Of a stretch of DNA of 64,000 nucleotides, positions 1 to 64,000 are shown piece by piece. Positions within the stretch are counted from its first letter, which is position 1. The number at the start of each line of letters is the position of its first letter. The DNA lies in the NCBI RefSeq assembly GCF_003595175.1, contig NZ_CP032419.1:4278001-4342000 (forward strand), given 5' to 3'. Position numbers and translations under genes: made by a program. This DNA comes from Pseudomonas cavernae (GTDB taxonomy: Bacteria; Pseudomonadota; Gammaproteobacteria; Pseudomonadales; Pseudomonadaceae). The notes beneath the pieces were generated by a model. That model did no database searches and was not told the DNA's origin. It saw only the letters and a list, made by a program, of their open reading frames with translations.

Positions 1-351
1 CAGGACCGCGCGCTGCTGCAGGAAGGTCTGGAAGCCGTGACCCTGCTGCTCGCACCGATCACCCCGCACATCAGCCATGAGCTGTGGCAGCGCCTCGGCC
101 ATAGCAATGCGGTCATCGATGCACCCTGGCCGGCGGTCGATGCCAGCGCCCTGGTGCAGGACAGCCTGCAACTGGTCATCCAGGTCAACGGCAAGCTGCG
201 TGGCCAGATCGAAGTGGCGGCCAATGCCTCGCGCGAGGAAGTCGAGGCGGCGGCGCGGCAGAACGAAGGCGTGCTGCGCTTCACCGGCGGCCTGACGATC
301 CGCAAGGTCATCGTCGTACCTGGCAAGCTGGTCAACATAGTCGCCAGTTGA
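1..351 (+). CDS. leuS: Leucine--tRNA ligase, C-terminal fragment
   Basis: The window opens inside this gene in frame 1 (QDRALLQEG...), so only the last 116 codons are present and the true start lies upstream. LeuRS charges tRNA-Leu in the cytoplasm. What is visible is the end of the anticodon-binding domain ([18 protein letters not shown]) and the C-terminal domain with the family signature [15 protein letters not shown]. The order leuS-lptE-holA is standard in gammaproteobacteria and supports the call. The catalytic HIGH and KMSKS regions are outside the window. Confidence 0.95.
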
Positions 352-356
352 TTACC

Positions 357-387
357 CTCTGCAGCCGGCCTCGCCGCCGCTGCAGAG
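357..387 (+). terminator. Hairpin after leuS
   Basis: A perfect 9-bp inverted repeat (CTCTGCAGC at 357-365, GCTGCAGAG at 379-387) with a 13-nt loop begins five bases after the leuS stop. There is no T-run behind it, so it may be a weak or Rho-assisted terminator, or a processing and stability hairpin between leuS and lptE. Confidence 0.4.
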
Positions 388-449
388 AAGCGCTTCAGGT
401 GTCGCGGCCGCCAGCCGGCAGCGACCCACATGGATAAGGGGATAACACC

Positions 450-1061
450 ATGCTCAAACGGAATCTGATGGTAGTGGGCCTGGCCGCCCTGCTCAGCGCG
501 TGCGGCTTCCAACTGCGCGGCACCGGCGACACCCAGTTCGCCCTCACCGAACTCAACGTCACCGCCCGCAATGCCTATGGCAGCACCGTCAAACTGGTGC
601 GCGAGGTGCTGGAGGACAACGACGTCAAGGTCTCTGCCGGGGCGCCCTACACCCTGGTGCTGGCCCGCGAAGGCGAAACCCAGCGCGCCGTCAGCTACAC
701 CAGCAACGCCCGCAGCGCCGAATATGAGCTCAGTCTGGCGCTCGACTACGAACTGCGCGGTGTCAACGACCTGCTGCTGAGCAACGACAAGCTGGAAGTG
801 CAGAAGGTCTACGTGCAGGACGACAACAACCTGGTCGGCTCCGGCCAGGAAGCCGCTCAGCTGCGCGAGGAAATGCGCCGCGACCTGGTGCAGCAGCTGG
901 CCCAGCGCCTGCAACAGGTCACCCCGGCCCAGCTCGATCAGCTGCAGGCGACCGCCGCAGCCAAGGCCCAGGCAGAAGCCGAGGCCGTGGAAGCCGCGCG
1001 CAAGGCTCAGGCCGAGCAGCCGCAGCAATCGCCGCTGCAACTGCCGATCAAGCTGCAGTAA
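450..1061 (+). CDS. lptE: LPS-assembly lipoprotein LptE (RlpB)
   Basis: LptE is the outer-membrane lipoprotein that plugs the LptD barrel and helps insert lipopolysaccharide into the outer leaflet. The 203-residue product begins with a short lipoprotein signal; the lipobox is LLSAC with the acylated Cys at residue 18, followed by GFQLRG as in LptE proteins. The last 40 or so residues are a low-complexity Ala/Gln/Glu-rich tail. An AAGGGG ribosome site lies 8 nt before the ATG. The position between leuS and holA is the conserved one. Confidence 0.93.
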
Positions 1062-1067
1062 GCCATC

Positions 1068-1089
1068 CGGGGCCGCCAGCGCGGCCCCG
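1068..1089 (+). terminator. Intergenic hairpin between lptE and holA
   Basis: A perfect 9-bp GC-rich stem (CGGGGCCGC / GCGGCCCCG) with a 4-nt loop CAGC fills most of the 42-bp gap between lptE and holA. No strong T-tract follows, so partial termination or mRNA protection is more likely than full termination. Confidence 0.4.
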
Positions 1090-1103
1090 TTCGCCTCTTC
1101 GCC

Positions 1104-2141
1104 ATGAAGCTCAATCCCGCGCAACTCGGCAAACACCTGCAAGCCAGCCTGGCCCCGGTCTATGTGGTCAGCGGCGACGAACCGCTGCTGTGCCAGGAGG
1201 CCGCCGACGCCATCCGCGCCGCCTGCCGCAGTCAGGGCTTCAGTGAGCGCCAGGTCTTCAACGCCGAAGCCAACTTCGATTGGGGCCTGCTCTACGAGGC
1301 CGGCGCCAGCCTCTCGCTGTTCGCCGAGAAACGCCTGCTGGAACTGCGCATCCCCAATGGCAAGCCCGGCGACAAGGGCACCGCCGCCCTGCTGGAATAC
1401 CTGGCGCGGCCGCCGGAAGACACCCTGCTGCTGATCAGCCTGCCGAAGCTCGATGGCAGCGCGCAGAAGACCAAGTGGGCCAAGGCACTGATCGAGGGGC
1501 CGCAGACGCAGTTCGTGCAGGTCTGGCCGATCGAGGTCGCGCAACTGCCGCAGTGGATCCGCCAGCGTCTGGCCCAGGCCGGCCTGGCCGCCACTCAGGA
1601 GGCCGTCGAGCTGATCGCCGCGCGGGTCGAGGGTAACCTGCTGGCCGCCGCCCAGGAGATCGAGAAGCTCAAGCTGCTCGCCGAAGGCGGCCAGATCGAC
1701 GCCAGCACGGTCCAGGCGGTGGTCGCCGACAGCGCCCGCTTCGATGTGTTCGGCCTGATCGACGCGGCCCTCAACGGCGAGGCCGCCCACGCCCTGCGCA
1801 CCCTCGAAGGATTGCGCGGCGAAGGGGTGGAAACCGCGGTGATCCTCTGGGCCCTGGCCCGCGAGTTGCGCCTGCTGGCCGGCCTGGCCCAGCAGCATGG
1901 CCAAGGCGTGCCACTGGACAAGGCCTTCGCCGCCGCACGCCCGCCGGTCTGGGACAAGCGCCGGCCACTCCTCGGCAAGGCCCTGCAACGCCACAGCGCC
2001 GCGCGCTGGGGGCAACTGCTGCAGGACGCCCAGCAGATCGACGCGCAAATCAAGGGCCAGGCCGCCGGCGATCCCTGGACCAGCCTCAGCCGCTTGACCC
2101 TGCTGCTGGCCGGCAAGCGCCTGACGCTGCCCAACGCCTAG
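1104..2141 (+). CDS. holA: DNA polymerase III subunit delta
   Basis: Delta is the clamp-loader subunit that opens the beta sliding clamp. The 345-residue length is close to the E. coli protein (343). The N-terminus (MKLNPAQLGKHLQ, PVYVVSGDEPLLCQEAADAIR) matches the HolA AAA-like fold, followed by the FSLFAEKRLLELR-type segment seen here as LSLFAEKRLLELR. The helical collar domain (WALARELRLLAGL) is near the C-terminus. It lies directly downstream of lptE, as in other Pseudomonas. Confidence 0.95.
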   Translation: MKLNPAQLGKHLQASLAPVYVVSGDEPLLCQEAADAIRAACRSQGFSERQVFNAEANFDWGLLYEAGASLSLFAEKRLLELRIPNGKPGDKGTAALLEYLARPPEDTLLLISLPKLDGSAQKTKWAKALIEGPQTQFVQVWPIEVAQLPQWIRQRLAQAGLAATQEAVELIAARVEGNLLAAAQEIEKLKLLAEGGQIDASTVQAVVADSARFDVFGLIDAALNGEAAHALRTLEGLRGEGVETAVILWALARELRLLAGLAQQHGQGVPLDKAFAAARPPVWDKRRPLLGKALQRHSAARWGQLLQDAQQIDAQIKGQAAGDPWTSLSRLTLLLAGKRLTLPNA

Positions 2142-2220
2142 ACCCCGCCCTGGACTTTTCCGCCCGCCCGGCCGATGATCCGCGCGCCGGCGCCCCGCTG
2201 GCTCCGCATGAGGAATGTCC

Positions 2221-2373
2221 ATGGCGAAGAAATCCGCCCACGGCCCGAACAAGGCCAAAGCCCTGATCGCCCAACCACTGTTTCGCTGTCGCCAGCAGCG
2301 CGCGAAAAAAGGCAAAGGCAGCTACCACCGCGAAGCCTCCCACTGGGAGGCTTCGTCGCTTCTGGCGGCCTGA
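2221..2373 (+). CDS. arfA: Alternative ribosome-rescue factor A (ArfA), 50 aa
   Basis: A short gene between holA and the transglycosylase encodes MAKKSAHGPNKAKALIAQPL followed by FRCRQQRAKKGKGSYHREA and ends WEASSLLAA. ArfA rescues ribosomes stalled on stop-less mRNA by recruiting RF2, as a backup to tmRNA. The family hallmarks PLFR, the basic KKGKGSY block and the WEAS tail are present. The start is taken at 2221 because GAGGA at 2210-2214 is spaced 6 nt from it; an in-frame ATG at 2215 would sit on that ribosome site. A strong hairpin lies inside the 3' end of the coding sequence, as in other arfA genes. Confidence 0.87.
   Translation: MAKKSAHGPNKAKALIAQPLFRCRQQRAKKGKGSYHREASHWEASSLLAA
2332..2354 (+). 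promoter_or_regulatory. Intra-ORF arfA hairpin
   Basis: A perfect 10-bp inverted repeat (GAAGCCTCCC at 2332-2341, GGGAGGCTTC at 2345-2354, loop ACT) lies inside arfA just before its stop codon. In E. coli the equivalent hairpin causes termination or RNase III cleavage within the reading frame. The resulting stop-less message gives a tmRNA-tagged, degraded product unless tmRNA fails. The position here (codons 38-45 of 50) fits the same feedback design. Confidence 0.8.
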
Positions 2374-2448
2374 AGCGCCGTGCGGCGGCCGCAGCTCCAG
2401 CCCGCCGTGGTAAGGTGGCCGCTGGCAACAACGCTGTGAGATTTCTTC

Positions 2449-3756
2449 ATGCTGAAACAGCCCTTGCGCGGCCTGAGCTGCGCCGCCCTGAGCCTGCCCC
2501 TGAGTTTGCTCGCCGCCTGCGCCGAAGCGCCGGCCCAGACCGTCATCCCACCGACTGCTTCGGCCAACGCCAGCGCCCAGAGCAAGCCGCAGGCCAGCCT
2601 CCAACCGACCGCCCCGCTTCCGGCCCAGAGCTTTGCCGCCTGGCGCGACCAGTTGCGCCAGGAAGCCGTGCGCGCCGGCATCAGCGCCAGCCTGTTCGAC
2701 CGCGCCTTTGCCGGCGTCACCCTCGACCCGTCGGTGGTCGCCGCCGATAGCAGCCAGCCGGAATTCACCCGCCCGGTGTGGGCATACCTCGACAGCGCCG
2801 TGTCGCCGGCCCGTATTGCCCGTGGCCAGGCGCTGATCGCGCAGAACCAGAACACCTTCATGCAGATCCAGCAGCGCTATGGCGTGCCGGAAGAAGTGCT
2901 GGTGGCGATCTGGGGCATGGAAAGCGCCTTCGGCAGCCACATCGGCAACCACAACGTGATCCGTTCGCTCGCCACCCTGGCCTACGAAGGCCGCCGCCAG
3001 GCGTTCTGGCGCGAACAGCTGCTGGCCGCCCTGCAGATCCTCCAGCATGGCGATATCAACCCCGAGCGGCTGATCGGCTCCTGGGCTGGCGCCATGGGCC
3101 AGACCCAGTTCATGCCGACCACCTACAACCAGCACGCGGTGGACTTCGACGGCGACGGCCGCCGCGACCTGTGGAACTCCTCGGCCGATGCCCTGGCTTC
3201 CGCCGCCCACTACCTGAGCAATTCCGGCTGGCAAGCCGGCCAGCCCTGGGGGTTCGAGGTGCGCCTGCCGAGCGGCTTCGACTACAGCCTGGCCGATCCC
3301 GACAACCGCCGCAGCCTGGCCGAATGGGCCGCACTGGGGGTCAAGCCGCTCGGCGGCGCCCTCGCGCCGACGTCGGCCGGTGAATCCGCCACCCTGCTGC
3401 TGCCCGCCGGCCACCGCGGCCCGGCCTTCCTCCTGCTGAACAACTTCCGCAGCATCCTGCGCTACAACAACTCCTCATCCTACGCCCTGGCGGTCGGCCT
3501 GCTGTCCGACGGCTTGCGCGGCGGCAGCGGCCAAGTGCAGGCCGCCTGGCCGCGCGACGACCGCCAACTGGGCCGCAGCGAGCGCATCGAACTGCAGGAA
3601 CGCCTGAGCCAGCAGGGCTTCGAGCCCGGCGCCGCCGACGGTATCATCGGCGCCAACACGCGCAAGGCCGTGCGTGCCCTTCAGCAGCGCCTCGGCGAAC
3701 CCGCCGACGGCTACCCGAGCCTGGAATTGCTCGAGCAACTGCGCGCCAAGCGCTGA
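2449..3756 (+). CDS. sltB3: Lytic murein transglycosylase, MltB family, with peptidoglycan-binding domain
   Basis: This periplasmic, outer-membrane-anchored enzyme cleaves the MurNAc-GlcNAc bond to a 1,6-anhydro product. The 435-residue protein has a lipoprotein signal (lipobox LLAAC, Cys24), an MltB-type catalytic domain with the expected glutamate in VAIWGMESAFG (Glu158) and the WAGAMGQTQFMP motif, and a C-terminal PG_binding_1 domain (about 370-433, LSQQGFEPGAADGIIGANTR). This architecture and the locus near lipA match the P. aeruginosa enzyme called SltB3. It converges on lipA across a shared terminator. Confidence 0.88.
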   Translation: MLKQPLRGLSCAALSLPLSLLAACAEAPAQTVIPPTASANASAQSKPQASLQPTAPLPAQSFAAWRDQLRQEAVRAGISASLFDRAFAGVTLDPSVVAADSSQPEFTRPVWAYLDSAVSPARIARGQALIAQNQNTFMQIQQRYGVPEEVLVAIWGMESAFGSHIGNHNVIRSLATLAYEGRRQAFWREQLLAALQILQHGDINPERLIGSWAGAMGQTQFMPTTYNQHAVDFDGDGRRDLWNSSADALASAAHYLSNSGWQAGQPWGFEVRLPSGFDYSLADPDNRRSLAEWAALGVKPLGGALAPTSAGESATLLLPAGHRGPAFLLLNNFRSILRYNNSSSYALAVGLLSDGLRGGSGQVQAAWPRDDRQLGRSERIELQERLSQQGFEPGAADGIIGANTRKAVRALQQRLGEPADGYPSLELLEQLRAKR

Positions 3757-3763
3757 TCGATCG

Positions 3764-3804
3764 GCAATAAAAAGGGCGGCCCGCGGGTCGCCCTTTTTTA
3801 TTGC
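3764..3804. terminator. Bidirectional intrinsic terminator between sltB3 and lipA
   Basis: A near-perfect 15-bp inverted repeat (GCAATAAAAAGGGCG at 3764-3778; CGCCC plus a T-run and ATTGC at 3789-3804) has A-rich and T-rich outer arms. It therefore reads as a GC stem followed by a U-tract on both strands. It sits 8 bp after the sltB3 stop and 10 bp after the lipA stop, as expected for convergent genes. Confidence 0.9.
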
Positions 3805-3813
3805 CGCCATGCC

Positions 3814-4785
3814 TCAGCTTTTGACGCCATGCGCCTGCTGGTCGGCATGGTAGGAGGAACGCACCAGCGGCCCGGAGGCGACGTGCTTGAAGCCCATCTT
3901 CGCGCCTTCCTCGGCGAACCAGGCGAAGGTGTCCGGATGGACGAAGCGCTGCACCGGCAGGTGGCTACGCGACGGCTGCAGGTACTGGCCGAGGGTGAGC
4001 ATGTCGATGTCGTGCTCGCGCATGCGCTGCATGACCTCGATGACTTCCTCGTCGGTCTCGCCGAGGCCGAGCATCAAGCCGGACTTGGTCGGCACGTGCG
4101 GCACGCGCTTCTTGAAGTTCTCCAGCAGGTCCAGCGACCACTCGAAGTCCGAACCCGGGCGCGCGGCCTTGTACAGGCGCGGCACGGTTTCCAGATTGTG
4201 GTTGAACACATCCGGCGGCTCCTGCTCGGTGATCGCCAGGGCCACGTCCATGCGCCCGCGGTAGTCCGGCACCAGGGTTTCCAGCTGGACGCCCGGCGAC
4301 AGCTTGCGGATCTCGCGCAGGCAGTCGACGAAGTGCTGGGCGCCGCCGTCGCGCAGGTCGTCGCGGTCCACCGAGGTAATCACCACGTACTTCAGGCGCA
4401 GGTCGGCGATGGCCACCGCGAGGTTCTTCGGCTCGTCCAGATCCAGCGGCTTCGGCCGGCCGTGGCCGACGTCGCAGAACGGGCAACGGCGGGTGCAGAT
4501 GTCGCCCATGATCATGAAGGTGGCCGTACCGCCGGAGAAGCATTCACCGAGGTTCGGGCAGGAGGCTTCCTCGCAGACGCTGTGCAGCTTGTGCTTACGC
4601 AGCAGCTGCTTGATGCGGTCGACCTCCGGGGACACCGGAATGCGCACGCGGATCCAGTCCGGCTTCTTCGGCAGCTCTTCGGTGGGCAGGATCTTCACCG
4701 GAATGCGCGCGACCTTCTCGGCCCCGCGCAGCTTGACGCCGGCTTCCACTTTGGCCGGTTTGCCGGCGCTTTCCACAGTACTCAT
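3814..4785 (-). CDS. lipA: Lipoyl synthase
   Basis: LipA is a radical-SAM enzyme that inserts two sulfurs into protein-bound octanoyl groups to make lipoyl cofactors. The 323-residue protein has the auxiliary cluster cysteines in [12 protein letters not shown] (71, 76, 82), the radical-[11 protein letters not shown] motif (97, 101, 104) and the C-terminal RSSYHA segment holding the serine ligand. Its ATG overlaps the lipB stop as TGATG, indicating translational coupling. One likely client nearby is the H-protein-like carrier at 54284-54745. Confidence 0.98.
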
Positions 4786-5438
4786 CAGTATTCGAGTCCG
4801 CCCGCGAGGGTCTTCTGTTCAGCGTAATCGAGGTGGTGGACAAGCTGCGCACGCAGTCGGGCACTCACCTCGGCGATCTCTCTCGGCCCGACCAGATCGC
4901 GCAACTGGGTCATGGCCATGTCCGCATACCCGCAGGGGTTGATGCGCCGAAAGGGTTCCAGGTCCATGTCCACGTTCAGGGCCAGGCCATGGAAGGAGCG
5001 ACCGTTGCGGATGCGCAGGCCGAGTGAGGCGATCTTCGCCCCGTCCACATACACACCCGGCGCATCGGCCTTGGCCAGCGCCGTGACGCCGTAGTCGGCC
5101 AGCGTGGCGATGATGCTGCGCTCGATGCGGCTGACCAGCTCGCGCACGCCGAGGCCGCCGCGGCGCACATCCAGCAGCAGGTAAGCGACCAGCTGGCCGG
5201 GACCATGGTAGGTCACTTGGCCGCCACGATCGACCTGCACCACCGGAATATCTCCGGGAAACAGCAGGTGCTCGGCCTTGCCGGCCTGGCCCTGGGTAAA
5301 CACCGGCAGGTGCTGCAACAACCAGACCTCGTCCGGGGTATCCGCTCCGCGCTGGCTGGTGAATCGCTGCATCGCCTGCCAGGTCGGCTCGTAAGGCACC
5401 AGGCCGAGCTCGCGAAAGCCCAGCACCAGGCCGCTCAT
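4785..5438 (-). CDS. lipB: Octanoyl-[ACP]:protein octanoyltransferase
   Basis: LipB moves octanoate from acyl-carrier protein to lipoyl domains, the step before LipA. The 217-residue product carries [12 protein letters not shown] (71-82) and the catalytic pair Lys135 ([10 protein letters not shown]) and Cys169 (INPCGY). I start at the ATG overlapping the upstream stop as TGATG; a TTG one codon earlier is also in frame. It is in an operon with ybeD upstream and lipA downstream. Confidence 0.97.
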
Positions 5439-5716
5439 CAAAGCACCATGTGCACGCGGCCGGTGGCGCGCAGGTCGCTGTTCAGGGCTTCCAGCTGTTC
5501 GATGCCGGTGGCGGTGATCAACAGCTGCACGGTCTGGTAGCGGCCATTGCGGCTGTCGCGCAGCACCAGGGTGCCAGTATCGAGGTCCGGCGCATGGCGC
5601 TGGAGGATCTCGATGACCAGCGCGACGAAACCTTCGCCGGCGTCACCGATCACCTTGATCGGGTAGCGCTCGCAGGGGAATTCGATGGTGATGTTTTGGA
5701 TATCGGTATCGGTCAT
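5438..5716 (-). CDS. ybeD: YbeD family protein (DUF493)
   Basis: This is a 92-residue cytoplasmic protein of the YbeD/DUF493 family ([47 protein letters not shown]), an ACT-like fold. Family members are conserved next to lipB, and a role tied to lipoate metabolism has been suggested from position; the biochemical function is not known to me. The reading frame is open further upstream, but MTDTD is the usual family start. The stop overlaps the lipB start. Confidence 0.92.
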
Positions 5717-5807
5717 GGCGGCGAACTCGTGATCCGCGGAGCCAGTACCCCTCCGGCCGCTTTTGGAGGCCAGGGGGGCGCTAGTCAGCAACTCGGGTGA
5801 ACAGACT

Positions 5808-6968
5808 TCAGTTGAACAGGCCGTAGAAGAACAGGCGGATGCTATCCCACAGACGACGGAACAGGCCACCCTCGTCGACGTTCTGCAGCGCAATCAGGTC
5901 GGCGCTCTTGACCACTTGGTCGCCCATCTTGACCTCGACCTTGCCGATCACGTCGCCCTGCTTGATCGGCGCGATCAGTTGCGGGTTCATGCTCATGCTG
6001 GCCGCCAGGTTCTTCAGCTGGCCCTTGGGCATGCTCAGGGTCAGGTCCTCGGCCAGGCCGGCCTTGATCTGCCGCTCGGCGCCCTTCCACACCGGCGCTT
6101 GCGCCAGTTCGGTGCCTTTCTGGTAGAAGGTGCGGGTTTCGAAGAAGCGGAAGCCGTAGGTCAGCAGCTTCTGGGTTTCGGCGGCGCGCGCTTGTTCGCT
6201 GTTGGTGCCGAAGACCACGGCGATCAGGCGCATGTTGTCACGCACGGCCGACGCCACCAGGCAGTAACCGGCCTCGTCGGTGTGCCCGGTCTTCAGGCCG
6301 TCGACGGTCTTGTCACGCCACAGCAGCAGGTTGCGGTTGGGCTGCTTGATGTTGTTCCAGAGGAACTCTTTCTGCGAATAGATGGCGTAGTGCGCCGGAT
6401 CTTCATAGATGATCGCGCGGGCCAGACGGGCCATGTCGTGGGCCGTGGAGTAGTGCTCCGGGTCCGGCAGGCCGGTGGCGTTCATGAAGTGGCTGCCGGC
6501 CATGCCGAGGGTGCCCGCGGTGGTGTTCATCATGTCGGCGAAGGCATCTTCGCTGCCGGCGATGTGCTCGGCGACCGCGACGCTGGCGTCGTTGCCGGAC
6601 TGGATGATGATGCCGTGCAGCAGATCGCCGAGGGTCACCTGGGTGCCGACCTGGATGAACATGCGTGAGCCGCCGGTGCGCCAGGCGTGCTCGCTGACGG
6701 TGACCTGGTCGCTCTCGCCGATCTGGCCCTTGCGGATTTCCAGGGTGGCGATGTAGGCGGTCATCAGCTTGGTCAGGCTGGCCGGCGGCAGACGTTGGTC
6801 ACCGTTGTTTTCCACCAGCACGTTGCCGCTGGCGGCATCCATCAGCACATAGGCTTTGGCCGCCAACTGCGGCGCCGCCGGCATCGCCTGCTCGGCAGCC
6901 CAGGCGGTGGGCGTGAGGATCAACAAGGCTGGCAGCAGCAGGCGTTTGGCAAAGGTGGTGATGTTCAT
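5808..6968 (-). CDS. dacC: D-alanyl-D-alanine carboxypeptidase (PBP5/PBP6 family)
   Basis: This periplasmic DD-carboxypeptidase trims the terminal D-Ala from peptidoglycan pentapeptides. The 386-residue protein has a signal peptide (cleavage likely after AWA, residue 25), the penicilloyl-serine motif SLTK (64-67), SGN (124-126) and KTG (226-228). A PBP5 C-terminal domain follows, then an amphipathic membrane anchor ([18 protein letters not shown]). I prefer the ATG at 6968, preceded by AGAGAGACGG, over an in-frame TTG 7 codons upstream. It follows rlpA on the same strand. Confidence 0.95.
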
Positions 6969-7029
6969 CCGTCTCTCTGTGATTCTCAAATGTAAAAGCG
7001 TGCCCAGGCGGGCAAGGTCGGGTCAGCCG

Positions 7030-8028
7030 TCACTCCGGCTTGACCAAGGTCGGCTGGCCGAGCTTGGCCAGTCGCACACTGTCTTGAAGTTGCAGGGCCT
7101 CATCCTGAGTGCCGATCGGCCCCAGGCGCACCCGATGCAGGATTTGCTGGTTGCGCACCACCGAGCTGATAAACACCGGCGCACTCACCGTCCCGCTCAG
7201 CTTGGCCTTGAGGAGCTCGGCAGCGTCCGGATTGGCGAAGGCTGCCACTTGGAGATACAGGCCAGAGGCTCCGACTGAAGCGTTTTTTTTTGCGTCGATC
7301 TGCACCGGCACGACGGCCGCGGCATGCTGCTGCGGCGGCGGCGTGTACTGCTCGATCGGCGCGCTGGCGACCTGCGCCACCGGCTGCGGCTGCACCTGAA
7401 CCCGCTGCGGCTGTGCCAGCACCATCGGCACCGGCTTGCCCTGCTGGGCCCACCACTGATGTGGATCGATGCCCTCGACCTTGACCCGCGCGGTGCCGAC
7501 TTCGGCGTAACCGAGCTTCTTCGCCGCGGCGAAGGACAGGTCGATGATGCGGTCGGAATAGAACGGCCCGCGGTCGTTGACCCGCAGGATCACGCTCTTG
7601 CCATTGTCCAAGTTGGTGACCCGCACGTAACTGGGCAGCGGCAACGTCTTGTGCGCCGCACTCATGCCGTAGAGGTCGTATTTCTCGCCGTTGGCGGTGG
7701 CCTGGCCGTGGAACTTGGTGCCGTACCAGGAGGCGGTGCCGACCGCCTTGTAGCTGCGCGCGTCGTTCAGCGGGTAGTAAGTCTGCCCCAACACGGTGTA
7801 GGCGTTGGCCTTGTAGGCGCCGTAATGCGGCATCGGCACGGCATCGGGAATCCGTGACACGTCGACCTCCCACCAGGGCGCGCCGTCCCGGTGCGGGCGG
7901 TTGTAATCGACCGGACCGGACAGCCCGCCGCCCGCCGGCAGCGGCTGCGGCGCCTGGCTGGTCGAGCAGCTGGCCAGCAGCAGCGCCAGGGCGCCGTAAG
8001 CCGCCAATCGGGTCGGCAATGCTTGCAT
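7030..8028 (-). CDS. rlpA: RlpA, septal peptidoglycan lytic transglycosylase lipoprotein
   Basis: RlpA cuts naked glycan strands (lacking stem peptides) at the septum and promotes daughter-cell separation in Pseudomonas. The 332-residue protein has a lipobox LLLASC (Cys21), a double-psi beta-barrel domain (ASWYGTKFHGQATANGE through VNDRGPF, with family-typical Asp and His), a Pro/Gln/Ala linker and a C-terminal SPOR domain (about 255-330) that binds denuded septal glycan. The ATG overlaps the sltB1 stop as TGATG. Confidence 0.95.
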   Translation of the reverse strand: MQALPTRLAAYGALALLLASCSTSQAPQPLPAGGGLSGPVDYNRPHRDGAPWWEVDVSRIPDAVPMPHYGAYKANAYTVLGQTYYPLNDARSYKAVGTASWYGTKFHGQATANGEKYDLYGMSAAHKTLPLPSYVRVTNLDNGKSVILRVNDRGPFYSDRIIDLSFAAAKKLGYAEVGTARVKVEGIDPHQWWAQQGKPVPMVLAQPQRVQVQPQPVAQVASAPIEQYTPPPQQHAAAVVPVQIDAKKNASVGASGLYLQVAAFANPDAAELLKAKLSGTVSAPVFISSVVRNQQILHRVRLGPIGTQDEALQLQDSVRLAKLGQPTLVKPE

Positions 8029-9050
8029 CACTTGCTGCTCCGTGCTTTCACCAGTGCCTCGGACAGTTGATAGACCGCCATGGCGTACATCGCGCTGCGA
8101 TTATAACGAGTGATTACATAAAAGTTCGGCAAACCCAGCCAGTACTCCGCCCCGGCCTCACCTTCCAGACGGAAGGCGGTGACCGCCAGCTCATCGCGCA
8201 GCGCTTCATGGCTGGCCCAGCCGAGGGCGCGCAGCTCGCCGACCGTCTTCAGCGGATCCAGGCCCGGGCTCAGGCCCGAATCGGCCTGCTCGCCGCTGAC
8301 CTTGGCGGTACTGACCACTGGCTCGCCGGTCACCCAGCCATGGCGCTTGAAGTAGCTGGCGACGCTGCCGATGGCATCGTCCGGATCGCTCCAGATGTTG
8401 ATGTGGCCATCGCCGTCGAAGTCCACCGCGTAGGCGCGGAAGCTGCTCGGCATGAATTGCGGCAGGCCCATGGCGCCGGCGTAGGAACCCTTCAGCGTCA
8501 GCGGATCGACCTGCTGCTCGCGGGCCAGGAGGAGGAACTGCTTGAGTTCCTTGCGGAAGAACTCGGCGCGCGGCGGATAGTCGAAGCCCAGGGTCGACAG
8601 CGCGTCTATCACCCGGAAGCCGCCGGTATTGCCGCCGTAGAAGGTCTCCACGCCGATGATGGCGACGATGACCTGCGCCGGCACCCCGTACTCGCGCTCG
8701 GCGCGGGCCAGGCTGGCCTCGTGTTCGCGCCAGAACGCCACGCCATTGGCGATGCGCTTGTCGGTGATGAAGATCGGCCGGTAGTCCTTCCACGGCTTGA
8801 CCCGCTCGGCCGGGCGCGAGATGGCATCGAGAATGCTCTGCTTGCGCTCGACCTCATTGAACAGGCTGATCAGCTGTTCGCCGGCAAAACCATAATCGCG
8901 GGTCATCTCGGCGACGAACTCGGCGACCTGCGGCGAGCCCTCATAATCGGCCGCCAGCAGCGGCTGAGCCAACCCGATCATGCCCGCGAAGCCGACCCAA
9001 TGTGCACTTCGAGCAGCCCAACGCCGCAGTACTCGCATTAAATTCCCCAT
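8028..9050 (-). CDS. sltB1: Lytic murein transglycosylase B (SltB1)
   Basis: A MltB-family soluble lytic transglycosylase of 340 residues. An N-terminal signal (cleavage near LLAADY, about residue 34) sends it to the periplasm. The catalytic glutamate is in IIGVETFYGGNTG (Glu135), with SYAGAMGLPQFMPSSFR as the second family motif. Unlike the paralogue at 2449-3756 it has no lipobox and no C-terminal binding domain. The start at 9050 overlaps the rodA stop as TGATG, so it is coupled to the elongation genes. Confidence 0.94.
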   Translation of the reverse strand: MGNLMRVLRRWAARSAHWVGFAGMIGLAQPLLAADYEGSPQVAEFVAEMTRDYGFAGEQLISLFNEVERKQSILDAISRPAERVKPWKDYRPIFITDKRIANGVAFWREHEASLARAEREYGVPAQVIVAIIGVETFYGGNTGGFRVIDALSTLGFDYPPRAEFFRKELKQFLLLAREQQVDPLTLKGSYAGAMGLPQFMPSSFRAYAVDFDGDGHINIWSDPDDAIGSVASYFKRHGWVTGEPVVSTAKVSGEQADSGLSPGLDPLKTVGELRALGWASHEALRDELAVTAFRLEGEAGAEYWLGLPNFYVITRYNRSAMYAMAVYQLSEALVKARSSK

Positions 9051-10195
9051 CAAACCTGAGCGATCCATTTACGGTGCGTGTGGATCGCCATTAAAAGCCC
9101 AAACCCTGACAGCAGCGTCACCAGGTGAGTTCCGCCGTAACTAATAAAGGGCAAGGGCACCCCCACCACCGGCAACAGGCCACTGACCATGCCGATGTTC
9201 ACGAATACATAGACGAAGAAGGTCATCGTCAGACTGCCGGCCAACAGCTTACCGAACAGTGTCTGGGCCTGCACTGTGATCGCCAGGCCACGCCCGATCA
9301 AGAGCAAATAAACCAGCAGCAACAAACAGATACCGACCAGGCCGAACTCTTCGCCGAGCACCGCAATGATAAAGTCCGTATGGCTTTCCGGCAAAAAATC
9401 CAGGTGCGACTGGGTGCCGAGCAGCCAGCCCTTGCCGAACACGCCGCCGGAGCCGATCGCCGCCTTCGACTGGATGATGTTCCAGCCGGTGCCCAGCGGA
9501 TCGCTCTCCGGATCGAGGAAGGTCAGCACCCGCTGCTTCTGGTACGCGTGCATGACGAAGAACCACATGGCCACCGCCACCGGCACCACCGCCGCCACCG
9601 CGCCGAGAATCCAGCGCCACTGCAGGCCACCGATGAACAACACGAACATCCCGGAGGCGAGGATCAGCAACGCGGTGCCGAGGTCGGGCTGACGCACGAT
9701 CAGCGCGAACGGCACGACGATCAGCGCCAGACACAGCGCAACGTGCCTGAGCTTCGGCGGCAGGCTGCGCTTGGCCAGGTACCAGGCGATGGTCGCCGGC
9801 ATGAGGATCTTCATGAATTCGGCGGGCTGGAAGCGAATCACCCCGGGGATGTTGATCCAGCGCGTGGCGCCCATGGCGTTGTGGCCCATCACCTCGACCA
9901 CCACCAGCAGGCCGACGCCGATCACATAGCCGAGCGGCACCCAGCGCGCCAGGAAGCGCGGCTCGAACTGGGCGATGACGATCATGCCGAGGATGCCGAG
10001 GCCGAAGGACGAGGCCTGCTTGATCAGCAGGTCCCAGTTCTTGCCGCTGGCCGAATACAACACGAACAGGCTGCCGGCGGCGAGGATCAACAGCAGCAGC
10101 AACAGCGGGCCGTCGATGTGCAGGCGTTGCAGCAGGCTCGAGCGGCGGCGCAGCACGTCCTCGCTGGACAGGGTGCGGTCGAAGTTGCTGTTCAT
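9050..10195 (-). CDS. rodA: Rod shape-determining peptidoglycan glycosyltransferase RodA
   Basis: RodA is the SEDS-family glycosyltransferase that polymerises lipid II in the elongasome together with PBP2. The 381-residue protein is hydrophobic with about ten membrane segments and carries SEDS signatures such as PAEFMKI, the LPESHTDFI extracellular loop with the catalytic region, and GVPLPFISYGG near the C-terminus. Its ATG overlaps the pbpA stop as ATGA, consistent with balanced production of the RodA-PBP2 pair. Confidence 0.97.
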   Translation of the reverse strand: MNSNFDRTLSSEDVLRRRSSLLQRLHIDGPLLLLLLILAAGSLFVLYSASGKNWDLLIKQASSFGLGILGMIVIAQFEPRFLARWVPLGYVIGVGLLVVVEVMGHNAMGATRWINIPGVIRFQPAEFMKILMPATIAWYLAKRSLPPKLRHVALCLALIVVPFALIVRQPDLGTALLILASGMFVLFIGGLQWRWILGAVAAVVPVAVAMWFFVMHAYQKQRVLTFLDPESDPLGTGWNIIQSKAAIGSGGVFGKGWLLGTQSHLDFLPESHTDFIIAVLGEEFGLVGICLLLLVYLLLIGRGLAITVQAQTLFGKLLAGSLTMTFFVYVFVNIGMVSGLLPVVGVPLPFISYGGTHLVTLLSGFGLLMAIHTHRKWIAQV

Positions 10196-12090
10196 CGGCT
10201 GGCACTCATATTGTCGGCGTCCGGCTGCGGCAGGCGGTATTCGGGTTTCAGCTGGCCGTCCGTGCCGAGCAGCCAGGCGTCCATCACCTGCTTGACCACC
10301 GGCGCGGCGACCCCGGAGCCGGACTCGCCGTTCTCGACCATCACCGCGACGGCGATTTTCGGGTTGTCCGCCGGCGCGAAGCCGATGAACAGCGCATGGT
10401 CGCGATGGCGTTCCTGCACCTTGGAGCGGTCGTACTTCTCGCCCTGCTTGATCGCCACCACCTGTGCGGTACCGCTCTTGCCGGCGATCCGGTAGACCGC
10501 CGAGTCGCCGACCTTGCGCGCGGTGCCGCGGGCGCCGTGCATCACCTGTTCCATGCCGTTGCGGCCGTAATCCCAGAATTTCGGATCATGCAGGATGATG
10601 TCCGGCAGCGGATTGGGGTCGACCGGCGGCTGGCCTTCGATGGTCTTGGCCAGGTGCGGGCGAATCCACTTGCCGTGGTTGGCCACCAGCGCGGTGGCCT
10701 GCGCCAGCTGCAGCGGCGTGGCCTGCATGTAGCCCTGGCCGATACCGAGAATCAGCGTCTCGCCGGGGAACCAGGGCTGGCGATAGCGGCCGCGCTTCCA
10801 GTCGCGCGACGGCATCAAGCCGGCGGATTCCTCGAACATGTCCAGCGACACCCGCTGGCCGAAGCCGAAACGGCTCATGTAGCTATGCAGGCGGTCGATG
10901 CCCATCTTGTGCGCGAGGTCGTAAAAGTAGGTGTCGTTGGAACGCATGATGGCCATTTCCAGATTCACCCAGCCATCGCCGGTGCGGTTCCAGTTGCGGT
11001 ACTTGTGCTCGTAATTGGGCAGCTGATAGAAGCCCGGATCGAACACCCGCGAGGCCGGGGTCACCACCCCGGCATCCAGGCCGGAGATCGCCACCATCGG
11101 CTTGACCGTCGAGCCCGGCGGGTAAAGACCGCGCAACACCCGGTTGAACAGTGGCCGGTCGATGGAATCGCGCAACCCGGAATAGGCCTTGAAGCTGATG
11201 CCGGTGACGAACAGATTGGGGTCGAAGCTCGGCTGGCTGACCATCGCCAGCACTTCGCCGCTGTTCGGATCGAGCGCCACCACCGCGCCGCGGCGGCCGC
11301 CGAGGGCCTGTTCGGCGGCCCCCTGCAGCTGGACGTCGAGGCCCAGGACCAGGTCGTCGCCGGGAATCGGGTCGGTGCGCTTGAGCACCCGCAGCACGCG
11401 GCCGCGGGCGTTGGTTTCCACTTCCTCGTAACCGACCTTGCCGTGCAACTGGTCCTCGTAGAAGCGCTCGATACCGGTCTTGCCGATATGGTGGGTGCCG
11501 CTGTAGTTGACCGGATCGAGGACCTTGAGCTCCGCTTCGTTGATCCGCCCGACATAGCCGACCGAGTGGGCGAAGTGCTCGCCCTGCGGGTAATGGCGCA
11601 CCAATTGGGCGACCACCTCGACCCCCGGCAGGCGGAACTGATTGACCGCGACGCGGGCGATCTGCTCCTCGGACAGCTCGAACAGGATCGGCACCGGCTC
11701 GAACGGCCGCCGCCCCTGCTTCATGCGCTTCTCGAACAGCGCGCGATCCTCCGGGGGCAGCTGCAGCACTTCGACTATCACATCGAGCACCTGGCGCCAG
11801 TCGCCGGCGCGCTCGCGGGTGACGCTGAGGCTGAAGCTCGGGCGGTTGTCGGCAATCACCACGCCGTTGCGGTCGAAGATCAGCCCGCGGGTCGGCGGAA
11901 TCGGCTGGACATGGACGCGGTTGTTCTCCGACAGTGTCGAGTGGTACTCGTACTGGATCACCTGCAGGTAGTACTGGCGGGCGATCAGCACGACCGTCAG
12001 CAGGCCCACGGCGATGGCGCCGACGATCACCCGCGCGCGCACCAGACGGGCGTCTTTCTCGTGGTCTTTGAGGTGAATCGGCTGCGGCAT
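10192..12090 (-). CDS. pbpA: Penicillin-binding protein 2 (peptidoglycan DD-transpeptidase)
   Basis: PBP2 (MrdA in E. coli) crosslinks new glycan made by RodA during cell elongation. The 632-residue protein has a single N-terminal membrane anchor (about 20-42), the pedestal domain (PTRGLIFDRNGVVIADN), and a transpeptidase domain with the active-site Ser327 in PPGSTVKPM, the SND motif (MRSNDTYFY) and KSGTAQ. It follows rlmH by 14 bp and overlaps rodA by 4 bp. Confidence 0.97.
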   Translation of the reverse strand: MPQPIHLKDHEKDARLVRARVIVGAIAVGLLTVVLIARQYYLQVIQYEYHSTLSENNRVHVQPIPPTRGLIFDRNGVVIADNRPSFSLSVTRERAGDWRQVLDVIVEVLQLPPEDRALFEKRMKQGRRPFEPVPILFELSEEQIARVAVNQFRLPGVEVVAQLVRHYPQGEHFAHSVGYVGRINEAELKVLDPVNYSGTHHIGKTGIERFYEDQLHGKVGYEEVETNARGRVLRVLKRTDPIPGDDLVLGLDVQLQGAAEQALGGRRGAVVALDPNSGEVLAMVSQPSFDPNLFVTGISFKAYSGLRDSIDRPLFNRVLRGLYPPGSTVKPMVAISGLDAGVVTPASRVFDPGFYQLPNYEHKYRNWNRTGDGWVNLEMAIMRSNDTYFYDLAHKMGIDRLHSYMSRFGFGQRVSLDMFEESAGLMPSRDWKRGRYRQPWFPGETLILGIGQGYMQATPLQLAQATALVANHGKWIRPHLAKTIEGQPPVDPNPLPDIILHDPKFWDYGRNGMEQVMHGARGTARKVGDSAVYRIAGKSGTAQVVAIKQGEKYDRSKVQERHRDHALFIGFAPADNPKIAVAVMVENGESGSGVAAPVVKQVMDAWLLGTDGQLKPEYRLPQPDADNMSASR

Positions 12091-12104
12091 CGGCGACTGC
12101 GGAA

Positions 12105-12572
12105 CTACTTGTGATAAGGGTGCCCGGACAGAACCGTCCAGGCGCGATAAATCTGCTCACCGATCAGGATGCGCACCAGCGGATGCGGCAGGGTCAGCGG
12201 CGACAACGACCAGCGCTGCTCGCTGCGCGCCTGCACCTCAGGCGCCAGGCCCTCGGGACCGCCGACCATCAGGTTGACCGTGCGTGCGTCCAGGCGCCAG
12301 CGTTCCAGCTCGACGGCCAGCTGCTCGGTGCTCCAGGGCTTGCCGCCGACCTCCAGGGTCACCACCTTCTCGCCCGGCTGCACCTTGGCCAGCATGGCCT
12401 CGCCTTCCTGGCGGATCAGCCGCGCCACATCGGCATTCTTGCCGCGGGTGTGCAGGGGGATTTCCACCAGTTCCAGCGGCAGCTCGGCGGGCAGGCGCTT
12501 GACGTATTCCCGCCAGCCCTCCTCGACCCAGCCCGGCATGCGCGAGCCGACGGCGATCAGACGCAGACGCAA
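12105..12572 (-). CDS. rlmH: 23S rRNA (pseudouridine-1915-N3)-methyltransferase RlmH
   Basis: RlmH is a SPOUT-fold methyltransferase that methylates pseudouridine 1915 in helix 69 of 23S rRNA on the 70S ribosome. The 155 residues equal the E. coli length. Motifs are the SAM-binding knot [12 protein letters not shown] and [12 protein letters not shown]. The start is a TTG at 12572 giving [15 protein letters not shown], which matches the family N-terminus; no ATG upstream fits. It begins 9 bp after the rsfS stop. Confidence 0.95.
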
Positions 12573-12581
12573 GGGATGCCC

Positions 12582-12956
12582 TTATTCCTGTTCCGGCAGA
12601 TGGTGCGCGCGGCTCTGTTCGGCACCCTGCCACAGGCGTTCGAGGTCGTAGAACTGGCGGGTGGCGACCTGCATCACGTGCACCACCACATCGCCGAGGT
12701 CGAGCAGGGCCCATTCGCCGCCGTCCAGACCTTCGCTGCCGAGCGGGCGCACGCCCTGCTCCTTGACCTTCTCCAGCACGTTGTCGGCGATGGATTTGAC
12801 GTGCCGGCTGGAGGTGCCGCTGGCGATCACCATGTAATCGGTGACGCTGGTCTTGCCGCGCACATCGATGGTGGTGATTTCCGCGGCCTTGATGTCTTCC
12901 AGGGCGGCGACAGCCAGTTTGACCAGCTCTTCGCTCTGCATGGTTTTTTTGCTCAT
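12582..12956 (-). CDS. rsfS: Ribosomal silencing factor RsfS
   Basis: RsfS binds L14 of the 50S subunit and blocks subunit joining when nutrients are scarce. The 124-residue protein has the family pattern [17 protein letters not shown], the [19 protein letters not shown] motif and [16 protein letters not shown] start at [11 protein letters not shown] (12956); an internal ATG at MQSEEL is possible. It lies between nadD upstream and rlmH downstream, a conserved order. Confidence 0.94.
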
Positions 12957-12978
12957 AGGTAACTCGGGGCTCTCATGT

Positions 12979-13623
12979 TCAGTTCGGCGCACGGTACAGA
13001 CCGTGCGTATGGATATAGGCCAGCACCGCATCGGGCACCAGGAACCGCGCGGAGCGGCCACTGGCCAGCAGCTGGCGGATCTGGGTGGCGGACACCGCCA
13101 GCGGCGTCTGCCAGGCGAAGACAATTTGCCCGGCCGGCCCGTCGATGGCCTGTGGATCATTGTTGCTACGCGCCGCGAGCAGGTCGCGCAGGGCTTCCGG
13201 CGCCTCGCTGTCGGCATCCGGGCGCTGCAGCACCAGCAGATGGCAGTGCTCGAGCAATTCCGCCCAGCGATGCCAGGTCGGCAGCCCGCAAAAGGCATCC
13301 CAACCCAGCAGCAGAAACAGCTGGTCGTCGGCGTCTAACTCGGCGCGCAGGGACTCCAGGGTGTCGATGCTGTAGGACGGCTTGTCGCGCCGCAGTTCGC
13401 GGTCATCGACCCGCAGCGACGCCTCCCCCTGCACCGCCAGCTCGACCATCGCCAGTCGATCCGCCGCCGACACCTGCGGGGTGTCGCGATGCGGCGGCCG
13501 CGCGCTGGGAATCAGGCGCAGCTCGTCGAACTGGAACTCTTCGGCGATCTCCAGTGCGCCACGCAGGTGGCCGATGTGCACGGGATCGAAAGTGCCGCCG
13601 AAGATGCCGATGCGCCGGGCCAT
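12979..13623 (-). CDS. nadD: Nicotinate-nucleotide adenylyltransferase
   Basis: NadD adenylates nicotinate mononucleotide to nicotinate adenine dinucleotide in NAD synthesis. The 214-residue protein has the nucleotidyltransferase motif [18 protein letters not shown] at the N-terminus and the second motif [13 protein letters not shown] near the C-terminus. The ATG overlaps the proA stop as TGATG. Confidence 0.96.
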
Positions 13624-14888
13624 CAGGTGCGGATGTGTCCGTCGCCGAACACCACGTACTTCTCGCTGGTCAGGCCGTCCAGGCCGACCGGACCGCGGGC
13701 GTGCAGCTTGTCGGTGGAAATGCCGATTTCCGCCCCTAGCCCGTACTCGAAGCCGTCGGCGAAGCGCGTCGAGGCGTTGACCATCACCGAGGCAGAGTCC
13801 ACTTCGGTGAGGAAGCGCCGCGCATCGCTGAAGTTCTCGGTGATGATCGCGTCGGTGTGCTGCGAGCCGTAGCGGTTGATGTGCTCGATGGCCTGCTCCA
13901 GGCCGTCGACGATGCGGATCGACAGGATCGGCGCGTTGTACTCGGTGCGCCAGTCTTCCTCGGTCGCCTCGAGCACGTCAGCGCCGAGCAGCGCGCGGGT
14001 CGCTGCGTCACCGCGCAGTTCCACGCCCTTGTCGCGGTAGATCGCCGCCAGCGGCGGCAGCACGCGGGCGGCGATGCCTTCGTGCACCAGCAGGGTTTCC
14101 ATGGTGTTGCACGGCGCGTAGCGCTGGGTCTTGGCGTTGTCGGCGACACGAATGGCCTTGTCGAGGTCGGCGGCAATGTCGATGTACACATGGCAGATGC
14201 CATCGAGGTGCTTGATCACCGGCACCTTGGCATCGCGACTGATGCGCTCGATCAGGCTCTTGCCACCGCGCGGGACGATCACGTCGACGAACTCCGGCAT
14301 GCTGATCAGCGCACCGACGGCGGCGCGATCGGTGGTTTCCACCACCTGCACGGCGGCAGCCGGCAGGCCGGCTTCGGCCAGACCGAGCTGGATGCAGCGG
14401 GCGATCGCCTGGTTGGAATGGATCGCCTCCGAGCCGCCGCGCAGGATGGTCGCGTTGCCGGACTTCAGGCACAGGCTGGCGGCGTCGATGGTCACGTTCG
14501 GCCGTGACTCGTAGATGATGCCGATCACCCCGAGCGGCACGCGCATCTTGCCGACCTGGATGCCCGACGGCAGGAAGCGCATGTCGCGAATTTCGCCGAT
14601 CGGGTCGGGCAGCGTGGCGACCTGGCGGAGACCTTCGATCATCTCGTCGATGCGCGCCGGCGTCAGCGCGAGGCGGTCGAGCATCGCCGGCTCCAGGCCG
14701 TTGGTGCGGCCGTTGGCCAGGTCTTTCTCGTTGGCGACGGTCAGTTCGGCGCGGGCGGCGTCGAGCGCCGCGGCGGCTGCGTGCAGGGCGCGGTTCTTCT
14801 GCGCGGTGCTGGCGCGGGCGAGCACCCGCGAGGCTTCGCGCGCTGCGCGGCCCAGGCGGGTCATGTAGTCGAGCACGGACTCGGTCAT
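13623..14888 (-). CDS. proA: Gamma-glutamyl phosphate reductase
   Basis: ProA reduces gamma-glutamyl phosphate to glutamate semialdehyde with NADPH, the second step of proline synthesis. The 421-residue protein has the ALDH-superfamily fold with the catalytic cysteine in [14 protein letters not shown] (Cys260). It is the first gene of the long reverse-strand series down to lipA, and is divergent from the hydrolase gene at 15180 across about 290 bp. Confidence 0.97.
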
Positions 14889-15179
14889 GGTCTCGGAGGT
14901 CTGGCGTTGGGAAAAGTGGCTGATTATAGCGAGCGCACCGGCCCACGCCCAGCGGCGCCGGGCGGATGGTCAACAAGCCGTCGCCGCCGCCCCCGGCGTA
15001 ACACTGCCGCCGGCCGCCACAGGCCAGACAGTGACAGCCGCCGCGCCATGCCGGCCGAAGGTTGGGTAACCAAAATCGCCGCCGCCGCTTACCTTCAAGC
15101 TAGCCCCACCACCGGCGCAGTTTGCGCCCCTTCGTCAGCCGGACGACAAGAACAACAGCCCCGCGCCGGAGTGTTCGCC

Positions 15180-16409
15180 ATGCATTACCGTACCGACTAC
15201 AGCGCCGCCCTGCTGGCGGGGCGCCCCGAGCTACTCTGCCTGGGCCGCTGGCAGCTGCATTACCAGGCCTACTCGCGGCATGCCGATGACCGCCGCGCGC
15301 CGGTGCTATTGCTCGGCGGCGCGTTCCAGAGCTTCCGCTCCTTCGCCAACGAGGTGCAGGAACTGCTCGACGAACATCCGGTGATTCTCCTCGATCTGCC
15401 CAGCCAGGGCGGCAACCTGCAACTGGCGCCGGAGCTTGGGCTTGAGGCGCTGGCCGATCTGATTGCCGCCTTCGCCTGCGAACTGCAGCTGCCGCCGCTG
15501 CAGCCCATCGGCCTGTCCTACGGCTCGGCGCTGGCGGCGTTGTTCGCCGCCCGTCATCCGCAGCACTGCGCGCGCCTGCTGCTGGCCGGCATCACCGCCT
15601 TCGGCCGCAGCGGCGCCCGTCGCCTGCTGGAGGAAAGCCTGGCGCTGCTCGCGGAAGGCGAGCTCGGCGCCTTCGCCCAGGGTGCGCTGAGCGGGCTGCT
15701 CAACCCGCTGCGCGCGGCCGAGGTCGGCATCGCCACGGTGTTTCGCAAGGCCCTGCTGCGCCAGTTACAACGCCTGAGTCCGGCGGAGATCGAGCGCTAC
15801 CGGCAGAACAGTCGGCGCCTGCTGGATTTTCCCGGCTTCAGCCGCCACCCGGCCTGCCCGACCCTGGTGCTGGCCGGCAGCCACGATCACTTCACCCAGC
15901 CCTGGGAACACGCGCACTTCGCCGCCGCCTGCCCGGCAGCCGAGTGCGCGCTGATCCACGGCGCCGACCATCTCGCCCAGTTCGAGCGGCGCGCGGCCTG
16001 CGCCGCGCTGTATGCGCCGTTCCTGCGCGGCGCCGAACTGCCGAGCCACAGCCTCGGCAGCACGCGCCTGGCCCCCAGCCAGCTGCTGCAACTGGACAAA
16101 CGCCAGGAGCCGCGCCGGCCGCCGCCGCAACGGCGCGCCCAGCTGCGACATGGCGAAGGTGGCACCTGGCCAGTGGAGATGGCCGAGCTGGGCTTCTTCG
16201 GTTGCCTGCTACTGGGCGATCTGCCCGCCGAGCTACCCGCCCGTGGCTGGCAGCTATGTACGGCCGAACTGCCACCGCTGCCCCTGCTCCCCCTGCGCCA
16301 AGGCGAGCGCGGCCTGGCCTGTGTGTTCAGCCACACCGACGCCCAGGCCAGCGCGGCGCTGGCTGCACAGATCAGCACGGCGGCGCTGCCGGCGGCGGCC
16401 TGCGCCTAG
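15180..16409 (+). CDS. Alpha/beta hydrolase with RhlA-like N-terminal domain
   Basis: A 409-residue protein. The first 280 or so residues form an alpha/beta hydrolase: oxyanion segment VLLLGGAFQSFRSF, DLPSQGGN, nucleophile elbow GLSYGSALA, acid region AGSHDHFTQPW and histidine in GADHLAQFE. The layout resembles RhlA, the Pseudomonas enzyme that makes 3-hydroxyacyl dimers, but the substrate is not known. The remaining 120 or so residues (from about GSTRLAPSQLLQLDKRQEP) look like a separate domain I do not recognise. The start uses GGAG at 15168-15171. A similar hydrolase gene lies next to proA in P. aeruginosa. Confidence 0.75.
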   Translation: MHYRTDYSAALLAGRPELLCLGRWQLHYQAYSRHADDRRAPVLLLGGAFQSFRSFANEVQELLDEHPVILLDLPSQGGNLQLAPELGLEALADLIAAFACELQLPPLQPIGLSYGSALAALFAARHPQHCARLLLAGITAFGRSGARRLLEESLALLAEGELGAFAQGALSGLLNPLRAAEVGIATVFRKALLRQLQRLSPAEIERYRQNSRRLLDFPGFSRHPACPTLVLAGSHDHFTQPWEHAHFAAACPAAECALIHGADHLAQFERRAACAALYAPFLRGAELPSHSLGSTRLAPSQLLQLDKRQEPRRPPPQRRAQLRHGEGGTWPVEMAELGFFGCLLLGDLPAELPARGWQLCTAELPPLPLLPLRQGERGLACVFSHTDAQASAALAAQISTAALPAAACA

Positions 16410-16465
16410 GTTGGCTGGAGGAGCCAACGCCGGAATGTGGGGGTATCGCTGCGCCCAGCCCAACC
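16409..16465. repeat. Degenerate GTAG-type palindrome between convergent genes
   Basis: The 68-bp gap between the hydrolase and the convergent methyltransferase gene holds a perfect 7-bp hairpin (GTTGGCT/AGCCAAC, 16410-16428) and a segment resembling half of the REP unit seen elsewhere (GGTATCGCTGCGCCCAGCCC). It may act as a shared weak terminator. Confidence 0.35.
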
Positions 16466-16477
16466 GACGACCAAGCG

Positions 16478-17335
16478 CTATGGCACGCGCGCCTCGATCA
16501 CCCGCAGCAGGCTCGGCGCGCCCTGATCCGGCAGCCCGAGGCCGGCGCCGTCGTGCTCGGGGTCGAGCACCGCGACCCGGCGGAAGCCACAACCCTCGAA
16601 CGCGGCGACTATCTCCGCCTGGTCACGGTAATGCAGCCAGTAGTCGCCACGGGTCAGCCGGCCGACCAGGTCGACCCCCCAGCGCAACTGGCGGTAGCGC
16701 GGATGCTCGCGCAGATCGGGGTACAGGTCGGTCAGGTAGCTGGCCTGCGGGAAGCGCGCCAGCTGCGCGGCCAGGCGGGTCCAGAAGCCTTCGAGCAACT
16801 CGCGCGGGAAGTAATTGACCAGGCCCTCGGTGATTACCAGCACCGGCGCGTGCTGGTCCAGATCGGCGAACAGCGCCTGCAGACTCAGCGCGCCCCGCGC
16901 GGCGAGGATATCCACGTCCCTGACCCGATGGCGGCCATCCAGCCAACCCTCGCCGTGCAGCAGCAAGCGTTTGCGCGCCGCCATCGCCGGCAGGTCCGCC
17001 TCCAGGTACTGCAGCTGCGGATAGCGCTGACAGAAGCGCCGGCCGCGCGGCGACAAGCCGCAGGCGATTTCCACCACCTGGCGCACCCCACCCTGCTCGA
17101 TGGCCGCGCGCAGGCGTGCGTCGATCAGCAGATGACGTTGTAACAGGACATGTTCCAGATCCAGCCCCAACACCTCGCGCACACCCCAGACCAATGGCTT
17201 CAACAAGCCATAGGCCAAGCGCCCGAAACCGGTGGCGAAGGCCGGCTCGGCCAACTGGTGGCGATACCAGACATAACCGGTGTAGTGCGCGCTGGGGCTG
17301 ATGTGGGCGCTGTCGGCACGGGTACGCGGGGACAT
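16478..17335 (-). CDS. Class I SAM-dependent methyltransferase, LCMT-like
   Basis: A 285-residue protein with an SAM-binding region VVEIACGLSPRGRRF, YLEADLPAMAARKR and the motif VLVITEGLVNYFPRELLEGFW. This order resembles the leucine carboxyl methyltransferase-like family of small-molecule O-methyltransferases. The N-terminal part (YTGYVWYRHQLAEPAFAT) is typical of this Pseudomonas group. The start is placed at MSPRTRADS (17335); the open frame continues upstream but would run into the divergent mpg promoter. Substrate unknown. Confidence 0.7.
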   Translation of the reverse strand: MSPRTRADSAHISPSAHYTGYVWYRHQLAEPAFATGFGRLAYGLLKPLVWGVREVLGLDLEHVLLQRHLLIDARLRAAIEQGGVRQVVEIACGLSPRGRRFCQRYPQLQYLEADLPAMAARKRLLLHGEGWLDGRHRVRDVDILAARGALSLQALFADLDQHAPVLVITEGLVNYFPRELLEGFWTRLAAQLARFPQASYLTDLYPDLREHPRYRQLRWGVDLVGRLTRGDYWLHYRDQAEIVAAFEGCGFRRVAVLDPEHDGAGLGLPDQGAPSLLRVIEARVP

Positions 17336-17399
17336 GGGCGTGGCTCTTATTGCTATCATCGCGCCCAGCCTAAGCCTTGCAGACGCGCCCCGACAGCCC

Positions 17400-18137
17400 A
17401 TGCTCGCCGATCCCACCCTTAGTTTGCCGCCCGCCGCCGAATGCGCCTGGCCCGCCAGCCGCGCACTGCCGGACAGCTTCTTCGACCGCGATGCGCAGAT
17501 CCTGGCCCGCGCCCTGCTCGGCAAGGTCATCCGCCACCGCCTCGGCGACCTGTGGCTGGCGGCGCGGATCATCGAGACCGAGGCCTATTACTGTGCGGAG
17601 AAGGGCAGCCACGCCTCGCTCGGCTACACCGCGAAGCGCCGCGCGCTGTTTCTCGACGGCGGCCACATCTATATGTACTACGCACGCGGCGGCGACTCGC
17701 TGAACTTCAGCGCCCACGGCGCCGGCAATGCGGTGCTGATCAAGTCCGCCTATCCCTTCGTCGACGCCCATTCCGCCGCCGCCAGCCTGGCGCGCATGCA
17801 GCAGCTCAACCCCGACGCCCGCGGCAACCCGCGCCCGGCGCAGAAGCTGTGCGCCGGGCAGACCCTGCTGTGCAAGAGCCTCGGCCTCAAGGTGGCGGAC
17901 TGGGACGCCCAGCGCTTCGACCCGCAGCGGCTGTTCGTCGAGGATGTCGGCGCCACCCCGGCGCGGATCATCCAGACCACCCGCCTGGGCATTCCCCACG
18001 GGCGCGACGAGCACCTGCCGTACCGCTTCGTCGACGCCGCCTACGCCCGCCACTGCACGCGCAACCCGCTGCGCCGTGGCCAGTGCGAAGGGCACGACTA
18101 CCATCTGTTCACTCACCCACCAGCCGAAGGAGTCTGA
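17400..18137 (+). CDS. mpg: 3-methyladenine DNA glycosylase (AAG/MPG family)
   Basis: This monofunctional base-excision glycosylase removes alkylated purines such as 3-methyladenine and hypoxanthine. The 245-residue product has AAG-family motifs: FFDRDAQILARALLGKVI, ARIIETEAYYCAEKGSHAS with the catalytic Glu, GGHIYMYYARGGDSLNF and GNAVLIKSAYP. The ATG at 17400 is preferred; in-frame upstream codons overlap the divergent methyltransferase start region. The next gene follows after 3 bp. Confidence 0.88.
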   Translation: MLADPTLSLPPAAECAWPASRALPDSFFDRDAQILARALLGKVIRHRLGDLWLAARIIETEAYYCAEKGSHASLGYTAKRRALFLDGGHIYMYYARGGDSLNFSAHGAGNAVLIKSAYPFVDAHSAAASLARMQQLNPDARGNPRPAQKLCAGQTLLCKSLGLKVADWDAQRFDPQRLFVEDVGATPARIIQTTRLGIPHGRDEHLPYRFVDAAYARHCTRNPLRRGQCEGHDYHLFTHPPAEGV

Positions 18138-18140
18138 TCG

Positions 18141-19457
18141 ATGGGCGAATGGCTCGCCAGCCTCACCACTTGGCTCAGCGCCCACCCGCAATGGCTGGGC
18201 CTGGCGATCTTTCTGGTGGCCTGCACCGAGTGCCTGGCCGTCGCCGGCATTCTGGTGCCCGGCACCGTGCTGCTGTTCGCCATCGCCGTGCTGGCCGGCA
18301 GCGGCGCCCTGACCCTGTGGCAAACCCTGCTGCTGGCCTACAGCGGCGGCCTGCTCGGCGACGCGCTGTCCTATGCCCTGGGCCGGCGCTTCCACCAGAA
18401 CATCCGGCGCCTGCCGGTGCTGCGCCACCATCCGGAATGGATCGGCAGCGCCGAGCTGTATTTCCATCGCTACGGTGTGATCAGCCTGCTGCTGGGCCGC
18501 TACATCGGCCCGTTGCGGCCGATGCTGCCGATGGTCGCCGGCATGCTCGACATGCCGCTCGGGCGCTTCATCGGCGTCAGCCTGATCGCCGCCGCCGGCT
18601 GGTCGGTGGCCTATCTGCTGCCCGGCTGGGCTACCGGCGCGGCCATGCGCCTGCCGCTGCCGGCGGGCTTCTGGGGCGAGGCGGCGGTGGTGGTCGGCGC
18701 GCTGCTGTTGGTCCTCGGCCTGACCCTGCACAGCAGCCTGCGCGGCTGGCGCCTGACCACGCCGCTGACCGCCGGCCTCAGCCTGCTGACCCTGCTCGCC
18801 CTGCTGCTCGGCTGGCCGCGCCTGCAGCAACTCGACCAGGGCCTGATGACGCTGATTCAGGAGCAGCGCCATAGCCACCTCGACAGCGCCATGGTGCTGA
18901 TCACCCGCCTCGGCGACTTCAACACCCAACTCGCCGCCGGCACCCTGCTGACCGGCCTGTTGCTGCTCACCCGCCAGTGGCGCACCGGGTTGTTCGCCGG
19001 CGGCGCGCTGCTCGGCACGGCGCTGGCCAATGGCACCCTGAAGCTGCTGTTCGCCCGCAGCCGCCCGGAGGTGCTGATCGAGCCGCTGAACAGCTTCAGC
19101 CTGCCCAGCGGCCATAGTTCGGCGGCCTTCGCCTTCTTCCTGGTGCTGGGGATTCTCGCCGGCCGCGGCCAGCCGCTGCGCCTGCGCCTGACCTGGCTGC
19201 TGCTGGCCTGCCTGCCGGCGCTGGCGATTGCCCTGTCGCGGGTCTACCTCGGCGTGCACTGGCCGACCGACATCATCGCCGGTGCGCTGCTGGCCGGCGG
19301 GCTGTGCGCCAGCAGCCTGAGCCTGACCCAGCGGCGCTCCCCGCTCGCCCCGCTGACGCCACGCATCTGGTGGCTGCTGCTGCCGGCCTGCCTGGCGCTG
19401 CTGGGCGTGTTTGCTCTCTGGGCGCTGCCGGAGGCCTTGCTGCGCTACGCCTATTAA
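18141..19457 (+). CDS. DedA-PAP2 fusion membrane protein
   Basis: A 438-residue inner-membrane protein fusing two lipid-related domains. Residues 1 to about 200 form a DedA/VTT domain (FLVACTECLAVAGILVPGTVLL, GRYIGPLRPMLPMVAG), a family now linked to recycling of polyprenyl-phosphate and phospholipid scrambling. Residues about 230-430 form a PAP2 phosphatase with all three catalytic motifs: KLLFARSRP, PSGHSSAAFAF and SRVYLGVHWPTD. A combined flippase and phosphatase role on undecaprenyl pyrophosphate or phosphatidic acid is an inference. It is 3 bp behind mpg. Confidence 0.85.
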   Translation: MGEWLASLTTWLSAHPQWLGLAIFLVACTECLAVAGILVPGTVLLFAIAVLAGSGALTLWQTLLLAYSGGLLGDALSYALGRRFHQNIRRLPVLRHHPEWIGSAELYFHRYGVISLLLGRYIGPLRPMLPMVAGMLDMPLGRFIGVSLIAAAGWSVAYLLPGWATGAAMRLPLPAGFWGEAAVVVGALLLVLGLTLHSSLRGWRLTTPLTAGLSLLTLLALLLGWPRLQQLDQGLMTLIQEQRHSHLDSAMVLITRLGDFNTQLAAGTLLTGLLLLTRQWRTGLFAGGALLGTALANGTLKLLFARSRPEVLIEPLNSFSLPSGHSSAAFAFFLVLGILAGRGQPLRLRLTWLLLACLPALAIALSRVYLGVHWPTDIIAGALLAGGLCASSLSLTQRRSPLAPLTPRIWWLLLPACLALLGVFALWALPEALLRYAY

Positions 19458-19474
19458 CGGCGGCCCGGCCGCTC

Positions 19475-19616
19475 AGAACCTGTCTACGATCTGCTGCGCG
19501 TCGGTCAAGCTGCGTTGAAAACGGCTTCGGAATGCTCATTTACAACGCGTAAACTCCGCTTCCTCAGCCGTTTTCGCCTTGTTTGACTCTAGCTCGCGAG
19601 ATCGTAAACAGGCTCT
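19475..19616 (+). repeat. 142-bp structured repeat, copy A
   Basis: This is one of three elements of exactly 142 bp in the window. The ends are an 18-bp inverted repeat (AGAACCTGTCTACGATCT; opposite end reads AGAGCCTGTTTACGATCT, 16 of 18 matching). A middle stem is AAAACGGCT/AGCCGTTTT, and the tip is AATGCTCATTTAC...GTAAA. The right-hand end supplies the last base of the TGA stop of the LON-domain gene on the reverse strand. See copies at 21992-22133 and 50667-50808. Confidence 0.85.
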
Positions 19617-20206
19617 CAGGCGTGCATTTGGCCCTGCAGCTGGTCGAGCAGACGCTGGATCAGCACCAGCTGTTGCTGTGGCTCATCGAGCTGCAGCAAC
19701 TCCAGCTTCTGCGTCAGCGGGAACGGCAGCAGATAGGCCAGCTGGTTGGCCAACGCCTGCTGGCTGGCCACCACCCCGCCCATGCCCAGCTCGGCGACCA
19801 TCGGGTGCTCGGCCAGCGCCGCCAGCAGGGCGGCGAGATCGGCCTGCTCGGCGAGCAATGGCAGCGCCGCGGACTCGTCCAGCCAGTCGACCTCGGCCAC
19901 GGTCAGCTGATCGCGCTGCACTATGGCACTGCCGATCCGGAAGCGCCGACCGCCCTCGACGCGAATCCCCAGCAGGCCATTGGGACGCTGCTGCCAGTCG
20001 CGGATCAGCGCCTCACAGCCGATGGCGGCGAAGCGTTCGGCGGCCTCGCCGACCTCGTCACCCTCGAGGATGCCGACCACGCCAAAGCTGCTGCCCTGCT
20101 TCAGGCAGCGGCCGAGCATGTCCAGATAGCGCGCCTCGAACAGTTGTAGATCGAGGATGCAACCGGGAAACAGCACGGTCTTCAGCGGAAACAGTGGCAG
20201 CTGCAT
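19616..20206 (-). CDS. LON peptidase substrate-binding domain protein
   Basis: A 196-residue stand-alone LON N-terminal domain (MQLPLFPLKTVLFPGCILDL, FEARYLDMLGRCLKQG, FGVVGILEGDEVG), without the AAA or protease parts of Lon. Such proteins are common in bacteria; the role is not settled and may be peptide or protein binding. The stop codon is directly followed by the 142-bp repeat. It lies 33 bp downstream of lrgB on the same strand. Confidence 0.88.
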   Translation of the reverse strand: MQLPLFPLKTVLFPGCILDLQLFEARYLDMLGRCLKQGSSFGVVGILEGDEVGEAAERFAAIGCEALIRDWQQRPNGLLGIRVEGGRRFRIGSAIVQRDQLTVAEVDWLDESAALPLLAEQADLAALLAALAEHPMVAELGMGGVVASQQALANQLAYLLPFPLTQKLELLQLDEPQQQLVLIQRLLDQLQGQMHA

Positions 20207-20239
20207 TACAACCCCTTGCTCAACCAGTCTTATCCAAGC

Positions 20240-20956
20240 TTATACGATCAGCGCCACCGCCAGCGGCAACAGCACCGCCGTAGCCACGCCCATCAAGCTC
20301 ATGCCGAGGGCGGCGAAGGCGCCGCACTCCTCGCCCTCCTGCAAGGCGCGCGAGGTGCCCACCGCATGCGCGGTGATGCCCAGCGCCAGGCCTTGGGCCG
20401 CTGGGTGATGCACGCCGATCCGGCGCAGCAGTTCGGGGCCGCAGATCGCGCCGATCACCCCGGTGATCAGCACGAACACCGCCGCCAGGGCGGCGATGCC
20501 GCCGATCTGGCTGGCCACCAGCATGGCGATCGGCGAGGTCACCGATTTCGGCGCCAGGCTCATCAGCATCAGCTGTTCGGCGCCGAACAGCCAGGCCAGC
20601 AGCACGCCAAGCACGGTGGCCACCAGGCCGCCGATCAGCAGGGTCAGCAGGGTCGGCCAGAACAGCTGGCGGATGCGCTTGAGGTTAAGGAACAGCGGCA
20701 CCGCCAGCGCCACCGTGGCCGGGCCGAGGAACACCGTGAGCACTTCGGCGCTCTGGCGGTACTCGCTGTAGTCCAGGCCGCAGGCGAGCAGCACGGCGAT
20801 CACCAGCAGCATTGCCACCAGTACCGGCTGGAGGAACACCCAGCGGGTCTTCTCATAGCCGGTCAGGGCCAACTGGTAGGCGCCGAGGGTGATGCCGAAG
20901 CCGAACAGCGGATGGTGGATCAGCGCCTGCCAGGCGCCGTGCCAGTCGAGACTCAT
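20240..20956 (-). CDS. lrgB: LrgB/CidB family membrane protein
   Basis: A 238-residue protein with seven or so membrane segments and the family motif FLGPATVALAVPLF plus PKSVTSPIAM and GITAHAVGTSRALQ. LrgB-type proteins pair with LrgA and are linked to control of murein hydrolase activity, cell lysis or export of small metabolites. The ATG overlaps the lrgA stop as ATGA, so the two subunits are translationally coupled. Confidence 0.88.
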   Translation of the reverse strand: MSLDWHGAWQALIHHPLFGFGITLGAYQLALTGYEKTRWVFLQPVLVAMLLVIAVLLACGLDYSEYRQSAEVLTVFLGPATVALAVPLFLNLKRIRQLFWPTLLTLLIGGLVATVLGVLLAWLFGAEQLMLMSLAPKSVTSPIAMLVASQIGGIAALAAVFVLITGVIGAICGPELLRRIGVHHPAAQGLALGITAHAVGTSRALQEGEECGAFAALGMSLMGVATAVLLPLAVALIV

Positions 20957-21315
20957 GGCTGCCCCCGGCGCCGCGCCTGGCGGTCGATCAGCTTCTGCAT
21001 CAACCAGCCAACGAACAGCAGCGCCAGCAGCAGCGACAACACCAGCGAGCCGGCCACCGCCCAGAAATCCGCGGCGATATCGCGCGCATAGACCATCACC
21101 CCGACTGCCGCCGGCACCAGCAGCAGCGGCAGGTAGCGCAGCAGGCTGGTGGACGCCGCCGCCAGCGGCTCACTGACTTCGCCGCGCAGCATCAGGGTCG
21201 CCAGCAGCAGCAGTAGGCCGATGATCGGGCCCGGCAACATGGGCAGGAACAACACATTGATCGCCGTGCCGAGCAATTGGCACAGCACCAGCCAGGTCAG
21301 GCCGCGTAGCAGCAT
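20953..21315 (-). CDS. lrgA: LrgA/CidA family holin-like protein
   Basis: A 120-residue protein with four membrane segments (LLRGLTWLVLCQLLGTAINV, LPGPIIGLLLLLATLML, YLPLLLVPAAVGVM, LVLSLLLALLFVGWLM). The LPGPIIG motif is typical of the LrgA/CidA holin-like family. I choose the ATG at 21315, which has GGAGA 7 nt upstream; an in-frame ATG 13 codons earlier has no good ribosome site. It forms an operon with lrgB. Confidence 0.86.
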   Translation of the reverse strand: MLLRGLTWLVLCQLLGTAINVLFLPMLPGPIIGLLLLLATLMLRGEVSEPLAAASTSLLRYLPLLLVPAAVGVMVYARDIAADFWAVAGSLVLSLLLALLFVGWLMQKLIDRQARRRGQP

Positions 21316-21536
21316 GGGAAATCTCCGAGGCAAACGGTCGAGGGCCTTGGGCATTGGCAAACCGACAGCGGCGAGCTCAGCCTCGCCGCGGCGGCCATTA
21401 TAAGCATGCTAAGCAGCCACCTATACCTAGCCATTCGCCGCAGCCATGCTGGCTTGACCCAAGGTTCGGCGCATGGTGATCTAGCCGTGATTCGGCTCCA
21501 CGCCAAGAACAATACCTCGCCCCTCAAGGAGGCTCT

Positions 21537-21992
21537 ATGCCGTTCGTACCCGTCGCAGAACTGAAGAACTACATTGGCAAGGACCTCGGCCATTCCGACT
21601 GGCTGACCATCGACCAAGAGCGCATCAACCAGTTCGCCGAATGCACCGGCGACCACCAGTTCATCCACGTCGATCCGGAAAAAGCCAAGAAGACCCCATT
21701 CGGCACCACCATCGCCCACGGTTTCCTGTCGTTGTCGCTGATTCCCAAGCTCAGCGAAGGCCTGTTTCTTGCGCCGGAAGGCCTGAAAATGGGCGTCAAC
21801 TACGGTCTGGACAGCGTGCGTTTCATCCAGCCGGTGCCGGTCAACTCGCGCGTACGCCTGGCCATCACCGTCCTCGACGTGACCGAGAAGAACCCCGGCC
21901 AGTGGCTGCTCAAGTCGCGCTGCACCCTGGAGATCGAAGGTCAGGCCAAGCCGGCCTATATCGCCGAAAGCCTGGCCCTCTGCTTCGTCTAA
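21537..21992 (+). CDS. MaoC-family (R)-specific enoyl-CoA hydratase
   Basis: A 151-residue single hot-dog protein with the hydratase-2 motif CTGDHQFIHVDPEKA (catalytic Asp39 and His44) and FGTTIAHGFLSLSL. Such enzymes hydrate trans-2-enoyl-CoA to (R)-3-hydroxyacyl-CoA, often linking beta-oxidation to polyhydroxyalkanoate or lipid precursors. A clear AAGGAGG site precedes the ATG. The final A of its TAA stop is the first base of the 142-bp repeat copy B. Confidence 0.9.
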   Translation: MPFVPVAELKNYIGKDLGHSDWLTIDQERINQFAECTGDHQFIHVDPEKAKKTPFGTTIAHGFLSLSLIPKLSEGLFLAPEGLKMGVNYGLDSVRFIQPVPVNSRVRLAITVLDVTEKNPGQWLLKSRCTLEIEGQAKPAYIAESLALCFV

Positions 21993-22133
21993 GAGCCTGT
22001 TTACGATCTGCTACGCGTCGGCCATACGGCGTTGAAATCGGGCTCAGAATGCTCATTTACAACGCGTAAACTGCGCTTCTTCGCCCGATTTCGCCTTGTC
22101 TGGCTCTAGCTCGCGAGATCGTAAACAGGCTCT
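21992..22133 (+). repeat. 142-bp structured repeat, copy B
   Basis: The terminal inverted repeat is perfect here (AGAGCCTGTTTACGATCT, 18 of 18). The middle stem is AAATCGGGC/GCCCGATTT, different from copy A but still fully paired. The tip AATGCTCATTTACAACGCGT is identical to copy A. The element starts on the last base of the preceding gene's TAA stop codon. Confidence 0.87.
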
Positions 22134-22248
22134 AAGCCCGCGTTGCACCCCCGGGGCGCCGCCGGCGCCCCGTTTCCGCCTGATCGTCCCTCACGAAAAC
22201 CCGTGTTTGCGGCATACTCCCCCGGATGCCACGACTTGGACGTCCGCC

Positions 22249-23964
22249 ATGTACCGCCTGCTTGCCCCCCTCAGCCTCGCCCTGCTGCTCGCCGCCTGCG
22301 GCGAAGGCGAACCGCTGCTACCGCCGAATGCCATATTGCCCGATGGCGGCCGCTATCGTGGCGAGCTGGTCGACGGCCTGCTGCAGGGCCAGGGCCGCCT
22401 CGACTATGCCAACGGCAGCTGGTACGCCGGGCAGTTCAAGGACGGCCAACTGGAGGGCCCCGGGCAATGGCGGGGACCGAACGGCGAACGCTATCTCGGC
22501 GACTTCCACCTCGGTCTGTTCGACGGCCAGGGCAAGCTCAGCTACCGCGACGGCACCACTTACGAAGGCGGCTTCAAGCTGGCGCAGATGCACGGCGAAG
22601 GCACTCTCAGCCAGGGCGGCCTGCGCTATCACGGCGAGTTCAAGCGTGACCAGTACAACGGCCTGGGCAAGCTCGAACTGGCCGACGGCAGCAGCTTCCA
22701 GGGCCAATTCAGCGATGGTCAGCCAAACGGCGCCGGGGTACGCCTCGACAGCGACGGCGGGCAGTTCAGCGGCACCTTCAGCCAGGGTCGGCTGAACGGC
22801 CAGGGCAGCTACCAGAGCAGCGCCGGCGATCACTACAGCGGCCAGTTCCGCAACGACCAGTTCGACGGCAAGGGCCGCTACGTCAGCGCCGACGGCGACG
22901 CCTGGCTCGGCCAGTTCAAGAACGGCGCGCTGAACGGCAAGGGCGAATTTCGCGGCGCCGACGACAGCCACTACGAGGGCGACTTCCGCGACTGGCGCTA
23001 TCACGGCGAAGGCCGCCTGCGCCTGGCCGACGGCAGCGTCTACCAGGGCCACTTCGCCCATGGCGCCTACAGCGGCACCGGCACCCTGACCCAAGCCGAC
23101 GGCAGCCTGCAGGGCGGCAGTTGGCTCGATGGTCAACGCCTCCGCGACGAGCGCGGCCGCCTGCTGGCCGATCCGCTGGAGGTCGGCCTGCTGCAACAGG
23201 GGCCGTTGCTCGACCAGGCCATCGCCGCCATTCCCGCCTCCACGCCGGCCGTCGAGCTGTACAGCCTGACCCTCGCCGGCGACGGCACGCAGAGCGTGTT
23301 CCTGCGCGAGGCCGACTATGTCAGCCAGCTGCTGCGCCAGCGTTTCGGCGCCTTCGGCCAGATCAGCCTGGCCAACCACCGCGACCACTTCAGCGACCGC
23401 CCGCTGGCCACCCGCGAAAGCCTGACCCGTGCGGTGCGCGCCCTGGCCGAACGCAGCGGCGCGGAGGATTTGTTCTTCCTCTACCTGACCAGCCATGGTT
23501 CGCGCGACCACGAACTCGACCTCGCTCAGCCGCGTCTGCAACTGGCCAGCCTGCCGGCCGACGAACTGGCGGTACTGCTGCAACCGCTGAAAGACCGTTA
23601 CAAGGTGGTGGTGATTTCCGCCTGCTACTCCGGCGGCTTCATTCCGCCACTGAAGGACGACAAGACCCTGGTGATCACCGCCGCGCGCGCCGACCGGGTG
23701 TCGTTCGGCTGCTCGGAAGAGAACGACTTCACCTACTTCGGCCGCGCCCTGTTCGCCGATGCGCTGAACGAGACCGACGACCTCGAGCGCGCCTTCGGCC
23801 GCGCCAAGGAACTGGTTGCCGAACGCGAGCGCGCCGACGGCTTCGAGCCCTCGGAGCCGCAGATCTGGGCGCCGCCGGCGGTGCTCAAGCACTGGCAGCA
23901 ACTGCGCGAAAGCCAGGCGCGCAAGGCGATGAACGCGCAGGCCAGCGAGAAAAAAGCGCAATAG
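22249..23964 (+). CDS. MORN-repeat lipoprotein with C-terminal C13 (legumain-like) peptidase domain
   Basis: A 571-residue protein. It has a lipobox LLAAC (Cys17), then about eleven MORN-type repeats of 23 residues (pattern Y-x-G-x-F-x-x-G-x-x-x-G-x-G; about residues 35-300). A caspase-like/C13 peptidase domain follows, with the catalytic His416 in [11 protein letters not shown] and Cys459 in [12 protein letters not shown]. It is probably anchored at the outer membrane facing the periplasm. The natural substrate is unknown. The ribosome site is weak (TTGGACG), and the start is fixed mainly by the lipoprotein signal. Confidence 0.82.
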
Positions 23965-24002
23965 CCCCTAAACTCAAGGTGTATCCGCCCAGAGACCAGT
24001 CC

Positions 24003-24644
24003 ATGTATCTGACGCCGCAACATATCCTGCTCGCCGGCGCCACCGGCCTCACCGGCGAACACCTGCTCGATCGCCTGCTCAACGAGCCGACGGTGCGCCG
24101 CGTGCTGGCGCCGAGCCGCCGGCCGCTGGCCGAGCACAAGCACCTGGACAACCCGCAGGGCGAGCTGCTGGACCTGCTGCCGCAGCTCAGCGGGCCGATC
24201 GACACCGCGTTCTGCTGCCTCGGCACCACCATCAAGCAGGCCGGCTCGCAAGAGGCCTTCCGCGGCGTCGACCACGATCTGGTCCTGGCCTTTGCCGAGC
24301 GTGCCCGCGCCCTCGGCGCGCGGCACTTCCTGGTGATCAGCGCACTCGGCGCCGATGCGAAATCGGCGGTGTTCTACAACCGCGTCAAGGGCGAGCTGGA
24401 AGCCTCGCTGCGCGCGATGGGCTGGCCGCAACTGACCATCGCCCGGCCCTCGCTGCTGCTCGGCGAGCGCAACGAGACGCGCCTCGGCGAGCAGTTGGCC
24501 GCCCCGCTGGCGCGCCTGATCCCCGGCAAATACCGCGGCATCCGCGCCTGCACCCTGGCCCACGCGCTCTGGCGCCTGGCCCTGGAGGAACAGGACGGCG
24601 TGCGGGTGGTCGAGTCGGATGAGTTGCGCAAGCTGGGGCGCTAA
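24003..24644 (+). CDS. NAD(P)-binding Rossmann protein, HTATIP2-like
   Basis: A 213-residue atypical short-chain dehydrogenase with an N-terminal nucleotide-binding motif [26 protein letters not shown], and [13 protein letters not shown], followed by YNRVKGELE in place of the YxxxK catalytic pair. It resembles the HTATIP2/TIP30-like NAD(P)H-binding group. Substrate unknown. It follows the MORN protein by 38 bp and may be co-transcribed with it. Confidence 0.78.
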
Positions 24645-24676
24645 ACTCACCGCCCCTTTACCGCGAAGAAGCCTTC

Positions 24677-24973
24677 ATGAGCCAATCCAGCAGCCTGTTA
24701 GACGCCCTTGCCTCCACCGACATGCTGGAGATCGACGGGCTCTACGCCTGGCACTTCGAGCTGCATAGCGACACCCCTGAGCAGCTGCTCAGCATCGAGG
24801 TCATGGACGGCAGCAGCCGCCGGCTGTGGCGCTTCACTCAGGCCGAGGTGCAGGCCGCCCGCTACGAGGCCGCCAGCGACAGTTGGCACTTGGCCAAGGG
24901 CGATGCCAGCCACCGGCTGAAATGTCTGGGCGCGTTGGTGGCCGACAATGCCGACGTCGGCGAAGACGAATAG
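24677..24973 (+). CDS. Conserved Pseudomonas protein, 98 aa (possibly DUF5629)
   Basis: A small acidic soluble protein (MSQSSSLLDALASTDMLEID, then GLYAWHFELHSD, EVMDGSSRRLWRFTQAEVQA). It has no signal peptide, membrane segment or catalytic motif that I can name. I believe it belongs to a short Pseudomonas-restricted family (DUF5629), but this is from memory. It lies 32 bp downstream of the Rossmann protein on the same strand, suggesting one transcript. Confidence 0.65.
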   Translation: MSQSSSLLDALASTDMLEIDGLYAWHFELHSDTPEQLLSIEVMDGSSRRLWRFTQAEVQAARYEAASDSWHLAKGDASHRLKCLGALVADNADVGEDE

Positions 24974-24991
24974 ACCGGCACCGGCGCCGGC

Positions 24992-25300
24992 TCAGTAACC
25001 GCCAGTCACGCCCAGATTGACGCCCAGCACGGCGGCCAGCGAGAACGGCAACAGCAGGGTGTCCAGCAAGGCACTGGCCGGCAGATCGATGCCGGCGTAC
25101 TCCGGTGCCTCGGCGCCGAAGCGGTCCAGCGGACAGCAGCCGCCATTCAGCGTGTACCAGTCCAGGCGCGTGCCGGCATACACCAGCGGCGCGCCTGGCT
25201 TGGCCGCATCGAGGGTGCGCACCGTGGCGCAACCGGAGAGCAGCAAGGCGCAAATCACTAGCGCCACGTTTTTGTAAGGGCCCGGAGCTGCTTCAGTCAT
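24992..25300 (-). CDS. YceK/YidQ-like small lipoprotein
   Basis: A 102-residue lipoprotein with lipobox LLLSGC and the family features PLVYAGTRLDWYTLN, DLPASALLDTLLLPFSL. YceK/YidQ (DUF1375) proteins are small outer-membrane lipoproteins without an assigned function. The start at 25300 overlaps the end of ubiX by 8 bp; a GTG two codons earlier is an alternative. It is convergent with the gene ending at 24973. Confidence 0.72.
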   Translation of the reverse strand: MTEAAPGPYKNVALVICALLLSGCATVRTLDAAKPGAPLVYAGTRLDWYTLNGGCCPLDRFGAEAPEYAGIDLPASALLDTLLLPFSLAAVLGVNLGVTGGY

Positions 25301-25925
25301 CGCCACTGACCTGATGGTGTTCGCCCCAGCGCGGCAGCATGTCCTGCGGGATGTCGAGCAGGTTGAGGATACGCGCGACGACGAAGTCGATCAGGTCGTC
25401 GATGGTCTGCGGCTGGTGATAGAAGCCCGGCGAGGCCGGCACTATCACCGCGCCGAGGTTGGAGAGCTTGAGCATGTTCTCCAGATGGATGCTCGAATAC
25501 GGCGCCTCGCGCGGCACCAGGATCAACTGACGGCGCTCCTTCAGGGTCACGTCGGCGGCGCGTTCGATCAGGTTGTTGCAGGCGCCACTGGCGATTGCCG
25601 ACAGCGTGCCGGTCGAACACGGCACCACCACCATCGCCCCCGGCGCGCTGGAGCCGGAGGCCGGCGGCGCCATCCAGTCTTCCTTGCCGTAGACGCGGAT
25701 CTGCCCCGGCGCGGCGCCGGTGTATTCGCTGAGGAACGCCTGCATCGCCTGCGGCTTGCTCGGCAAGGTGACGTCGGTTTCGGTGGCCATCACCAGCTGC
25801 GCCGCCTTGGAGATCAGGAAGTGCACCTCGCGCTCCTCCTGGACCAGGCAGTCGAGCAGGCGCAGGCCGTACTGGGCGCCGGAGGCGCCGGTCATGGCCA
25901 AGGTAATGCGTTCCGGCCCGCTCAT
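25293..25925 (-). CDS. ubiX: Flavin prenyltransferase UbiX
   Basis: UbiX joins dimethylallyl phosphate to FMN to make prenylated FMN, the cofactor of UbiD decarboxylases in ubiquinone synthesis. The 210-residue protein has the flavoprotein motif LAMTGASGAQYGLRLLDCL, SGSSAPGAMVVVPCSTGTLSAIASG and LVPREAPYSSIHLENMLKLS. It lies between mpl and the small lipoprotein gene; the same mpl-ubiX neighbourhood occurs in P. aeruginosa. Confidence 0.95.
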   Translation of the reverse strand: MSGPERITLAMTGASGAQYGLRLLDCLVQEEREVHFLISKAAQLVMATETDVTLPSKPQAMQAFLSEYTGAAPGQIRVYGKEDWMAPPASGSSAPGAMVVVPCSTGTLSAIASGACNNLIERAADVTLKERRQLILVPREAPYSSIHLENMLKLSNLGAVIVPASPGFYHQPQTIDDLIDFVVARILNLLDIPQDMLPRWGEHHQVSGDD

Positions 25926-25934
25926 AAATTCACC

Positions 25935-26057
25935 CTCAATGCTGTTGCGCTTGGTTATGCCGCGTTGAAAACCTGCTCAAAATGCTCATTTACTAAAGTA
26001 AATTCCGCTTTCTCGCAGGTTTTCGCCTTGCCTAACCTGCGCTCACGACGCATTGAG
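25935..26057 (+). repeat. Structured repeat, shorter divergent copy D (123 bp)
   Basis: It shares the tip AATGCTCATTTAC...GTAAA and the flanks CGTTG and CGCCTTG with the 142-bp elements. It has a different middle stem, AAAACCTGC/GCAGGTTTT, that is still perfectly paired, and different ends (CTCAATGC/GCATTGAG). It lies 10 bp upstream of the ubiX start codon, so it is in the 5' region of a gene rather than at a stop codon. Confidence 0.75.
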
Positions 26058-26093
26058 AGCGAATTTCCGCTGCTTATTTGATCAGGTCGAACC

Positions 26094-26172
26094 GTAGGAT
26101 GGGTTGAGGAGCGCAGCACCGATACCCATCGAGCCGATGCCGATGGGTATCGCTTCGCTCAACCCATCCTAC
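26094..26172. repeat. REP-type palindrome pair (GTAGGATGGGTTGAG family)
   Basis: Inverted copies of GTAGGATGGGTTGAG-(gcgaag/agcgcag)-CGATACCCATCG face each other across a short spacer. It starts with GTAG and ends with CTAC. It lies 4 bp beyond the mpl stop codon. The GTAG foot of the hairpin is the tetranucleotide recognised by REP-associated (RAYT) transposases in known systems; no such transposase gene is in this window. Confidence 0.8.
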
Positions 26173-26176
26173 AGCT

Positions 26177-27526
26177 CTATTTCAACGCGTCTGCCAGCTT
26201 GCCATGCAGGCCGCCGAAGCCGCCGTTGCTCATGATCACCACCTGGGTGCCCGGCGTCGCGTGGGCCTTGACCCCGGCGATGATCGCCTCCAGCGAATCG
26301 CACACCGCGGTCGGCACCGTCGAGCCGGCGACGGTGGCGGCCAGGTCCCAACCGAGGTTCGGCGGCGCGTACCAGAACACCCGGTCGGCCTGCACCACCG
26401 AATCTGGCAGACCGTCGCGGTGGGCGCCGAGCTTCATCGAGTTGGAACGCGGCTCGATGATGGCGATCAGCGGCGCCTCGCCGACGCGCTTGCGCAGGCC
26501 GTCGAGGGTGGTGGCAATGGCGGTCGGATGGTGGGCGAAGTCGTCATAGATGGTCACGCCCTTGACCTCGGCGACCTTCTCCATGCGCCGTTTGACGTTC
26601 TTGAACGCACTCAGCGCCTCGGCGCCCTGCGCCGGCAGCACGCCGACGTGCCGGGCCGCAGCCAGGCAGGCCAGGGCGTTGGCGACGTTGTGTTGGCCGG
26701 TCAGCTGCCAGTCCACGGTGCCCTGCACGGCGCCGTCGAACAGCACCTCGAAGCGCGAGCCGTCGTCGCTGAGCAGGCGCGCCTGCCACTGGCCGCCAGT
26801 GCCGGTGGTCTGCACCGGGGTCCAGCAGCCCATGCGAAGCACCCGCTGCAGGGCCTCCTCGCCTTGCGGATGGATGATCAGCCCATCACCCGGAATGGTC
26901 CGCACCAGATGATGGAACTGCCGCTCGATGGCCGCCAGATCGGGGAAGATATCCGCGTGATCGTACTCGAGGTTGTTGAGGATCGCGGTGCGCGGGCGGT
27001 AGTGGACGAACTTCGAGCGCTTGTCGAAGAAGGCGCTGTCGTACTCGTCGGCCTCGACCACGAAGAACGGCGTGCCGCCGAGGCGCGCCGACACCGCAAA
27101 GTTCTGCGGCACACCGCCGATCAGGAAGCCCGGGCTCATGCCGGCGTGTTCCAGCACCCAGGCGAGCATGCTGCTGGTGGTGGTCTTGCCGTGGGTGCCG
27201 GCCACCGCCAGCACCCAGCGGCCCTGCAGCACATGGTCGGCCAGCCACTGCGGGCCGCTGACATAGGGCAGGCCCTGGTTGAGCACGTATTCGACCGCCG
27301 GGTTGCCGCGCGACAGGGCATTGCCGACCACCACCAGGTCCGGCGCCGGCTGCAGTTGCGCCGGGTCGTAGCCCTGGGTCAGGGCGATGCCCTGGGCTTC
27401 CAGCTGGGTGCTCATGGGTGGGTAGACATTGGCGTCGGAACCGGTGACGCGGTGGCCGAGCTCCTTGGCCAGGACCGCCAACGAGCCCATGAAAGTGCCG
27501 CAAATGCCGAGAATATGGATATGCAT
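26177..27526 (-). CDS. mpl: UDP-N-acetylmuramate:L-alanyl-gamma-D-glutamyl-meso-diaminopimelate ligase
   Basis: Mpl reattaches recycled murein tripeptide to UDP-MurNAc in the cytoplasm. The 449-residue protein starts MHIHILGICGTFMGSLA and shows the Mur-ligase ATP motif AVAGTHGKTTTSSML, a central domain (VEADEYDSAFFDKRSKF) and the C-terminal DDFAHHPTAI motif. I take the ATG at 27526, which has GAGG spaced 7 nt; a TTG 4 codons earlier is in frame. It precedes ubiX on the same strand. Confidence 0.95.
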   Translation of the reverse strand: MHIHILGICGTFMGSLAVLAKELGHRVTGSDANVYPPMSTQLEAQGIALTQGYDPAQLQPAPDLVVVGNALSRGNPAVEYVLNQGLPYVSGPQWLADHVLQGRWVLAVAGTHGKTTTSSMLAWVLEHAGMSPGFLIGGVPQNFAVSARLGGTPFFVVEADEYDSAFFDKRSKFVHYRPRTAILNNLEYDHADIFPDLAAIERQFHHLVRTIPGDGLIIHPQGEEALQRVLRMGCWTPVQTTGTGGQWQARLLSDDGSRFEVLFDGAVQGTVDWQLTGQHNVANALACLAAARHVGVLPAQGAEALSAFKNVKRRMEKVAEVKGVTIYDDFAHHPTAIATTLDGLRKRVGEAPLIAIIEPRSNSMKLGAHRDGLPDSVVQADRVFWYAPPNLGWDLAATVAGSTVPTAVCDSLEAIIAGVKAHATPGTQVVIMSNGGFGGLHGKLADALK

Positions 27527-27604
27527 GTATGACCTCAAAGAACGGACCGCGTCAGCCCGGAAAAATCTCGCCGCAGGTTAGCACAGCGGGGGCCGGCGCC
27601 TTAG

Positions 27605-27737
27605 CCCCCTCTCCCCCGGCCCCTCTCCCATAAATGGGCGTGGGCTTCGCGCCCATTTGTAGCCTGTAGGATGGGTTGAGCGCAGCGATACCCATCCTAC
27701 GAATCAGGCCGTCGCCCGGATGCAATCCGGGGAGGCA
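27605..27737. repeat. Cluster of three short palindromic repeats upstream of mpl
   Basis: In order: a CCCCTCTCCC...CCCATAAATGGG unit (27605-27655), a GTAGGATGGGTTGAGCGC half-unit closing with CCCATCCTAC (27666-27700), and half of a CCCGGATGCAATCCGGGG unit (27713-27731). All three families recur elsewhere in the window. The cluster fills the gap between mpl and the LysR-type gene. Confidence 0.7.
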
Positions 27738-27740
27738 GGC

Positions 27741-28607
27741 TCACTCCGACCGCACCATCGCCAAAAAGGTCTCGATCAGGCGCCGCGATTGCTGCTCGCG
27801 TAGGCATACCAGGGTCTCGGTCATCCGCCGTTGGCAGTCGCGGATCGGCAGGGCCTGCACCTGCGGGTTGTTGCCGAACTCGGCGGCCGACACCACGCCG
27901 ATGCCGAGCCCGGCGAGGACCATCTCGCGCACCGCCTCGCGGCCCTCGACTTCGATCCCCAGGCGCAGGCGCAAGCCGGCGCGGCGCATTTCCTCTTCGA
28001 GGATCTGGCGGGTCATCGAGCCCTGTTCGCGCAGGACCATGGGCACGTCGTCGAGGTCGACGAGGCTGATCGACTCGCGCCTGGCCCAGGGGTGGTCCTG
28101 GCCGACGAAGGCCACCAGCGGATCGCTGCTCAGGGTCACCCGCAGCAGGCGTTGGTCCTCCACCGGGCGGCCGAGCACGGCGAGGTCGGCCTTGTAGGCG
28201 AACAGCCGCTCCAGCGCCTCGTCGGTGTTGCCGGTCACCAGGCTGATGCGGATGCCCGGGTAGCGCTCGCTGAAGCGGGCGATGTAGGGCAGCACGTGCA
28301 CCGGCGAATCCACCGCCAGGGTCAGGCTGCCGCTCTGCAGGGCGCGCGAGCTGGACAACAGCTCCTGCGCCTCGGCCTCCACGGCGAACAGGCGCAGGGT
28401 GACGCTGAGCAACTGTTCGCCCAGTTCGGTGAGCTGCACCGAGCGCTTGTTGCGGTGGAACAGCAGCACGCCGAAGTATTCCTCCAGCTTGCGCACCTGG
28501 TCGGACACCGCCGGCTGACTGAGGAACAGCTGCTCGGCGGCGCGGGTGAAACCGCCATGCACGGCGACGGCGTGGAAGGCCTTGAGCTGGGAATGGGAGA
28601 CCGCCAC
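27741..28607 (-). CDS. LysR-family transcriptional regulator of the phnW locus
   Basis: A 288-residue LysR regulator with an N-terminal helix-turn-helix (FTRAAEQLFLSQPAVSDQVR, then LEEYFGVLLFHRNKRSVQLT) and a periplasmic-binding-protein-like effector domain (from about residue 90). The start is a GTG at 28607 with GAGG about 8 nt upstream. It is divergent from phnW across 133 bp and probably senses a phosphonate pathway metabolite; this role is inferred from position and from the same pairing in other pseudomonads. Confidence 0.85.
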   Translation of the reverse strand: MAVSHSQLKAFHAVAVHGGFTRAAEQLFLSQPAVSDQVRKLEEYFGVLLFHRNKRSVQLTELGEQLLSVTLRLFAVEAEAQELLSSSRALQSGSLTLAVDSPVHVLPYIARFSERYPGIRISLVTGNTDEALERLFAYKADLAVLGRPVEDQRLLRVTLSSDPLVAFVGQDHPWARRESISLVDLDDVPMVLREQGSMTRQILEEEMRRAGLRLRLGIEVEGREAVREMVLAGLGIGVVSAAEFGNNPQVQALPIRDCQRRMTETLVCLREQQSRRLIETFLAMVRSE

Positions 28608-28625
28608 GGCGAATCCTCTGGACTC

Positions 28626-28643
28626 ATAAGTCAGACTTGTTAT
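28626..28643. promoter_or_regulatory. Candidate LysR operator between the regulator and phnW
   Basis: Within an A/T-rich stretch unusual for this region, a perfect dyad AAGTC-A-GACTT (28628-28638) is nested with ATAA (28626-28629) and TTAT (28640-28643). LysR proteins usually bind partly symmetric A/T-rich sites in the divergent gap. A loose sigma-70-like TTGAAA starts at 28644. No binding data; this is a pattern-based guess. Confidence 0.4.
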
Positions 28644-28740
28644 TGAAATACTATAAAACGATTTTTTTTATTAGTTCGGAATTGTTTTGATCACCTCCAA
28701 CGCGGCCCCACCGCCCATTACAAGAATGCTGGAGACGATC

Positions 28741-29910
28741 ATGAGCAAAGCCGAATTCCCCACTTCCCGTGCCGCCCTTGCCACCCCCGCCCTCGGCGAA
28801 CCCTACCTGCTGACCCCCGGCCCGCTGACCACTTCGCTGGCCACCAAGGAAGCCATGCTGCGCGACTGGGGCTCGTGGGACGCCGACTTCAACCAGGTCA
28901 CCGCCGAAATCCGCCAGGGCCTGCTGGCCATGGCCGGGGTCGACGACGACAGCTTCGCCTGCGTGCCCCTGCAGGGCAGCGGCACCTTCGCCGTCGAGGC
29001 CGCGCTGGCTACCGCCATCCCGCGTGACGGCAAGGCGCTGGTGCTGATGAACGGCGCCTATGGCAAGCGCGCCGCGCAGATCCTCGACTACCTGGGCCGC
29101 GCCCATATCGACCTGGACAAGGGCGACTACCTGCCACCGCAGCCGGAAGAAGTCGCCGAACTGCTGCGCACCAATCCGGACGTGACCACGGTGTTCCTGG
29201 TCCACTGCGAAACCAGCTCGGGCATCCTCAACCCGCTCAAAGAGATCGCCGAAGTGGTCAAGGCCCACGGCAAGAGCCTGGTGGTCGACGCCATGAGCTC
29301 GTTCGGCGCGGTGCCGCTGACCGTCGAGCAGATCCCCTTCGACGTCATGGTCTCCTCGGCCAACAAATGCATCGAGGGCATCCCTGGGTTCGGCTTCGTG
29401 GTCATCCGCCGCAGCCTGCTGGAAGCGGCCAAGGGTCGCGCCCACTCGCTGAGCCTCGACCTGCACGAGCAATGGGCCTACATGGAGAAAACCGGCCAGT
29501 GGCGCTTCACTCCGCCGACCCACAGCGTGGTGGCGTTTCGCAAGGCGCTGGAACAGCACACGGCCGAGGGCGGCGTGGCCGGGCGCCTGGCGCGCTACAC
29601 GCGCAACCGCGACCTGCTGGTCGCCGGCATGCGCCAACTGGGTTTCGCGACCCTGCTGGAAGACCGCTGGCTGTCGCCGATCATCACCACCTTCTTCAGC
29701 CCCGATCATCCGAACTTCGAGTTCAAGCGTTTCTATAACGAGCTCAAGGCCCGCCAGTTCGTGATCTACCCCGGCAAGCTGACCATCGCCGAGAGCTTCC
29801 GCATCGGCTGCATCGGCCAGATCGACGAGGCCGTGGTCGCCCAGCTGCTGCGCGCCATCGCCGACAGCCTGGCGGCGATGGGTGTCGATCGCTGCCAGCC
29901 GGCCGCCTGA
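28741..29910 (+). CDS. phnW: 2-aminoethylphosphonate--pyruvate transaminase
   Basis: PhnW is a PLP enzyme that moves the amino group of 2-aminoethylphosphonate to pyruvate, giving phosphonoacetaldehyde and alanine. The 389-residue protein has the family N-terminus [41 protein letters not shown] and the PLP-lysine region [17 protein letters not shown] start at the ATG at 28741 with GGAGA 5 nt before it. It is divergent from the LysR gene and is followed by a carrier and phnX. Confidence 0.95.
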
Positions 29911-30207
29911 CCGCTGTGCCAGGGCGGCGCCGGCCCTCACCCCGGCACCGCCCCGTGCCTGGCAACCCACGCCCTTGCACGACCTGTAGTACGAGACCGC
30001 AACCGTTCGGCGCCAAGCCAGGAAACCTTGTTCAGCCTGACTCACCATGGCGGACAAGCCGGCGCCTGCTCATCCAGGAAGGGAACCTGCGGCCTCGATT
30101 GATCTGACCAAGACCGTTCGCCAAGACGGCACCCGAAGTGCTCTACGACAACAACAAAGGCAGCCAGTCATTGAACTGCCAGCACATATATCTGAGAGGT
30201 CAGCACA
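29911..30207. other. 297-bp gap between phnW and the carrier gene
   Basis: I see no gene, REP unit or clear terminator here. The last 60 bases are less GC-rich and contain the GAGAGG ribosome site (30194-30199) for the following GTG start. The gap is large for an operon, so a separate promoter for the carrier and phnX is possible. Confidence 0.4.
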
Positions 30208-31536
30208 GTGAACAATAAATCCGGCTTTCCCTTCTTCTCGCTGAGCGGCAGCGACATCCAGCGCTGGCGCCTGCAGATCTTCGCCATCACCTGGCTGGCC
30301 TATGCCGCCTTCTATTTCACCCGTAAGGCCTTCTCGGTGGCCAAGCTGGGCATCGCCGACGACGCCAGTTTCGAGCTGGAAAAGGCCACCATGGCCAACC
30401 TCGACGCCCTGTATCTGGGCGCCTACGCCATCGGCCAATTCACCTGGGGCATCCTCGCCGACCGCTTCGGCCCGCGTGTGGTGGTGCTCGGCGGCTTGAT
30501 CATCTCCGCCGTGGTGGCGGTGATCATGGGCAGCTTCGCCACCCTGCCGATCTTCGCCACCTGCATGGTGGTCCAGGGCCTCGCGCAGTCCACCGGCTGG
30601 GCCGGGCTGTGCAAGAACATCGGCAGTTTCTTCGCCACCCACGAGCGCGGCCGTGTACTCGGTTTATGGAGCAGCTGCTACGCCTTCGGTGGCCTGGTCG
30701 CCTCGCCGTTCGCCGGGTGGTGGGCTTATCAGGTCTATGGCGACTGGCGCGCGGCGTTCTTCTCCAGCGCCGTGGTGGTCGCGGTGGTTGCCGTACTGTT
30801 CTTCATTCTGCAACGTAACACCCCGCAAGATGTCGGCCTGCCGCCGGTCGAAGTGGCCGATGAGCCGCAGCGCGATGGCAATGGCCGCCATGCCAGCTTC
30901 GGCTCCTGTCTGAAGACCATCATGCAGAACCGCACCGTGCTGGTGCTCGGCCTCGCCTACTTCCTGCTCAAGCCGGCGCGCTACGCGATTCTGCTGTGGG
31001 GCCCGGTGATGGTTTATGAGCGCATGCCGTCGATTGGCAAAGTCGCCTCGGCCATCGTGCCGACCGCCTTCGAAGTCGCCGGCCTGGTCGGCCCGCTGCT
31101 GATCGGTTTGCTCTCGGACAGGTTGTTCGGCGCCCGGCGTTTCCCCGCCTGCGTGATCAGCCTGCTCGGCCTGACCGTCTGCCTGGCGCTGTTCGTGCCG
31201 GCCATGCAAAGCGGCAGCGTGCTGGTGGTGGTCGGCCTGCTGTTCATGATGGGCCTGACCCTGTACGGACCGGACTCGATGATCAGCAGCTCGGCGGCCA
31301 TCGACTTCGGCAAGGGTAGCGCCGGCACCGCAGCAGGCTTCGTCAACGGCTGCGGTTCGATCGGCGCCATCCTCGGCGGCCTGTTGCCCGGCTACTTCGA
31401 CACCGAAACCGTGTTCCTGGTCTTCACCATCACCGCCCTGTTGGCCACCGCCCTGCTGGTGCCGCACTGGAACAGCCGCCCGCACGGCAGCAGCGCCCCG
31501 GCACCGCGGGTCAAACGAAACAAAGCGCTGGCCTGA
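30208..31536 (+). CDS. MFS carrier of the organophosphate:phosphate antiporter (GlpT/UhpT-like) type
   Basis: A 442-residue inner-membrane protein with 12 predicted membrane segments. The start FAITWLAYAAFYFTRKAFSV, the loop GILADRFGPRVV and QGLAQSTGWAGLCKN resemble the OPA family (GlpT, UhpT, UhpC), whose substrates are phosphorylated organics. Placed between phnW and phnX, it is likely the 2-aminoethylphosphonate or phosphonate importer; this is inferred, not shown by the sequence. The start is a GTG with GAGAGG 8 nt upstream. Confidence 0.8.
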   Translation: MNNKSGFPFFSLSGSDIQRWRLQIFAITWLAYAAFYFTRKAFSVAKLGIADDASFELEKATMANLDALYLGAYAIGQFTWGILADRFGPRVVVLGGLIISAVVAVIMGSFATLPIFATCMVVQGLAQSTGWAGLCKNIGSFFATHERGRVLGLWSSCYAFGGLVASPFAGWWAYQVYGDWRAAFFSSAVVVAVVAVLFFILQRNTPQDVGLPPVEVADEPQRDGNGRHASFGSCLKTIMQNRTVLVLGLAYFLLKPARYAILLWGPVMVYERMPSIGKVASAIVPTAFEVAGLVGPLLIGLLSDRLFGARRFPACVISLLGLTVCLALFVPAMQSGSVLVVVGLLFMMGLTLYGPDSMISSSAAIDFGKGSAGTAAGFVNGCGSIGAILGGLLPGYFDTETVFLVFTITALLATALLVPHWNSRPHGSSAPAPRVKRNKALA

Positions 31537-31590
31537 ATTCCCGTACCACCTAAACGCTCAATCCCGAACACTGCACCTGGAGTATCCGCA

Positions 31591-32418
31591 ATGAACTACC
31601 AAGCCCCCACCCAACTGCAAGCCGTGATCCTCGACTGGGCCGGCACCGTGGTCGACTTCGGCTCCTTCGCGCCGACCCAGATCTTCGTCGAGGCCTTCGC
31701 CGAGTTCGGCGTCGCCGTCAGCCTGGCCGAAGCGCGCGGGCCGATGGGCATGGGCAAGTGGGACCACATCCGCACCCTCTGCGACGTGCCGGAAATCGCC
31801 GCCCGCTACCAGGCCAAGTTCGGCCGCACGCCGACCGACGATGACGTGACGGCACTCTACGAGCGCTTCATGCCGCTGCAGATCGAGAAGATCGCCGTGC
31901 ACTCGGCGCTGATCCCCGGCGCCCTCGACACCATCGCCACGCTGCGCGGCAAGGGCCTGAAGATCGGTTCCTGCTCCGGCTACCCGAAGGTGGTGATGGA
32001 CAAGGTCGTAGCCCTGGCCGAACGCAACGGCTACGTCGCCGACCACGTGGTGGCCACCGACGAAGTGCCTAACGGCCGCCCGCACCCGGCCCAGGCCCTG
32101 GCCAACGTGATCGCCCTGGGCATCAACGACGTCGCCGCCTGCGTCAAGGTCGACGACACCTGGCCGGGCATCCTCGAAGGCCGCAGCGCCGGGATGTGGA
32201 CGGTGGCGCTGACCATGTCCGGCAACGCCCTGGGCCTCACCTACGCGCAGTACCAGGCGCTGCCGGAGGCACGCCGTGCCGAGGAGCGCGCGCGCATCGG
32301 CCAGCTGTTCGAGGGCTCGCGCCCGCACTACCTGATCGACACCATCGCCGACCTGCCGGCGGTGATCGCCGACATCAATGCGCGCCTGGCGCGCGGGGAA
32401 ACTCCGCAGGGCGTCTGA
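31591..32418 (+). CDS. phnX: Phosphonoacetaldehyde hydrolase
   Basis: PhnX (phosphonatase) cleaves the C-P bond of phosphonoacetaldehyde to acetaldehyde and phosphate via a Schiff base. The 275-residue HAD-family protein has the nucleophile motif [17 protein letters not shown], the cap-domain lysine in [11 protein letters not shown], and the HAD motifs IGSCSGYP and [10 protein letters not shown]. It follows the carrier by 54 bp. The acetaldehyde product is a fitting substrate for the dehydrogenase encoded next. Confidence 0.95.
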
Positions 32419-32421
32419 CCC

Positions 32422-32481
32422 GTAGGCGCGAGCCTGCTCGCGAAAGGCGCGCCTGCTGATCGCGAGCCAGCTCGCTCCTAC
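32422..32481. repeat. REP-type palindrome (GTAGG...GAGCGAGC family)
   Basis: It begins GTAGGCGCGAGCCTGCTCGCGA and closes with an inverted copy ending GAGCCAGCTCGCTCCTAC. It sits 3 bp after the phnX stop. It belongs to the GTAGGAGCGA family seen at 46863-46931 and 48559-48628, with partly diverged arms. Confidence 0.7.
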
Positions 32482-32591
32482 AAAAAATTCGTGCGCCGCG
32501 GCGGCCCTCTGCCTAACCCAAGGACGCCGCGCTGCCACTAACGGCAGGCCCGCTGCTGCGGCCAGCCCTTCCACAACAAGAGAGGCCAACC

Positions 32592-34112
<1,521 letters not shown>

Positions 34113-34126
34113 CCCGAGGCGCTCTT

Positions 34127-34197
34127 GTAGGTTGGCGTTGAGCGCAGCGATACCCAACAGCTGCGGCATGGGTATCGCAGCGCTCAACCCATCCTAC
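34127..34197. repeat. REP-type palindrome pair after dehydrogenase copy 1
   Basis: GTAGGTTGGCGTTGAGCGCA, CGATACCCAACAGCTGCGGC and an inverted arm ending CAACCCATCCTAC. The sequence from the stop codon through this unit is nearly the same as after dehydrogenase copy 2 (42491-42561), which suggests that the gene and its downstream repeat were duplicated together. Confidence 0.8.
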
Positions 34198-34213
34198 GGA
34201 CCTGGCCTGCCCC

Positions 34214-34274
34214 GTAGCCCGGATGCAACCGGGGGAAGCCGGCAACTCGGTCTCCCGGATTGCATCCGGGCTAC
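34214..34274. repeat. REP-type palindrome pair (GTAGCCCGGATGCAA family)
   Basis: GTAGCCCGGATGCAACCGGG faces an inverted CCCGGATTGCATCCGGGCTAC-type arm. The same family occurs at 38003-38064 and 48482-48537. The ends are again GTAG and CTAC. Confidence 0.8.
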
Positions 34275-34888
34275 GCTCTGGCCCGCCAACCCCTCGCTGG
34301 ACGGTAATCCGCCCTGGCTAATCCCCCCGTCGCCCCACCCGTCGCGCCTTCCCCCGCGGGCCGGACATGTCACCAGGCCAGCACGCGAATTCTGAACTAG
34401 AGTCTCAACATCCCGAGCGCAATCGGGCGGCATGCTGCTTCTTCGCCGTGCATGCCGGAAACCCTGGAAGTTTGTTTGGCTGTCAACTTCGATACACCTG
34501 ATCCAAGGAGTCGTTCTTTGGCATCTGAAGGAACAGCAAGCAGCGACGGCGAGCATTTCTTGAGCCCCGCAGAGACCGGCAAGCGACCTGGCGCCCGCCA
34601 GAGCGTGACGGTCTGCCTGCACCCCAGTCACCACCGCGCGCCGCCCACCGTCACCCTGGCCAGTTCACCCCCTCGCCCCGGCGCAATGCCCGGGTCGTTG
34701 GCGGGCGCCCCACGGCTAGCGGTGACCTTCGCCGTACCCCGCGATCGACCTGCCGCCGAGACCGACAACGGGCTCGAGAGCCGCGTCCGCAGCAGCGCCG
34801 TTCGCCGGCAACCACCGCGCCCCATCCATCGACAGTAAGGACTTGCCCAGACAACGAGTCGAGCCAACAGCTCACGCAGGAGAGGATC
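34275..34888. other. 614-bp stretch without a gene upstream of the permease
   Basis: I find no convincing coding sequence, tRNA or known riboswitch. Composition is uneven: a less GC-rich part at about 34460-34560 (containing TTGTTTGGCTGTCAACTTCG and ATACACC) could hold a promoter, and a very C-rich part follows to about 34840. The last bases hold the GCAGGAGAG ribosome site of the permease. A long regulated leader is possible but not shown. Confidence 0.35.
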
Positions 34889-36376
34889 ATGAAACAGCAA
34901 GCGGGAGTCAGTTACACAACGGTCGATCAAACCTATTTCCAGAAACGTGGCCTGCGCCGCTATGCCGGGGTCTGGTCGCTGTGGGCGCTGGGCGTCGGCG
35001 CGGTGATCTCCGGGCACTTTTCCGGCTGGAACTTCGGCCTGGCCAACGGCTGGGGCAGCCTGCTCATCGCCAGCATCGTCATCACGGTGATGTACCTGGG
35101 CCTGGTCTTCTGCCTGGCGGAAATGTCGCCGGCCCTGCCGCACACCGGCGCCGCCTACTCCTTCGCCCGCAGCGCGATGGGGCCCTGGGGCGGCTTCGTC
35201 ACCGGCCTGTCGGAGAACGTCGAGTACGTGCTCACCCCGGCGGTGATCGTGTTCTTCATCGGCAGCTACATGGGCAGCATCTTCGAGACCCCCACCGAGA
35301 TGCAGCCGCTGTGGTGGATCGGCTTCTACGTGGTGTTCATCTGGCTCAACGTGGTCGGCGTCGAGCTGTCCTTCAAGGTCACCCTGGTGGTGACCCTGCT
35401 CGCCCTCGCCTGCCTGGTGGTGTTCTGGATCAGCGCCTTCCCGCACCTCGACTTCAGCCGCTGGGCGATGAACGTCGGCCCGGGCGGCGTCGAGCTGCCG
35501 GAGGGCAACGGCCCCTTCCTGCCCAAGGGCTGGGTCGGCGTGCTCGCCTCGCTGCCGTTCGCGGTGTGGCTGTTCCTGGCCATCGAGCAGTTGCCGCTGG
35601 CCGCCGAGGAGTCGGTCGATCCCAAGCGCGACATGCCCAAGGGCATCATCCTCGGCATGCTCACCCTGATCGTCTCGGCGTTTATGATCCTCTGGCTCAA
35701 CCCGGCGGTGAGCGGCGTCGGCGCGTTCGCCCTGGGCACCTCCGGCGAGCCGCTGCTGGACGGCTTCAAGATGATCTACGGCGAGAACATCGCCAAGCTG
35801 CTGGCGCTGGTGGCGGTGGTCGGCCTGGTCGCCAGCTTCCACACCATCATCTTCGCCATGGGCCGGCAGATCTTCTCCCTCAGCCGCGCCGGCTACTTCT
35901 TCTCGGCGCTATCGGTCACCCACGGCCAGCGCAAGACCCCGCACGTGGCGATGATCATCGGCAGCCTGCTGGCGCTGGCGGTGATGATGACCCTGTGGTT
36001 CATCTTCGGCGAGGAGAAGGGCGGCGCGGTGATCGGCGGCACACTGCTGAACATGGCGGTGTTCGGCGCGATGTTCTCCTACTTCATGCAGGCGCTGTCG
36101 TTCATTCTGCTGCGCAAGAACCTGCCCGACATCGAGCGGCCCTACCGCAGCCCGCTGGGCATTCCGGGCGCCGTGGTGACCATGGTGATCGCCGCGGTGA
36201 CCCTGTACTACCAGCTCACCGGCGACCCGGCCTACACCCTCGGCGTGTTCTGGGTGGCGGTGTGGTTCGGCATCGGCATCCTCTACTTCGCCTTGTTCGG
36301 TCGGCATCACCTGATCCTCTCGCCCGAAGAAGAATTTGCCCTGCAAGAACGCGAGAAGGCCAACCCGGCCCCCTGA
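34889..36376 (+). CDS. Ethanolamine-type amino acid/amine permease (APC superfamily)
   Basis: A 495-residue inner-membrane permease with about 12 membrane segments. The opening (LRRYAGVWSLWALGVGAVIS, GHFSGWNFGLANGWGSLL) and PALPHTGAAYSFARSAMGPW are characteristic of the Eat/EutP-type ethanolamine permeases of Pseudomonas. It is the first gene of a same-strand set with a gamma-glutamyl ligase-like enzyme, two aldehyde dehydrogenases and an alcohol dehydrogenase, so the likely cargo is ethanolamine or a related amino alcohol. Exact specificity cannot be read from sequence. Confidence 0.85.
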   Translation: MKQQAGVSYTTVDQTYFQKRGLRRYAGVWSLWALGVGAVISGHFSGWNFGLANGWGSLLIASIVITVMYLGLVFCLAEMSPALPHTGAAYSFARSAMGPWGGFVTGLSENVEYVLTPAVIVFFIGSYMGSIFETPTEMQPLWWIGFYVVFIWLNVVGVELSFKVTLVVTLLALACLVVFWISAFPHLDFSRWAMNVGPGGVELPEGNGPFLPKGWVGVLASLPFAVWLFLAIEQLPLAAEESVDPKRDMPKGIILGMLTLIVSAFMILWLNPAVSGVGAFALGTSGEPLLDGFKMIYGENIAKLLALVAVVGLVASFHTIIFAMGRQIFSLSRAGYFFSALSVTHGQRKTPHVAMIIGSLLALAVMMTLWFIFGEEKGGAVIGGTLLNMAVFGAMFSYFMQALSFILLRKNLPDIERPYRSPLGIPGAVVTMVIAAVTLYYQLTGDPAYTLGVFWVAVWFGIGILYFALFGRHHLILSPEEEFALQEREKANPAP

Positions 36377-36442
36377 ACGGCCAGCTGCGCCTGACTTCGG
36401 CCGTGCCTGCCGGGCGCGGCCCTCTTCCCGGAGGACTTAAGG

Positions 36443-37810
36443 ATGACCGCCCCCCTGACCCTGGCCGAGCTGCGCAAAATGGCCGAAGCCGGCACCATCG
36501 ACACCGTTCTCGCCTGCCTGGTCGACATGCAGGGCCGGCTGATCGGCAAGCGCTTCCAGGTCGAGTTCTTCCTCGACAGCGCCTATGAGGAAACCCACGG
36601 CTGCGACTACCTGCTGGCCGACGACATCGACATGGAACCGGTGCCCGGCTACGCCGCCGCCAGCTGGAAGAAGGGCTACGGCGACTTCGTGTTCAAGCCC
36701 GACCTCTCCACCCTGCGCGTGGTGCCCTGGCTGGAAGGCGCCGCCCTGGTGCTCTGCGACGTACAGGACCATCACCACCAGGACCTGCCGCACAGCCCGC
36801 GCGGTATCCTCAAGCGGCAGATCGCCCGCCTCGAAGAGCGCGGTCTCAAGGGCCTGTTCGCCTCGGAGCTGGAGTTCTACCTGTTCGACGAGAGCTACGA
36901 AGCGATCCACAACCGCAACTACCACAACCCCAAGACCGCCAACTACAACATCGAGGACTACAGCATCCTGCAGTCCATCCGCGAGGAGCCGGTGATGCGC
37001 GCCATCCGCAAGCACCTGCAGGCGGCGGGGATTCCGGTGGAGAACTCCAAGGGCGAATGGGGTCCGGGGCAGGAAGAGATCAACGTGCGCTACGCCGATG
37101 CGCTGACCATGGCCGACCGCCACAGCATCATCAAGCACGCCTGCAAGGAGATCGCCATGCAGCAGGGCAAGGCGCTGACCTTCATGGCCAAATGGCGCTA
37201 TGACCTGGCCGGCTCCAGCTGCCATATTCACAACTCGCTGTGGAGCCTGAAGGGCAACAAGCCACTGTTCTACGACCCCAAGGCCGAGTTCGGCATGTCC
37301 ACCCTGATGCGCCAGTGGGTCGCCGGCCAGCTCAAGTACGCCCGCGACATCACCTACTTCCTGGCGCCCTACATCAACTCCTACAAGCGCTTCCAGGTCG
37401 GCACCTTCGCGCCGACCCGCGCGGTGTGGAGCCGCGACAACCGCACCGCCGGCTTTCGTCTATGCGGCGAGGGCAGCAAGGCGACCCGCATCGAATGCCG
37501 GATCGGCGGCGCCGACCTCAACCCCTACCTGGCTTACGCCGCGCTGATCGCCGCTGGTCTGGCCGGTATCGACGAACAGCTGGAATTGGCTAAACCCTAT
37601 GTCGGTGATGCCTACCAGAACGCCAAGCTGCCCGAAGTGGCCAAGACCCTGCGCGACGCCGCTACCGCGCTCAAGGCCTCGAAGCTGCTCAAGCAGGCGT
37701 TCGGCGCCGAGGTGGTCGCCCACTACCTGCATACCGCCAACTGGGAGCAGTCGGAGTACGACCGGCGCATCACCGACTGGGAACTGCGGCGTGGGTTTGA
37801 AAGGTATTGA
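36443..37810 (+). CDS. Glutamine synthetase-like gamma-glutamyl-amine ligase
   Basis: A 455-residue GS-fold ligase with the GS metal/ATP motifs: ASELEFYLF (Glu142, Glu144), GPGQEEINVRYADALTMAD, GSSCHIHNSLW and NRTAGFR. It is not canonical GlnA: the N-terminus and loops resemble PuuA/IpuC-type enzymes that glutamylate amines (putrescine, isopropylamine, ethanolamine) instead of ammonia, and no adenylylation-site loop is evident. It follows the permease by 66 bp. I infer that it makes gamma-glutamyl-ethanolamide or a similar amide. Confidence 0.82.
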   Translation: MTAPLTLAELRKMAEAGTIDTVLACLVDMQGRLIGKRFQVEFFLDSAYEETHGCDYLLADDIDMEPVPGYAAASWKKGYGDFVFKPDLSTLRVVPWLEGAALVLCDVQDHHHQDLPHSPRGILKRQIARLEERGLKGLFASELEFYLFDESYEAIHNRNYHNPKTANYNIEDYSILQSIREEPVMRAIRKHLQAAGIPVENSKGEWGPGQEEINVRYADALTMADRHSIIKHACKEIAMQQGKALTFMAKWRYDLAGSSCHIHNSLWSLKGNKPLFYDPKAEFGMSTLMRQWVAGQLKYARDITYFLAPYINSYKRFQVGTFAPTRAVWSRDNRTAGFRLCGEGSKATRIECRIGGADLNPYLAYAALIAAGLAGIDEQLELAKPYVGDAYQNAKLPEVAKTLRDAATALKASKLLKQAFGAEVVAHYLHTANWEQSEYDRRITDWELRRGFERY

Positions 37811-37826
37811 GCGGCGAACCGCTCGT

Positions 37827-37947
37827 GTAGGTTGGCGTTGAGCGCAGCGATAGCCAAGGCGCGGCAGATCGGCCGGCTAAACGGTTATGCAGGCAATCAA
37901 GCATAGGTGGCGGAATGATGGGTATCGCTACGCTCAACCCATCCTAC
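37827..37947. repeat. REP-type palindrome pair, widely spaced
   Basis: A forward GTAGGTTGGCGTTGAGCGCA unit (from 37827) and an inverted unit ending CAACCCATCCTAC at 37947 are separated by about 55 bp of unrelated sequence. It is the longest member of this family in the window. It fills the first half of the 298-bp gap after the ligase gene. Confidence 0.7.
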
Positions 37948-38002
37948 GAAGCTAGGAACTCCCCTCTCTCGTTTACGGGGAGGGACAGCCGCGAAAGGCC
38001 CC

Positions 38003-38064
38003 GTAGCCCGGATGCAATCCGGGGCGCGGAGTCGGGGGGACTCCCCGGATTGCATCCGGACTAC
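38003..38064. repeat. REP-type palindrome pair (GTAGCCCGGATGCAA family)
   Basis: GTAGCCCGGATGCAATCCGG and an inverted CCGGATTGCATCCGGACTAC arm flank a 20-bp spacer. It ends 44 bp upstream of the following dehydrogenase gene, whose strong AAGGAG site is not part of the repeat. Confidence 0.8.
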
Positions 38065-38108
38065 CAGTCCCTGTCTTGAACCGGCACGCAAGGGAAGGAG
38101 GAACGCCC

Positions 38109-39500
38109 ATGAGTGACCGCATCCGCTTGATCTCGCCGGTCGACGGCCTCGTCTACGCCGAGCGCCCGTACGCCAGCTCTGCCGACATCGACCAGGCCCT
38201 GCACGATGCCACCCAGGCCCAACACGCTTGGCGCCAGCGGCCGCTGGCCGAGCGCGCCGCCTACTGCACGGCGGCGGTGGAAGCCATGCTGGCGATGAGC
38301 GACGAAATCGTCCCCGAACTGGCCTGGCAGATGGGCCGCCCGGTGCGCTATGGCGCCGGCGAGCTGCGTGGCTTCGCCGAGCGCGCACGGCATATGATCG
38401 CCCTCGCGCCGCAGGCCCTCGGCCATATAGAAGCGGAGCCGAAGTCGGGCTTTCGCCGCTATATCCGCCGCGAACCGCTGGGCACCGTGCTGGTCATCGC
38501 ACCGTGGAACTACCCCTACCTGACCGCGGTGAACTCGATCATCCCGGCGCTGATGGCCGGCAACGCGGTGCTGCTCAAGCATGCCAGCCAGACCCTGCTG
38601 GTCGGCGAACGTTTCGCCAAGGCTTTCCGCCGCGCCAAGCTGCCCGCCGGGTTGTTCCACAACCTGGTCCTCGACCACCGGCAAGCGGCGGCCATCATCG
38701 CCTCGGGGCATGTGCATCAGGTCAACTTCACCGGTTCGGTGGCCGGCGGCCAGGCCATACAGGCCGCCGCCAGCGGCCAGTTCCTCGGCCTCGGCCTGGA
38801 ACTCGGCGGCAAGGACCCGGCCTACGTACGCGCCGACGCCGACCTCGCCCATGCGGTAGAGAACCTGGTGGACGGCAGCTTCTTCAACTCCGGGCAGAGC
38901 TGCTGCGCCATCGAGCGCATCTACGTCGACCAGGCGATCTACCCGCAATTCGTCGAAGCCTTCGCCAAGCTGACCCGCCAGTACGTGCTCGGCAACCCGC
39001 TGGAGGAGGCCACTACCCTCGGCCCGCTGGTCAGCCCGGCGGCCGCCGACTTCGTCCGCGGGCAGATCGCCGATGCCCTCGGCATGGGCGCCACGGCGCT
39101 GATCGATCCCCAAGGCTTTGCCGCCGACGCGCCGGGCAGCGCCTACCTGGCGGCACAGGTGCTGATCGACGTCGACCACCGCATGGCGGTGATGCGCGAG
39201 GAAAGCTTCGGCCCGGTGGTCGGCATCATGCCGGTGACCAGCGAGGCGGAAGCCATCGCCCTGATGAACGACAGCGCCTTCGGCCTCACCGCCTCGATCT
39301 GGACCCGTGACCTCGCCGCCGCCGAGCGCATCGGCGACGCCCTGGCCACCGGCACCGTGTTCATGAACCGCTGCGACTACCTCGACCCGGCACTGGCCTG
39401 GACCGGGGTCAAGCACAGCGGCCACGGCGCCAGCTTGTCGCGGGTCGGCTACGAGAGCCTGACCCGGCCGAAGTCCTTTCATCTGCGCCATGAGCTGTAG
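38109..39500 (+). CDS. Aldehyde dehydrogenase, amine-catabolism type
   Basis: A 463-residue aldehyde dehydrogenase only distantly related to the two ExaC-like copies. It has LVIAPWNYPYLTAVNSIIPAL, the general base in LGLELGGKDPAYV and the catalytic cysteine in FFNSGQSCCAIERIYV. The short N-terminus (MSDRIRLISPVDG) fits dehydrogenases acting on amino- or acylamino-aldehydes. The start has a strong AAGGAG 8 nt upstream. In this context I infer oxidation of a gamma-glutamyl-aminoaldehyde. Confidence 0.87.
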   Translation: MSDRIRLISPVDGLVYAERPYASSADIDQALHDATQAQHAWRQRPLAERAAYCTAAVEAMLAMSDEIVPELAWQMGRPVRYGAGELRGFAERARHMIALAPQALGHIEAEPKSGFRRYIRREPLGTVLVIAPWNYPYLTAVNSIIPALMAGNAVLLKHASQTLLVGERFAKAFRRAKLPAGLFHNLVLDHRQAAAIIASGHVHQVNFTGSVAGGQAIQAAASGQFLGLGLELGGKDPAYVRADADLAHAVENLVDGSFFNSGQSCCAIERIYVDQAIYPQFVEAFAKLTRQYVLGNPLEEATTLGPLVSPAAADFVRGQIADALGMGATALIDPQGFAADAPGSAYLAAQVLIDVDHRMAVMREESFGPVVGIMPVTSEAEAIALMNDSAFGLTASIWTRDLAAAERIGDALATGTVFMNRCDYLDPALAWTGVKHSGHGASLSRVGYESLTRPKSFHLRHEL

Positions 39501-39566
39501 GGTGGCTGGCGCTTTGCACATCCACCACCGCGGCGGTGGAAAACGCTTCGCGGTTTTCCACCCTAC
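39497..39566. repeat. REP-type palindrome (GTAGGGTGG...CCACCCTAC)
   Basis: It starts on the TAG stop codon of the dehydrogenase (GTAGGGTGGCTGGCGCTTTG) and ends GCGGTTTTCCACCCTAC, with an internal hairpin CCACCGC/GCGGTGG. It is a single copy of this family in the window, but has the shared GTAG/CTAC ends. Confidence 0.65.
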
Positions 39567-39635
39567 AAGGCTATCGCGCCACATCCCATTTGCACGGGCT
39601 GCTTTTGCCCAGTTTCTAGCCCGCGAGGTCAGCCC

Positions 39636-40796
39636 ATGAACAAGACCGCCAACTGGAACTACCCCACCTCGGTGCACTTCGGCGTCGGCCGGATCAAGGA
39701 GCTGCCTGAACTGTGCCAAGCCCTGGGCATCCTCCGGCCCCTGCTGGTCACCGACCGCGGCCTGGCCAGCGCGCCGATGACCACTGCGGTGCTCGACGCC
39801 TTGCTGGCCGCCGGCCTCGGCGCCGCGCTGTTCAGCGACCTCAAGCCCAACCCGATCGAAGCCAACCTCGAGGCCGGCCTGGCCGCCTATCGCGCCGGCC
39901 ACCACGACGGCGTGGTCGCCTTCGGCGGTGGCAGCGGCCTGGACATGGGCAAGCTGATCGCCTTCATGAGCGGACAGAGTCGCCCGGTGTGGGACTTCGA
40001 GGACATCGGCGACTGGTGGACCCGTGCCAACCCCAGGGGCATCGCCCCGGTGATCGCCGTACCGACCACCGCCGGCACCGGTTCGGAAGTAGGCCGCGCC
40101 GGGGTGCTCACCGACGAGCGCACCCATACCAAGCGGATCATCTTCCACCCGCAGATGATGCCCAGGATGGTGATCAGCGACCCGGCGCTGTCCGTCGGCA
40201 TGCCGGCGAAGATCACCGCCGGCACCGGCATGGACGCCTTCGCCCATTGCCTGGAGGCCTACTGCGCGCTGGGCTTCCACCCGCTGGCCGACGGCATCGC
40301 GGTGGAAGGCATGCGCCTGGTCGCCGGCGCGCTCAAACGCGCGGTGCACAGCCCCGACGACCTCGATGCGCGGGCCGACATGCTGGCCGCCGCGGCCATG
40401 GGCGCGACCGCCTTCCAGAAGGGCCTGGGCGGCATGCACGCGCTGTCGCACCCGGTCGGCGCCTTGTACGACACCCACCACGGCATGACCAACGCGGTGT
40501 TCATGCCTTATGTGCTGCAGTTCAACCGCAGCGCCATCGAGGAACGCATCAACCGCCTGGCCGCCTACCTCGGCCTGGCCAAGCCGAACTTCGCCGGCTT
40601 CCTCGACTTCGTTCTGGAACTGCGCGCCGACATCGGCGTGCCGCACACCCTGCCGGATCTGGGCGTGGATGACCGCCAGGCCGGGCTGATCGCGCAGATG
40701 GCGGTGGTCGACCCGTCCGCCGGCGGCAACCCGCTGCCGCTGAGCGAGGCCGACACCGCGGCGATTTTCGCGGCGGCCATGCACGGCCGCCTCTGA
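39636..40796 (+). CDS. Iron-containing alcohol dehydrogenase
   Basis: A 386-residue group III (Fe-dependent) alcohol dehydrogenase. NAD-binding motifs are AFGGGSGLDMGK and VPTTAGTGSEVG; metal-binding residues lie in GTGMDAFAHCLEAY and GGMHALSHPVGALYDTHHGM. Such enzymes oxidise primary alcohols to aldehydes. It is preceded by the aldehyde dehydrogenase (135-bp gap) and followed by the second ExaC-like gene, so it could oxidise the hydroxyl of a glutamylated amino alcohol. That substrate is inferred. Confidence 0.9.
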   Translation: MNKTANWNYPTSVHFGVGRIKELPELCQALGILRPLLVTDRGLASAPMTTAVLDALLAAGLGAALFSDLKPNPIEANLEAGLAAYRAGHHDGVVAFGGGSGLDMGKLIAFMSGQSRPVWDFEDIGDWWTRANPRGIAPVIAVPTTAGTGSEVGRAGVLTDERTHTKRIIFHPQMMPRMVISDPALSVGMPAKITAGTGMDAFAHCLEAYCALGFHPLADGIAVEGMRLVAGALKRAVHSPDDLDARADMLAAAAMGATAFQKGLGGMHALSHPVGALYDTHHGMTNAVFMPYVLQFNRSAIEERINRLAAYLGLAKPNFAGFLDFVLELRADIGVPHTLPDLGVDDRQAGLIAQMAVVDPSAGGNPLPLSEADTAAIFAAAMHGRL

Positions 40797-40811
40797 CCCA
40801 CCCCGCAGAGA

Positions 40812-40830
40812 GCCGCCGCCCATCGGCGGC
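40812..40830 (+). terminator. GC hairpin after the iron alcohol dehydrogenase
   Basis: A perfect 7-bp stem GCCGCCG/CGGCGGC with loop CCCAT begins 15 bp after the stop codon. No T-run follows, so it is at best a partial terminator before the next dehydrogenase gene. Confidence 0.35.
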
Positions 40831-40955
40831 GGCGCTGCACGCGGGCGGCTTCTGCTATGCCAATAAGACCTCCCGCACTCCGCACCATCCGCCGGCCCGC
40901 GCCCAGGCTGTGTAAGCCTGGCCCGCGCGCCGCCATCCGACCAGAGGGGCCCGTC

Positions 40956-42476
40956 ATGCTCTATGCCCAACCCGGCACGCCCGGTGCCATCGTTTCCTTC
41001 AAGAGCCGTTACGGCAACTACATCGGCGGCGAGTTCGTGCCGCCGGTCAAGGGCCAGTACTTCACCAACACCTCGCCGGTGAATGGCGAGGTGATCGCCG
41101 AGTTCCCCCGTTCCGGCGCCGAGGACATCGACAAGGCGCTGGACGCCGCCCACGCCGCCGCCGACGCCTGGGGCAAGACCTCGGTGCAGGAGCGCGCCAA
41201 CGTCCTGCTGAAGATCGCCGAGCGCATCGAGGCCAATCTGGAGCTGCTGGCCGTCAGCGAAACCTGGGACAACGGCAAGGCCGTGCGCGAGACGCTGAAC
41301 GCCGACATCCCGCTGGCCGCCGACCACTTCCGCTACTTCGCCGGCTGCATCCGCGCCCAGGAAGGTGCCGCCGCCGAGATCGACGGCAACACCGTGGCCT
41401 ACCACATCCACGAACCGCTGGGCGTGGTCGGGCAGATCATCCCGTGGAACTTCCCGCTGCTGATGGCCGCCTGGAAGCTGGCCCCGGCGCTGGCCGCCGG
41501 CAACTGCGTGGTGCTCAAGCCAGCCGAGCAGACGCCGCTGGGCATCTGCGTGCTGCTGGAACTGATCGGCGACCTGCTGCCACCCGGCGTTCTCAACGTG
41601 GTGCAGGGCTTCGGCAAGGAGGCCGGCGAGGCGCTGGCCACCAGCAAGCGCATCGCCAAGATCGCCTTCACCGGCTCCACCCCGGTCGGTTCGCACATCC
41701 TCAAATGCGCGGCGGAGAACATCATCCCGTCCACCGTCGAGCTGGGCGGCAAGTCGCCGAACCTGTTCTTCGAGGATGTCATGCAGGCCGAGCCGGCGTT
41801 CATCGAGAAGGCCGCCGAGGGCCTGGTGCTGGCCTTCTTCAACCAGGGCGAAGTCTGCACCTGCCCGTCGCGCGCGCTGGTGCAGGAGTCGATCTACCTG
41901 CCGTTCATGCGCGAGGTGCTGAACAAGGTCGCGGCGATCAAGCGCGGCGACCCGCTGGACACCGACACCATGGTCGGCGCCCAGGCCTCCGAGCAGCAGT
42001 ACGACAAGATCCTCTCCTACCTGGAGATCGCCCGGAACGAAGGCGCCGAGTTCATCACCGGCGGCGGCGTGGAAAAACTCGAAGGCAGCCTGGCCGGCGG
42101 CTATTACATCCAGCCGACCCTGCTCAAGGGCCACAACCGGATGCGCGTGTTTCAGGAGGAGATCTTCGGCCCGGTGGTCGGCGTGACCACCTTCAAGGAT
42201 GAGGCCGAAGCCATCGCCATCGCCAACGACACCCAGTACGGCCTCGGCGCCGGGGTCTGGACCCGCGACATCAACCGCGCCTACCGGGTCGGCCGCGCGC
42301 TGAAGGCCGGGCGGGTGTGGACCAACTGCTTCCACCTGTACCCGGCGCACGCCGCGTTCGGCGGCTACAAGAAGTCCGGCATCGGCCGCGAAACCCACAA
42401 GATGGCGCTGGAGCACTACCAGCAGACCAAGAACCTGCTGGTCAGCTACGACATCAATCCCCTGGGGTTTTTCTAG
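40956..42476 (+). CDS. NAD-dependent acetaldehyde-type dehydrogenase, ExaC-like (copy 2)
   Basis: A 506-residue protein, same length as copy 1 (32592-34112), with identical active-site segments VELGGKSPN and [12 protein letters not shown]. Differences are scattered and mostly conservative (for example [13 protein letters not shown] against [13 protein letters not shown]), with no gaps. The start [10 protein letters not shown] matches [10 protein letters not shown] of copy 1. It closes the permease/ligase/dehydrogenase set and is convergent with guaD. It may oxidise acetaldehyde or another short aldehyde produced by the adjacent enzymes. Confidence 0.9.
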
Positions 42477-42490
42477 ACCACGGCGCTCTT

Positions 42491-42561
42491 GTAGGTTGGC
42501 GTTGAGCGCAGCGATACCCAACAGCTGCGGCAGGGGTATCGCTGCGCTCAACCCATCCTAC
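42491..42561. repeat. REP-type palindrome pair after dehydrogenase copy 2
   Basis: The same unit as at 34127-34197, at the same distance from the stop codon of the homologous gene and with only a few base differences (for example CAGGGGTATCGCTGCG against CATGGGTATCGCAGCG). It lies between the convergent dehydrogenase and guaD genes. Confidence 0.8.
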
Positions 42562-42597
42562 GGATCAACCGATGCAGGCCGCGCCGGATGGCCTGGA

Positions 42598-43938
42598 TCA
42601 GGCCGGATAGCGGAACCGGTCGCCGCTGGCGTCGCGGTCGTAGACCTGCTCGCCGGCCACGTAGGTGGCGCGCACCGCGCGGTCGTCGCCAAGGATCATC
42701 AGCACGAACAGCTCCTCGACGATTTCCTTGCTGAACTCGCTGCGGAACTCCATCAGCGGCGTGGCCTTCTTGTCGAGCACCACCAGGTCGGCCTCGAAGC
42801 CCTTGGCCACGGTGCCGATCTGCTGGTCCAGGCAGAGTGCCTCGGCGCTGCCGCGAGTGGCCAGGTAGAAGGCCTGGATGGCGTTCAGCTTGGTCTTGTT
42901 CAGCTGCGCGACCTTGTAGGCCTCGTTGAGGCTCTGCAGCTGGCTGAAGCTGGTGCCGGCGCCGACGTCGGTGCCCAGGCCGACGCGCACCGGGCGCTTC
43001 GGGTCCTTGGCGTCGAACAGGCGGAACAGCCCGCTGCCGAGGAACAGGTTGGAGGTCGGGCAGTGCGCCAGCGCCGCGCCGGTCTGGTGGCAGGTGCAGA
43101 AGTCTTCCTCGGTGAGGTGCACGCCGTGGCCGTACACCGAGCGGTCGCGGACGATGCCGGCGTTGGCGTAGACGTCCAGGTAGCTCTTGCGCTCGGGGAA
43201 CAGCTCCTTGACCCACTGGATCTCGTCGAGGTTCTCGCACAGGTGGGTCTGGATGAAGGCGTCCTGGTGCTCGCGGGCCAGAGTGCCGCAGACGTCGAGC
43301 TGCGCCTGGGTGCTGGTCGGCGCGAAGCGGGGGGTGATGCAGTAGTGCTGACGGCCCCGGTTGTGCCAACGCTCGATCAGTGCCTTGCTCTCGTCGTAGC
43401 CGCGCTGTGCGGTGTCGAGCAGGGCGGCGGGGGCGTTGCGGTCCATCAGCACCTTGCCGGCGACCATCCGCGTGTTGAAGCGGCTGGATTCGCCGAAGAA
43501 GGCGTCCACCGACTGCGGGTGCACGGTGCAGTAGACCACCGCGGTGGTGGTGCCGGCACGCAGCAGCTCGCGCAGGAACACCCGCGCCACCCGCTCGGCG
43601 TGGGCCTGGTTGGCGAAGTGCTGCTCGGCGACGAAGGTGTACTTGTCCAGCCACTCCAGCAGTTGCTCGCCGAAGGCGCCGATCATCTCGGTCTGCGGGT
43701 AGTGGATGTGGGTGTCGATGAAGCCGGCGGAGATGATCGAGTCCGGGTAATGCACCGGCGTGACACCGGCCGGCAGGCGCTTGCTCACTTCGGCGGCCGG
43801 GCCGAGGTCGACGATCTTGCCATCGTCGATCACCACGATGGCGTCGGGGATGTGCACCAGGCAGTCTTCCGGCTTTTTCAGGAAGGGGTCGTCCTTGAAC
43901 GTGACGACGTCGGCGCGGAGCGCGGAAATCTTGGACAT
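42598..43938 (-). CDS. guaD: Guanine deaminase
   Basis: A 446-residue amidohydrolase that converts guanine to xanthine and ammonia. Metal ligands are visible in SAGFIDTHIHYPQTEM (HxH), the H and E in QTHLCENLDEI, GHGVHLTEEDF, and the Asp in GLGTDVGAGTSFS. The pattern NTRMVAGKVLMDRNAP is typical of GuaD. It follows an MFS carrier by 64 bp on the same strand, suggesting a two-gene operon. Confidence 0.93.
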   Translation of the reverse strand: MSKISALRADVVTFKDDPFLKKPEDCLVHIPDAIVVIDDGKIVDLGPAAEVSKRLPAGVTPVHYPDSIISAGFIDTHIHYPQTEMIGAFGEQLLEWLDKYTFVAEQHFANQAHAERVARVFLRELLRAGTTTAVVYCTVHPQSVDAFFGESSRFNTRMVAGKVLMDRNAPAALLDTAQRGYDESKALIERWHNRGRQHYCITPRFAPTSTQAQLDVCGTLAREHQDAFIQTHLCENLDEIQWVKELFPERKSYLDVYANAGIVRDRSVYGHGVHLTEEDFCTCHQTGAALAHCPTSNLFLGSGLFRLFDAKDPKRPVRVGLGTDVGAGTSFSQLQSLNEAYKVAQLNKTKLNAIQAFYLATRGSAEALCLDQQIGTVAKGFEADLVVLDKKATPLMEFRSEFSKEIVEELFVLMILGDDRAVRATYVAGEQVYDRDASGDRFRYPA

Positions 43939-44002
43939 GCTCGGTTCCTTTCGAGAGGGTTCGGGACGGCAGGAGCCCGAAGGCTCCCGCGTTCGGGAAG
44001 CG

Positions 44003-45250
44003 TTACGGCTGCTTCGGATACGACTCGCGCATGATCAGCGCCAGCACCAGGGCGATGCCCAGGGCGATCATGATCGGCTCAGCGGCGTACTCGGCCAGCG
44101 CCAGGGTGTGCTCCGGCAGGCCGGCGGCCTGGCCCGACACCACCCGGGCGCCCGGCGCGGCGATCATGATGCCGCCGGCGATGAACGCCAGGCCGTTGAC
44201 GAAGGCCGCCGAGGTGCCGATCAACTGCGGCGGCACCACGTCGGCGGCCGAGCTGAAGGTCAGCATGTGCGCGGCGTTGGCGACGCCGAAGAAGAAGCAC
44301 ATGGCCATGGCCGCCGGAATGGCGATGCCAGGGACGTACAGCAGTGCGCCGGCGCAGGCCAACTGCACCACGCAGCCGACGATGATCAGCGGCTTGCGCT
44401 TCTTCATCTTGTCCGACCAGGCCGGCAGCACCAGGCAGCCGGCGGCCAGGCCCAGCCACAGCAGCGAGGAGCTGAACGCGGCGGTTTCCGGGCTGGCGCC
44501 GAGCACCAGCAGCAGCTTCGGCGCCCACACCACGCCGCCGGCGAGCAGGCTGCCGAACAGCGCCGAGCAGATCAGCGCGCTGATCCACACGTGGGGTAGC
44601 TTGGCCACGTCGACCAGCGCCGAGATCACCGAGCCGATGAAGCTGCCGAAGCCCTGCTCGCTGCGTTGCACCGGCTCCGGGTTGCGCAGGAAGAGGAAGG
44701 CCAGCACGGTCAGGCCGATGCCGAACACGCCGACATAGTAGAACAGCGTGCGCCAATCCATCTGCTGCAGGCCCCACTGCAGGGCGTTGACCGAGAAGGC
44801 GGAAGACAGCGAGGCGCAGAACTGCACCAGGCCGAACATCAGGCTGAACTTGGCCATGCCGAACCACTGCCCACCGATGTAGCCGGCGCCGACGAAGCCG
44901 GTGCAGGCGCCGAGGGCCATGACGAACTGCGAGAGCAGCAGCATCGAATAGGAGCTAGCGTTGGCGAAGATGAACACGCCGAGGGTCACCAGCACCACCG
45001 AGGCGGGCAGCACCTTGTGGGCACCGAGGCGGTCGAGCAGCGCGCCGCCGAAGAACTGGCAGATGGCGAACGCCCAGGTGTAGGTGGCGGCGATGGTGGC
45101 CACCTGGGTCACCGTCAGCGACACGCTTTTCTGGATGTCCGGGTTAACGATGGAATAACCGGTCTGCACGCTGAACAGATAAATCACGAAGGCGACGGCG
45201 AGCCCCCACACCCACCATGCCTGCGTCCCACCTAACTTGACTGTACTCAC
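44003..45250 (-). CDS. MFS transporter, OFA (oxalate/formate antiporter)-like
   Basis: A 415-residue protein with 12 membrane segments; the region YTWAFAICQFFGGALLDRLG is the MFS loop-2/3 signature. Overall it resembles OFA-type or organic-anion MFS carriers. The start is a GTG at 45250 with a near-ideal AAGGAG 8 nt upstream. It is the first gene of an operon with guaD, so a purine or a related nitrogen compound is a possible substrate, but the family does not confirm it. Confidence 0.75.
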   Translation of the reverse strand: MSTVKLGGTQAWWVWGLAVAFVIYLFSVQTGYSIVNPDIQKSVSLTVTQVATIAATYTWAFAICQFFGGALLDRLGAHKVLPASVVLVTLGVFIFANASSYSMLLLSQFVMALGACTGFVGAGYIGGQWFGMAKFSLMFGLVQFCASLSSAFSVNALQWGLQQMDWRTLFYYVGVFGIGLTVLAFLFLRNPEPVQRSEQGFGSFIGSVISALVDVAKLPHVWISALICSALFGSLLAGGVVWAPKLLLVLGASPETAAFSSSLLWLGLAAGCLVLPAWSDKMKKRKPLIIVGCVVQLACAGALLYVPGIAIPAAMAMCFFFGVANAAHMLTFSSAADVVPPQLIGTSAAFVNGLAFIAGGIMIAAPGARVVSGQAAGLPEHTLALAEYAAEPIMIALGIALVLALIMRESYPKQP

Positions 45251-45409
45251 TGCCTATCTCCTTGATGGCCTTTGCATTCTTCTTGTGCGCGAACAACCGG
45301 CCGAGGAATTCGGTCCTCCCTGACCGACAGATGGCGCGCAGGCCGCAGATTAGACCAGTTCCACCCTCCGCACAAAGCTGACCAAACGGTCACATCGCTA
45401 CAGCGGCGC

Positions 45410-45443
45410 AAAAAAAAAGCGGCCCCACCAACCGGCGGGCCGC
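45410..45443 (-). terminator. Intrinsic terminator of the thiolase gene
   Basis: On the reverse strand, GCGGCCC and GGGCCGC form a 7-bp stem followed directly by a run of nine T. It lies 63 bp beyond the thiolase stop codon. Confidence 0.85.
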
Positions 45444-45505
45444 CCAAATTCACGGAGTTGCGTACATCGCATGGCCGCGCTGACGGTGCGGCCACCTTGC
45501 TTGGA

Positions 45506-46783
45506 TCACTTTTCCAGGATCGCGGTCACACCCTGGCCGCCGGCGGCGCAGATGGAGATCAGCCCGCGGCCCTGCTGCGCCGCCGCCAACAGCTTGGCCA
45601 GGTTGGCGACGATGCGCCCGCCGGTGGCGGCGAACGGGTGGCCGGCGGCCAGCGAACTGCCCTTGACGTTGAGCTTGGCGCGGTCGATGGCGCCGAGCGG
45701 CGCGGCGAGGCCGAGGCGGCTCTGGCAGTAGTCGGCGTCCTCCCAGGCCTTGAGGGTGCACAGCACCTGGGCGGCGAAGGCTTCGTGGATCTCGTAGTAG
45801 TCGAAGTCCTGCAGGCTCAGGCCGTTGCGCGCCAGCAGCCGCGGCACGGCGTAGGCCGGGGCCATCAGCAGGCCCTCCTGGCCCTTGACGAAGTCCACCG
45901 CCGCCGCCTCACCGTCCCTGAAGTAGGCGAGGATCGGCAGGCCGCGCGCCTTGGCCCACTCCTCGCTGGCCAGCAGCACCAGCGAGGCGCCGTCGGTCAG
46001 CGGCGTCGAATTGGCCGCGGTCAGGGTGCCGCGCGGGCCTTTGTCGAACACCGGCTTGAGGCTGGCGAGCTTGTCCAGGCTGATGTCGGCGCGCAGGTTC
46101 TGGTCGCGGGTCAGGCCGAGGAACGGCGTCAGCAAGTCGTTGTGCCAGCCCTCGGCGTAGGCGGCGGCCAGCTTGACGTGGCTCTCGTAGGCCAGCTGGT
46201 CCTGCGCGTCGCGCGGGATCGCCCAGCGCTGCGCCATCTGCTCGCAATGCTCGCCCATCGACAGCCCGGTACGCGGCTCGCCGTTCTTCGGGATGTGCGG
46301 CAGCAGATGGCGCGGGCGGACCTGCAGCAGCGCCTTGAGCTTGTCCGCCGTGGACTTGCCGCGGTTGGCTTCGAGGAGAATCTTGCGCAGCCCCTCGTTG
46401 ACGCCGATCGGCGCATCCGAGGTGGTATCGACGCCGCCGGCGATGGCGCTGTCGATCTGCCCGAGGGCGATCTTGTTGGCGGTCAGGATCACCGCCTCCA
46501 GGCCGGTGCCGCAGGCCTGCTGGATGTCGTAGGCCGGGGTTTCCGGGGCCAGGCGCGAGCCGAGCACGCATTCGCGGGTCAGGTTGAAGTCCCGCGAGTG
46601 CTTGAGCACCGCGCCCGCCGCCACCTCGCCGATGCGCTCGCCATGCAGCTTGTAGCGCTCCACCAGCCCTTCCAGGGCGGCGGTCAGCATCTCCTGGTTG
46701 CTCGCGGTGGCGTACAGGGTGTTGGAGCGGGCGAAGGGGATGCGGTTGCCGCCGACGATGGCGACCCGGCGCAGTGGGTTCAT
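45506..46783 (-). CDS. Acetyl-CoA C-acetyltransferase (FadI-like thiolase)
   Basis: A 425-residue thiolase. Catalytic residues are Cys91 in IQQACGTGLEAV, the His in EIHEAFAAQVL, the His in AAGHPFAATGGR and the Cys in ISICAAGGQGV. Length and the insert LLQVRPRHLLPHIPKNGEPR fit the FadI/trifunctional-protein beta class. It diverges from a long FabG-type reductase, with a MaoC hydratase nearby. Together these cover thiolysis/condensation, keto-reduction and hydration on acyl-CoA, either beta-oxidation or a reversed elongation route. Confidence 0.92.
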   Translation of the reverse strand: MNPLRRVAIVGGNRIPFARSNTLYATASNQEMLTAALEGLVERYKLHGERIGEVAAGAVLKHSRDFNLTRECVLGSRLAPETPAYDIQQACGTGLEAVILTANKIALGQIDSAIAGGVDTTSDAPIGVNEGLRKILLEANRGKSTADKLKALLQVRPRHLLPHIPKNGEPRTGLSMGEHCEQMAQRWAIPRDAQDQLAYESHVKLAAAYAEGWHNDLLTPFLGLTRDQNLRADISLDKLASLKPVFDKGPRGTLTAANSTPLTDGASLVLLASEEWAKARGLPILAYFRDGEAAAVDFVKGQEGLLMAPAYAVPRLLARNGLSLQDFDYYEIHEAFAAQVLCTLKAWEDADYCQSRLGLAAPLGAIDRAKLNVKGSSLAAGHPFAATGGRIVANLAKLLAAAQQGRGLISICAAGGQGVTAILEK

Positions 46784-47123
46784 GGCGAACTCCTTGCAGG
46801 ATTAGTTGGGTTGGCGGTCAGACTGGATGCTGCCTAAACAAGCTTCATGCGAAACATGCCCTGTAGGAGCGAATTCATTCGCGAACAGCTCCGCTCCGAG
46901 CGGCCCCTATCGCGAATGAATTCGCTCCTACTCAAAGCTAGTCATGGGTAGCTTTCAGACAGAGCCTAGCGTGCATCGACACCGGCGCATTGGCCGACTC
47001 GCCGCAATCCCGCTCAACCTCGGTCAATGCATGAAACGGTCCGCTGCGTAGAGTGGTCAACACTGCAACCCTTACCGGCCGAACGCCTACACTCTTCGAG
47101 CCTTATAGTCTGGAGTCCATTCC
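46784..47123. other. Divergent promoter region between thiolase and FabG genes
   Basis: This is a 340-bp gap. The part next to the thiolase gene holds a REP palindrome (46863-46931). The rest (about 46940-47123) has no gene and should hold the FabG promoter and possibly the binding site of the AraC-type regulator at 48645. GGAG at 47112-47115 is the FabG ribosome site. Confidence 0.5.
46863..46931. repeat. REP-type palindrome pair (GTAGGAGCGAATTCATTCGC family)
   Basis: GTAGGAGCGAATTCATTCGC faces a fully complementary GCGAATGAATTCGCTCCTAC across a spacer that itself contains GCTCCG/CGGAGC-type pairing. Compare 48559-48628, where CATTCGC/GCGAATG has become TATTCGC/GCGAATA on both arms. Confidence 0.85.
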
Positions 47124-48479
47124 ATGTCCGACCGCTACCTCAGCTTCGCCAACTCCAACGCCGGCCGCCGCCTGCTCGGCGCCCTCGGCCTGCCGGCGCC
47201 GCTGCGCCTGGAACGCTGGCGGGCCGGGCGGGTGCGGCCGGTGGACGGCGCCCTGCTGATTGGCGGCGACGGCCCCCTGGCAGCAGCGGCCAACGCCTGT
47301 CTGCTACGCCTCACCGACCAGGCGTTCGCCGCCGCGGACGGCCAGTTCGGCCTGCCGCGCTGGAGCGCCGAGGCCGGGCCGAAGCTCAAGGCGCTGGTGT
47401 TCGACGCCAGCGCCATCGCCAGCGTCGAGCAGCTGATCGCCCTGCGCGACTTCTTCCAGCCGGCGCTCAAGAGTCTCGACCAGTGCCCGCATGTGGTGAT
47501 CCTCGGCCGCGCCCCGGAAAGCCTCAAGGACCCACTCGCTGCCAGCGCCCAGCGCGCCCTGGAAGGCTTCAGCCGCTCGCTGGGCAAGGAACTCCGCCGC
47601 GGCGGCACGGTGCAGCTGCTGTACATCGGCAAGGGTGGCGAGGAACAGCTGGAAGGTGCGCTGCGCTTCTTCCTCTCGCCCAAGAGCGCCTACGTGTCCG
47701 GCCAGGTCGTGCGCCTCGGCGCCTATAGCGCGCAAGTCGCCGACTGGACGCGACCGCTGGCCGGGCAGAAGGCGCTGGTCACCGGCGCCAGCCGCGGCAT
47801 CGGCGCGGCCATCGCCGAAACCCTGGCACGCGACGGCGCCGAGGTGGTGCTGCTCGACGTGCCGGCGGCCAAGGCCGGCCTCGAGGCCCTCGCCGCCAGG
47901 CTCGGCGGCCGCAGCCTGGCATTGGACATCTGCGCCGAAGACGCCGCCGCGCGGCTGATCGAGGCGCTGCCGGATGGCCTCGACATCCTCGTGCACAACG
48001 CCGGCATCACCCGCGACAAGACCCTGGCGAAGATGAGCGACGAGCTGTGGAGTTCGGTGCTGAACGTCAACCTGCGCGCGCCGCAGGTGCTGACCCGCGC
48101 GCTGCTGGACGCCGGCACCCTGCGCGACAACGGCCGCGTGGTGCTGCTCGCCTCGATCAGCGGCATCGCCGGCAACCTGGGCCAGACCAACTACGCGGTG
48201 AGCAAGGCCGGGCTGATCGGTCTGGCGCAGGCCTGGGCGCCAGCGCTGGGCAAGCGCGGCATCAGCCTCAACGCGGTGGCGCCGGGCTTTATCGAAACGC
48301 AAATGACCGCGGCCATTCCCTTCGCCATTCGCGAGGCCGGCCGGCGGATGAACTCCCTGGGCCAGGGCGGCCTGCCGCAAGACGTCGCCGAAACCGTGGC
48401 CTGGCTGGCCCAGCCAGGCTCCGGGGCGATGACCGGCCAGGTGCTGCGGGTCTGCGGGCAGAGTTTGTTGGGGGCGTGA
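47124..48479 (+). CDS. 3-oxoacyl-ACP/CoA reductase, high-molecular-weight FabG (FabG4-like)
   Basis: A 451-residue two-domain SDR protein. Residues 1 to about 205 form a degenerate Rossmann domain lacking a clean cofactor motif. Residues about 210-450 form an active SDR: cofactor motif TGASRGIGAAI, NAG in LVHNAGITRDKTL, catalytic Ser in LLASISGIAG and YAVSK. Such HMW FabG proteins reduce 3-oxoacyl-CoA. It is divergent from the thiolase gene. Confidence 0.9.
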   Translation: MSDRYLSFANSNAGRRLLGALGLPAPLRLERWRAGRVRPVDGALLIGGDGPLAAAANACLLRLTDQAFAAADGQFGLPRWSAEAGPKLKALVFDASAIASVEQLIALRDFFQPALKSLDQCPHVVILGRAPESLKDPLAASAQRALEGFSRSLGKELRRGGTVQLLYIGKGGEEQLEGALRFFLSPKSAYVSGQVVRLGAYSAQVADWTRPLAGQKALVTGASRGIGAAIAETLARDGAEVVLLDVPAAKAGLEALAARLGGRSLALDICAEDAAARLIEALPDGLDILVHNAGITRDKTLAKMSDELWSSVLNVNLRAPQVLTRALLDAGTLRDNGRVVLLASISGIAGNLGQTNYAVSKAGLIGLAQAWAPALGKRGISLNAVAPGFIETQMTAAIPFAIREAGRRMNSLGQGGLPQDVAETVAWLAQPGSGAMTGQVLRVCGQSLLGA

Positions 48480-48481
48480 GC

Positions 48482-48537
48482 GTAGCCCGTCTGCAATCCG
48501 GGGCAACTGTGGTCTTCCCGGATTGCAGACGGGCTAC
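48482..48537. repeat. REP-type palindrome pair (GTAGCCCGTCTGCAATCC)
   Basis: A perfect long dyad: GTAGCCCGTCTGCAATCCGG and CCGGATTGCAGACGGGCTAC. Relative to the sister units at 34214 and 38003, GAT/ATC in the stem is replaced by TCT/AGA on both arms, so pairing is kept. It lies just after the FabG stop codon. Confidence 0.85.
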
Positions 48538-48558
48538 CACTTGTTTCGGTCTTGCCGT

Positions 48559-48628
48559 GTAGGAGCGAATTTATTCGCGATGACGGCAACGCGGAATTGC
48601 CCCGGTTCGCGAATAAATTCGCTCCTAC
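48559..48628. repeat. REP-type palindrome pair (GTAGGAGCGAATTTATTCGC family)
   Basis: GTAGGAGCGAATTTATTCGC and GCGAATAAATTCGCTCCTAC are fully complementary. It lies between the convergent FabG and AraC-type genes and may serve as a transcription end region for both. Confidence 0.85.
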
Positions 48629-48644
48629 AGAGGCATGGGCCAAC

Positions 48645-49646
48645 CTACGCTTCGGCTTTCCCGCGCTTGCGAAACTCAACCGGGGTTTCGCCGACCCAGC
48701 GTTTGAACGCGCGGTAGAAGGTGCTCGGCTCGGAGAAGCCGGTGCGCTCGACTATCACCTCGATGCGCTCGTCGGTCTTCAGCAGCAGGTCCTTGGCCAG
48801 CCGGCAGCGGTAGTCGGTGATCAGGTCGTTGAAGCGCACGCCGGCCACGGCCAGGCGTTCGCGCAGGCGCCGCGGCGGCATGTGCAGGCGGCTGGCGACC
48901 TGCTCGAGGGTGGCGCCGCCGTCCACCAGCAGCTCGGCGATCAGCTCGCGCACCTGGCGCACCAAGTCCAGGCGTTCGACTTCGGCCAGTTGCCGGCGCG
49001 CCAGCGATTCGTGCATGCGCAACAGTTCCGGCGCGGCATGCCGCGAGGCCTTGCTCAGCACGGAGGCATCGAAGACCAGGGCGTAGCGCCCGGCGCCCAG
49101 CTCGGCCGGGCAGCCGTAGACCGCGGCATAGCGCTCCGCCGTGGCGCCGCTGTGGTGCATGAACTGCACGGCCCGTGGCTTGAATTCGCCTTCGGTCAAC
49201 GCGCCGAACAGGCGGATCACCGCGCCGGCGAGCATCTCCGGGAAGTGCCGCGGCACGCCCTCGTTCAACCCCAGCAGCAGAATGGCCTGCTCGCCGGCAA
49301 CTTCGAGGCGCGCATTCAGGGTATCGGAGAGCAGGCGCACGTAGCGCAGGGCATGGCGCAGGCCGTCACCGAAGGTTTCGCTGGAGAGGAACAGGTATTC
49401 CAGCAGCAGGCCGTGGAACGCCGGCAAATGTCCGGCCAGATGCAGGCCTACATGCTCTTCGCCGCATTCTTCGGCGGCGGCCTTCCAGAACTGGGCCTGG
49501 GCGGCATGGGGAAAGCGCCCGGCGGGCAAGCCACCTGGCGGCAGGCCAACACGCACCAATACGCGGTCCGGATCGGTTCCGCTGGCACGCAAGGCGTCGA
49601 TCACCGGGCGCATCAGCGCCACATCATCGGTCAGATCACGCAGCAT
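48645..49646 (-). CDS. AraC-family transcriptional regulator
   Basis: A 333-residue regulator with an N-terminal arabinose-binding-like domain (about 20-200; DALRASGTDPDRVLVRVGLP) and a C-terminal AraC DNA-binding domain (VASRLHMPPRRLRERLAVAG; then VIVERTGFSEPSTFYRAFKR, WVGETPVEFRK). The order thiolase, FabG, AraC, MaoC is conserved in pseudomonads, so it likely controls this acyl-CoA set, perhaps in response to fatty-acid compounds. The effector is not visible from sequence. Confidence 0.88.
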   Translation of the reverse strand: MLRDLTDDVALMRPVIDALRASGTDPDRVLVRVGLPPGGLPAGRFPHAAQAQFWKAAAEECGEEHVGLHLAGHLPAFHGLLLEYLFLSSETFGDGLRHALRYVRLLSDTLNARLEVAGEQAILLLGLNEGVPRHFPEMLAGAVIRLFGALTEGEFKPRAVQFMHHSGATAERYAAVYGCPAELGAGRYALVFDASVLSKASRHAAPELLRMHESLARRQLAEVERLDLVRQVRELIAELLVDGGATLEQVASRLHMPPRRLRERLAVAGVRFNDLITDYRCRLAKDLLLKTDERIEVIVERTGFSEPSTFYRAFKRWVGETPVEFRKRGKAEA

Positions 49647-49815
49647 TTCTTGAAGTTCTTATTAGCCGTGGGCGCGGCCATCTTAGGCAGTTTTGCCGCT
49701 TTGGCTCAAGGCATACGGGGTGCAATTGACCACTCCGCCGCCACTGTGCGCCGCCCAGCCAATGCACGCCGGCGCCGGGGCGCTAAGCTGCTGGCAATTG
49801 CCCAAGGAGATTCCC

Positions 49816-50667
49816 ATGGCCACCGACTGGCACGACCTGCCTGCCCCGACCGCCCTGCCTGGCCTGTTCCTGCGTGCGCTGCTGCGCCGCGGGGTGCAGG
49901 GCAAGAGCCTGCCGGACTTCGGCCTGCGCTGCCCGGTCAGCGTCGAGCCTCAGCACCTGGCACGTTACCGCCAGCTGTGCGGCGCCAGCGACGATGGCCT
50001 GCTGCCGCCGGCCTATCCGCACCTGCTGGCGTTCCCCTTGCAGATGCAGCTGCTGACCGACAAAGGCTTTCCGTTCCCGCTGCTCGGCCTGGTGCATCTG
50101 GAAAACCGCATCCGCGTGCTGCGCCCGCTCGGCGGTCTCGGTCCGTTCCAGGTCGGCGTGCGCCTGGACCACCTGCAGGCGCATGCCAAGGGCGCGGTGT
50201 TCAGCCTGATCACCAGCCTCGAGGACCAGCTCGGCCTGCTCTGGGAGGGCGACAGCCACTTCCTCTGCCGCGCCGTGCGTCTCGACGGCACGCCGGCCGA
50301 GCACGCCGAGCCGGCGCCGCTGCCGCTCAGCGCCATCGCCGACTGGTCGGCACCCGCCGACATCGGCCGCCGCTATGCGCGGGTGGCCGGCGACTACAAC
50401 CCGATCCACCTGTCTGCCGCCAGCGCTCGCCTGTTCGGCTTCCCGCGCGCCATCGCCCACGGCCTGTGGAACAAGGGCCGCGCCCTCGCCGCCCTCGGCG
50501 AGCACCTGCCGGCGGCCGGTTACGCAGTGGCGGTGCGTTTCCACAAGCCGCTGCTGCTGCCCAGCCATGTCGGCCTGCTGGCCAGCGCCGCGGGCGAGTC
50601 CGGGCAGTTCCAGCTACAGGGTGAAGCGGACGTGCTGCATATGAGCGGCAGCTGGCAGCCGCTCTAA
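49816..50667 (+). CDS. MaoC-like dehydratase with double hot-dog architecture
   Basis: A 283-residue protein with an N-terminal non-catalytic hot-dog part and a C-terminal MaoC domain bearing the hydratase motif RVAGDYNPIHLSAASA and FPRAIAHGLWNKGRAL. AAGGAGA precedes the ATG by 5 nt. It is the third enzyme of the thiolase/FabG/MaoC set, adding or removing water at the 3-hydroxyacyl-CoA stage. The last base of its TAA stop is the first base of repeat copy C. Confidence 0.88.
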   Translation: MATDWHDLPAPTALPGLFLRALLRRGVQGKSLPDFGLRCPVSVEPQHLARYRQLCGASDDGLLPPAYPHLLAFPLQMQLLTDKGFPFPLLGLVHLENRIRVLRPLGGLGPFQVGVRLDHLQAHAKGAVFSLITSLEDQLGLLWEGDSHFLCRAVRLDGTPAEHAEPAPLPLSAIADWSAPADIGRRYARVAGDYNPIHLSAASARLFGFPRAIAHGLWNKGRALAALGEHLPAAGYAVAVRFHKPLLLPSHVGLLASAAGESGQFQLQGEADVLHMSGSWQPL

Positions 50668-50808
50668 GAACCTGTCTCGGATCTCGCGAGCTAGAGTCAA
50701 ACAAGGCAAAAACGGCTGAGGAAGCGGAGTTTACGAGTTGTAAATGAGCATTCCGAAGCCGTTTTTAACGCCGTTTGGCCGACGCGCAGCAGATCCGATA
50801 CAGGTTCT
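50667..50808 (-). repeat. 142-bp structured repeat, copy C (inverted)
   Basis: The same element as copies A and B, in the opposite orientation. End repeats are AGAACCTGTCTCGGATCT and, at the other end, AGAACCTGTATCGGATCT read inwards (17 of 18 matching). Both carry a TCGG change where A and B have TACG. The middle stem is AAAACGGCT/AGCCGTTTT and the tip is AATGCTCATTTACAACTCGT. It starts on the last base of a TAA stop codon. Confidence 0.87.
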
Positions 50809-50834
50809 AAGCACCTACGATCACGCCTACTCCC

Positions 50835-50951
50835 GTAGGATGGGTTGAGCAACGCGATACCCATCGGACGCCTGAGATTTATGGGTATCGCTGCGCTCAA
50901 CCCATCCTACGATGCTGCTTCTCCCCTCTCCCATAAATGGGAGAGGGGAGT
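50835..50951. repeat. Two palindromic repeats upstream of the MazG-like gene
   Basis: A GTAGGATGGGTTGAGCAACG unit with an inverted arm ending CAACCCATCCTAC (50835-50910) is followed by CCCCTCTCCC-ATAAAT-GGGAGAGGGG (50924-50951), a perfect 10-bp stem. Together with repeat copy C they take up most of the 380-bp gap 50668-51047; the last 95 bp show only GAAAGGAG before the next start. Confidence 0.8.
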
Positions 50952-51047
50952 TCCGAGAGCGCAAACGGGCGCTAAGAGCCTGCCGTCCCGCGCGGCTTGC
51001 ACCGCGCGGCAATGCGGTCGAAGCTATGCGGCTGAAAGGAGCGCCGC

Positions 51048-51353
51048 ATGAACCTCACCGAACTCACCGAACGCCTGCACGCCATTCGCGATCGCAACGA
51101 CTGGCGGCAGTTCCACAGCCCGAAGAACCTGGCCATGGCCGCCAGCGTGGAGATGGCCGAGCTGGTGGAGATTTTCCAGTGGCTGAGCGAAGAGCAATCG
51201 CGCCAGTTGCCCGCCGAGCAGCTCGAACACGCCGGCCAGGAAGTCGGCGACATCGTCCTCTACCTGCTGCTGATGTGCGCCGAGCTGGGCATCGACATGG
51301 AACAGGCGGTGCGTGCCAAGCTGGCCGACAGCGAACGGCGGTTCAGCTCATGA
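51048..51353 (+). CDS. MazG-like nucleotide pyrophosphohydrolase
   Basis: A 101-residue all-alpha NTP pyrophosphatase of the MazG/RS21-C6 type, which hydrolyses (d)NTPs such as non-canonical or excess dCTP to monophosphate and pyrophosphate. The metal-binding pattern is visible as ASVEMAELVEIFQW and QEVGDIVLYLLLMC. GAAAGGAG lies 8 nt before the ATG. Its stop overlaps the start of cmoM as ATGA. Confidence 0.85.
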   Translation: MNLTELTERLHAIRDRNDWRQFHSPKNLAMAASVEMAELVEIFQWLSEEQSRQLPAEQLEHAGQEVGDIVLYLLLMCAELGIDMEQAVRAKLADSERRFSS

Positions 51354-52099
51354 GCGACCGGCATTTCGACGAACTGGCGACGCGCTTCGCCGAGAAGATC
51401 TACGGCGGCGCCAAGGGCACGATCCGCCTCGCCGTGCTCCAGACCGACCTCGCCGAGGTCCTGCCGGAACGTCCGCTGCGGGTACTGGATATCGGTGCCG
51501 GCCTCGGCCACATGGCCCTGTGGCTGGCCGAACGCGGCCATCAGGTGACCCTCGCCGAGCCGGCCGAACCCATGCTCGCCGGCGCCCGCGAGCGCTTCGC
51601 CGCCGCCGGCCAGCAGGCGACCTTCATCCTCGCGCCCTGGCAGGAGCTGCTCGGCCAACTCACCCAGCCCTATGACCTGGTGCTCTGCCACGCGGTGCTG
51701 GAATGGCTGGCCGAACCGCATGCGATCCTGCCGGTGCTGCACCAGCTCACCACGCCCGGCGGCTGGCTGTCGCTGGCCTTCTACAACAAGGATGCGCTGA
51801 TCTACCGCAACCTGCTCAAGGGCCACTTCCGCAAGCTGCGCAAGCAGCAGTTCGCCGGCGAACGGCAGAGCCTGACCCCGCAGCGCCCGCTCGATCCGCG
51901 CGAGTTGGCGCTGCAACTTGCCCACGACTGGCAGGTCGAAAGCACTAGTGGCGTGCGTGTGTTCCACGACTACATGCCCGCCGAGTTCCAGGCCAAGGCC
52001 GAACTGCACGATCTGCTGGAAATGGAGCTGACCTACCGCCGCCATCCGAGCTTCGCCGGCCTCGGCCGCTATCTGCACTGGATCTGCCGGCCGCTCTAG
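51350..52099 (+). CDS. cmoM: tRNA 5-carboxymethoxyuridine methyltransferase (CmoM/SmtA)
   Basis: A 249-residue SAM methyltransferase. CmoM methylates cmo5U34 to mcmo5U34 in tRNAs reading four-fold codon boxes. The opening DRHFDELATRFAEKIYGGAKG, SAM motif VLDIGAGLGHMALWLAERGH, CHAVLEWLAEPHAILP and TSGVRVFHDYM line up closely with E. coli CmoM. It is translationally coupled to the MazG-like gene. Confidence 0.9.
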   Translation: MSDRHFDELATRFAEKIYGGAKGTIRLAVLQTDLAEVLPERPLRVLDIGAGLGHMALWLAERGHQVTLAEPAEPMLAGARERFAAAGQQATFILAPWQELLGQLTQPYDLVLCHAVLEWLAEPHAILPVLHQLTTPGGWLSLAFYNKDALIYRNLLKGHFRKLRKQQFAGERQSLTPQRPLDPRELALQLAHDWQVESTSGVRVFHDYMPAEFQAKAELHDLLEMELTYRRHPSFAGLGRYLHWICRPL

Positions 52100-52118
52100 G
52101 CCGGCTCGGGAGAGCGCC

Positions 52119-52733
52119 ATGAAGTACCGCTTCGGCCTGTCGCTACTCTGTCTTTCACTGCTGGGCCTGGCCCTGGCCGCCTGCCAGAGCCCCAACCCCT
52201 ACAGCGCCAGCTCCGCACCACTGCCGCCGGCCCCGCCCCAGGCGGCCAACCAGCTCGACCTCAGCGCCTATCCGGCTGCGCCGATCGACTACGCCCGCTA
52301 CCGCAGCTGGAGCTGGTTGCAGCCCCCCGTCGCCGCTGGCGGCAGCAGCCCCGAACAACTGCAGGAAGTGCTCGAAAACGGCCTCGAACAACGCGGCCTG
52401 CGCCGGGCCCAGAGCGGCAGCCCGGCCGATGTGCAGGCAAGCGCCAGCCTGCGCCTGGAAACCCGTCAGTATCAGGTGCAGGACGATGTCGGCGGCTTCT
52501 ACGGCCGCGGTCCCTACTGGGGCGATGCCTATGGCATGTATGGCAGTGTGCCGCTGCTGCGCACCTACGAGCGTCAGGTACTGGTGCTGCGCATCGATTT
52601 GTACGACGCCCGCAGCGGCCAGCCGGTCTGGAGCGGCGGCGCCGAAGCCGATGCCAGTGGCAGTCAAGCGCAGCGCAGCGAGGCCCTGCGCCAGGCCGTG
52701 GGCGACGCCCTCGGCAGCTACCCGCCGCGCTGA
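52119..52733 (+). CDS. DUF4136 lipoprotein, copy 1
   Basis: A 204-residue outer-envelope lipoprotein (lipobox ALAAC, Cys22). The domain begins around YPAAPIDYARYRSWSW and has EVLENGLEQRGLRRAQSGSPADVQ and a Gly/Tyr-rich segment. DUF4136 proteins are common in pseudomonads, with no established function. It is 19 bp behind cmoM and in tandem with a second DUF4136 gene. Confidence 0.82.
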   Translation: MKYRFGLSLLCLSLLGLALAACQSPNPYSASSAPLPPAPPQAANQLDLSAYPAAPIDYARYRSWSWLQPPVAAGGSSPEQLQEVLENGLEQRGLRRAQSGSPADVQASASLRLETRQYQVQDDVGGFYGRGPYWGDAYGMYGSVPLLRTYERQVLVLRIDLYDARSGQPVWSGGAEADASGSQAQRSEALRQAVGDALGSYPPR

Positions 52734-52822
52734 ACCCAGGGGCGGCGCTGACGCCGCAAACAGCGCTTGCCGTCGCCCCCGGCTTGCGCTTGGATAGAGG
52801 CTCTAGCATCGGAGATTCGACC

Positions 52823-53386
52823 ATGTTCCCGCGTCTTGCATTACTGCCCGCCCTGCTCCTGCTGAGCGCCTGCCAGACCTACGACCTGCAACGCGATTAC
52901 GACACCAGTCGCGACTTCGGCGCTTACCGCAGCTGGAGCTGGAAACAACCGGCCCTGGTCTACCGTCCGGACGATCCGCGGATCAAGAGCGACCTCACCG
53001 AGCAGCGCATCCGCCAGGCCACCGGCCAGCAACTCGACCAACGCGGCCTGCGCCCGGCCGCCGCCAGCGGCCCGGCCGATCTGCAGGTGCAGGCTTCGCT
53101 GATCGTGGAAAACCGCCAGGACACCTACACCACCAACTATGGGGGTGGGTATTGGGGTGGCTACTGGGGCGGCTACTGGGGCGGTCCCGGCTACAGCGAA
53201 ACGCGCAGCGTCGACTACAAGGTCGCGACCATCCAGATCGACATGTACGACGGCAAGGACGGCAAACTGGTCTGGCGCGGCAGCGCCGAGCAGATGATGC
53301 GCAGCGCGCCGCCGAGCCCGGCGGAACGCGAAGCGGCGATCCGTGAAACAGTAGGCAAAGTGCTATCACAGTATCCGCCACACTGA
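52823..53386 (+). CDS. DUF4136 lipoprotein, copy 2
   Basis: A 187-residue lipoprotein (lipobox LLSAC, Cys17). It shares the frame of copy 1: FGAYRSWSWKQP, RQATGQQLDQRGLRPAAASG, PADLQVQASLIVENRQDTYT. It also has a short repetitive WGGYWGGYWGG stretch, a TYR/GLY-rich loop. The two genes are probably an old tandem duplication. GGAGA lies 7 nt before the ATG. Confidence 0.82.
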   Translation: MFPRLALLPALLLLSACQTYDLQRDYDTSRDFGAYRSWSWKQPALVYRPDDPRIKSDLTEQRIRQATGQQLDQRGLRPAAASGPADLQVQASLIVENRQDTYTTNYGGGYWGGYWGGYWGGPGYSETRSVDYKVATIQIDMYDGKDGKLVWRGSAEQMMRSAPPSPAEREAAIRETVGKVLSQYPPH

Positions 53387-53413
53387 GGTTCCCGCGCTTT
53401 GGAGCAGGTCGCC

Positions 53414-53926
53414 ATGGAGTCGCAATCGTCGCGTTTCAGTCACCGCCCAGCCAGCGCCGCCGACCTCGGCGAGCTCGTCGGCTTCCCGCAAAGCCCAGAG
53501 GAACTGTTCTTCTGCTACCCCAAGGCGGTCTGGCCGCTGACCGTCGGCCAGCTCGCCGCGGCCATGGCCGGCCGGCGCGACAGCACGGTGTTGCTGCTCG
53601 ATGGCCGGGTCGCCGGCTTCGCCAATTTCTACCAGTGGCAACACGGCGAGTCCTGCGCCCTCGGCAACCTGATGGTCGCCCCTTGGGCGCGCGGCCAGGG
53701 CGTGGCCAGCCAACTGGTGACGGTGATGGAACAGCTGGCCCGCACGCACTACAAGGCCAGGACCATGCAGGTGTCCTGCTTCAACGCCAATGCCGGCGGC
53801 CTGCTGTTGTATCCCAAGCTCGGCTACCGGGTCCGCGGCATAGTCGAGCGTCAGGATCCGACGGGCCGGCGCGTGGCGCTGATCCAATTCGACAAACCGC
53901 TGGAGCCGCCCCATGCCGCCGAGTGA
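53414..53926 (+). CDS. GNAT-family N-acetyltransferase
   Basis: A 170-residue acetyltransferase with the acetyl-CoA motif LGNLMVAPWARGQGVASQLV, preceded by GFANFYQWQHGESC and followed by VSCFNANAGGLLLYPKLGY. The whole pattern matches P. aeruginosa PA4794, whose structure is known and which was reported to acetylate C-terminal lysines of peptides (from memory). I start at the ATG at 53414, downstream of TTGGAG. It overlaps the DsrE gene by 14 bp. Confidence 0.88.
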   Translation: MESQSSRFSHRPASAADLGELVGFPQSPEELFFCYPKAVWPLTVGQLAAAMAGRRDSTVLLLDGRVAGFANFYQWQHGESCALGNLMVAPWARGQGVASQLVTVMEQLARTHYKARTMQVSCFNANAGGLLLYPKLGYRVRGIVERQDPTGRRVALIQFDKPLEPPHAAE

Positions 53927-54287
53927 GCCGCAACGCGTGCTGATCCTGGTCAGCAGCGGGCCGAGCACCCCGGCACGCTGCGCCGCGCCCTTCCACACCG
54001 CCACCCTGCTGGCCTGCATGGATGCCCAGGTCACCCTGTTCCTCAGTGGCGAGGCGGCGCAGCTGGCGCGCCGCGAAGTGGCCGACACCTTATATGCCGC
54101 GCCTGGCGGCGAACCGCTGCTGCACTTCATCCAGCAAGCCAAGGAAGCCGGCGTGCGCCTGCTGATGTGCCGTGCGCCCGGCGTGGTCATCGACGAGCAG
54201 GGGTTGATCGCCGAGCTGGACGAGATCGCCAGCGGCGGCGAGCTGGCGCAGATGATCCTCGAATACGACCGCGTGCTGAGCCTATGA
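53913..54287 (+). CDS. DsrE-family sulfur-relay-like protein
   Basis: A 124-residue DsrE/DsrF-like protein (RVLILVSSGPSTPARC, DAQVTLFLSGEAAQL, EAGVRLLMCRAPGVVIDEQG). Cys86 in LLMCRAPG is at the position of the persulfide-carrying cysteine of DsrE-type sulfur carriers. It overlaps the upstream GNAT gene by 14 bp and the downstream lipoyl-carrier gene by 4 bp (ATGA), so all three are probably made together. Linked sulfur transfer and lipoyl carrier functions are reminiscent of sHdr sulfur oxidation, but no other sHdr genes are nearby. Confidence 0.82.
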   Translation: MPPSEPQRVLILVSSGPSTPARCAAPFHTATLLACMDAQVTLFLSGEAAQLARREVADTLYAAPGGEPLLHFIQQAKEAGVRLLMCRAPGVVIDEQGLIAELDEIASGGELAQMILEYDRVLSL

Positions 54288-54745
54288 AGCTGCATGGCCT
54301 GGAGTTCCCCGAAAACCTGCTGTATGCGCCGGACTACAACCTGTGGCTGCGCGAGGAAGCCGACGCCAGCCTGACCCTCGGCCTGAGCGCCTACGGCTGC
54401 GCGCTGTACGGGCAGATCTTCGCCTTCACCCCGAAACGCGACGGCCAGCATATCGACCGGGACCGCAGCTTCGGTGTGGTCGAGTTCGCCAAGGCCGCCT
54501 CGTCGGCGCGCAGCCCGTTGAGTGGCGTGCTGCTGGCCAGCAACGAAGAAGTGGTACGCCGCCCGGCGCTGATCAACCAGGACTGCTATGGCGCCGGTTG
54601 GCTGGTACGCCTGCAGGCCGACGACTGGCCGGCGGCGCGCGTCGGCTTCCTCAGCGGCGACGAGGCCCTGGCCGCCTTCGCCGAACGCATGCGCCTGGCC
54701 GGCTTCGACCCCGACGCCCCCGGCGTGCAAGCACTGCAGCCGTAA
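54284..54745 (+). CDS. Glycine-cleavage H-protein-like lipoyl carrier
   Basis: A 153-residue protein with the lipoyl/H-protein fold: YAPDYNLWLREEADASLTLG corresponds to the H-protein start (hEWLR...YTVGIT). The segment VVEFAKAASSARSPLSGVLL matches the lipoylation site ESVKAASDIYAPVSG, with the modified lysine at Lys70 (codon 54491-54493). NQDCYGAGWLVRLQADDW matches the conserved C-terminal GWI/F motif. No gcvT, gcvP or glycine-cleavage genes are adjacent; the partner is the overlapping DsrE gene. It may be a dedicated lipoyl-bound sulfur carrier (LbpA-like) rather than a GcvH. Confidence 0.78.
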   Translation: MKLHGLEFPENLLYAPDYNLWLREEADASLTLGLSAYGCALYGQIFAFTPKRDGQHIDRDRSFGVVEFAKAASSARSPLSGVLLASNEEVVRRPALINQDCYGAGWLVRLQADDWPAARVGFLSGDEALAAFAERMRLAGFDPDAPGVQALQP

Positions 54746-54748
54746 TCC

Positions 54749-54841
54749 CCCCTCGCCCATTTATGGGAGAGGGGCCGGGGGAGAGGGCGTTGGCCATGCA
54801 TGGGCAATTTGTAGGATGGGTTGAGCGCAGCGATACCCATC
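54749..54841. repeat. Two palindromic repeats before the dipeptidase gene
   Basis: A CCCCTCGCCCATTTATGGGAGAGGGG unit (54749-54774) with a trailing CCGGGGGAGAGGG is followed by a single GTAGGATGGGTTGAGCGCAG half-unit (54811-54841) lacking its inverted partner. They separate the lipoyl carrier from the dipeptidase gene. Confidence 0.65.
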
Positions 54842-54869
54842 AAATCTGCCCACTCAGCAGGAGGGCCTG

Positions 54870-55535
54870 ATGAAAAGACTTTTCGCCCTCGCCCTGCTGC
54901 TCTTGCTCGCCGCCTGCGCCACGCAGCGGCCCGCCGACTTCGTCTATCTCGATCAGCTGCTCTGCTGCGCCACTTACGACGCGCGCTACTACAACGGCGA
55001 CAACTTCGTCGGCAGACGCATCGACGGCTACCGCACGGGCCGGGTCATCCTCAGCCGGCAAGCGGCATCGGCCCTGGCCGCGGCCGAACGGGACGCGCAA
55101 CGCCACGGCCTGCGCCTGAAGATCTTCGACGGCTACCGCCCGCAACGGGCCGTGGATGACTTCAAACGCTGGGCCAGCGCGGTGCAGGACAGCCGCATGA
55201 AAGCCCGCTACTACCCCGAGGTGGACAAGCGCGACCTGTTCCGCCTCGGCTACATCGCGAAAAAGTCCGGCCACTCACGGGGCAGCACCCTCGACCTGAC
55301 CCTGGTCGACGCCAAGACCGGCCAGGAACTGGACATGGGCAGCGCCTTCGACTTCTTCGGCCCAGTCGCCCACCACGACACCCCGCGCATCACCCCGGCC
55401 CAGGCGAGCAACCGCACCCTTCTGCGCGACCTGATGGTTCGCCACGGTTTCCAGCCCTACTCGGCAGAATGGTGGCACTACACCCTGCGCAACGAACCCT
55501 ATCCGAAGGCTTATTTCGACTTTCCGCTGCAGTAA
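54870..55535 (+). CDS. D-alanyl-D-alanine dipeptidase (VanX/DdpX family) lipoprotein
   Basis: A 221-residue zinc peptidase with a lipobox LLAAC (Cys16), so probably periplasmic. Family motifs are LRLKIFDGYRPQRAVDDF, the zinc-binding SGHSRGSTLDLTLVD (SxHxxGxAxD type) and EWWHYTL with the second His. VanX-like enzymes hydrolyse D-Ala-D-Ala; in non-resistant bacteria this is thought to serve peptidoglycan turnover. An AGGAGG site lies 5 nt before the ATG. Confidence 0.88.
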   Translation: MKRLFALALLLLLAACATQRPADFVYLDQLLCCATYDARYYNGDNFVGRRIDGYRTGRVILSRQAASALAAAERDAQRHGLRLKIFDGYRPQRAVDDFKRWASAVQDSRMKARYYPEVDKRDLFRLGYIAKKSGHSRGSTLDLTLVDAKTGQELDMGSAFDFFGPVAHHDTPRITPAQASNRTLLRDLMVRHGFQPYSAEWWHYTLRNEPYPKAYFDFPLQ

Positions 55536-55570
55536 GCGGAGTCCCAGTCGGTTACCGGGCTCCTGCGAAT

Positions 55571-55666
55571 TGGCGGAAGGCAGTGAGAGTCGAACTCACC
55601 CAGGAACGGCTGCCGTCCCCCACCGGGTTTGAAGCCCGGCCACGCCACCGGGCGTGCTTGCCTTCC
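55571..55666 (-). tRNA. selC: tRNA-Sec (anticodon UCA)
   Basis: On the reverse strand the 96-nt sequence starts GGAAGGCAAGCACGCCCGG, has the anticodon loop CTTCAAA with TCA at 55632-55630, a long variable arm (GGGGGACGGCAGCCGTTCC) and a GTTCGACTC T-loop, and ends CTGCCTTCCGCCA with encoded CCA. The extended acceptor/T-arm and long variable arm are unique to selenocysteine tRNA. selA and selB and a formate dehydrogenase operon are downstream on the same strand. Confidence 0.95.
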
Positions 55667-55945
55667 TGATTGATGTGCACGGCTTTGTCCTGGCCTGCGT
55701 TCGGCACAGCAGCCTGTGGGTCGAAAATCACGCGACGGACCCCGGAAGCACTTCCTGCAGTTGCCCACGTGCAAGCAACGCACAGTCATCGCAAGCGTAG
55801 CCAAGATCGTTGTTGCGCGTTCCCCGACTGATGCCCTCACGCACCGCAAGTGAAACGCGCTATGGCATTTTTTCGTCAGCCCACGAACAAAGCCCGCAGA
55901 AAGGAGTCATACCGGCAATCCCCTTGATTTCCTGTGGAGGCAAAC
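55667..55945. other. 279-bp region upstream of selC and of the poly-glycine gene
   Basis: It must hold the selC promoter (reading left) and the promoter of the poly-glycine gene (reading right). I see GGAGG at 55936-55940 as the ribosome site for the latter and no convincing gene. Confidence 0.4.
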
Positions 55946-56473
<528 letters not shown>

Positions 56474-56514
56474 GCGTTCCCCCAAAGACCTGCCGACCGG
56501 CGGCTAATGATGCG

Positions 56515-56605
56515 GCGGTGGGTTAACCCTAGGCGTAATCCACCCTGTTGGCTGCGGCTGTCGATGCCGGGTGGCGGGTTACGCCGCTACGCGGCTAACC
56601 CACCC
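56515..56605. repeat. Palindromic repeat pair between the poly-glycine gene and selB
   Basis: Two related inverted units, GGTGGGTTAACCCTAGGCGT...ATCCACCC and GGGTGGCGGGTTA...TAACCCACCC with an internal GCCGC-TAC-GCGGC hairpin. They lie between two converging genes and may end both transcripts. Confidence 0.6.
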
Positions 56606-56640
56606 TTGAAAGCCGTACCCAACACTTAACGGATAGCTCC

Positions 56641-58542
56641 TTAGCCGGCCAGCGCCGAGTCCTCGCGGACCCGGCGTGCGTCGGCCAGGCGCCGGGTGAA
56701 GCCGACCCGATCGAAATACTCGAGGATCTGGATGCTGCGCTTGCGGCCGACGCCGACGCGGTCGCGGAACGCCGCCGCACGAATGATCCCCGCCTCGTCC
56801 TGCAACTGCACAGCCAGCCTGGCCAGTTGGCGGATGCTCGCCTCCGGGTAGAACAGATCCTTGACCACCTGGTGCAGCAGGCCGAGCCGTGCCAGCTTGC
56901 GCAGCAGCAGGCGCACGGCGGCTTCGTCGATGGCCAGCGCGGCGGCCAGTTCACGGACCCAAGGCGGGTCGAAGCCACCGGCCTCCAGCAGCGGCCAGAT
57001 GTTGGCCTTCAGCTGTTCGTCCTGGGCGCTCAGCTGCACCCGGTGCTCGGGCAGGTGCAGCCAAGGCCCGCTGCTGTCGATCCGCCCGGCGCGCAGTTCC
57101 TGCTCCAGCAGGGCGATAAACACCGGGCGTTCCAACTGCGGCAAGGCGTAGCGGCGCAGGCGGTCGCGATCCGGGCCAAGCTCGTCCGGCAATTCGCCAT
57201 GGAAACGCGCCAGGCCGTCGAGCAACTGCTGCGCCAGCGCCTGCCAACGCGCTTCGGCGAACAGCCGCGGGCCGATGCGCGTGGCGACCTCCTGCACGCC
57301 CGCGGGCAAGGCCCATCCGCTGCGTGGACGATTGAACTGGCGTTCGAGCAGGAGTGGATCGAGGCCGCTGTCGGCGTAGGCCAGCAGGGTCGGCAGCGCT
57401 TGTTCCAGACCGGCGCTGCGCAGCGCTTCGAGTTGGGCCAGGCGCTCGGCCGTGCGCCGGTTGCGCGCCGGGGCGAAGGGATCGAGCACGCGGCCACCGC
57501 CGAGGGTGCGCTGCGCCGACTGGTCGCGCAGCACCAGATGGTCGCCATGCACCGCATGCACCGGCGCGTTCAGCAGCAACTGGGCGAAACCACCCTGCCC
57601 CGGCGCCAGGCTGGCGTCTGCGAGCAGGGCCACGCGCGCGGTGACGTCCTGGGCGCCGAGGTGCACGTGCAGCGGCGTCCAGTGCGCAAGGTCGCGACCT
57701 TCGCTGGGCAGCAGGCGCAGGTCGATGTCGATGCGGCTGGTCGGCGCGTGCAGGGCCGGGGTCAGCAGCCAGTCGCCACGCTGGATGTGCGTCACGGCCA
57801 GGCGTTCGCCGGCCAGGTTCAGCGCCACCCGCTGGCCGGCGTGGGCCGCCTCGGCCTCGCGGTTCTGCGCGTGCAGGCCGCGCACCCGCACATAGCGGCC
57901 GGAGGGGCTGAGCAGCAGTTCGTCGCCGACCCGCACCTGCCCGGCGAAGGCCGTGCCGGTGACCGCCACGCCGGCGCCAGCGACGCTGAAGGCGCGGTCG
58001 ATGGGCAGGCGGAAATAGCCGCTGCCACTGCGCGCCTGCACGGCGGCGGCCTCGACGAGCAGCGCCGCGCGCAGTTCGGCGATGCCCGCGCCGCTGTGGC
58101 TGGAGAGCGCATGGATCGGCGCGCCGCTGAAAGGGCCGGCAGCCAGCAACTGCTCGACCTCGGTGCGCACCTGCTGGATGCGCGCCGCGTCCACCCGGTC
58201 GCACTTGCTCAGCGCCACCAGGGCGCGGCGGATGCCGAGCAGCTCGACTATGGCCAGATGCTCGCGGGTCTGCGGCATCACCCCGTCGTCGGCAGCCACC
58301 ACCAGCAGCACCAGGTCGATGCCGCAGGCGCCGGCGAGCATGTTGTGGACGAAGCGCTCGTGGCCCGGCACGTCGATAAAGCCGGTGAGCTGGCCGTCGC
58401 CTAAGTCGGCGTAGACATAGCCGAGGTCGATGGTGATGCCACGCTCGCGCTCGGCCGGGCGGCGGTCGCCCTCGATGCCAGTCAGCGCACGCAGCAGCGC
58501 GGTCTTGCCGTGATCGATATGCCCGGCGGTGCCGACGATCAC
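56641..58542 (-). CDS. selB: Selenocysteine-specific elongation factor
   Basis: SelB is a GTPase that brings Sec-tRNA to UGA codons followed by a SECIS hairpin. The 633-residue protein starts [20 protein letters not shown] (P-loop), then [28 protein letters not shown] and SKCDRVD, then EF-Tu-like domains and C-terminal winged helices (from about residue 400) that bind the SECIS RNA. The GTG at 58542 overlaps the selA stop as GTGA and has GGAGG upstream; the frame is open further but would run within selA. Confidence 0.95.
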
Positions 58543-59945
58543 GGCGCCTCCACACTCAGATGCGGTAGTTGGGCGAGGAATGCCGGCTCGTCGTCGAGCT
58601 GACGTAGGTCCAGCCACAGGGCGTCGTCGTCGAGGCGGCCGAGCACCGGGATCGGCAGGCTGCGCAGGCGTTCTTCCAGCGCTCGCAAGGCACGGCCGCG
58701 CAGGCGTTTGGGCTGCTGCGGGCGCAGGCACAGGGCGGCGCTGGGCAGCCGTGCGACCGGCTGGGCGCCGCTGCCGATCATGCCGAGGGCAGGCTCCGCG
58801 GTGACCTGCCAGCCGGCGCCGAGTTGCGCGGCCACGGCCAGCAGCAGGCGTTCGGCTTGCACCTGGATATCCAGTTGCGGCCGGCTGAGCAGGCGCAGGG
58901 TGGTCAGCCGTTCGGCCAGGCGTTCCGGGTCGCGGTACAGGTTGAGCACCGCTTCCAGCGCCGCCAGTGTCAGCTTGTCGACGCGCAGGGCACGCTTGAG
59001 CGGGTTCTTCTTGATCTTGCCGATCAGCTCCTGGCGGCCGAGGATCAGCCCGGCCTGCGGGCCGCCGAGCAGCTTGTCGCCGCTGAAGGTGACCAGGTCG
59101 GCGCCGTCGGCCAGGGCCTCCTGCACCGTCGGTTCTTTGGGCAGGCCCCAGCGCGTGAGGTCGACCAGCGTGCCGCTGCCGAGGTCTTCCAGCAGTGGCA
59201 GACCGTGGACGTGGGCGATGGCCGCCAGCTCAAAGGTCGGCACCCTGGTGGTGAAGCCCTGCACGCTGTAGTTGCTGGTGTGCACACGCATCAGCAGACC
59301 GCTGCGCGAATTGATCGCCGCCTCGTAATCGCGGGCATGGGTGCGGTTGGTGGTGCCGACCTCGACCAGCTTGACGCCGGCGCGGGCCATGATGTCGGGG
59401 ATGCGGAAGGCGCCGCCGATCTCGATCAGCTCTCCGCGGGAGATGATGCCTTGCTTGCGCGCGCCGAGGCTGTTCAGCGCCAGCAGCACGGCGGCGGCGT
59501 TGTTGTTGACCACGGTGACGGCTTCGGCGCCGGTCAGTTCGCAGATCAGGCCGGTGATGAGGTCGTCGCGATCACCGCGCTTGCCGCTGGCGAGGTCGAA
59601 TTCGAGGTTGAGCGGATAACGCGCGGCCAGGCAGATCGCCTCGATGGCTTCCTCCGGCAGCAGCGCGCGGCCGAGGTTGGTGTGCAGCACCGTGCCGGTG
59701 AGGTTGAACACCCGCCGTACCTTGCTCGCATGCCAGGCGGCCAGGCGTTCGCCGGCACGCCCGGCGAGCACCGCGTCGCTCAGTTCGGCGGCGGCCAGTT
59801 GGCCGTGCCGGGCCGGCTCGCGCAGCTCGTCGAGCAGATCGCGCAGGGTCTTGAGCAGGGCGTCGCGGCCATAGCGCTGCTGCAATGGCGTGCAGGCCGG
59901 GCTGCGCAGCAGGCGGTCGACGGAAGGCAGGCGAAGGGCGGTCAT
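58539..59945 (-). CDS. selA: L-seryl-tRNA(Sec) selenium transferase
   Basis: SelA is the decameric PLP enzyme that turns Ser-tRNA-Sec into Sec-tRNA-Sec using selenophosphate. The 468-residue protein has [15 protein letters not shown] and [16 protein letters not shown], and the PLP-binding lysine in [14 protein letters not shown] (Lys291). I start at [19 protein letters not shown] (59945), as in the family; upstream in-frame codons lie in a repeat. It is coupled to selB by a 4-bp overlap. Confidence 0.95.
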
Positions 59946-60039
59946 GCACGAACCTCGCGACGATGAACCTTCTTCAGTGTAGGCAGCGGCTTGTTTGCGA
60001 GGCCCTATCGACCGAGATGCGGTTGTTGTTTTGGTTCCG

Positions 60040-60083
60040 TCGCCCCTCTCCCCCGGCCCCTCTCCCATAAATGGGAGAGGGGA
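60040..60083. repeat. CCCCTCTCCC...GGGAGAGGGG palindrome
   Basis: CCCCTCTCCC-CCGGCCCCTCTCCC-ATAAAT-GGGAGAGGGGAG, the same unit as at 50924-50951 with an extra direct copy of the left arm. It lies directly after the fdhE stop codon and before selA. Confidence 0.75.
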
Positions 60084-60084
60084 G

Positions 60085-61020
60085 CTAAGAGCCTCCGCCC
60101 GGCGCCAGCAGCAGGTTGGGTGCCCGGCGCAGGTAGCCCTCCTCGCTCAGGCGCAGGTCGAGAGCGAGGCTGGCGAGGTCGTCGGCCTGGGCTTCGGCGT
60201 GGGCGTCGTGATCGAGGTAGAACTGCTTGAGGTAGCCCTGGCAACCGGGACAGGCCTCGGCGCGGATCGGCGCCTGTTCGCCCTTGAGCCCGTCGCGCTC
60301 CAGCGACAGGTAGGTGAGGTGCTTGCTCTCCTGGCAGTGGCTGCATTTGACCCGCACGTAATGCCACTCGCAGGAGCACAGCGAACAGGCCAGATAGCGC
60401 AGGCCGGCCTGCTTGCCGAGATGACGGACCATGCCGCTGACCGGCGGCGAACCGCAGGCCGGGCACAGGGTCTGGGCATCGGTTTCCGTCACCGTGTCGT
60501 TCGGCAGGGCCAGCAGCCAGTGACTGAAGGCCACTTGCAGTGCCGCGCCGAGGAAGGGCACCAGGGCCGCTGGCAGCAGGTCGAACTGGCCGTTGAGCAG
60601 GCCGATGGCCCAGGCCTTGCGCTGGCCGCTGTCGGCCTGCTGCAGCTGCTGCAGTGCCGCGCCGATGGCCGGGTTGTTGGCGGGCGCTGGGTAGGTCTGC
60701 AGCAGAGCATCCAGCGCCGGCAGCCAGTCGTCGCCACGCACCAACGCTTCGAACGCCAGCGGCGGCATGCGATGCTCGCGGCTGCGGGCCAAGGCTTCCG
60801 GGGCCGGGCCGGGCAGGCTCGGCGGCTGGTCGAGCACCCGCTGCTGGGCGCGGCAGAGGTCGGCGATCAGTTGCAGATAGCCGGCCAGCGGATGGCCCTC
60901 GGCGAGCTGTTGCAGACGCTCGGCGCGGCGCCGGAACAGGTCGCGCGCAGGCAGGTTGAGGAAGGGCGGAATGTTCGCCGCGGCTTCGATCTGCCCCGGC
61001 TCGAGAATGATGCCTGGCAC
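60085..61020 (-). CDS. fdhE: Formate dehydrogenase accessory protein FdhE
   Basis: FdhE is a cytoplasmic iron-binding protein needed to mature respiratory formate dehydrogenase before Tat export. The 311-residue protein carries four Cys-x-x-Cys motifs ([30 protein letters not shown]) characteristic of the family. The start is a GTG at 61020 with AAGGAG 8 nt upstream. It lies between fdnI and selA. Confidence 0.95.
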
Positions 61021-61099
61021 CCAGGACTCCTTAGCCCCTCGGGGCGAAATGCTGTTGGGACAAGCGTAGAGCCTCGACGATTGATCTGTGCGTGCCCCC

Positions 61100-61376
61100 T
61101 TCCCTCACCCTAGCCCTCTCCCGAGGGGAGAGGGGACTGGCCTGCACGACGTTGAAGTCCGCGGCCCGGTCCATCCCTGGGAGATTTCGACCTGCCGCTT
61201 GTTGGGTATCGCTGCGCTCAACGCCAACCTACACGTGTACCCGTAGCGCAGGATCGTAGGATGGGTTGAGCAACGCGATACCCATCGCTGCGCTGCCAGC
61301 GGCTCACTTCCCGAGCAGAATGCTGCGCCGCCCAACCTGCCGCGCGTTGGGTATCGCTGCGCTCAACGCCAACCTA
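61100..61376. repeat. Cluster of palindromic repeats between fdnI and fdhE
   Basis: In the 371-bp gap 61021-61391 there are a CCCTCTCCCGAGGGGAGAGGG unit (61111-61133), an inverted half-unit TTGGGTATCGCTGCGCTCAA ending CAACCTAC (61201-61231), a GTAGGATGGGTTGAGCAACG unit (from 61256) and another TTGGGTATCGCTGCGCTCAA half ending CAACCTAC at 61376. No gene was found in the gap. Confidence 0.75.
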
Positions 61377-61391
61377 CAGTCTTGCGCCCAC

Positions 61392-62027
61392 TTACTGCTT
61401 GCCGCTGCCCTCGCCCTTGCTCACCTGCTTGTACCAGAGCCCATGGTGCTTACGCGCCCAGCCCTTGCTGACCCAGCCGGAGAGCATGGCGCTGACCGAG
61501 CCCTTGACCCAGATGCCGGCGTAGATGTGGACGATGATGCTGCTGATCAGCACGAAGGCGGCGAAGGCGTGCAGCAGCGCGGACAGGCGGATCAGCTCGA
61601 TGCCGAACAGGGCGCTGAAGTACTGCCGCCAGATGACGATGCCGGTGGCCAGCAGCACCAGCATGCACAGCAGCAACACCCAGAACAGCAGCTTCTGCCC
61701 GGCGTTGTAGCGGCCGACTTCCGGCAGCTTTTCTTCATGGTTGCCGATCACGTCGCGCCATTGTTTCAGCCATTGCCTGTCGCTCTGGTCGAGGCGGTTG
61801 TGGCCGGCGAAACGCATCGCCAGCCAGATGAAGAACAGGAACATTGCCACGCCGAGGAAGGGATGGAGGATGCGCGTCCACGGGCCGCCGCCGAACAGTT
61901 CGCTCAGCCAGAACAGCGCCGGATGGAACAGCGCCAGGCCGGACAGCGCGGCGAGCACGAAGAGGATGGCCACCGCCCAGTGGTTGCTGCGCTCGGAGGC
62001 GCTGTAGCGTTGGATGTCTTTGTTCAT
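61392..62027 (-). CDS. fdnI: Formate dehydrogenase cytochrome b556 subunit (gamma)
   Basis: A 211-residue membrane subunit with four membrane helices (VAILFVLAALSGLALFHPAL; LGVAMFLFFIWLAMRF; LLFWVLLLCMLVLLATGIVI; LLHAFAAFVLISSIIVHIYA). Histidines suited to bind two b-type hemes are in the helices. It passes electrons from the Fe-S subunit to quinone. AGGAG precedes the ATG. The 62060-62100 repeat separates it from fdnH. Confidence 0.94.
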   Translation of the reverse strand: MNKDIQRYSASERSNHWAVAILFVLAALSGLALFHPALFWLSELFGGGPWTRILHPFLGVAMFLFFIWLAMRFAGHNRLDQSDRQWLKQWRDVIGNHEEKLPEVGRYNAGQKLLFWVLLLCMLVLLATGIVIWRQYFSALFGIELIRLSALLHAFAAFVLISSIIVHIYAGIWVKGSVSAMLSGWVSKGWARKHHGLWYKQVSKGEGSGKQ

Positions 62028-62059
62028 CGTCGACTCCTGAACTCGCTCGATGCCCGAGT

Positions 62060-62100
62060 CTCCCCTCTCCCGCTTGTGGACGAGGGGCCGGGGGGAGAGG
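62060..62100. repeat. CCCCTCTCCC palindrome between fdnI and fdnH
   Basis: CCCCTCTCCCGCTTGTGGAC GAGGGGCCGGGGGGAGAGGG forms an imperfect hairpin of the CCCCTCTCCC family inside the fdn operon. Such repeats between operon genes can stabilise the upstream part of a transcript. Confidence 0.65.
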
Positions 62101-62120
62101 GCGCTAACGCGCCAGCCTCG

Positions 62121-63053
62121 TTACTGCGGCGCTTTGGGGTCATAGCTGTGCACCGCTGGGTCGACCTGATGCACCGCCGACTCGCCGATCACCTGCGGCC
62201 GCTCGTCCTCCTCGACCACGTTGCGGCCGACCCGCACGTAGTGGAAGAAGCCGAACAGCGCCACCAGGCCCATGCCCAGCAGACCCAGCGGCTTGCTCAC
62301 GCCCTTCCACAGGCCGACCAGCGGGCTGATGTGCGGATCGTCCGGCAGGCCGGCGTACAGCGACGGCTGGTCGGCATGGTGCAGTACGTACATCACGTGG
62401 GTGCCGCCGACGCCGGGCGGGTCGTACAGCCCGGCGTGCTCGAAGCCGCGCGACTTGAGATCCTTGATGCGCCCGTCGGCGTGCTCCTTCATGTCCTCCT
62501 TGGTGCCGAAGACGATGGCGCCGGTTGGGCAGGTCTTTACGCAGGCTGGCTCCAGGCCCACGGCGACGCGGTCGGAGCACAGCGTGCACTTGTAGGCCTT
62601 GTGGTCGCGCTGCGAGATGCGCGGGATGTTGAACGGGCAGCCGGTGATGCAATAGCCGCAGCCGATGCACTTGTCCTGGTCGAAGTCGACGATGCCGTTG
62701 GCGTACTTGATGATAGCCCCCGGTGCTGGGCAGGCCGCCAGGCAGCCGGGCTCGGCGCAGTGCATGCAGCCGTCCTTGCGGATCAGCCATTCCAGCTTGC
62801 CGGCCTCGCTCTCGTGCTCGGTGAAGCGCATCAGCGTCCACGAATCGGCGCTGAGATCCGCCGGGTTGTCGTAGGTGCCGTGGTTGTGGCCGACCTCGTC
62901 ACGCAGCTCGTTCCACTCCGAGCAGGCGACCTGGCAGGCCTTGCAGCCGATGCACTTGGACACGTCGATGAGCTTGGCGACTTCGTCCATCTCGCGGATC
63001 GACGGCATCGGCGTGGTGGTGGCGGAGCGGGCAATGATGTCTTGTGTGGCCAT
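62121..63053 (-). CDS. fdnH: Formate dehydrogenase iron-sulfur subunit (beta)
   Basis: A 310-residue subunit with four 4Fe-4S cluster motifs ([61 protein letters not shown]) and a C-terminal membrane anchor ([17 protein letters not shown]). It links the molybdopterin subunit to the cytochrome b. It begins 11 bp after the fdnG stop codon with a GAGGAG ribosome site. Confidence 0.95.
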
Positions 63054-63064
63054 GACTCAGCTCC

Positions 63065-64000
63065 TCATGCCTTTTCCACGTTGACCAGGAACGCCTTGAA
63101 CTCCGGGGTCTGCGTGTTGCCGTCGCCGACGAAGGGGGTCAGGGTGTTGGTCAGGTAGCCGTTTTTAGCCACGCCGGTGAAGCCCCAGTGCAGCGGGATG
63201 CCGACGTGGTGCACGGTCTTGCCGTCCACCGTCAGCGCCTTCAGGCGCTTGGTCACCACCGCCACCGCCTTGATATGGCCGCGGTTGGACGACACCTTGA
63301 CCCGCTCGCCGGCGACTATGCCCAGCTCCTTGGCCAGCGCCTCGCCGATCTCGACGAACTGCTCCGGCTGGGTGATCGCCGCCAGCGGGCAGTGCTTGGT
63401 CCAGTAGTGGAAGTGCTCGGTGAGCCGGTAGCTGGTCGCCACATAGGGGAACTCGTCGGCCTTGCCGAACAGCTCCATGTCGTTCTTGAACACCCGCGCC
63501 GCCGGACTGCTGGTGGCTTGCGGCTGGTCCGGGTGCAGCGGGTTGCGGCCGATCGGCGTCTCGAACGGCTCGTAGTGCTCAGGGAACGGTCCCTCGGCCA
63601 TCTTGTCGACGGCGAAGAAGCGCGCCACGCCTTCCGGGTTCATGATGAACGGGCTCATGCCCGCCTCCGGCGGCAGGTCGGCCTTGTAGTCGGGCACGTC
63701 GGTGCCGGTCCAGGCCTTGCCGTTCCACCACACCAGGCGTTTCTTCACCGGATCCCAGGGTTGGCCCGCCGGGTCGGCCGAGGCGCGGTTGTAGAGAATC
63801 CGCCGATTCGCCGGCCAGGCCCAGGCCCAGCCGGCGCTCTGGCCCATGGCGTAGGGGTCGGAGTTGTCGCGACGGGCCATCTGGTTGCCCAGCTGGGTCC
63901 AGCAGCCGGCGAAGATCCAGCAGCCGCTGGCGGTGCTGCCATCGTCACGCAGCATGGCGAAGCCCGGCAGTTGCTCGCCGGCCTTGAGCAGCAACGCGCC
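63065..64000 (-). CDS. fdnG: Formate dehydrogenase major subunit (alpha), C-terminal fragment
   Basis: The last 311 or so codons of the molybdenum/tungsten bis-MGD subunit, cut by the window end (frame opens GALLLKAGEQLPGFAMLRDD). Visible parts include SYRLTEHFHYWTKHCPLAAI, QPEQFVEIGEALAKELGI and the C-terminal molybdopterin-binding barrel (GERVKVSSNRGHIKAVAVV). The UGA-encoded selenocysteine and the Tat signal, if present, lie outside the window. Linked selA, selB, selC and fdhE make a Sec-containing enzyme very likely. Confidence 0.93.
   Translation of the reverse strand, partial: GALLLKAGEQLPGFAMLRDDGSTASGCWIFAGCWTQLGNQMARRDNSDPYAMGQSAGWAWAWPANRRILYNRASADPAGQPWDPVKKRLVWWNGKAWTGTDVPDYKADLPPEAGMSPFIMNPEGVARFFAVDKMAEGPFPEHYEPFETPIGRNPLHPDQPQATSSPAARVFKNDMELFGKADEFPYVATSYRLTEHFHYWTKHCPLAAITQPEQFVEIGEALAKELGIVAGERVKVSSNRGHIKAVAVVTKRLKALTVDGKTVHHVGIPLHWGFTGVAKNGYLTNTLTPFVGDGNTQTPEFKAFLVNVEKA

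Follow-up and report, generated by a model that had tools for sequence, protein, structure and literature searches.

The repeats in the window, that is, in the whole 64-kb stretch of Pseudomonas cavernae DNA analysed here, belong to a family of non-autonomous DNA transposons (MITEs), with terminal inverted repeats, a target duplication, multiple copies and an empty site. Judged by sequence, they are also members of a hairpin family that is spread over several bacterial phyla. Taken as a whole, the data are likely best explained by a MITE family that is moved in trans, whose arms are kept complementary at the DNA level and whose apex would act as a recognition site. Insertion at stop codons, an apex shared across lineages with several end types and a probable kinship with ERIC go beyond the initial sequence-only reading of this DNA.

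A covariance model built on 46 copies, of which 45 come from other genomes and one lies elsewhere in the P. cavernae genome, matches exactly the four copies that had been claimed in the window (83–97 bits), and a pattern for the hairpin tip gives three window matches against 0.00 expected by chance, with the shorter relative not caught by it. All three full-length copies exist, but the one at 50667-50808 is inverted relative to the other two, and the element measures 140 bp, the claimed length of exactly 142 bp having taken in a single base of the TNA duplication at either end. The proposed 18-bp terminal inverted repeat pairs at 16/18, 18/18 and 17/18 positions in the three copies. The middle stem, which was said to differ between copies, does so in copy 2 and in the shorter relative but is identical in copies 1 and 3, so that the contrast within the window depends on the former two. 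The shorter relative, originally placed at 25935-26057, is present but truly extends over about 25927-26065 and starts one base upstream of the start codon of the minus-strand ORF 25293-25925. The window features are:

19476..19615, plus strand (strand of the apex GCTCATTTAC): copy 1, mobile hairpin of 140 bp, ends GAACCTGT..ACAGGCTC
19534..19559, plus strand: conserved apex of copy 1
19473..19475, no strand: TCA target duplication, left side of copy 1
19616..19618, minus strand: TCA target duplication, right side of copy 1, equal to the TGA stop (minus strand) of ORF 19616-20206
21993..22132, plus strand: copy 2, mobile hairpin of 140 bp with a differing middle stem, site empty in relatives
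22051..22076, plus strand: conserved apex of copy 2
21990..21992, plus strand: TAA target duplication, left side of copy 2, equal to the stop codon of ORF 21537-21992
22133..22135, no strand: TAA target duplication, right side of copy 2
50668..50807, minus strand (apex strand): copy 3, mobile hairpin of 140 bp
50724..50749, minus strand: conserved apex of copy 3
50665..50667, plus strand: TAA target duplication, left side of copy 3, equal to the stop codon of ORF 49693-50667
50808..50810, no strand: TAA target duplication, right side of copy 3
25927..26065, plus strand: divergent shorter relative with other ends (AATTC..GAATT), target duplication not seen

The suggestion of a non-autonomous mobile element is confirmed by target duplications and by an empty site. 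Specifically, 82 of the 115 P. cavernae copies read carry the main ends GARCCTGT..ACAGGYTC, and 64 of these 82 have identical 3-bp flanks, as read by an end finder that favoured identical flanks wherever several end positions fitted. TNA makes up 63 of the 64 (shifted controls, 0–2), the targets resemble C-TNA-G, and identical flanks are absent from the remaining 18 of the 82. At the copy 2 site, the joined flanks are spanned end to end in at least seven genomes among the matches listed, and in four alignments this site lacks the element. In a second copy set, the ends found for 35/59 copies were not flanked by a TNA or TA duplication, and 4/59 gave no ends. Matches of at least 300 bases to P. 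cavernae stretches were found at 4 of 18 loci of one other genome (G027) and at 2 of 20 loci of a second (G001); the one such locus that was inspected (L360) represents a same-site case.

The P. cavernae genome holds 147 exact core (apex) motifs, and of 41 BLAST matches within it 40 span 136 or more of the 142 bases, just 40 of 215 candidates having been scored. The apex, GCTCATTTAC-N-GTAAACTSCGC, occurs in 55 of 369 sampled Gammaproteobacteria as well as in Bacteroidota and further lineages, and 26 of 35 same-genus genomes contain only 0–2 copies. It is almost invariant and asymmetric, and it is joined by conserved junctions (a TCA/CTS internal loop, GCGTT and GCCTTG), with apex, internal loops and junctions all conserved across phyla. 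No description of this apex was recognised in the open-licence papers searched; a text search for short strings hit 341 of them, and the 30 listed look unrelated.

Insertions into this genome and its relatives are concentrated at stop codons. Of the 64 insertions verified by their duplication, 39 have doubled the stop codon of a gene (genes as called by a home-made caller), and the same is true of 10 of 16 held-out insertions, nine of them from P. cavernae and seven from two relatives. The odds ratio against other non-coding TNA sites is 10–21 and still about 11 after flank matching to C-TNA-G. Loci from a wider taxon sampling added four usable cases, one at a stop codon and three intergenic. 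Of 49 cases, 34 have the apex on the same strand as the gene hit (p 0.009). The open-licence papers searched yielded no account of a MITE targeted to stop codons. Any TNA triplet reads as a stop codon on one of the two strands, so that its duplication leaves the gene intact; insertion at TNA would thus double the stop codon, spare the gene and turn the element into 3'-untranslated sequence. Such exact insertion would offer a way of multiplying without gene damage.

Selection by itself might produce this bias if harmful insertions were lost and the transposase preferred nothing beyond C-TNA-G, an account to which we assign slightly under an even chance. The rarity of insertions within coding sequence (6/64, versus 2777 control sites) is what it predicts, as is the harmlessness of duplicating a triplet that is a stop on some strand. 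It does not readily explain why positions 1–40 nt after stops hold three insertions versus 39 at the stops themselves (controls, 97 and 68; Fisher p 5e-10), nor why the enrichment persists with matched flanks. Moreover, in one relative the same stop codon carries an element in reversed orientation and with another stem, a pattern expected from repeated targeting (or from inversion).

In the preferred explanation of a MITE moved in trans, a DDE transposase from an IS5-like or similar insertion sequence (IS) would act on the GARCCTGT or alternative ends. The ends of 8 of the 115 P. cavernae copies match IS elements of the genus with PF13340 transposases, sharing the terminal TAGGTTCTGTACGAAAA and a TA target, with TA on both sides in six of these eight copies. 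These IS5-type elements, which we take to be the IS427 group, differ from the repeats in being about 900 bp long and encoding a transposase. The ends of one further copy match a resident PF01609 IS. The PF01609 profile, which was also searched in 23 chosen genomes, has three matches in the P. cavernae genome, and the PF13340 profile, run over 59 genomes of the genus, has none there. The main GARCCTGT/TNA ends were found on none of the IS elements examined, neither in 3 + 30 + 30 IS loci nor in a pair scan of all retrieved loci, ends having been sought in those transposase loci that were returned; a query of the element ends alone yielded nothing useful, plasmids gave 14 records with partial matches, and phages gave no match. 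Ends shared with an IS, which formed part of the alternative raised at the outset, were found for the minority end types (8 + 1 copies) and not, in these loci, for the main type. Within the genome, one body of 140–141 bp bears several end types, and minority-end bodies without extra modules are likewise 140–141 bp. A constant body with differing ends points to switching between transposases, which the lineage would apparently have swapped over time.

The compensating changes reported for the stems are supported by covariation, and their reach extends to the terminal arms. Copy 1 folds with a z-score of -6.2 as RNA and -3.7 as DNA, with none of 200 shuffles as good. The P. cavernae alignment (92 of 126 loci, 103 rows, 92 of them distinct; no pairing cut, rows located and aligned by means of the other-genome model) is 95.8% paired versus 84.8% when shuffled and has 212 double-change cells versus 57.5, with 0/500 shuffles reaching it on all five measures. 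A lack of covariation among many copies, which the sequence-only reading had named as evidence against itself, is thus not what is seen. In other genomes, the values are 94.0% versus 76.0% and 196 versus 56.2 double-change cells, with 9/500 shuffles attaining the observed value for pairs changed at both positions. This set leans to pairing, because rows had first to show 10 or more of 14 stem pairs (passed by 94 of 143 distinct copies from outside the first set) and 25 of 71 diverse preselected sequences were removed by eye for extra modules or odd registers, leaving 46, one of them from P. cavernae. The arms are complementary almost throughout, and paired changes also affect the terminal arms with their terminal repeats.

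What maintains this pairing is a separate matter. Mismatches of the G-U and A-C types number 19:23 and 27:23 in the two sets, or 46:46 pooled. The claim that the folded form is selected as RNA or single-stranded DNA is not established, and this balance also fits arms kept alike as DNA; covariation in a long palindrome is thus, on its own, no proof of a functional RNA. Two earlier counts were set aside: one (own copies 11 G-U to 14 A-C, others 35:55) for its pairing cut and fixed register, the other (179 G-U to 28 A-C, counted on an RNAalifold structure) for G-U columns that are the same in almost every copy. The arms may be held complementary by a hairpin or cruciform constraint, by the copying of one arm from the other, or both, and the fixed apex with its junctions would form a putative recognition site for a factor.

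Template switching between the arms of a palindrome can carry a mutation over to the opposite arm. Paired changes could accordingly arise without selection, with variants spread by amplification, and we rate this possibility as serious, if somewhat below even. The balanced mismatches, the paired changes in the terminal arms and the long near-palindrome all suit such a process, which leaves unexplained the conserved apex, loops and junctions across phyla as well as the persistence of bulges. Template switching could also explain the stems while selection holds the apex.

It is unlikely that selection maintains the repeats as a structured RNA (a 3'-UTR processing or stabilising element, a terminator or an sRNA), for although insertion at the stop codon puts the hairpin into the 3' UTR, fold and covariation are strong, unpaired apex letters are conserved, apex and gene strands tend to agree, and excerpts of PMC2229807 and PMC10969869 report that Yersinia ERIC RNA exposes an RNase E site, the element is found in both orientations, the arms with the terminal repeats covary as well, and the G-U excess is absent, whereas 25 tRNAs of the same loci give 10 G-U to 2 A-C (a small sample from a tRNA finder that favours pairs). 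A scan of the window at Rfam gathering thresholds returned tRNA-Sec only and nothing on the repeat copies. A permissive Rfam scan gave a weak sX9 match (22.5 bits, E 0.028), which was taken as chance because it is absent from six other loci scanned, and a mir-154 match in another locus (L152) sits on a different hairpin.

ERIC repeats are widely used in strain typing. The ERIC/IRU/RU-1 repeats of Enterobacteriaceae and Vibrionaceae share with the window repeats the hairpin apex TCACTTAC-N-GTAAGCTC, which also occurs in clear family members of other genomes, and this makes ERIC a probable branch of one common superfamily. The first pair of the apex is T-A here in place of C-G in ERIC, and 15 of 20 loci that score 62–91 bits have the C-G form. 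In the one ERIC copy tested (L286), the covariance model matched over 21 nt only, not over the whole 127 bp. Excerpts of a 2007 review (PMC2229807) also describe short terminal repeats, target duplication and many intergenic copies for ERIC, but a length of 127 bp and 5'TA3' termini, as opposed to 140 bp and TNA here; of the end types found in P. cavernae, the main one has TNA and the second TA in 6/8 copies. The reviewed passages leave open how such small repeats transpose, a question made testable by an apex common to ERIC, Pseudomonas and Bacteroidota repeats. More tentatively, and with rather less than an even chance, these repeats might form a class of mobile DNA hairpins that spans phyla, includes ERIC and is defined by its apex and not by its ends, changes transposases by rewriting both arms, uses the apex for putative factor recognition and actively targets stop codons.

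Other known repeats were compared by their published descriptions. Correia/NEMIS, RUP and other bacterial MITEs, as outlined in parts of PMC2229807 and PMC10969869, are likewise short and transposase-free, with terminal inverted repeats, target duplication and a stem-loop, but the termini given for Correia and RUP are TA. Parts of PMC10969869 place a Coxiella MITE mostly within 3' untranslated regions. The R0, R2 and R178 repeats of Pseudomonas fluorescens resemble the family in being high-copy, intergenic and biased to convergent gene pairs, and are set apart, by description, by lengths of 89, 110 and 101 bp, unlike 140 bp (excerpts of PMC2718517). REP/REPIN sequences are similarly palindromic, extragenic and of high copy number, with conserved and variable parts (extracts of PMC3116915 and PMC3733652), but consist of palindromic units of 20–40 bp (PMC3733652, in part) versus 140 bp with a TNA duplication in the repeats described here.

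The repeats of the window belong to a real and widespread family of mobile DNA hairpins. All four copies reported by the sequence-only reading are present, and they are the sole matches in the window (n=4) to R1, a covariance model built from an alignment of 46 copies, termed A1:

19476-19615, + strand, copy 1
21993-22132, + strand, copy 2
50668-50807, - strand, copy 3
25927-26065, + strand, shorter divergent relative

The unit measures 140 bp, with ends GARCCTGT... and arms that are complementary almost end to end. The junctions read GCGTT and GCCTTG, and the middle stem varies; beyond a TC/TC internal loop and a short stem comes the apex, where TTTAC/GTAAA pairing closes over TCA and CTS, both unpaired. 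The chromosome (4.95 Mb, with the window at 4,278,001-4,342,000) holds 147 exact matches to the apex pattern GCTCATTTACN{3,9}GTAAAYTSCGC, 83 forward and 64 reverse, and none to the reversed control pattern; 135 of the 147 were read as copies, in sets of 115 and 20. Longer variants with extra modules make up 32 of the first 115 (e.g., at G000:C1:90810 and G000:C1:133731 of this chromosome), a 5' module occurring in 29, a 3' module in 19 and both in 14; some stretches of these modules look complementary and would form an alternative fold around the apex. A lone right end of 23 bp lies at G000:C1:1921302-1921324, 69 bp away from a full copy.

The compensating base changes that were initially proposed for the middle stem are confirmed and extend to the terminal arms, in which columns 11/131 and 12/130 change as pairs (A-T to C-G, C-G to G-C). 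In A1, whose rows were preselected for pairing and of which 45 come from other genomes, double-sided changes occur in 15 of 23 pairs, pairing holds in 94.0% of cells (76.0% after shuffling), and the covariation score falls from 0.488 to at most 0.110 once the partner is slid; of 500 shuffles, none attains any of four measures, and 9 attain the fifth, the number of doubly changed pairs. The own-genome alignment A2, whose rows were found with R1, gives 95.8% against 84.8% paired cells and 212 against 57.5 double-change cells over 92 distinct rows, with none of the five measures attained in 500 shuffles. The apex stem itself varies in other loci, 20 of which carry CTTAC/GTAAG, 15 of these scoring 62-91 bits with R1.

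The hairpin may have a role as RNA. RNA stems tolerate G-U more than A-C mismatches, while on duplex DNA both arise symmetrically. On the apex strand, G-U and A-C number 19 and 23 in A1 and 27 and 23 in A2, versus 10 and 2 in 25 tRNAs from the loci examined, a small set drawn with a finder that favours pairs. Strand-specific wobble is thus absent, which removes the main argument for an RNA role. In quasipalindromes, template switching corrects one arm from the other, and both such correction and constraint on a DNA hairpin are compatible with the balanced mismatches.

The proposal of a non-autonomous mobile element is likewise borne out, and by its behaviour the hairpin is a MITE. Specifically, main-type GARCCTGT ends occur in 82 of the first 115 own copies, and 64 of the 82 have identical 3-bp flanks (TAA 22, TGA 17, TTA 14, TCA 10, TTT 1), as against 0-2 when one side is shifted, the end-finding script having chosen identical flanks wherever several end positions were possible. 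The 64 comprise 46 copies of 139-141 bp and 18 of 167-256 bp with extra modules, and they share the target consensus C-TNA-G, with the C present in 51 and the G in 50. The joined flanks of copy 2 are spanned end to end in at least seven genomes (G507, G443, G028, G583, G537, G555 and G449); some part of them is matched in 181 of 199 genomes, own included, many on the coding side only, and in four alignments the site is empty. In genome G027 (left flank 90% identical), an element with a different middle stem lies reversed at the stop codon that copy 2 occupies, its outer triplets being TGA and TAG.

Other copies of the first set carry other ends, by an assignment that tolerates 1-2 mismatches: a second type like GGTTCTGTACG in 8 of 115 (TA on both sides in 6; 141 bp in 4, the rest 198-255 bp), CAGGCYGTTGAAAA in 5 and, flanked by CCGT on both sides, CAGGCCGTGTGAAAA in 1, these last six all of 140 bp; 19 are unassigned. 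The second type resembles the ends (TAGGTTCTGTACGAAAAG and similar) of insertion sequences of the genus with a PF13340 transposase (loci L311, L312, L315, L322, L332, L333), and the CCAGGCTGTGTGAAAA ends of a resident PF01609 insertion sequence (three copies, L307, L308, L309) are shared by the single CAGGCCGTGTGAAAA copy, G000:C1:520244. We take these insertion sequences to be IS5-family (IS427 group) and IS1182-family, respectively. Because one hairpin body bears the ends of several transposases, the best reading is a single lineage that changes its ends.

A TNA triplet always reads as a stop codon in one of the two directions (TAA and TGA forward, TTA and TCA backwards), and all three 140-bp window copies sit exactly at one. 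A simple gene caller, which accepts open frames from 240 bases upward that have a high third-position GC, places the 64 verified insertions at an exact stop codon (39), 1-40 nt (3), 41-100 nt (2) or 101-400 nt (6) past one, elsewhere between genes (8) or in coding sequence (6); the corresponding counts for control TNA sites no more than 1 kb away are 68, 97, 155, 220, 230 and 2777. The odds ratio for stop codons versus all other non-coding TNA sites is 21, and by C..G flank matches 11.3 for two (p 3e-7), 11.5 for one (p 8e-7) and 9.6 for none (p 0.15). In the second set (20 own elements, 18 from G027, 21 from genome G001), 16 have a TNA duplication, with 10 at stop codons (own 4/9, G027 1/1, G001 5/6), 5 at other non-coding sites and 1 in coding sequence, against 22 stop and 112 other non-coding controls (odds ratio 10, p 8e-5). 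Four G001 elements have a TA duplication (2 stop codon, 1 intergenic, 1 coding), 35 elements of the set have ends but neither duplication, and in 4 no ends were found; a small earlier check of named loci gave 1 stop codon in 4. Apex and hit gene share the same strand in 34 of 49 cases (27/39 and 7/10; p 0.009). The transposase may seek stop codons, or insertions elsewhere may be lost; that so few lie just downstream of stops favours some targeting.

Among sampled relatives 30 of 57 genomes carry the apex, and among sampled Gammaproteobacteria 55 of 369 (47 of 272 genera), own genome counted in each; the reversed control occurs in neither sample. A scan of named genomes yields at least 119 stretches; among the 80 stretches listed, 16 are Bacteroidota (Alistipes, Prevotellaceae, Pedobacter and others), Pseudomonas accounts for many of the records, and Nitrosomonadales, Mariprofundales and one Desulfobacterales MAG also appear, MAG labels being fallible. 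With L185 left out as part of A1, the other 15 Bacteroidota loci (L204 preselected yet outside A1) score 36-57 bits with R1 and the apex alone about 32, so the better ones have support beyond the apex. As far as the literature searched shows, the cross-phylum apex, the end switching and the stop-codon insertion of this family are new.

ERIC repeats have the same apex, and an ERIC query matches 5376 of 5426 E. coli genomes. In the one copy examined (L286), the local R1 match, at 14.3 bits with an E of 0.008 for a 1.3-kb sequence, is confined to the apex, TCACTTAC-TTAT-GTAAGCTCC, with none outside it. The pattern TCACTTACN{3,6}GTAAGCTC occurs in 9 of 369 genomes, six with the main apex as well, and loci from the three others (L287, L290, L295) match R1 positions 1-78 at 26.5, 25.7 and 20.9 bits. 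ERIC is quite probably a branch of the same superfamily, but the present element is not claimed to be an ERIC.

A near-identical apex-bearing stretch in several Pseudomonas genomes with one or few copies (L132, L133, L136, L235) may be an old fixed copy. Tandem hairpins, two or three close together, occur in a Bacteroidaceae MAG (L154 1400-1541), a Mariprofundales MAG (L162 746-1089) and a Pseudomonadota MAG (L166 3759-3955). The window also holds a second repeat with arms GTAGGATGGGTTGA and TCAACCCATCCTAC, whose two full hairpins (26094-26172 and 50835-50910) lie next to mobile-hairpin repeats, with further arms at 27666, 34184, 37934, 42548, 54811 and 61256, and a tRNA-Sec gene at 55575-55666 on the - strand (77.8 bits).
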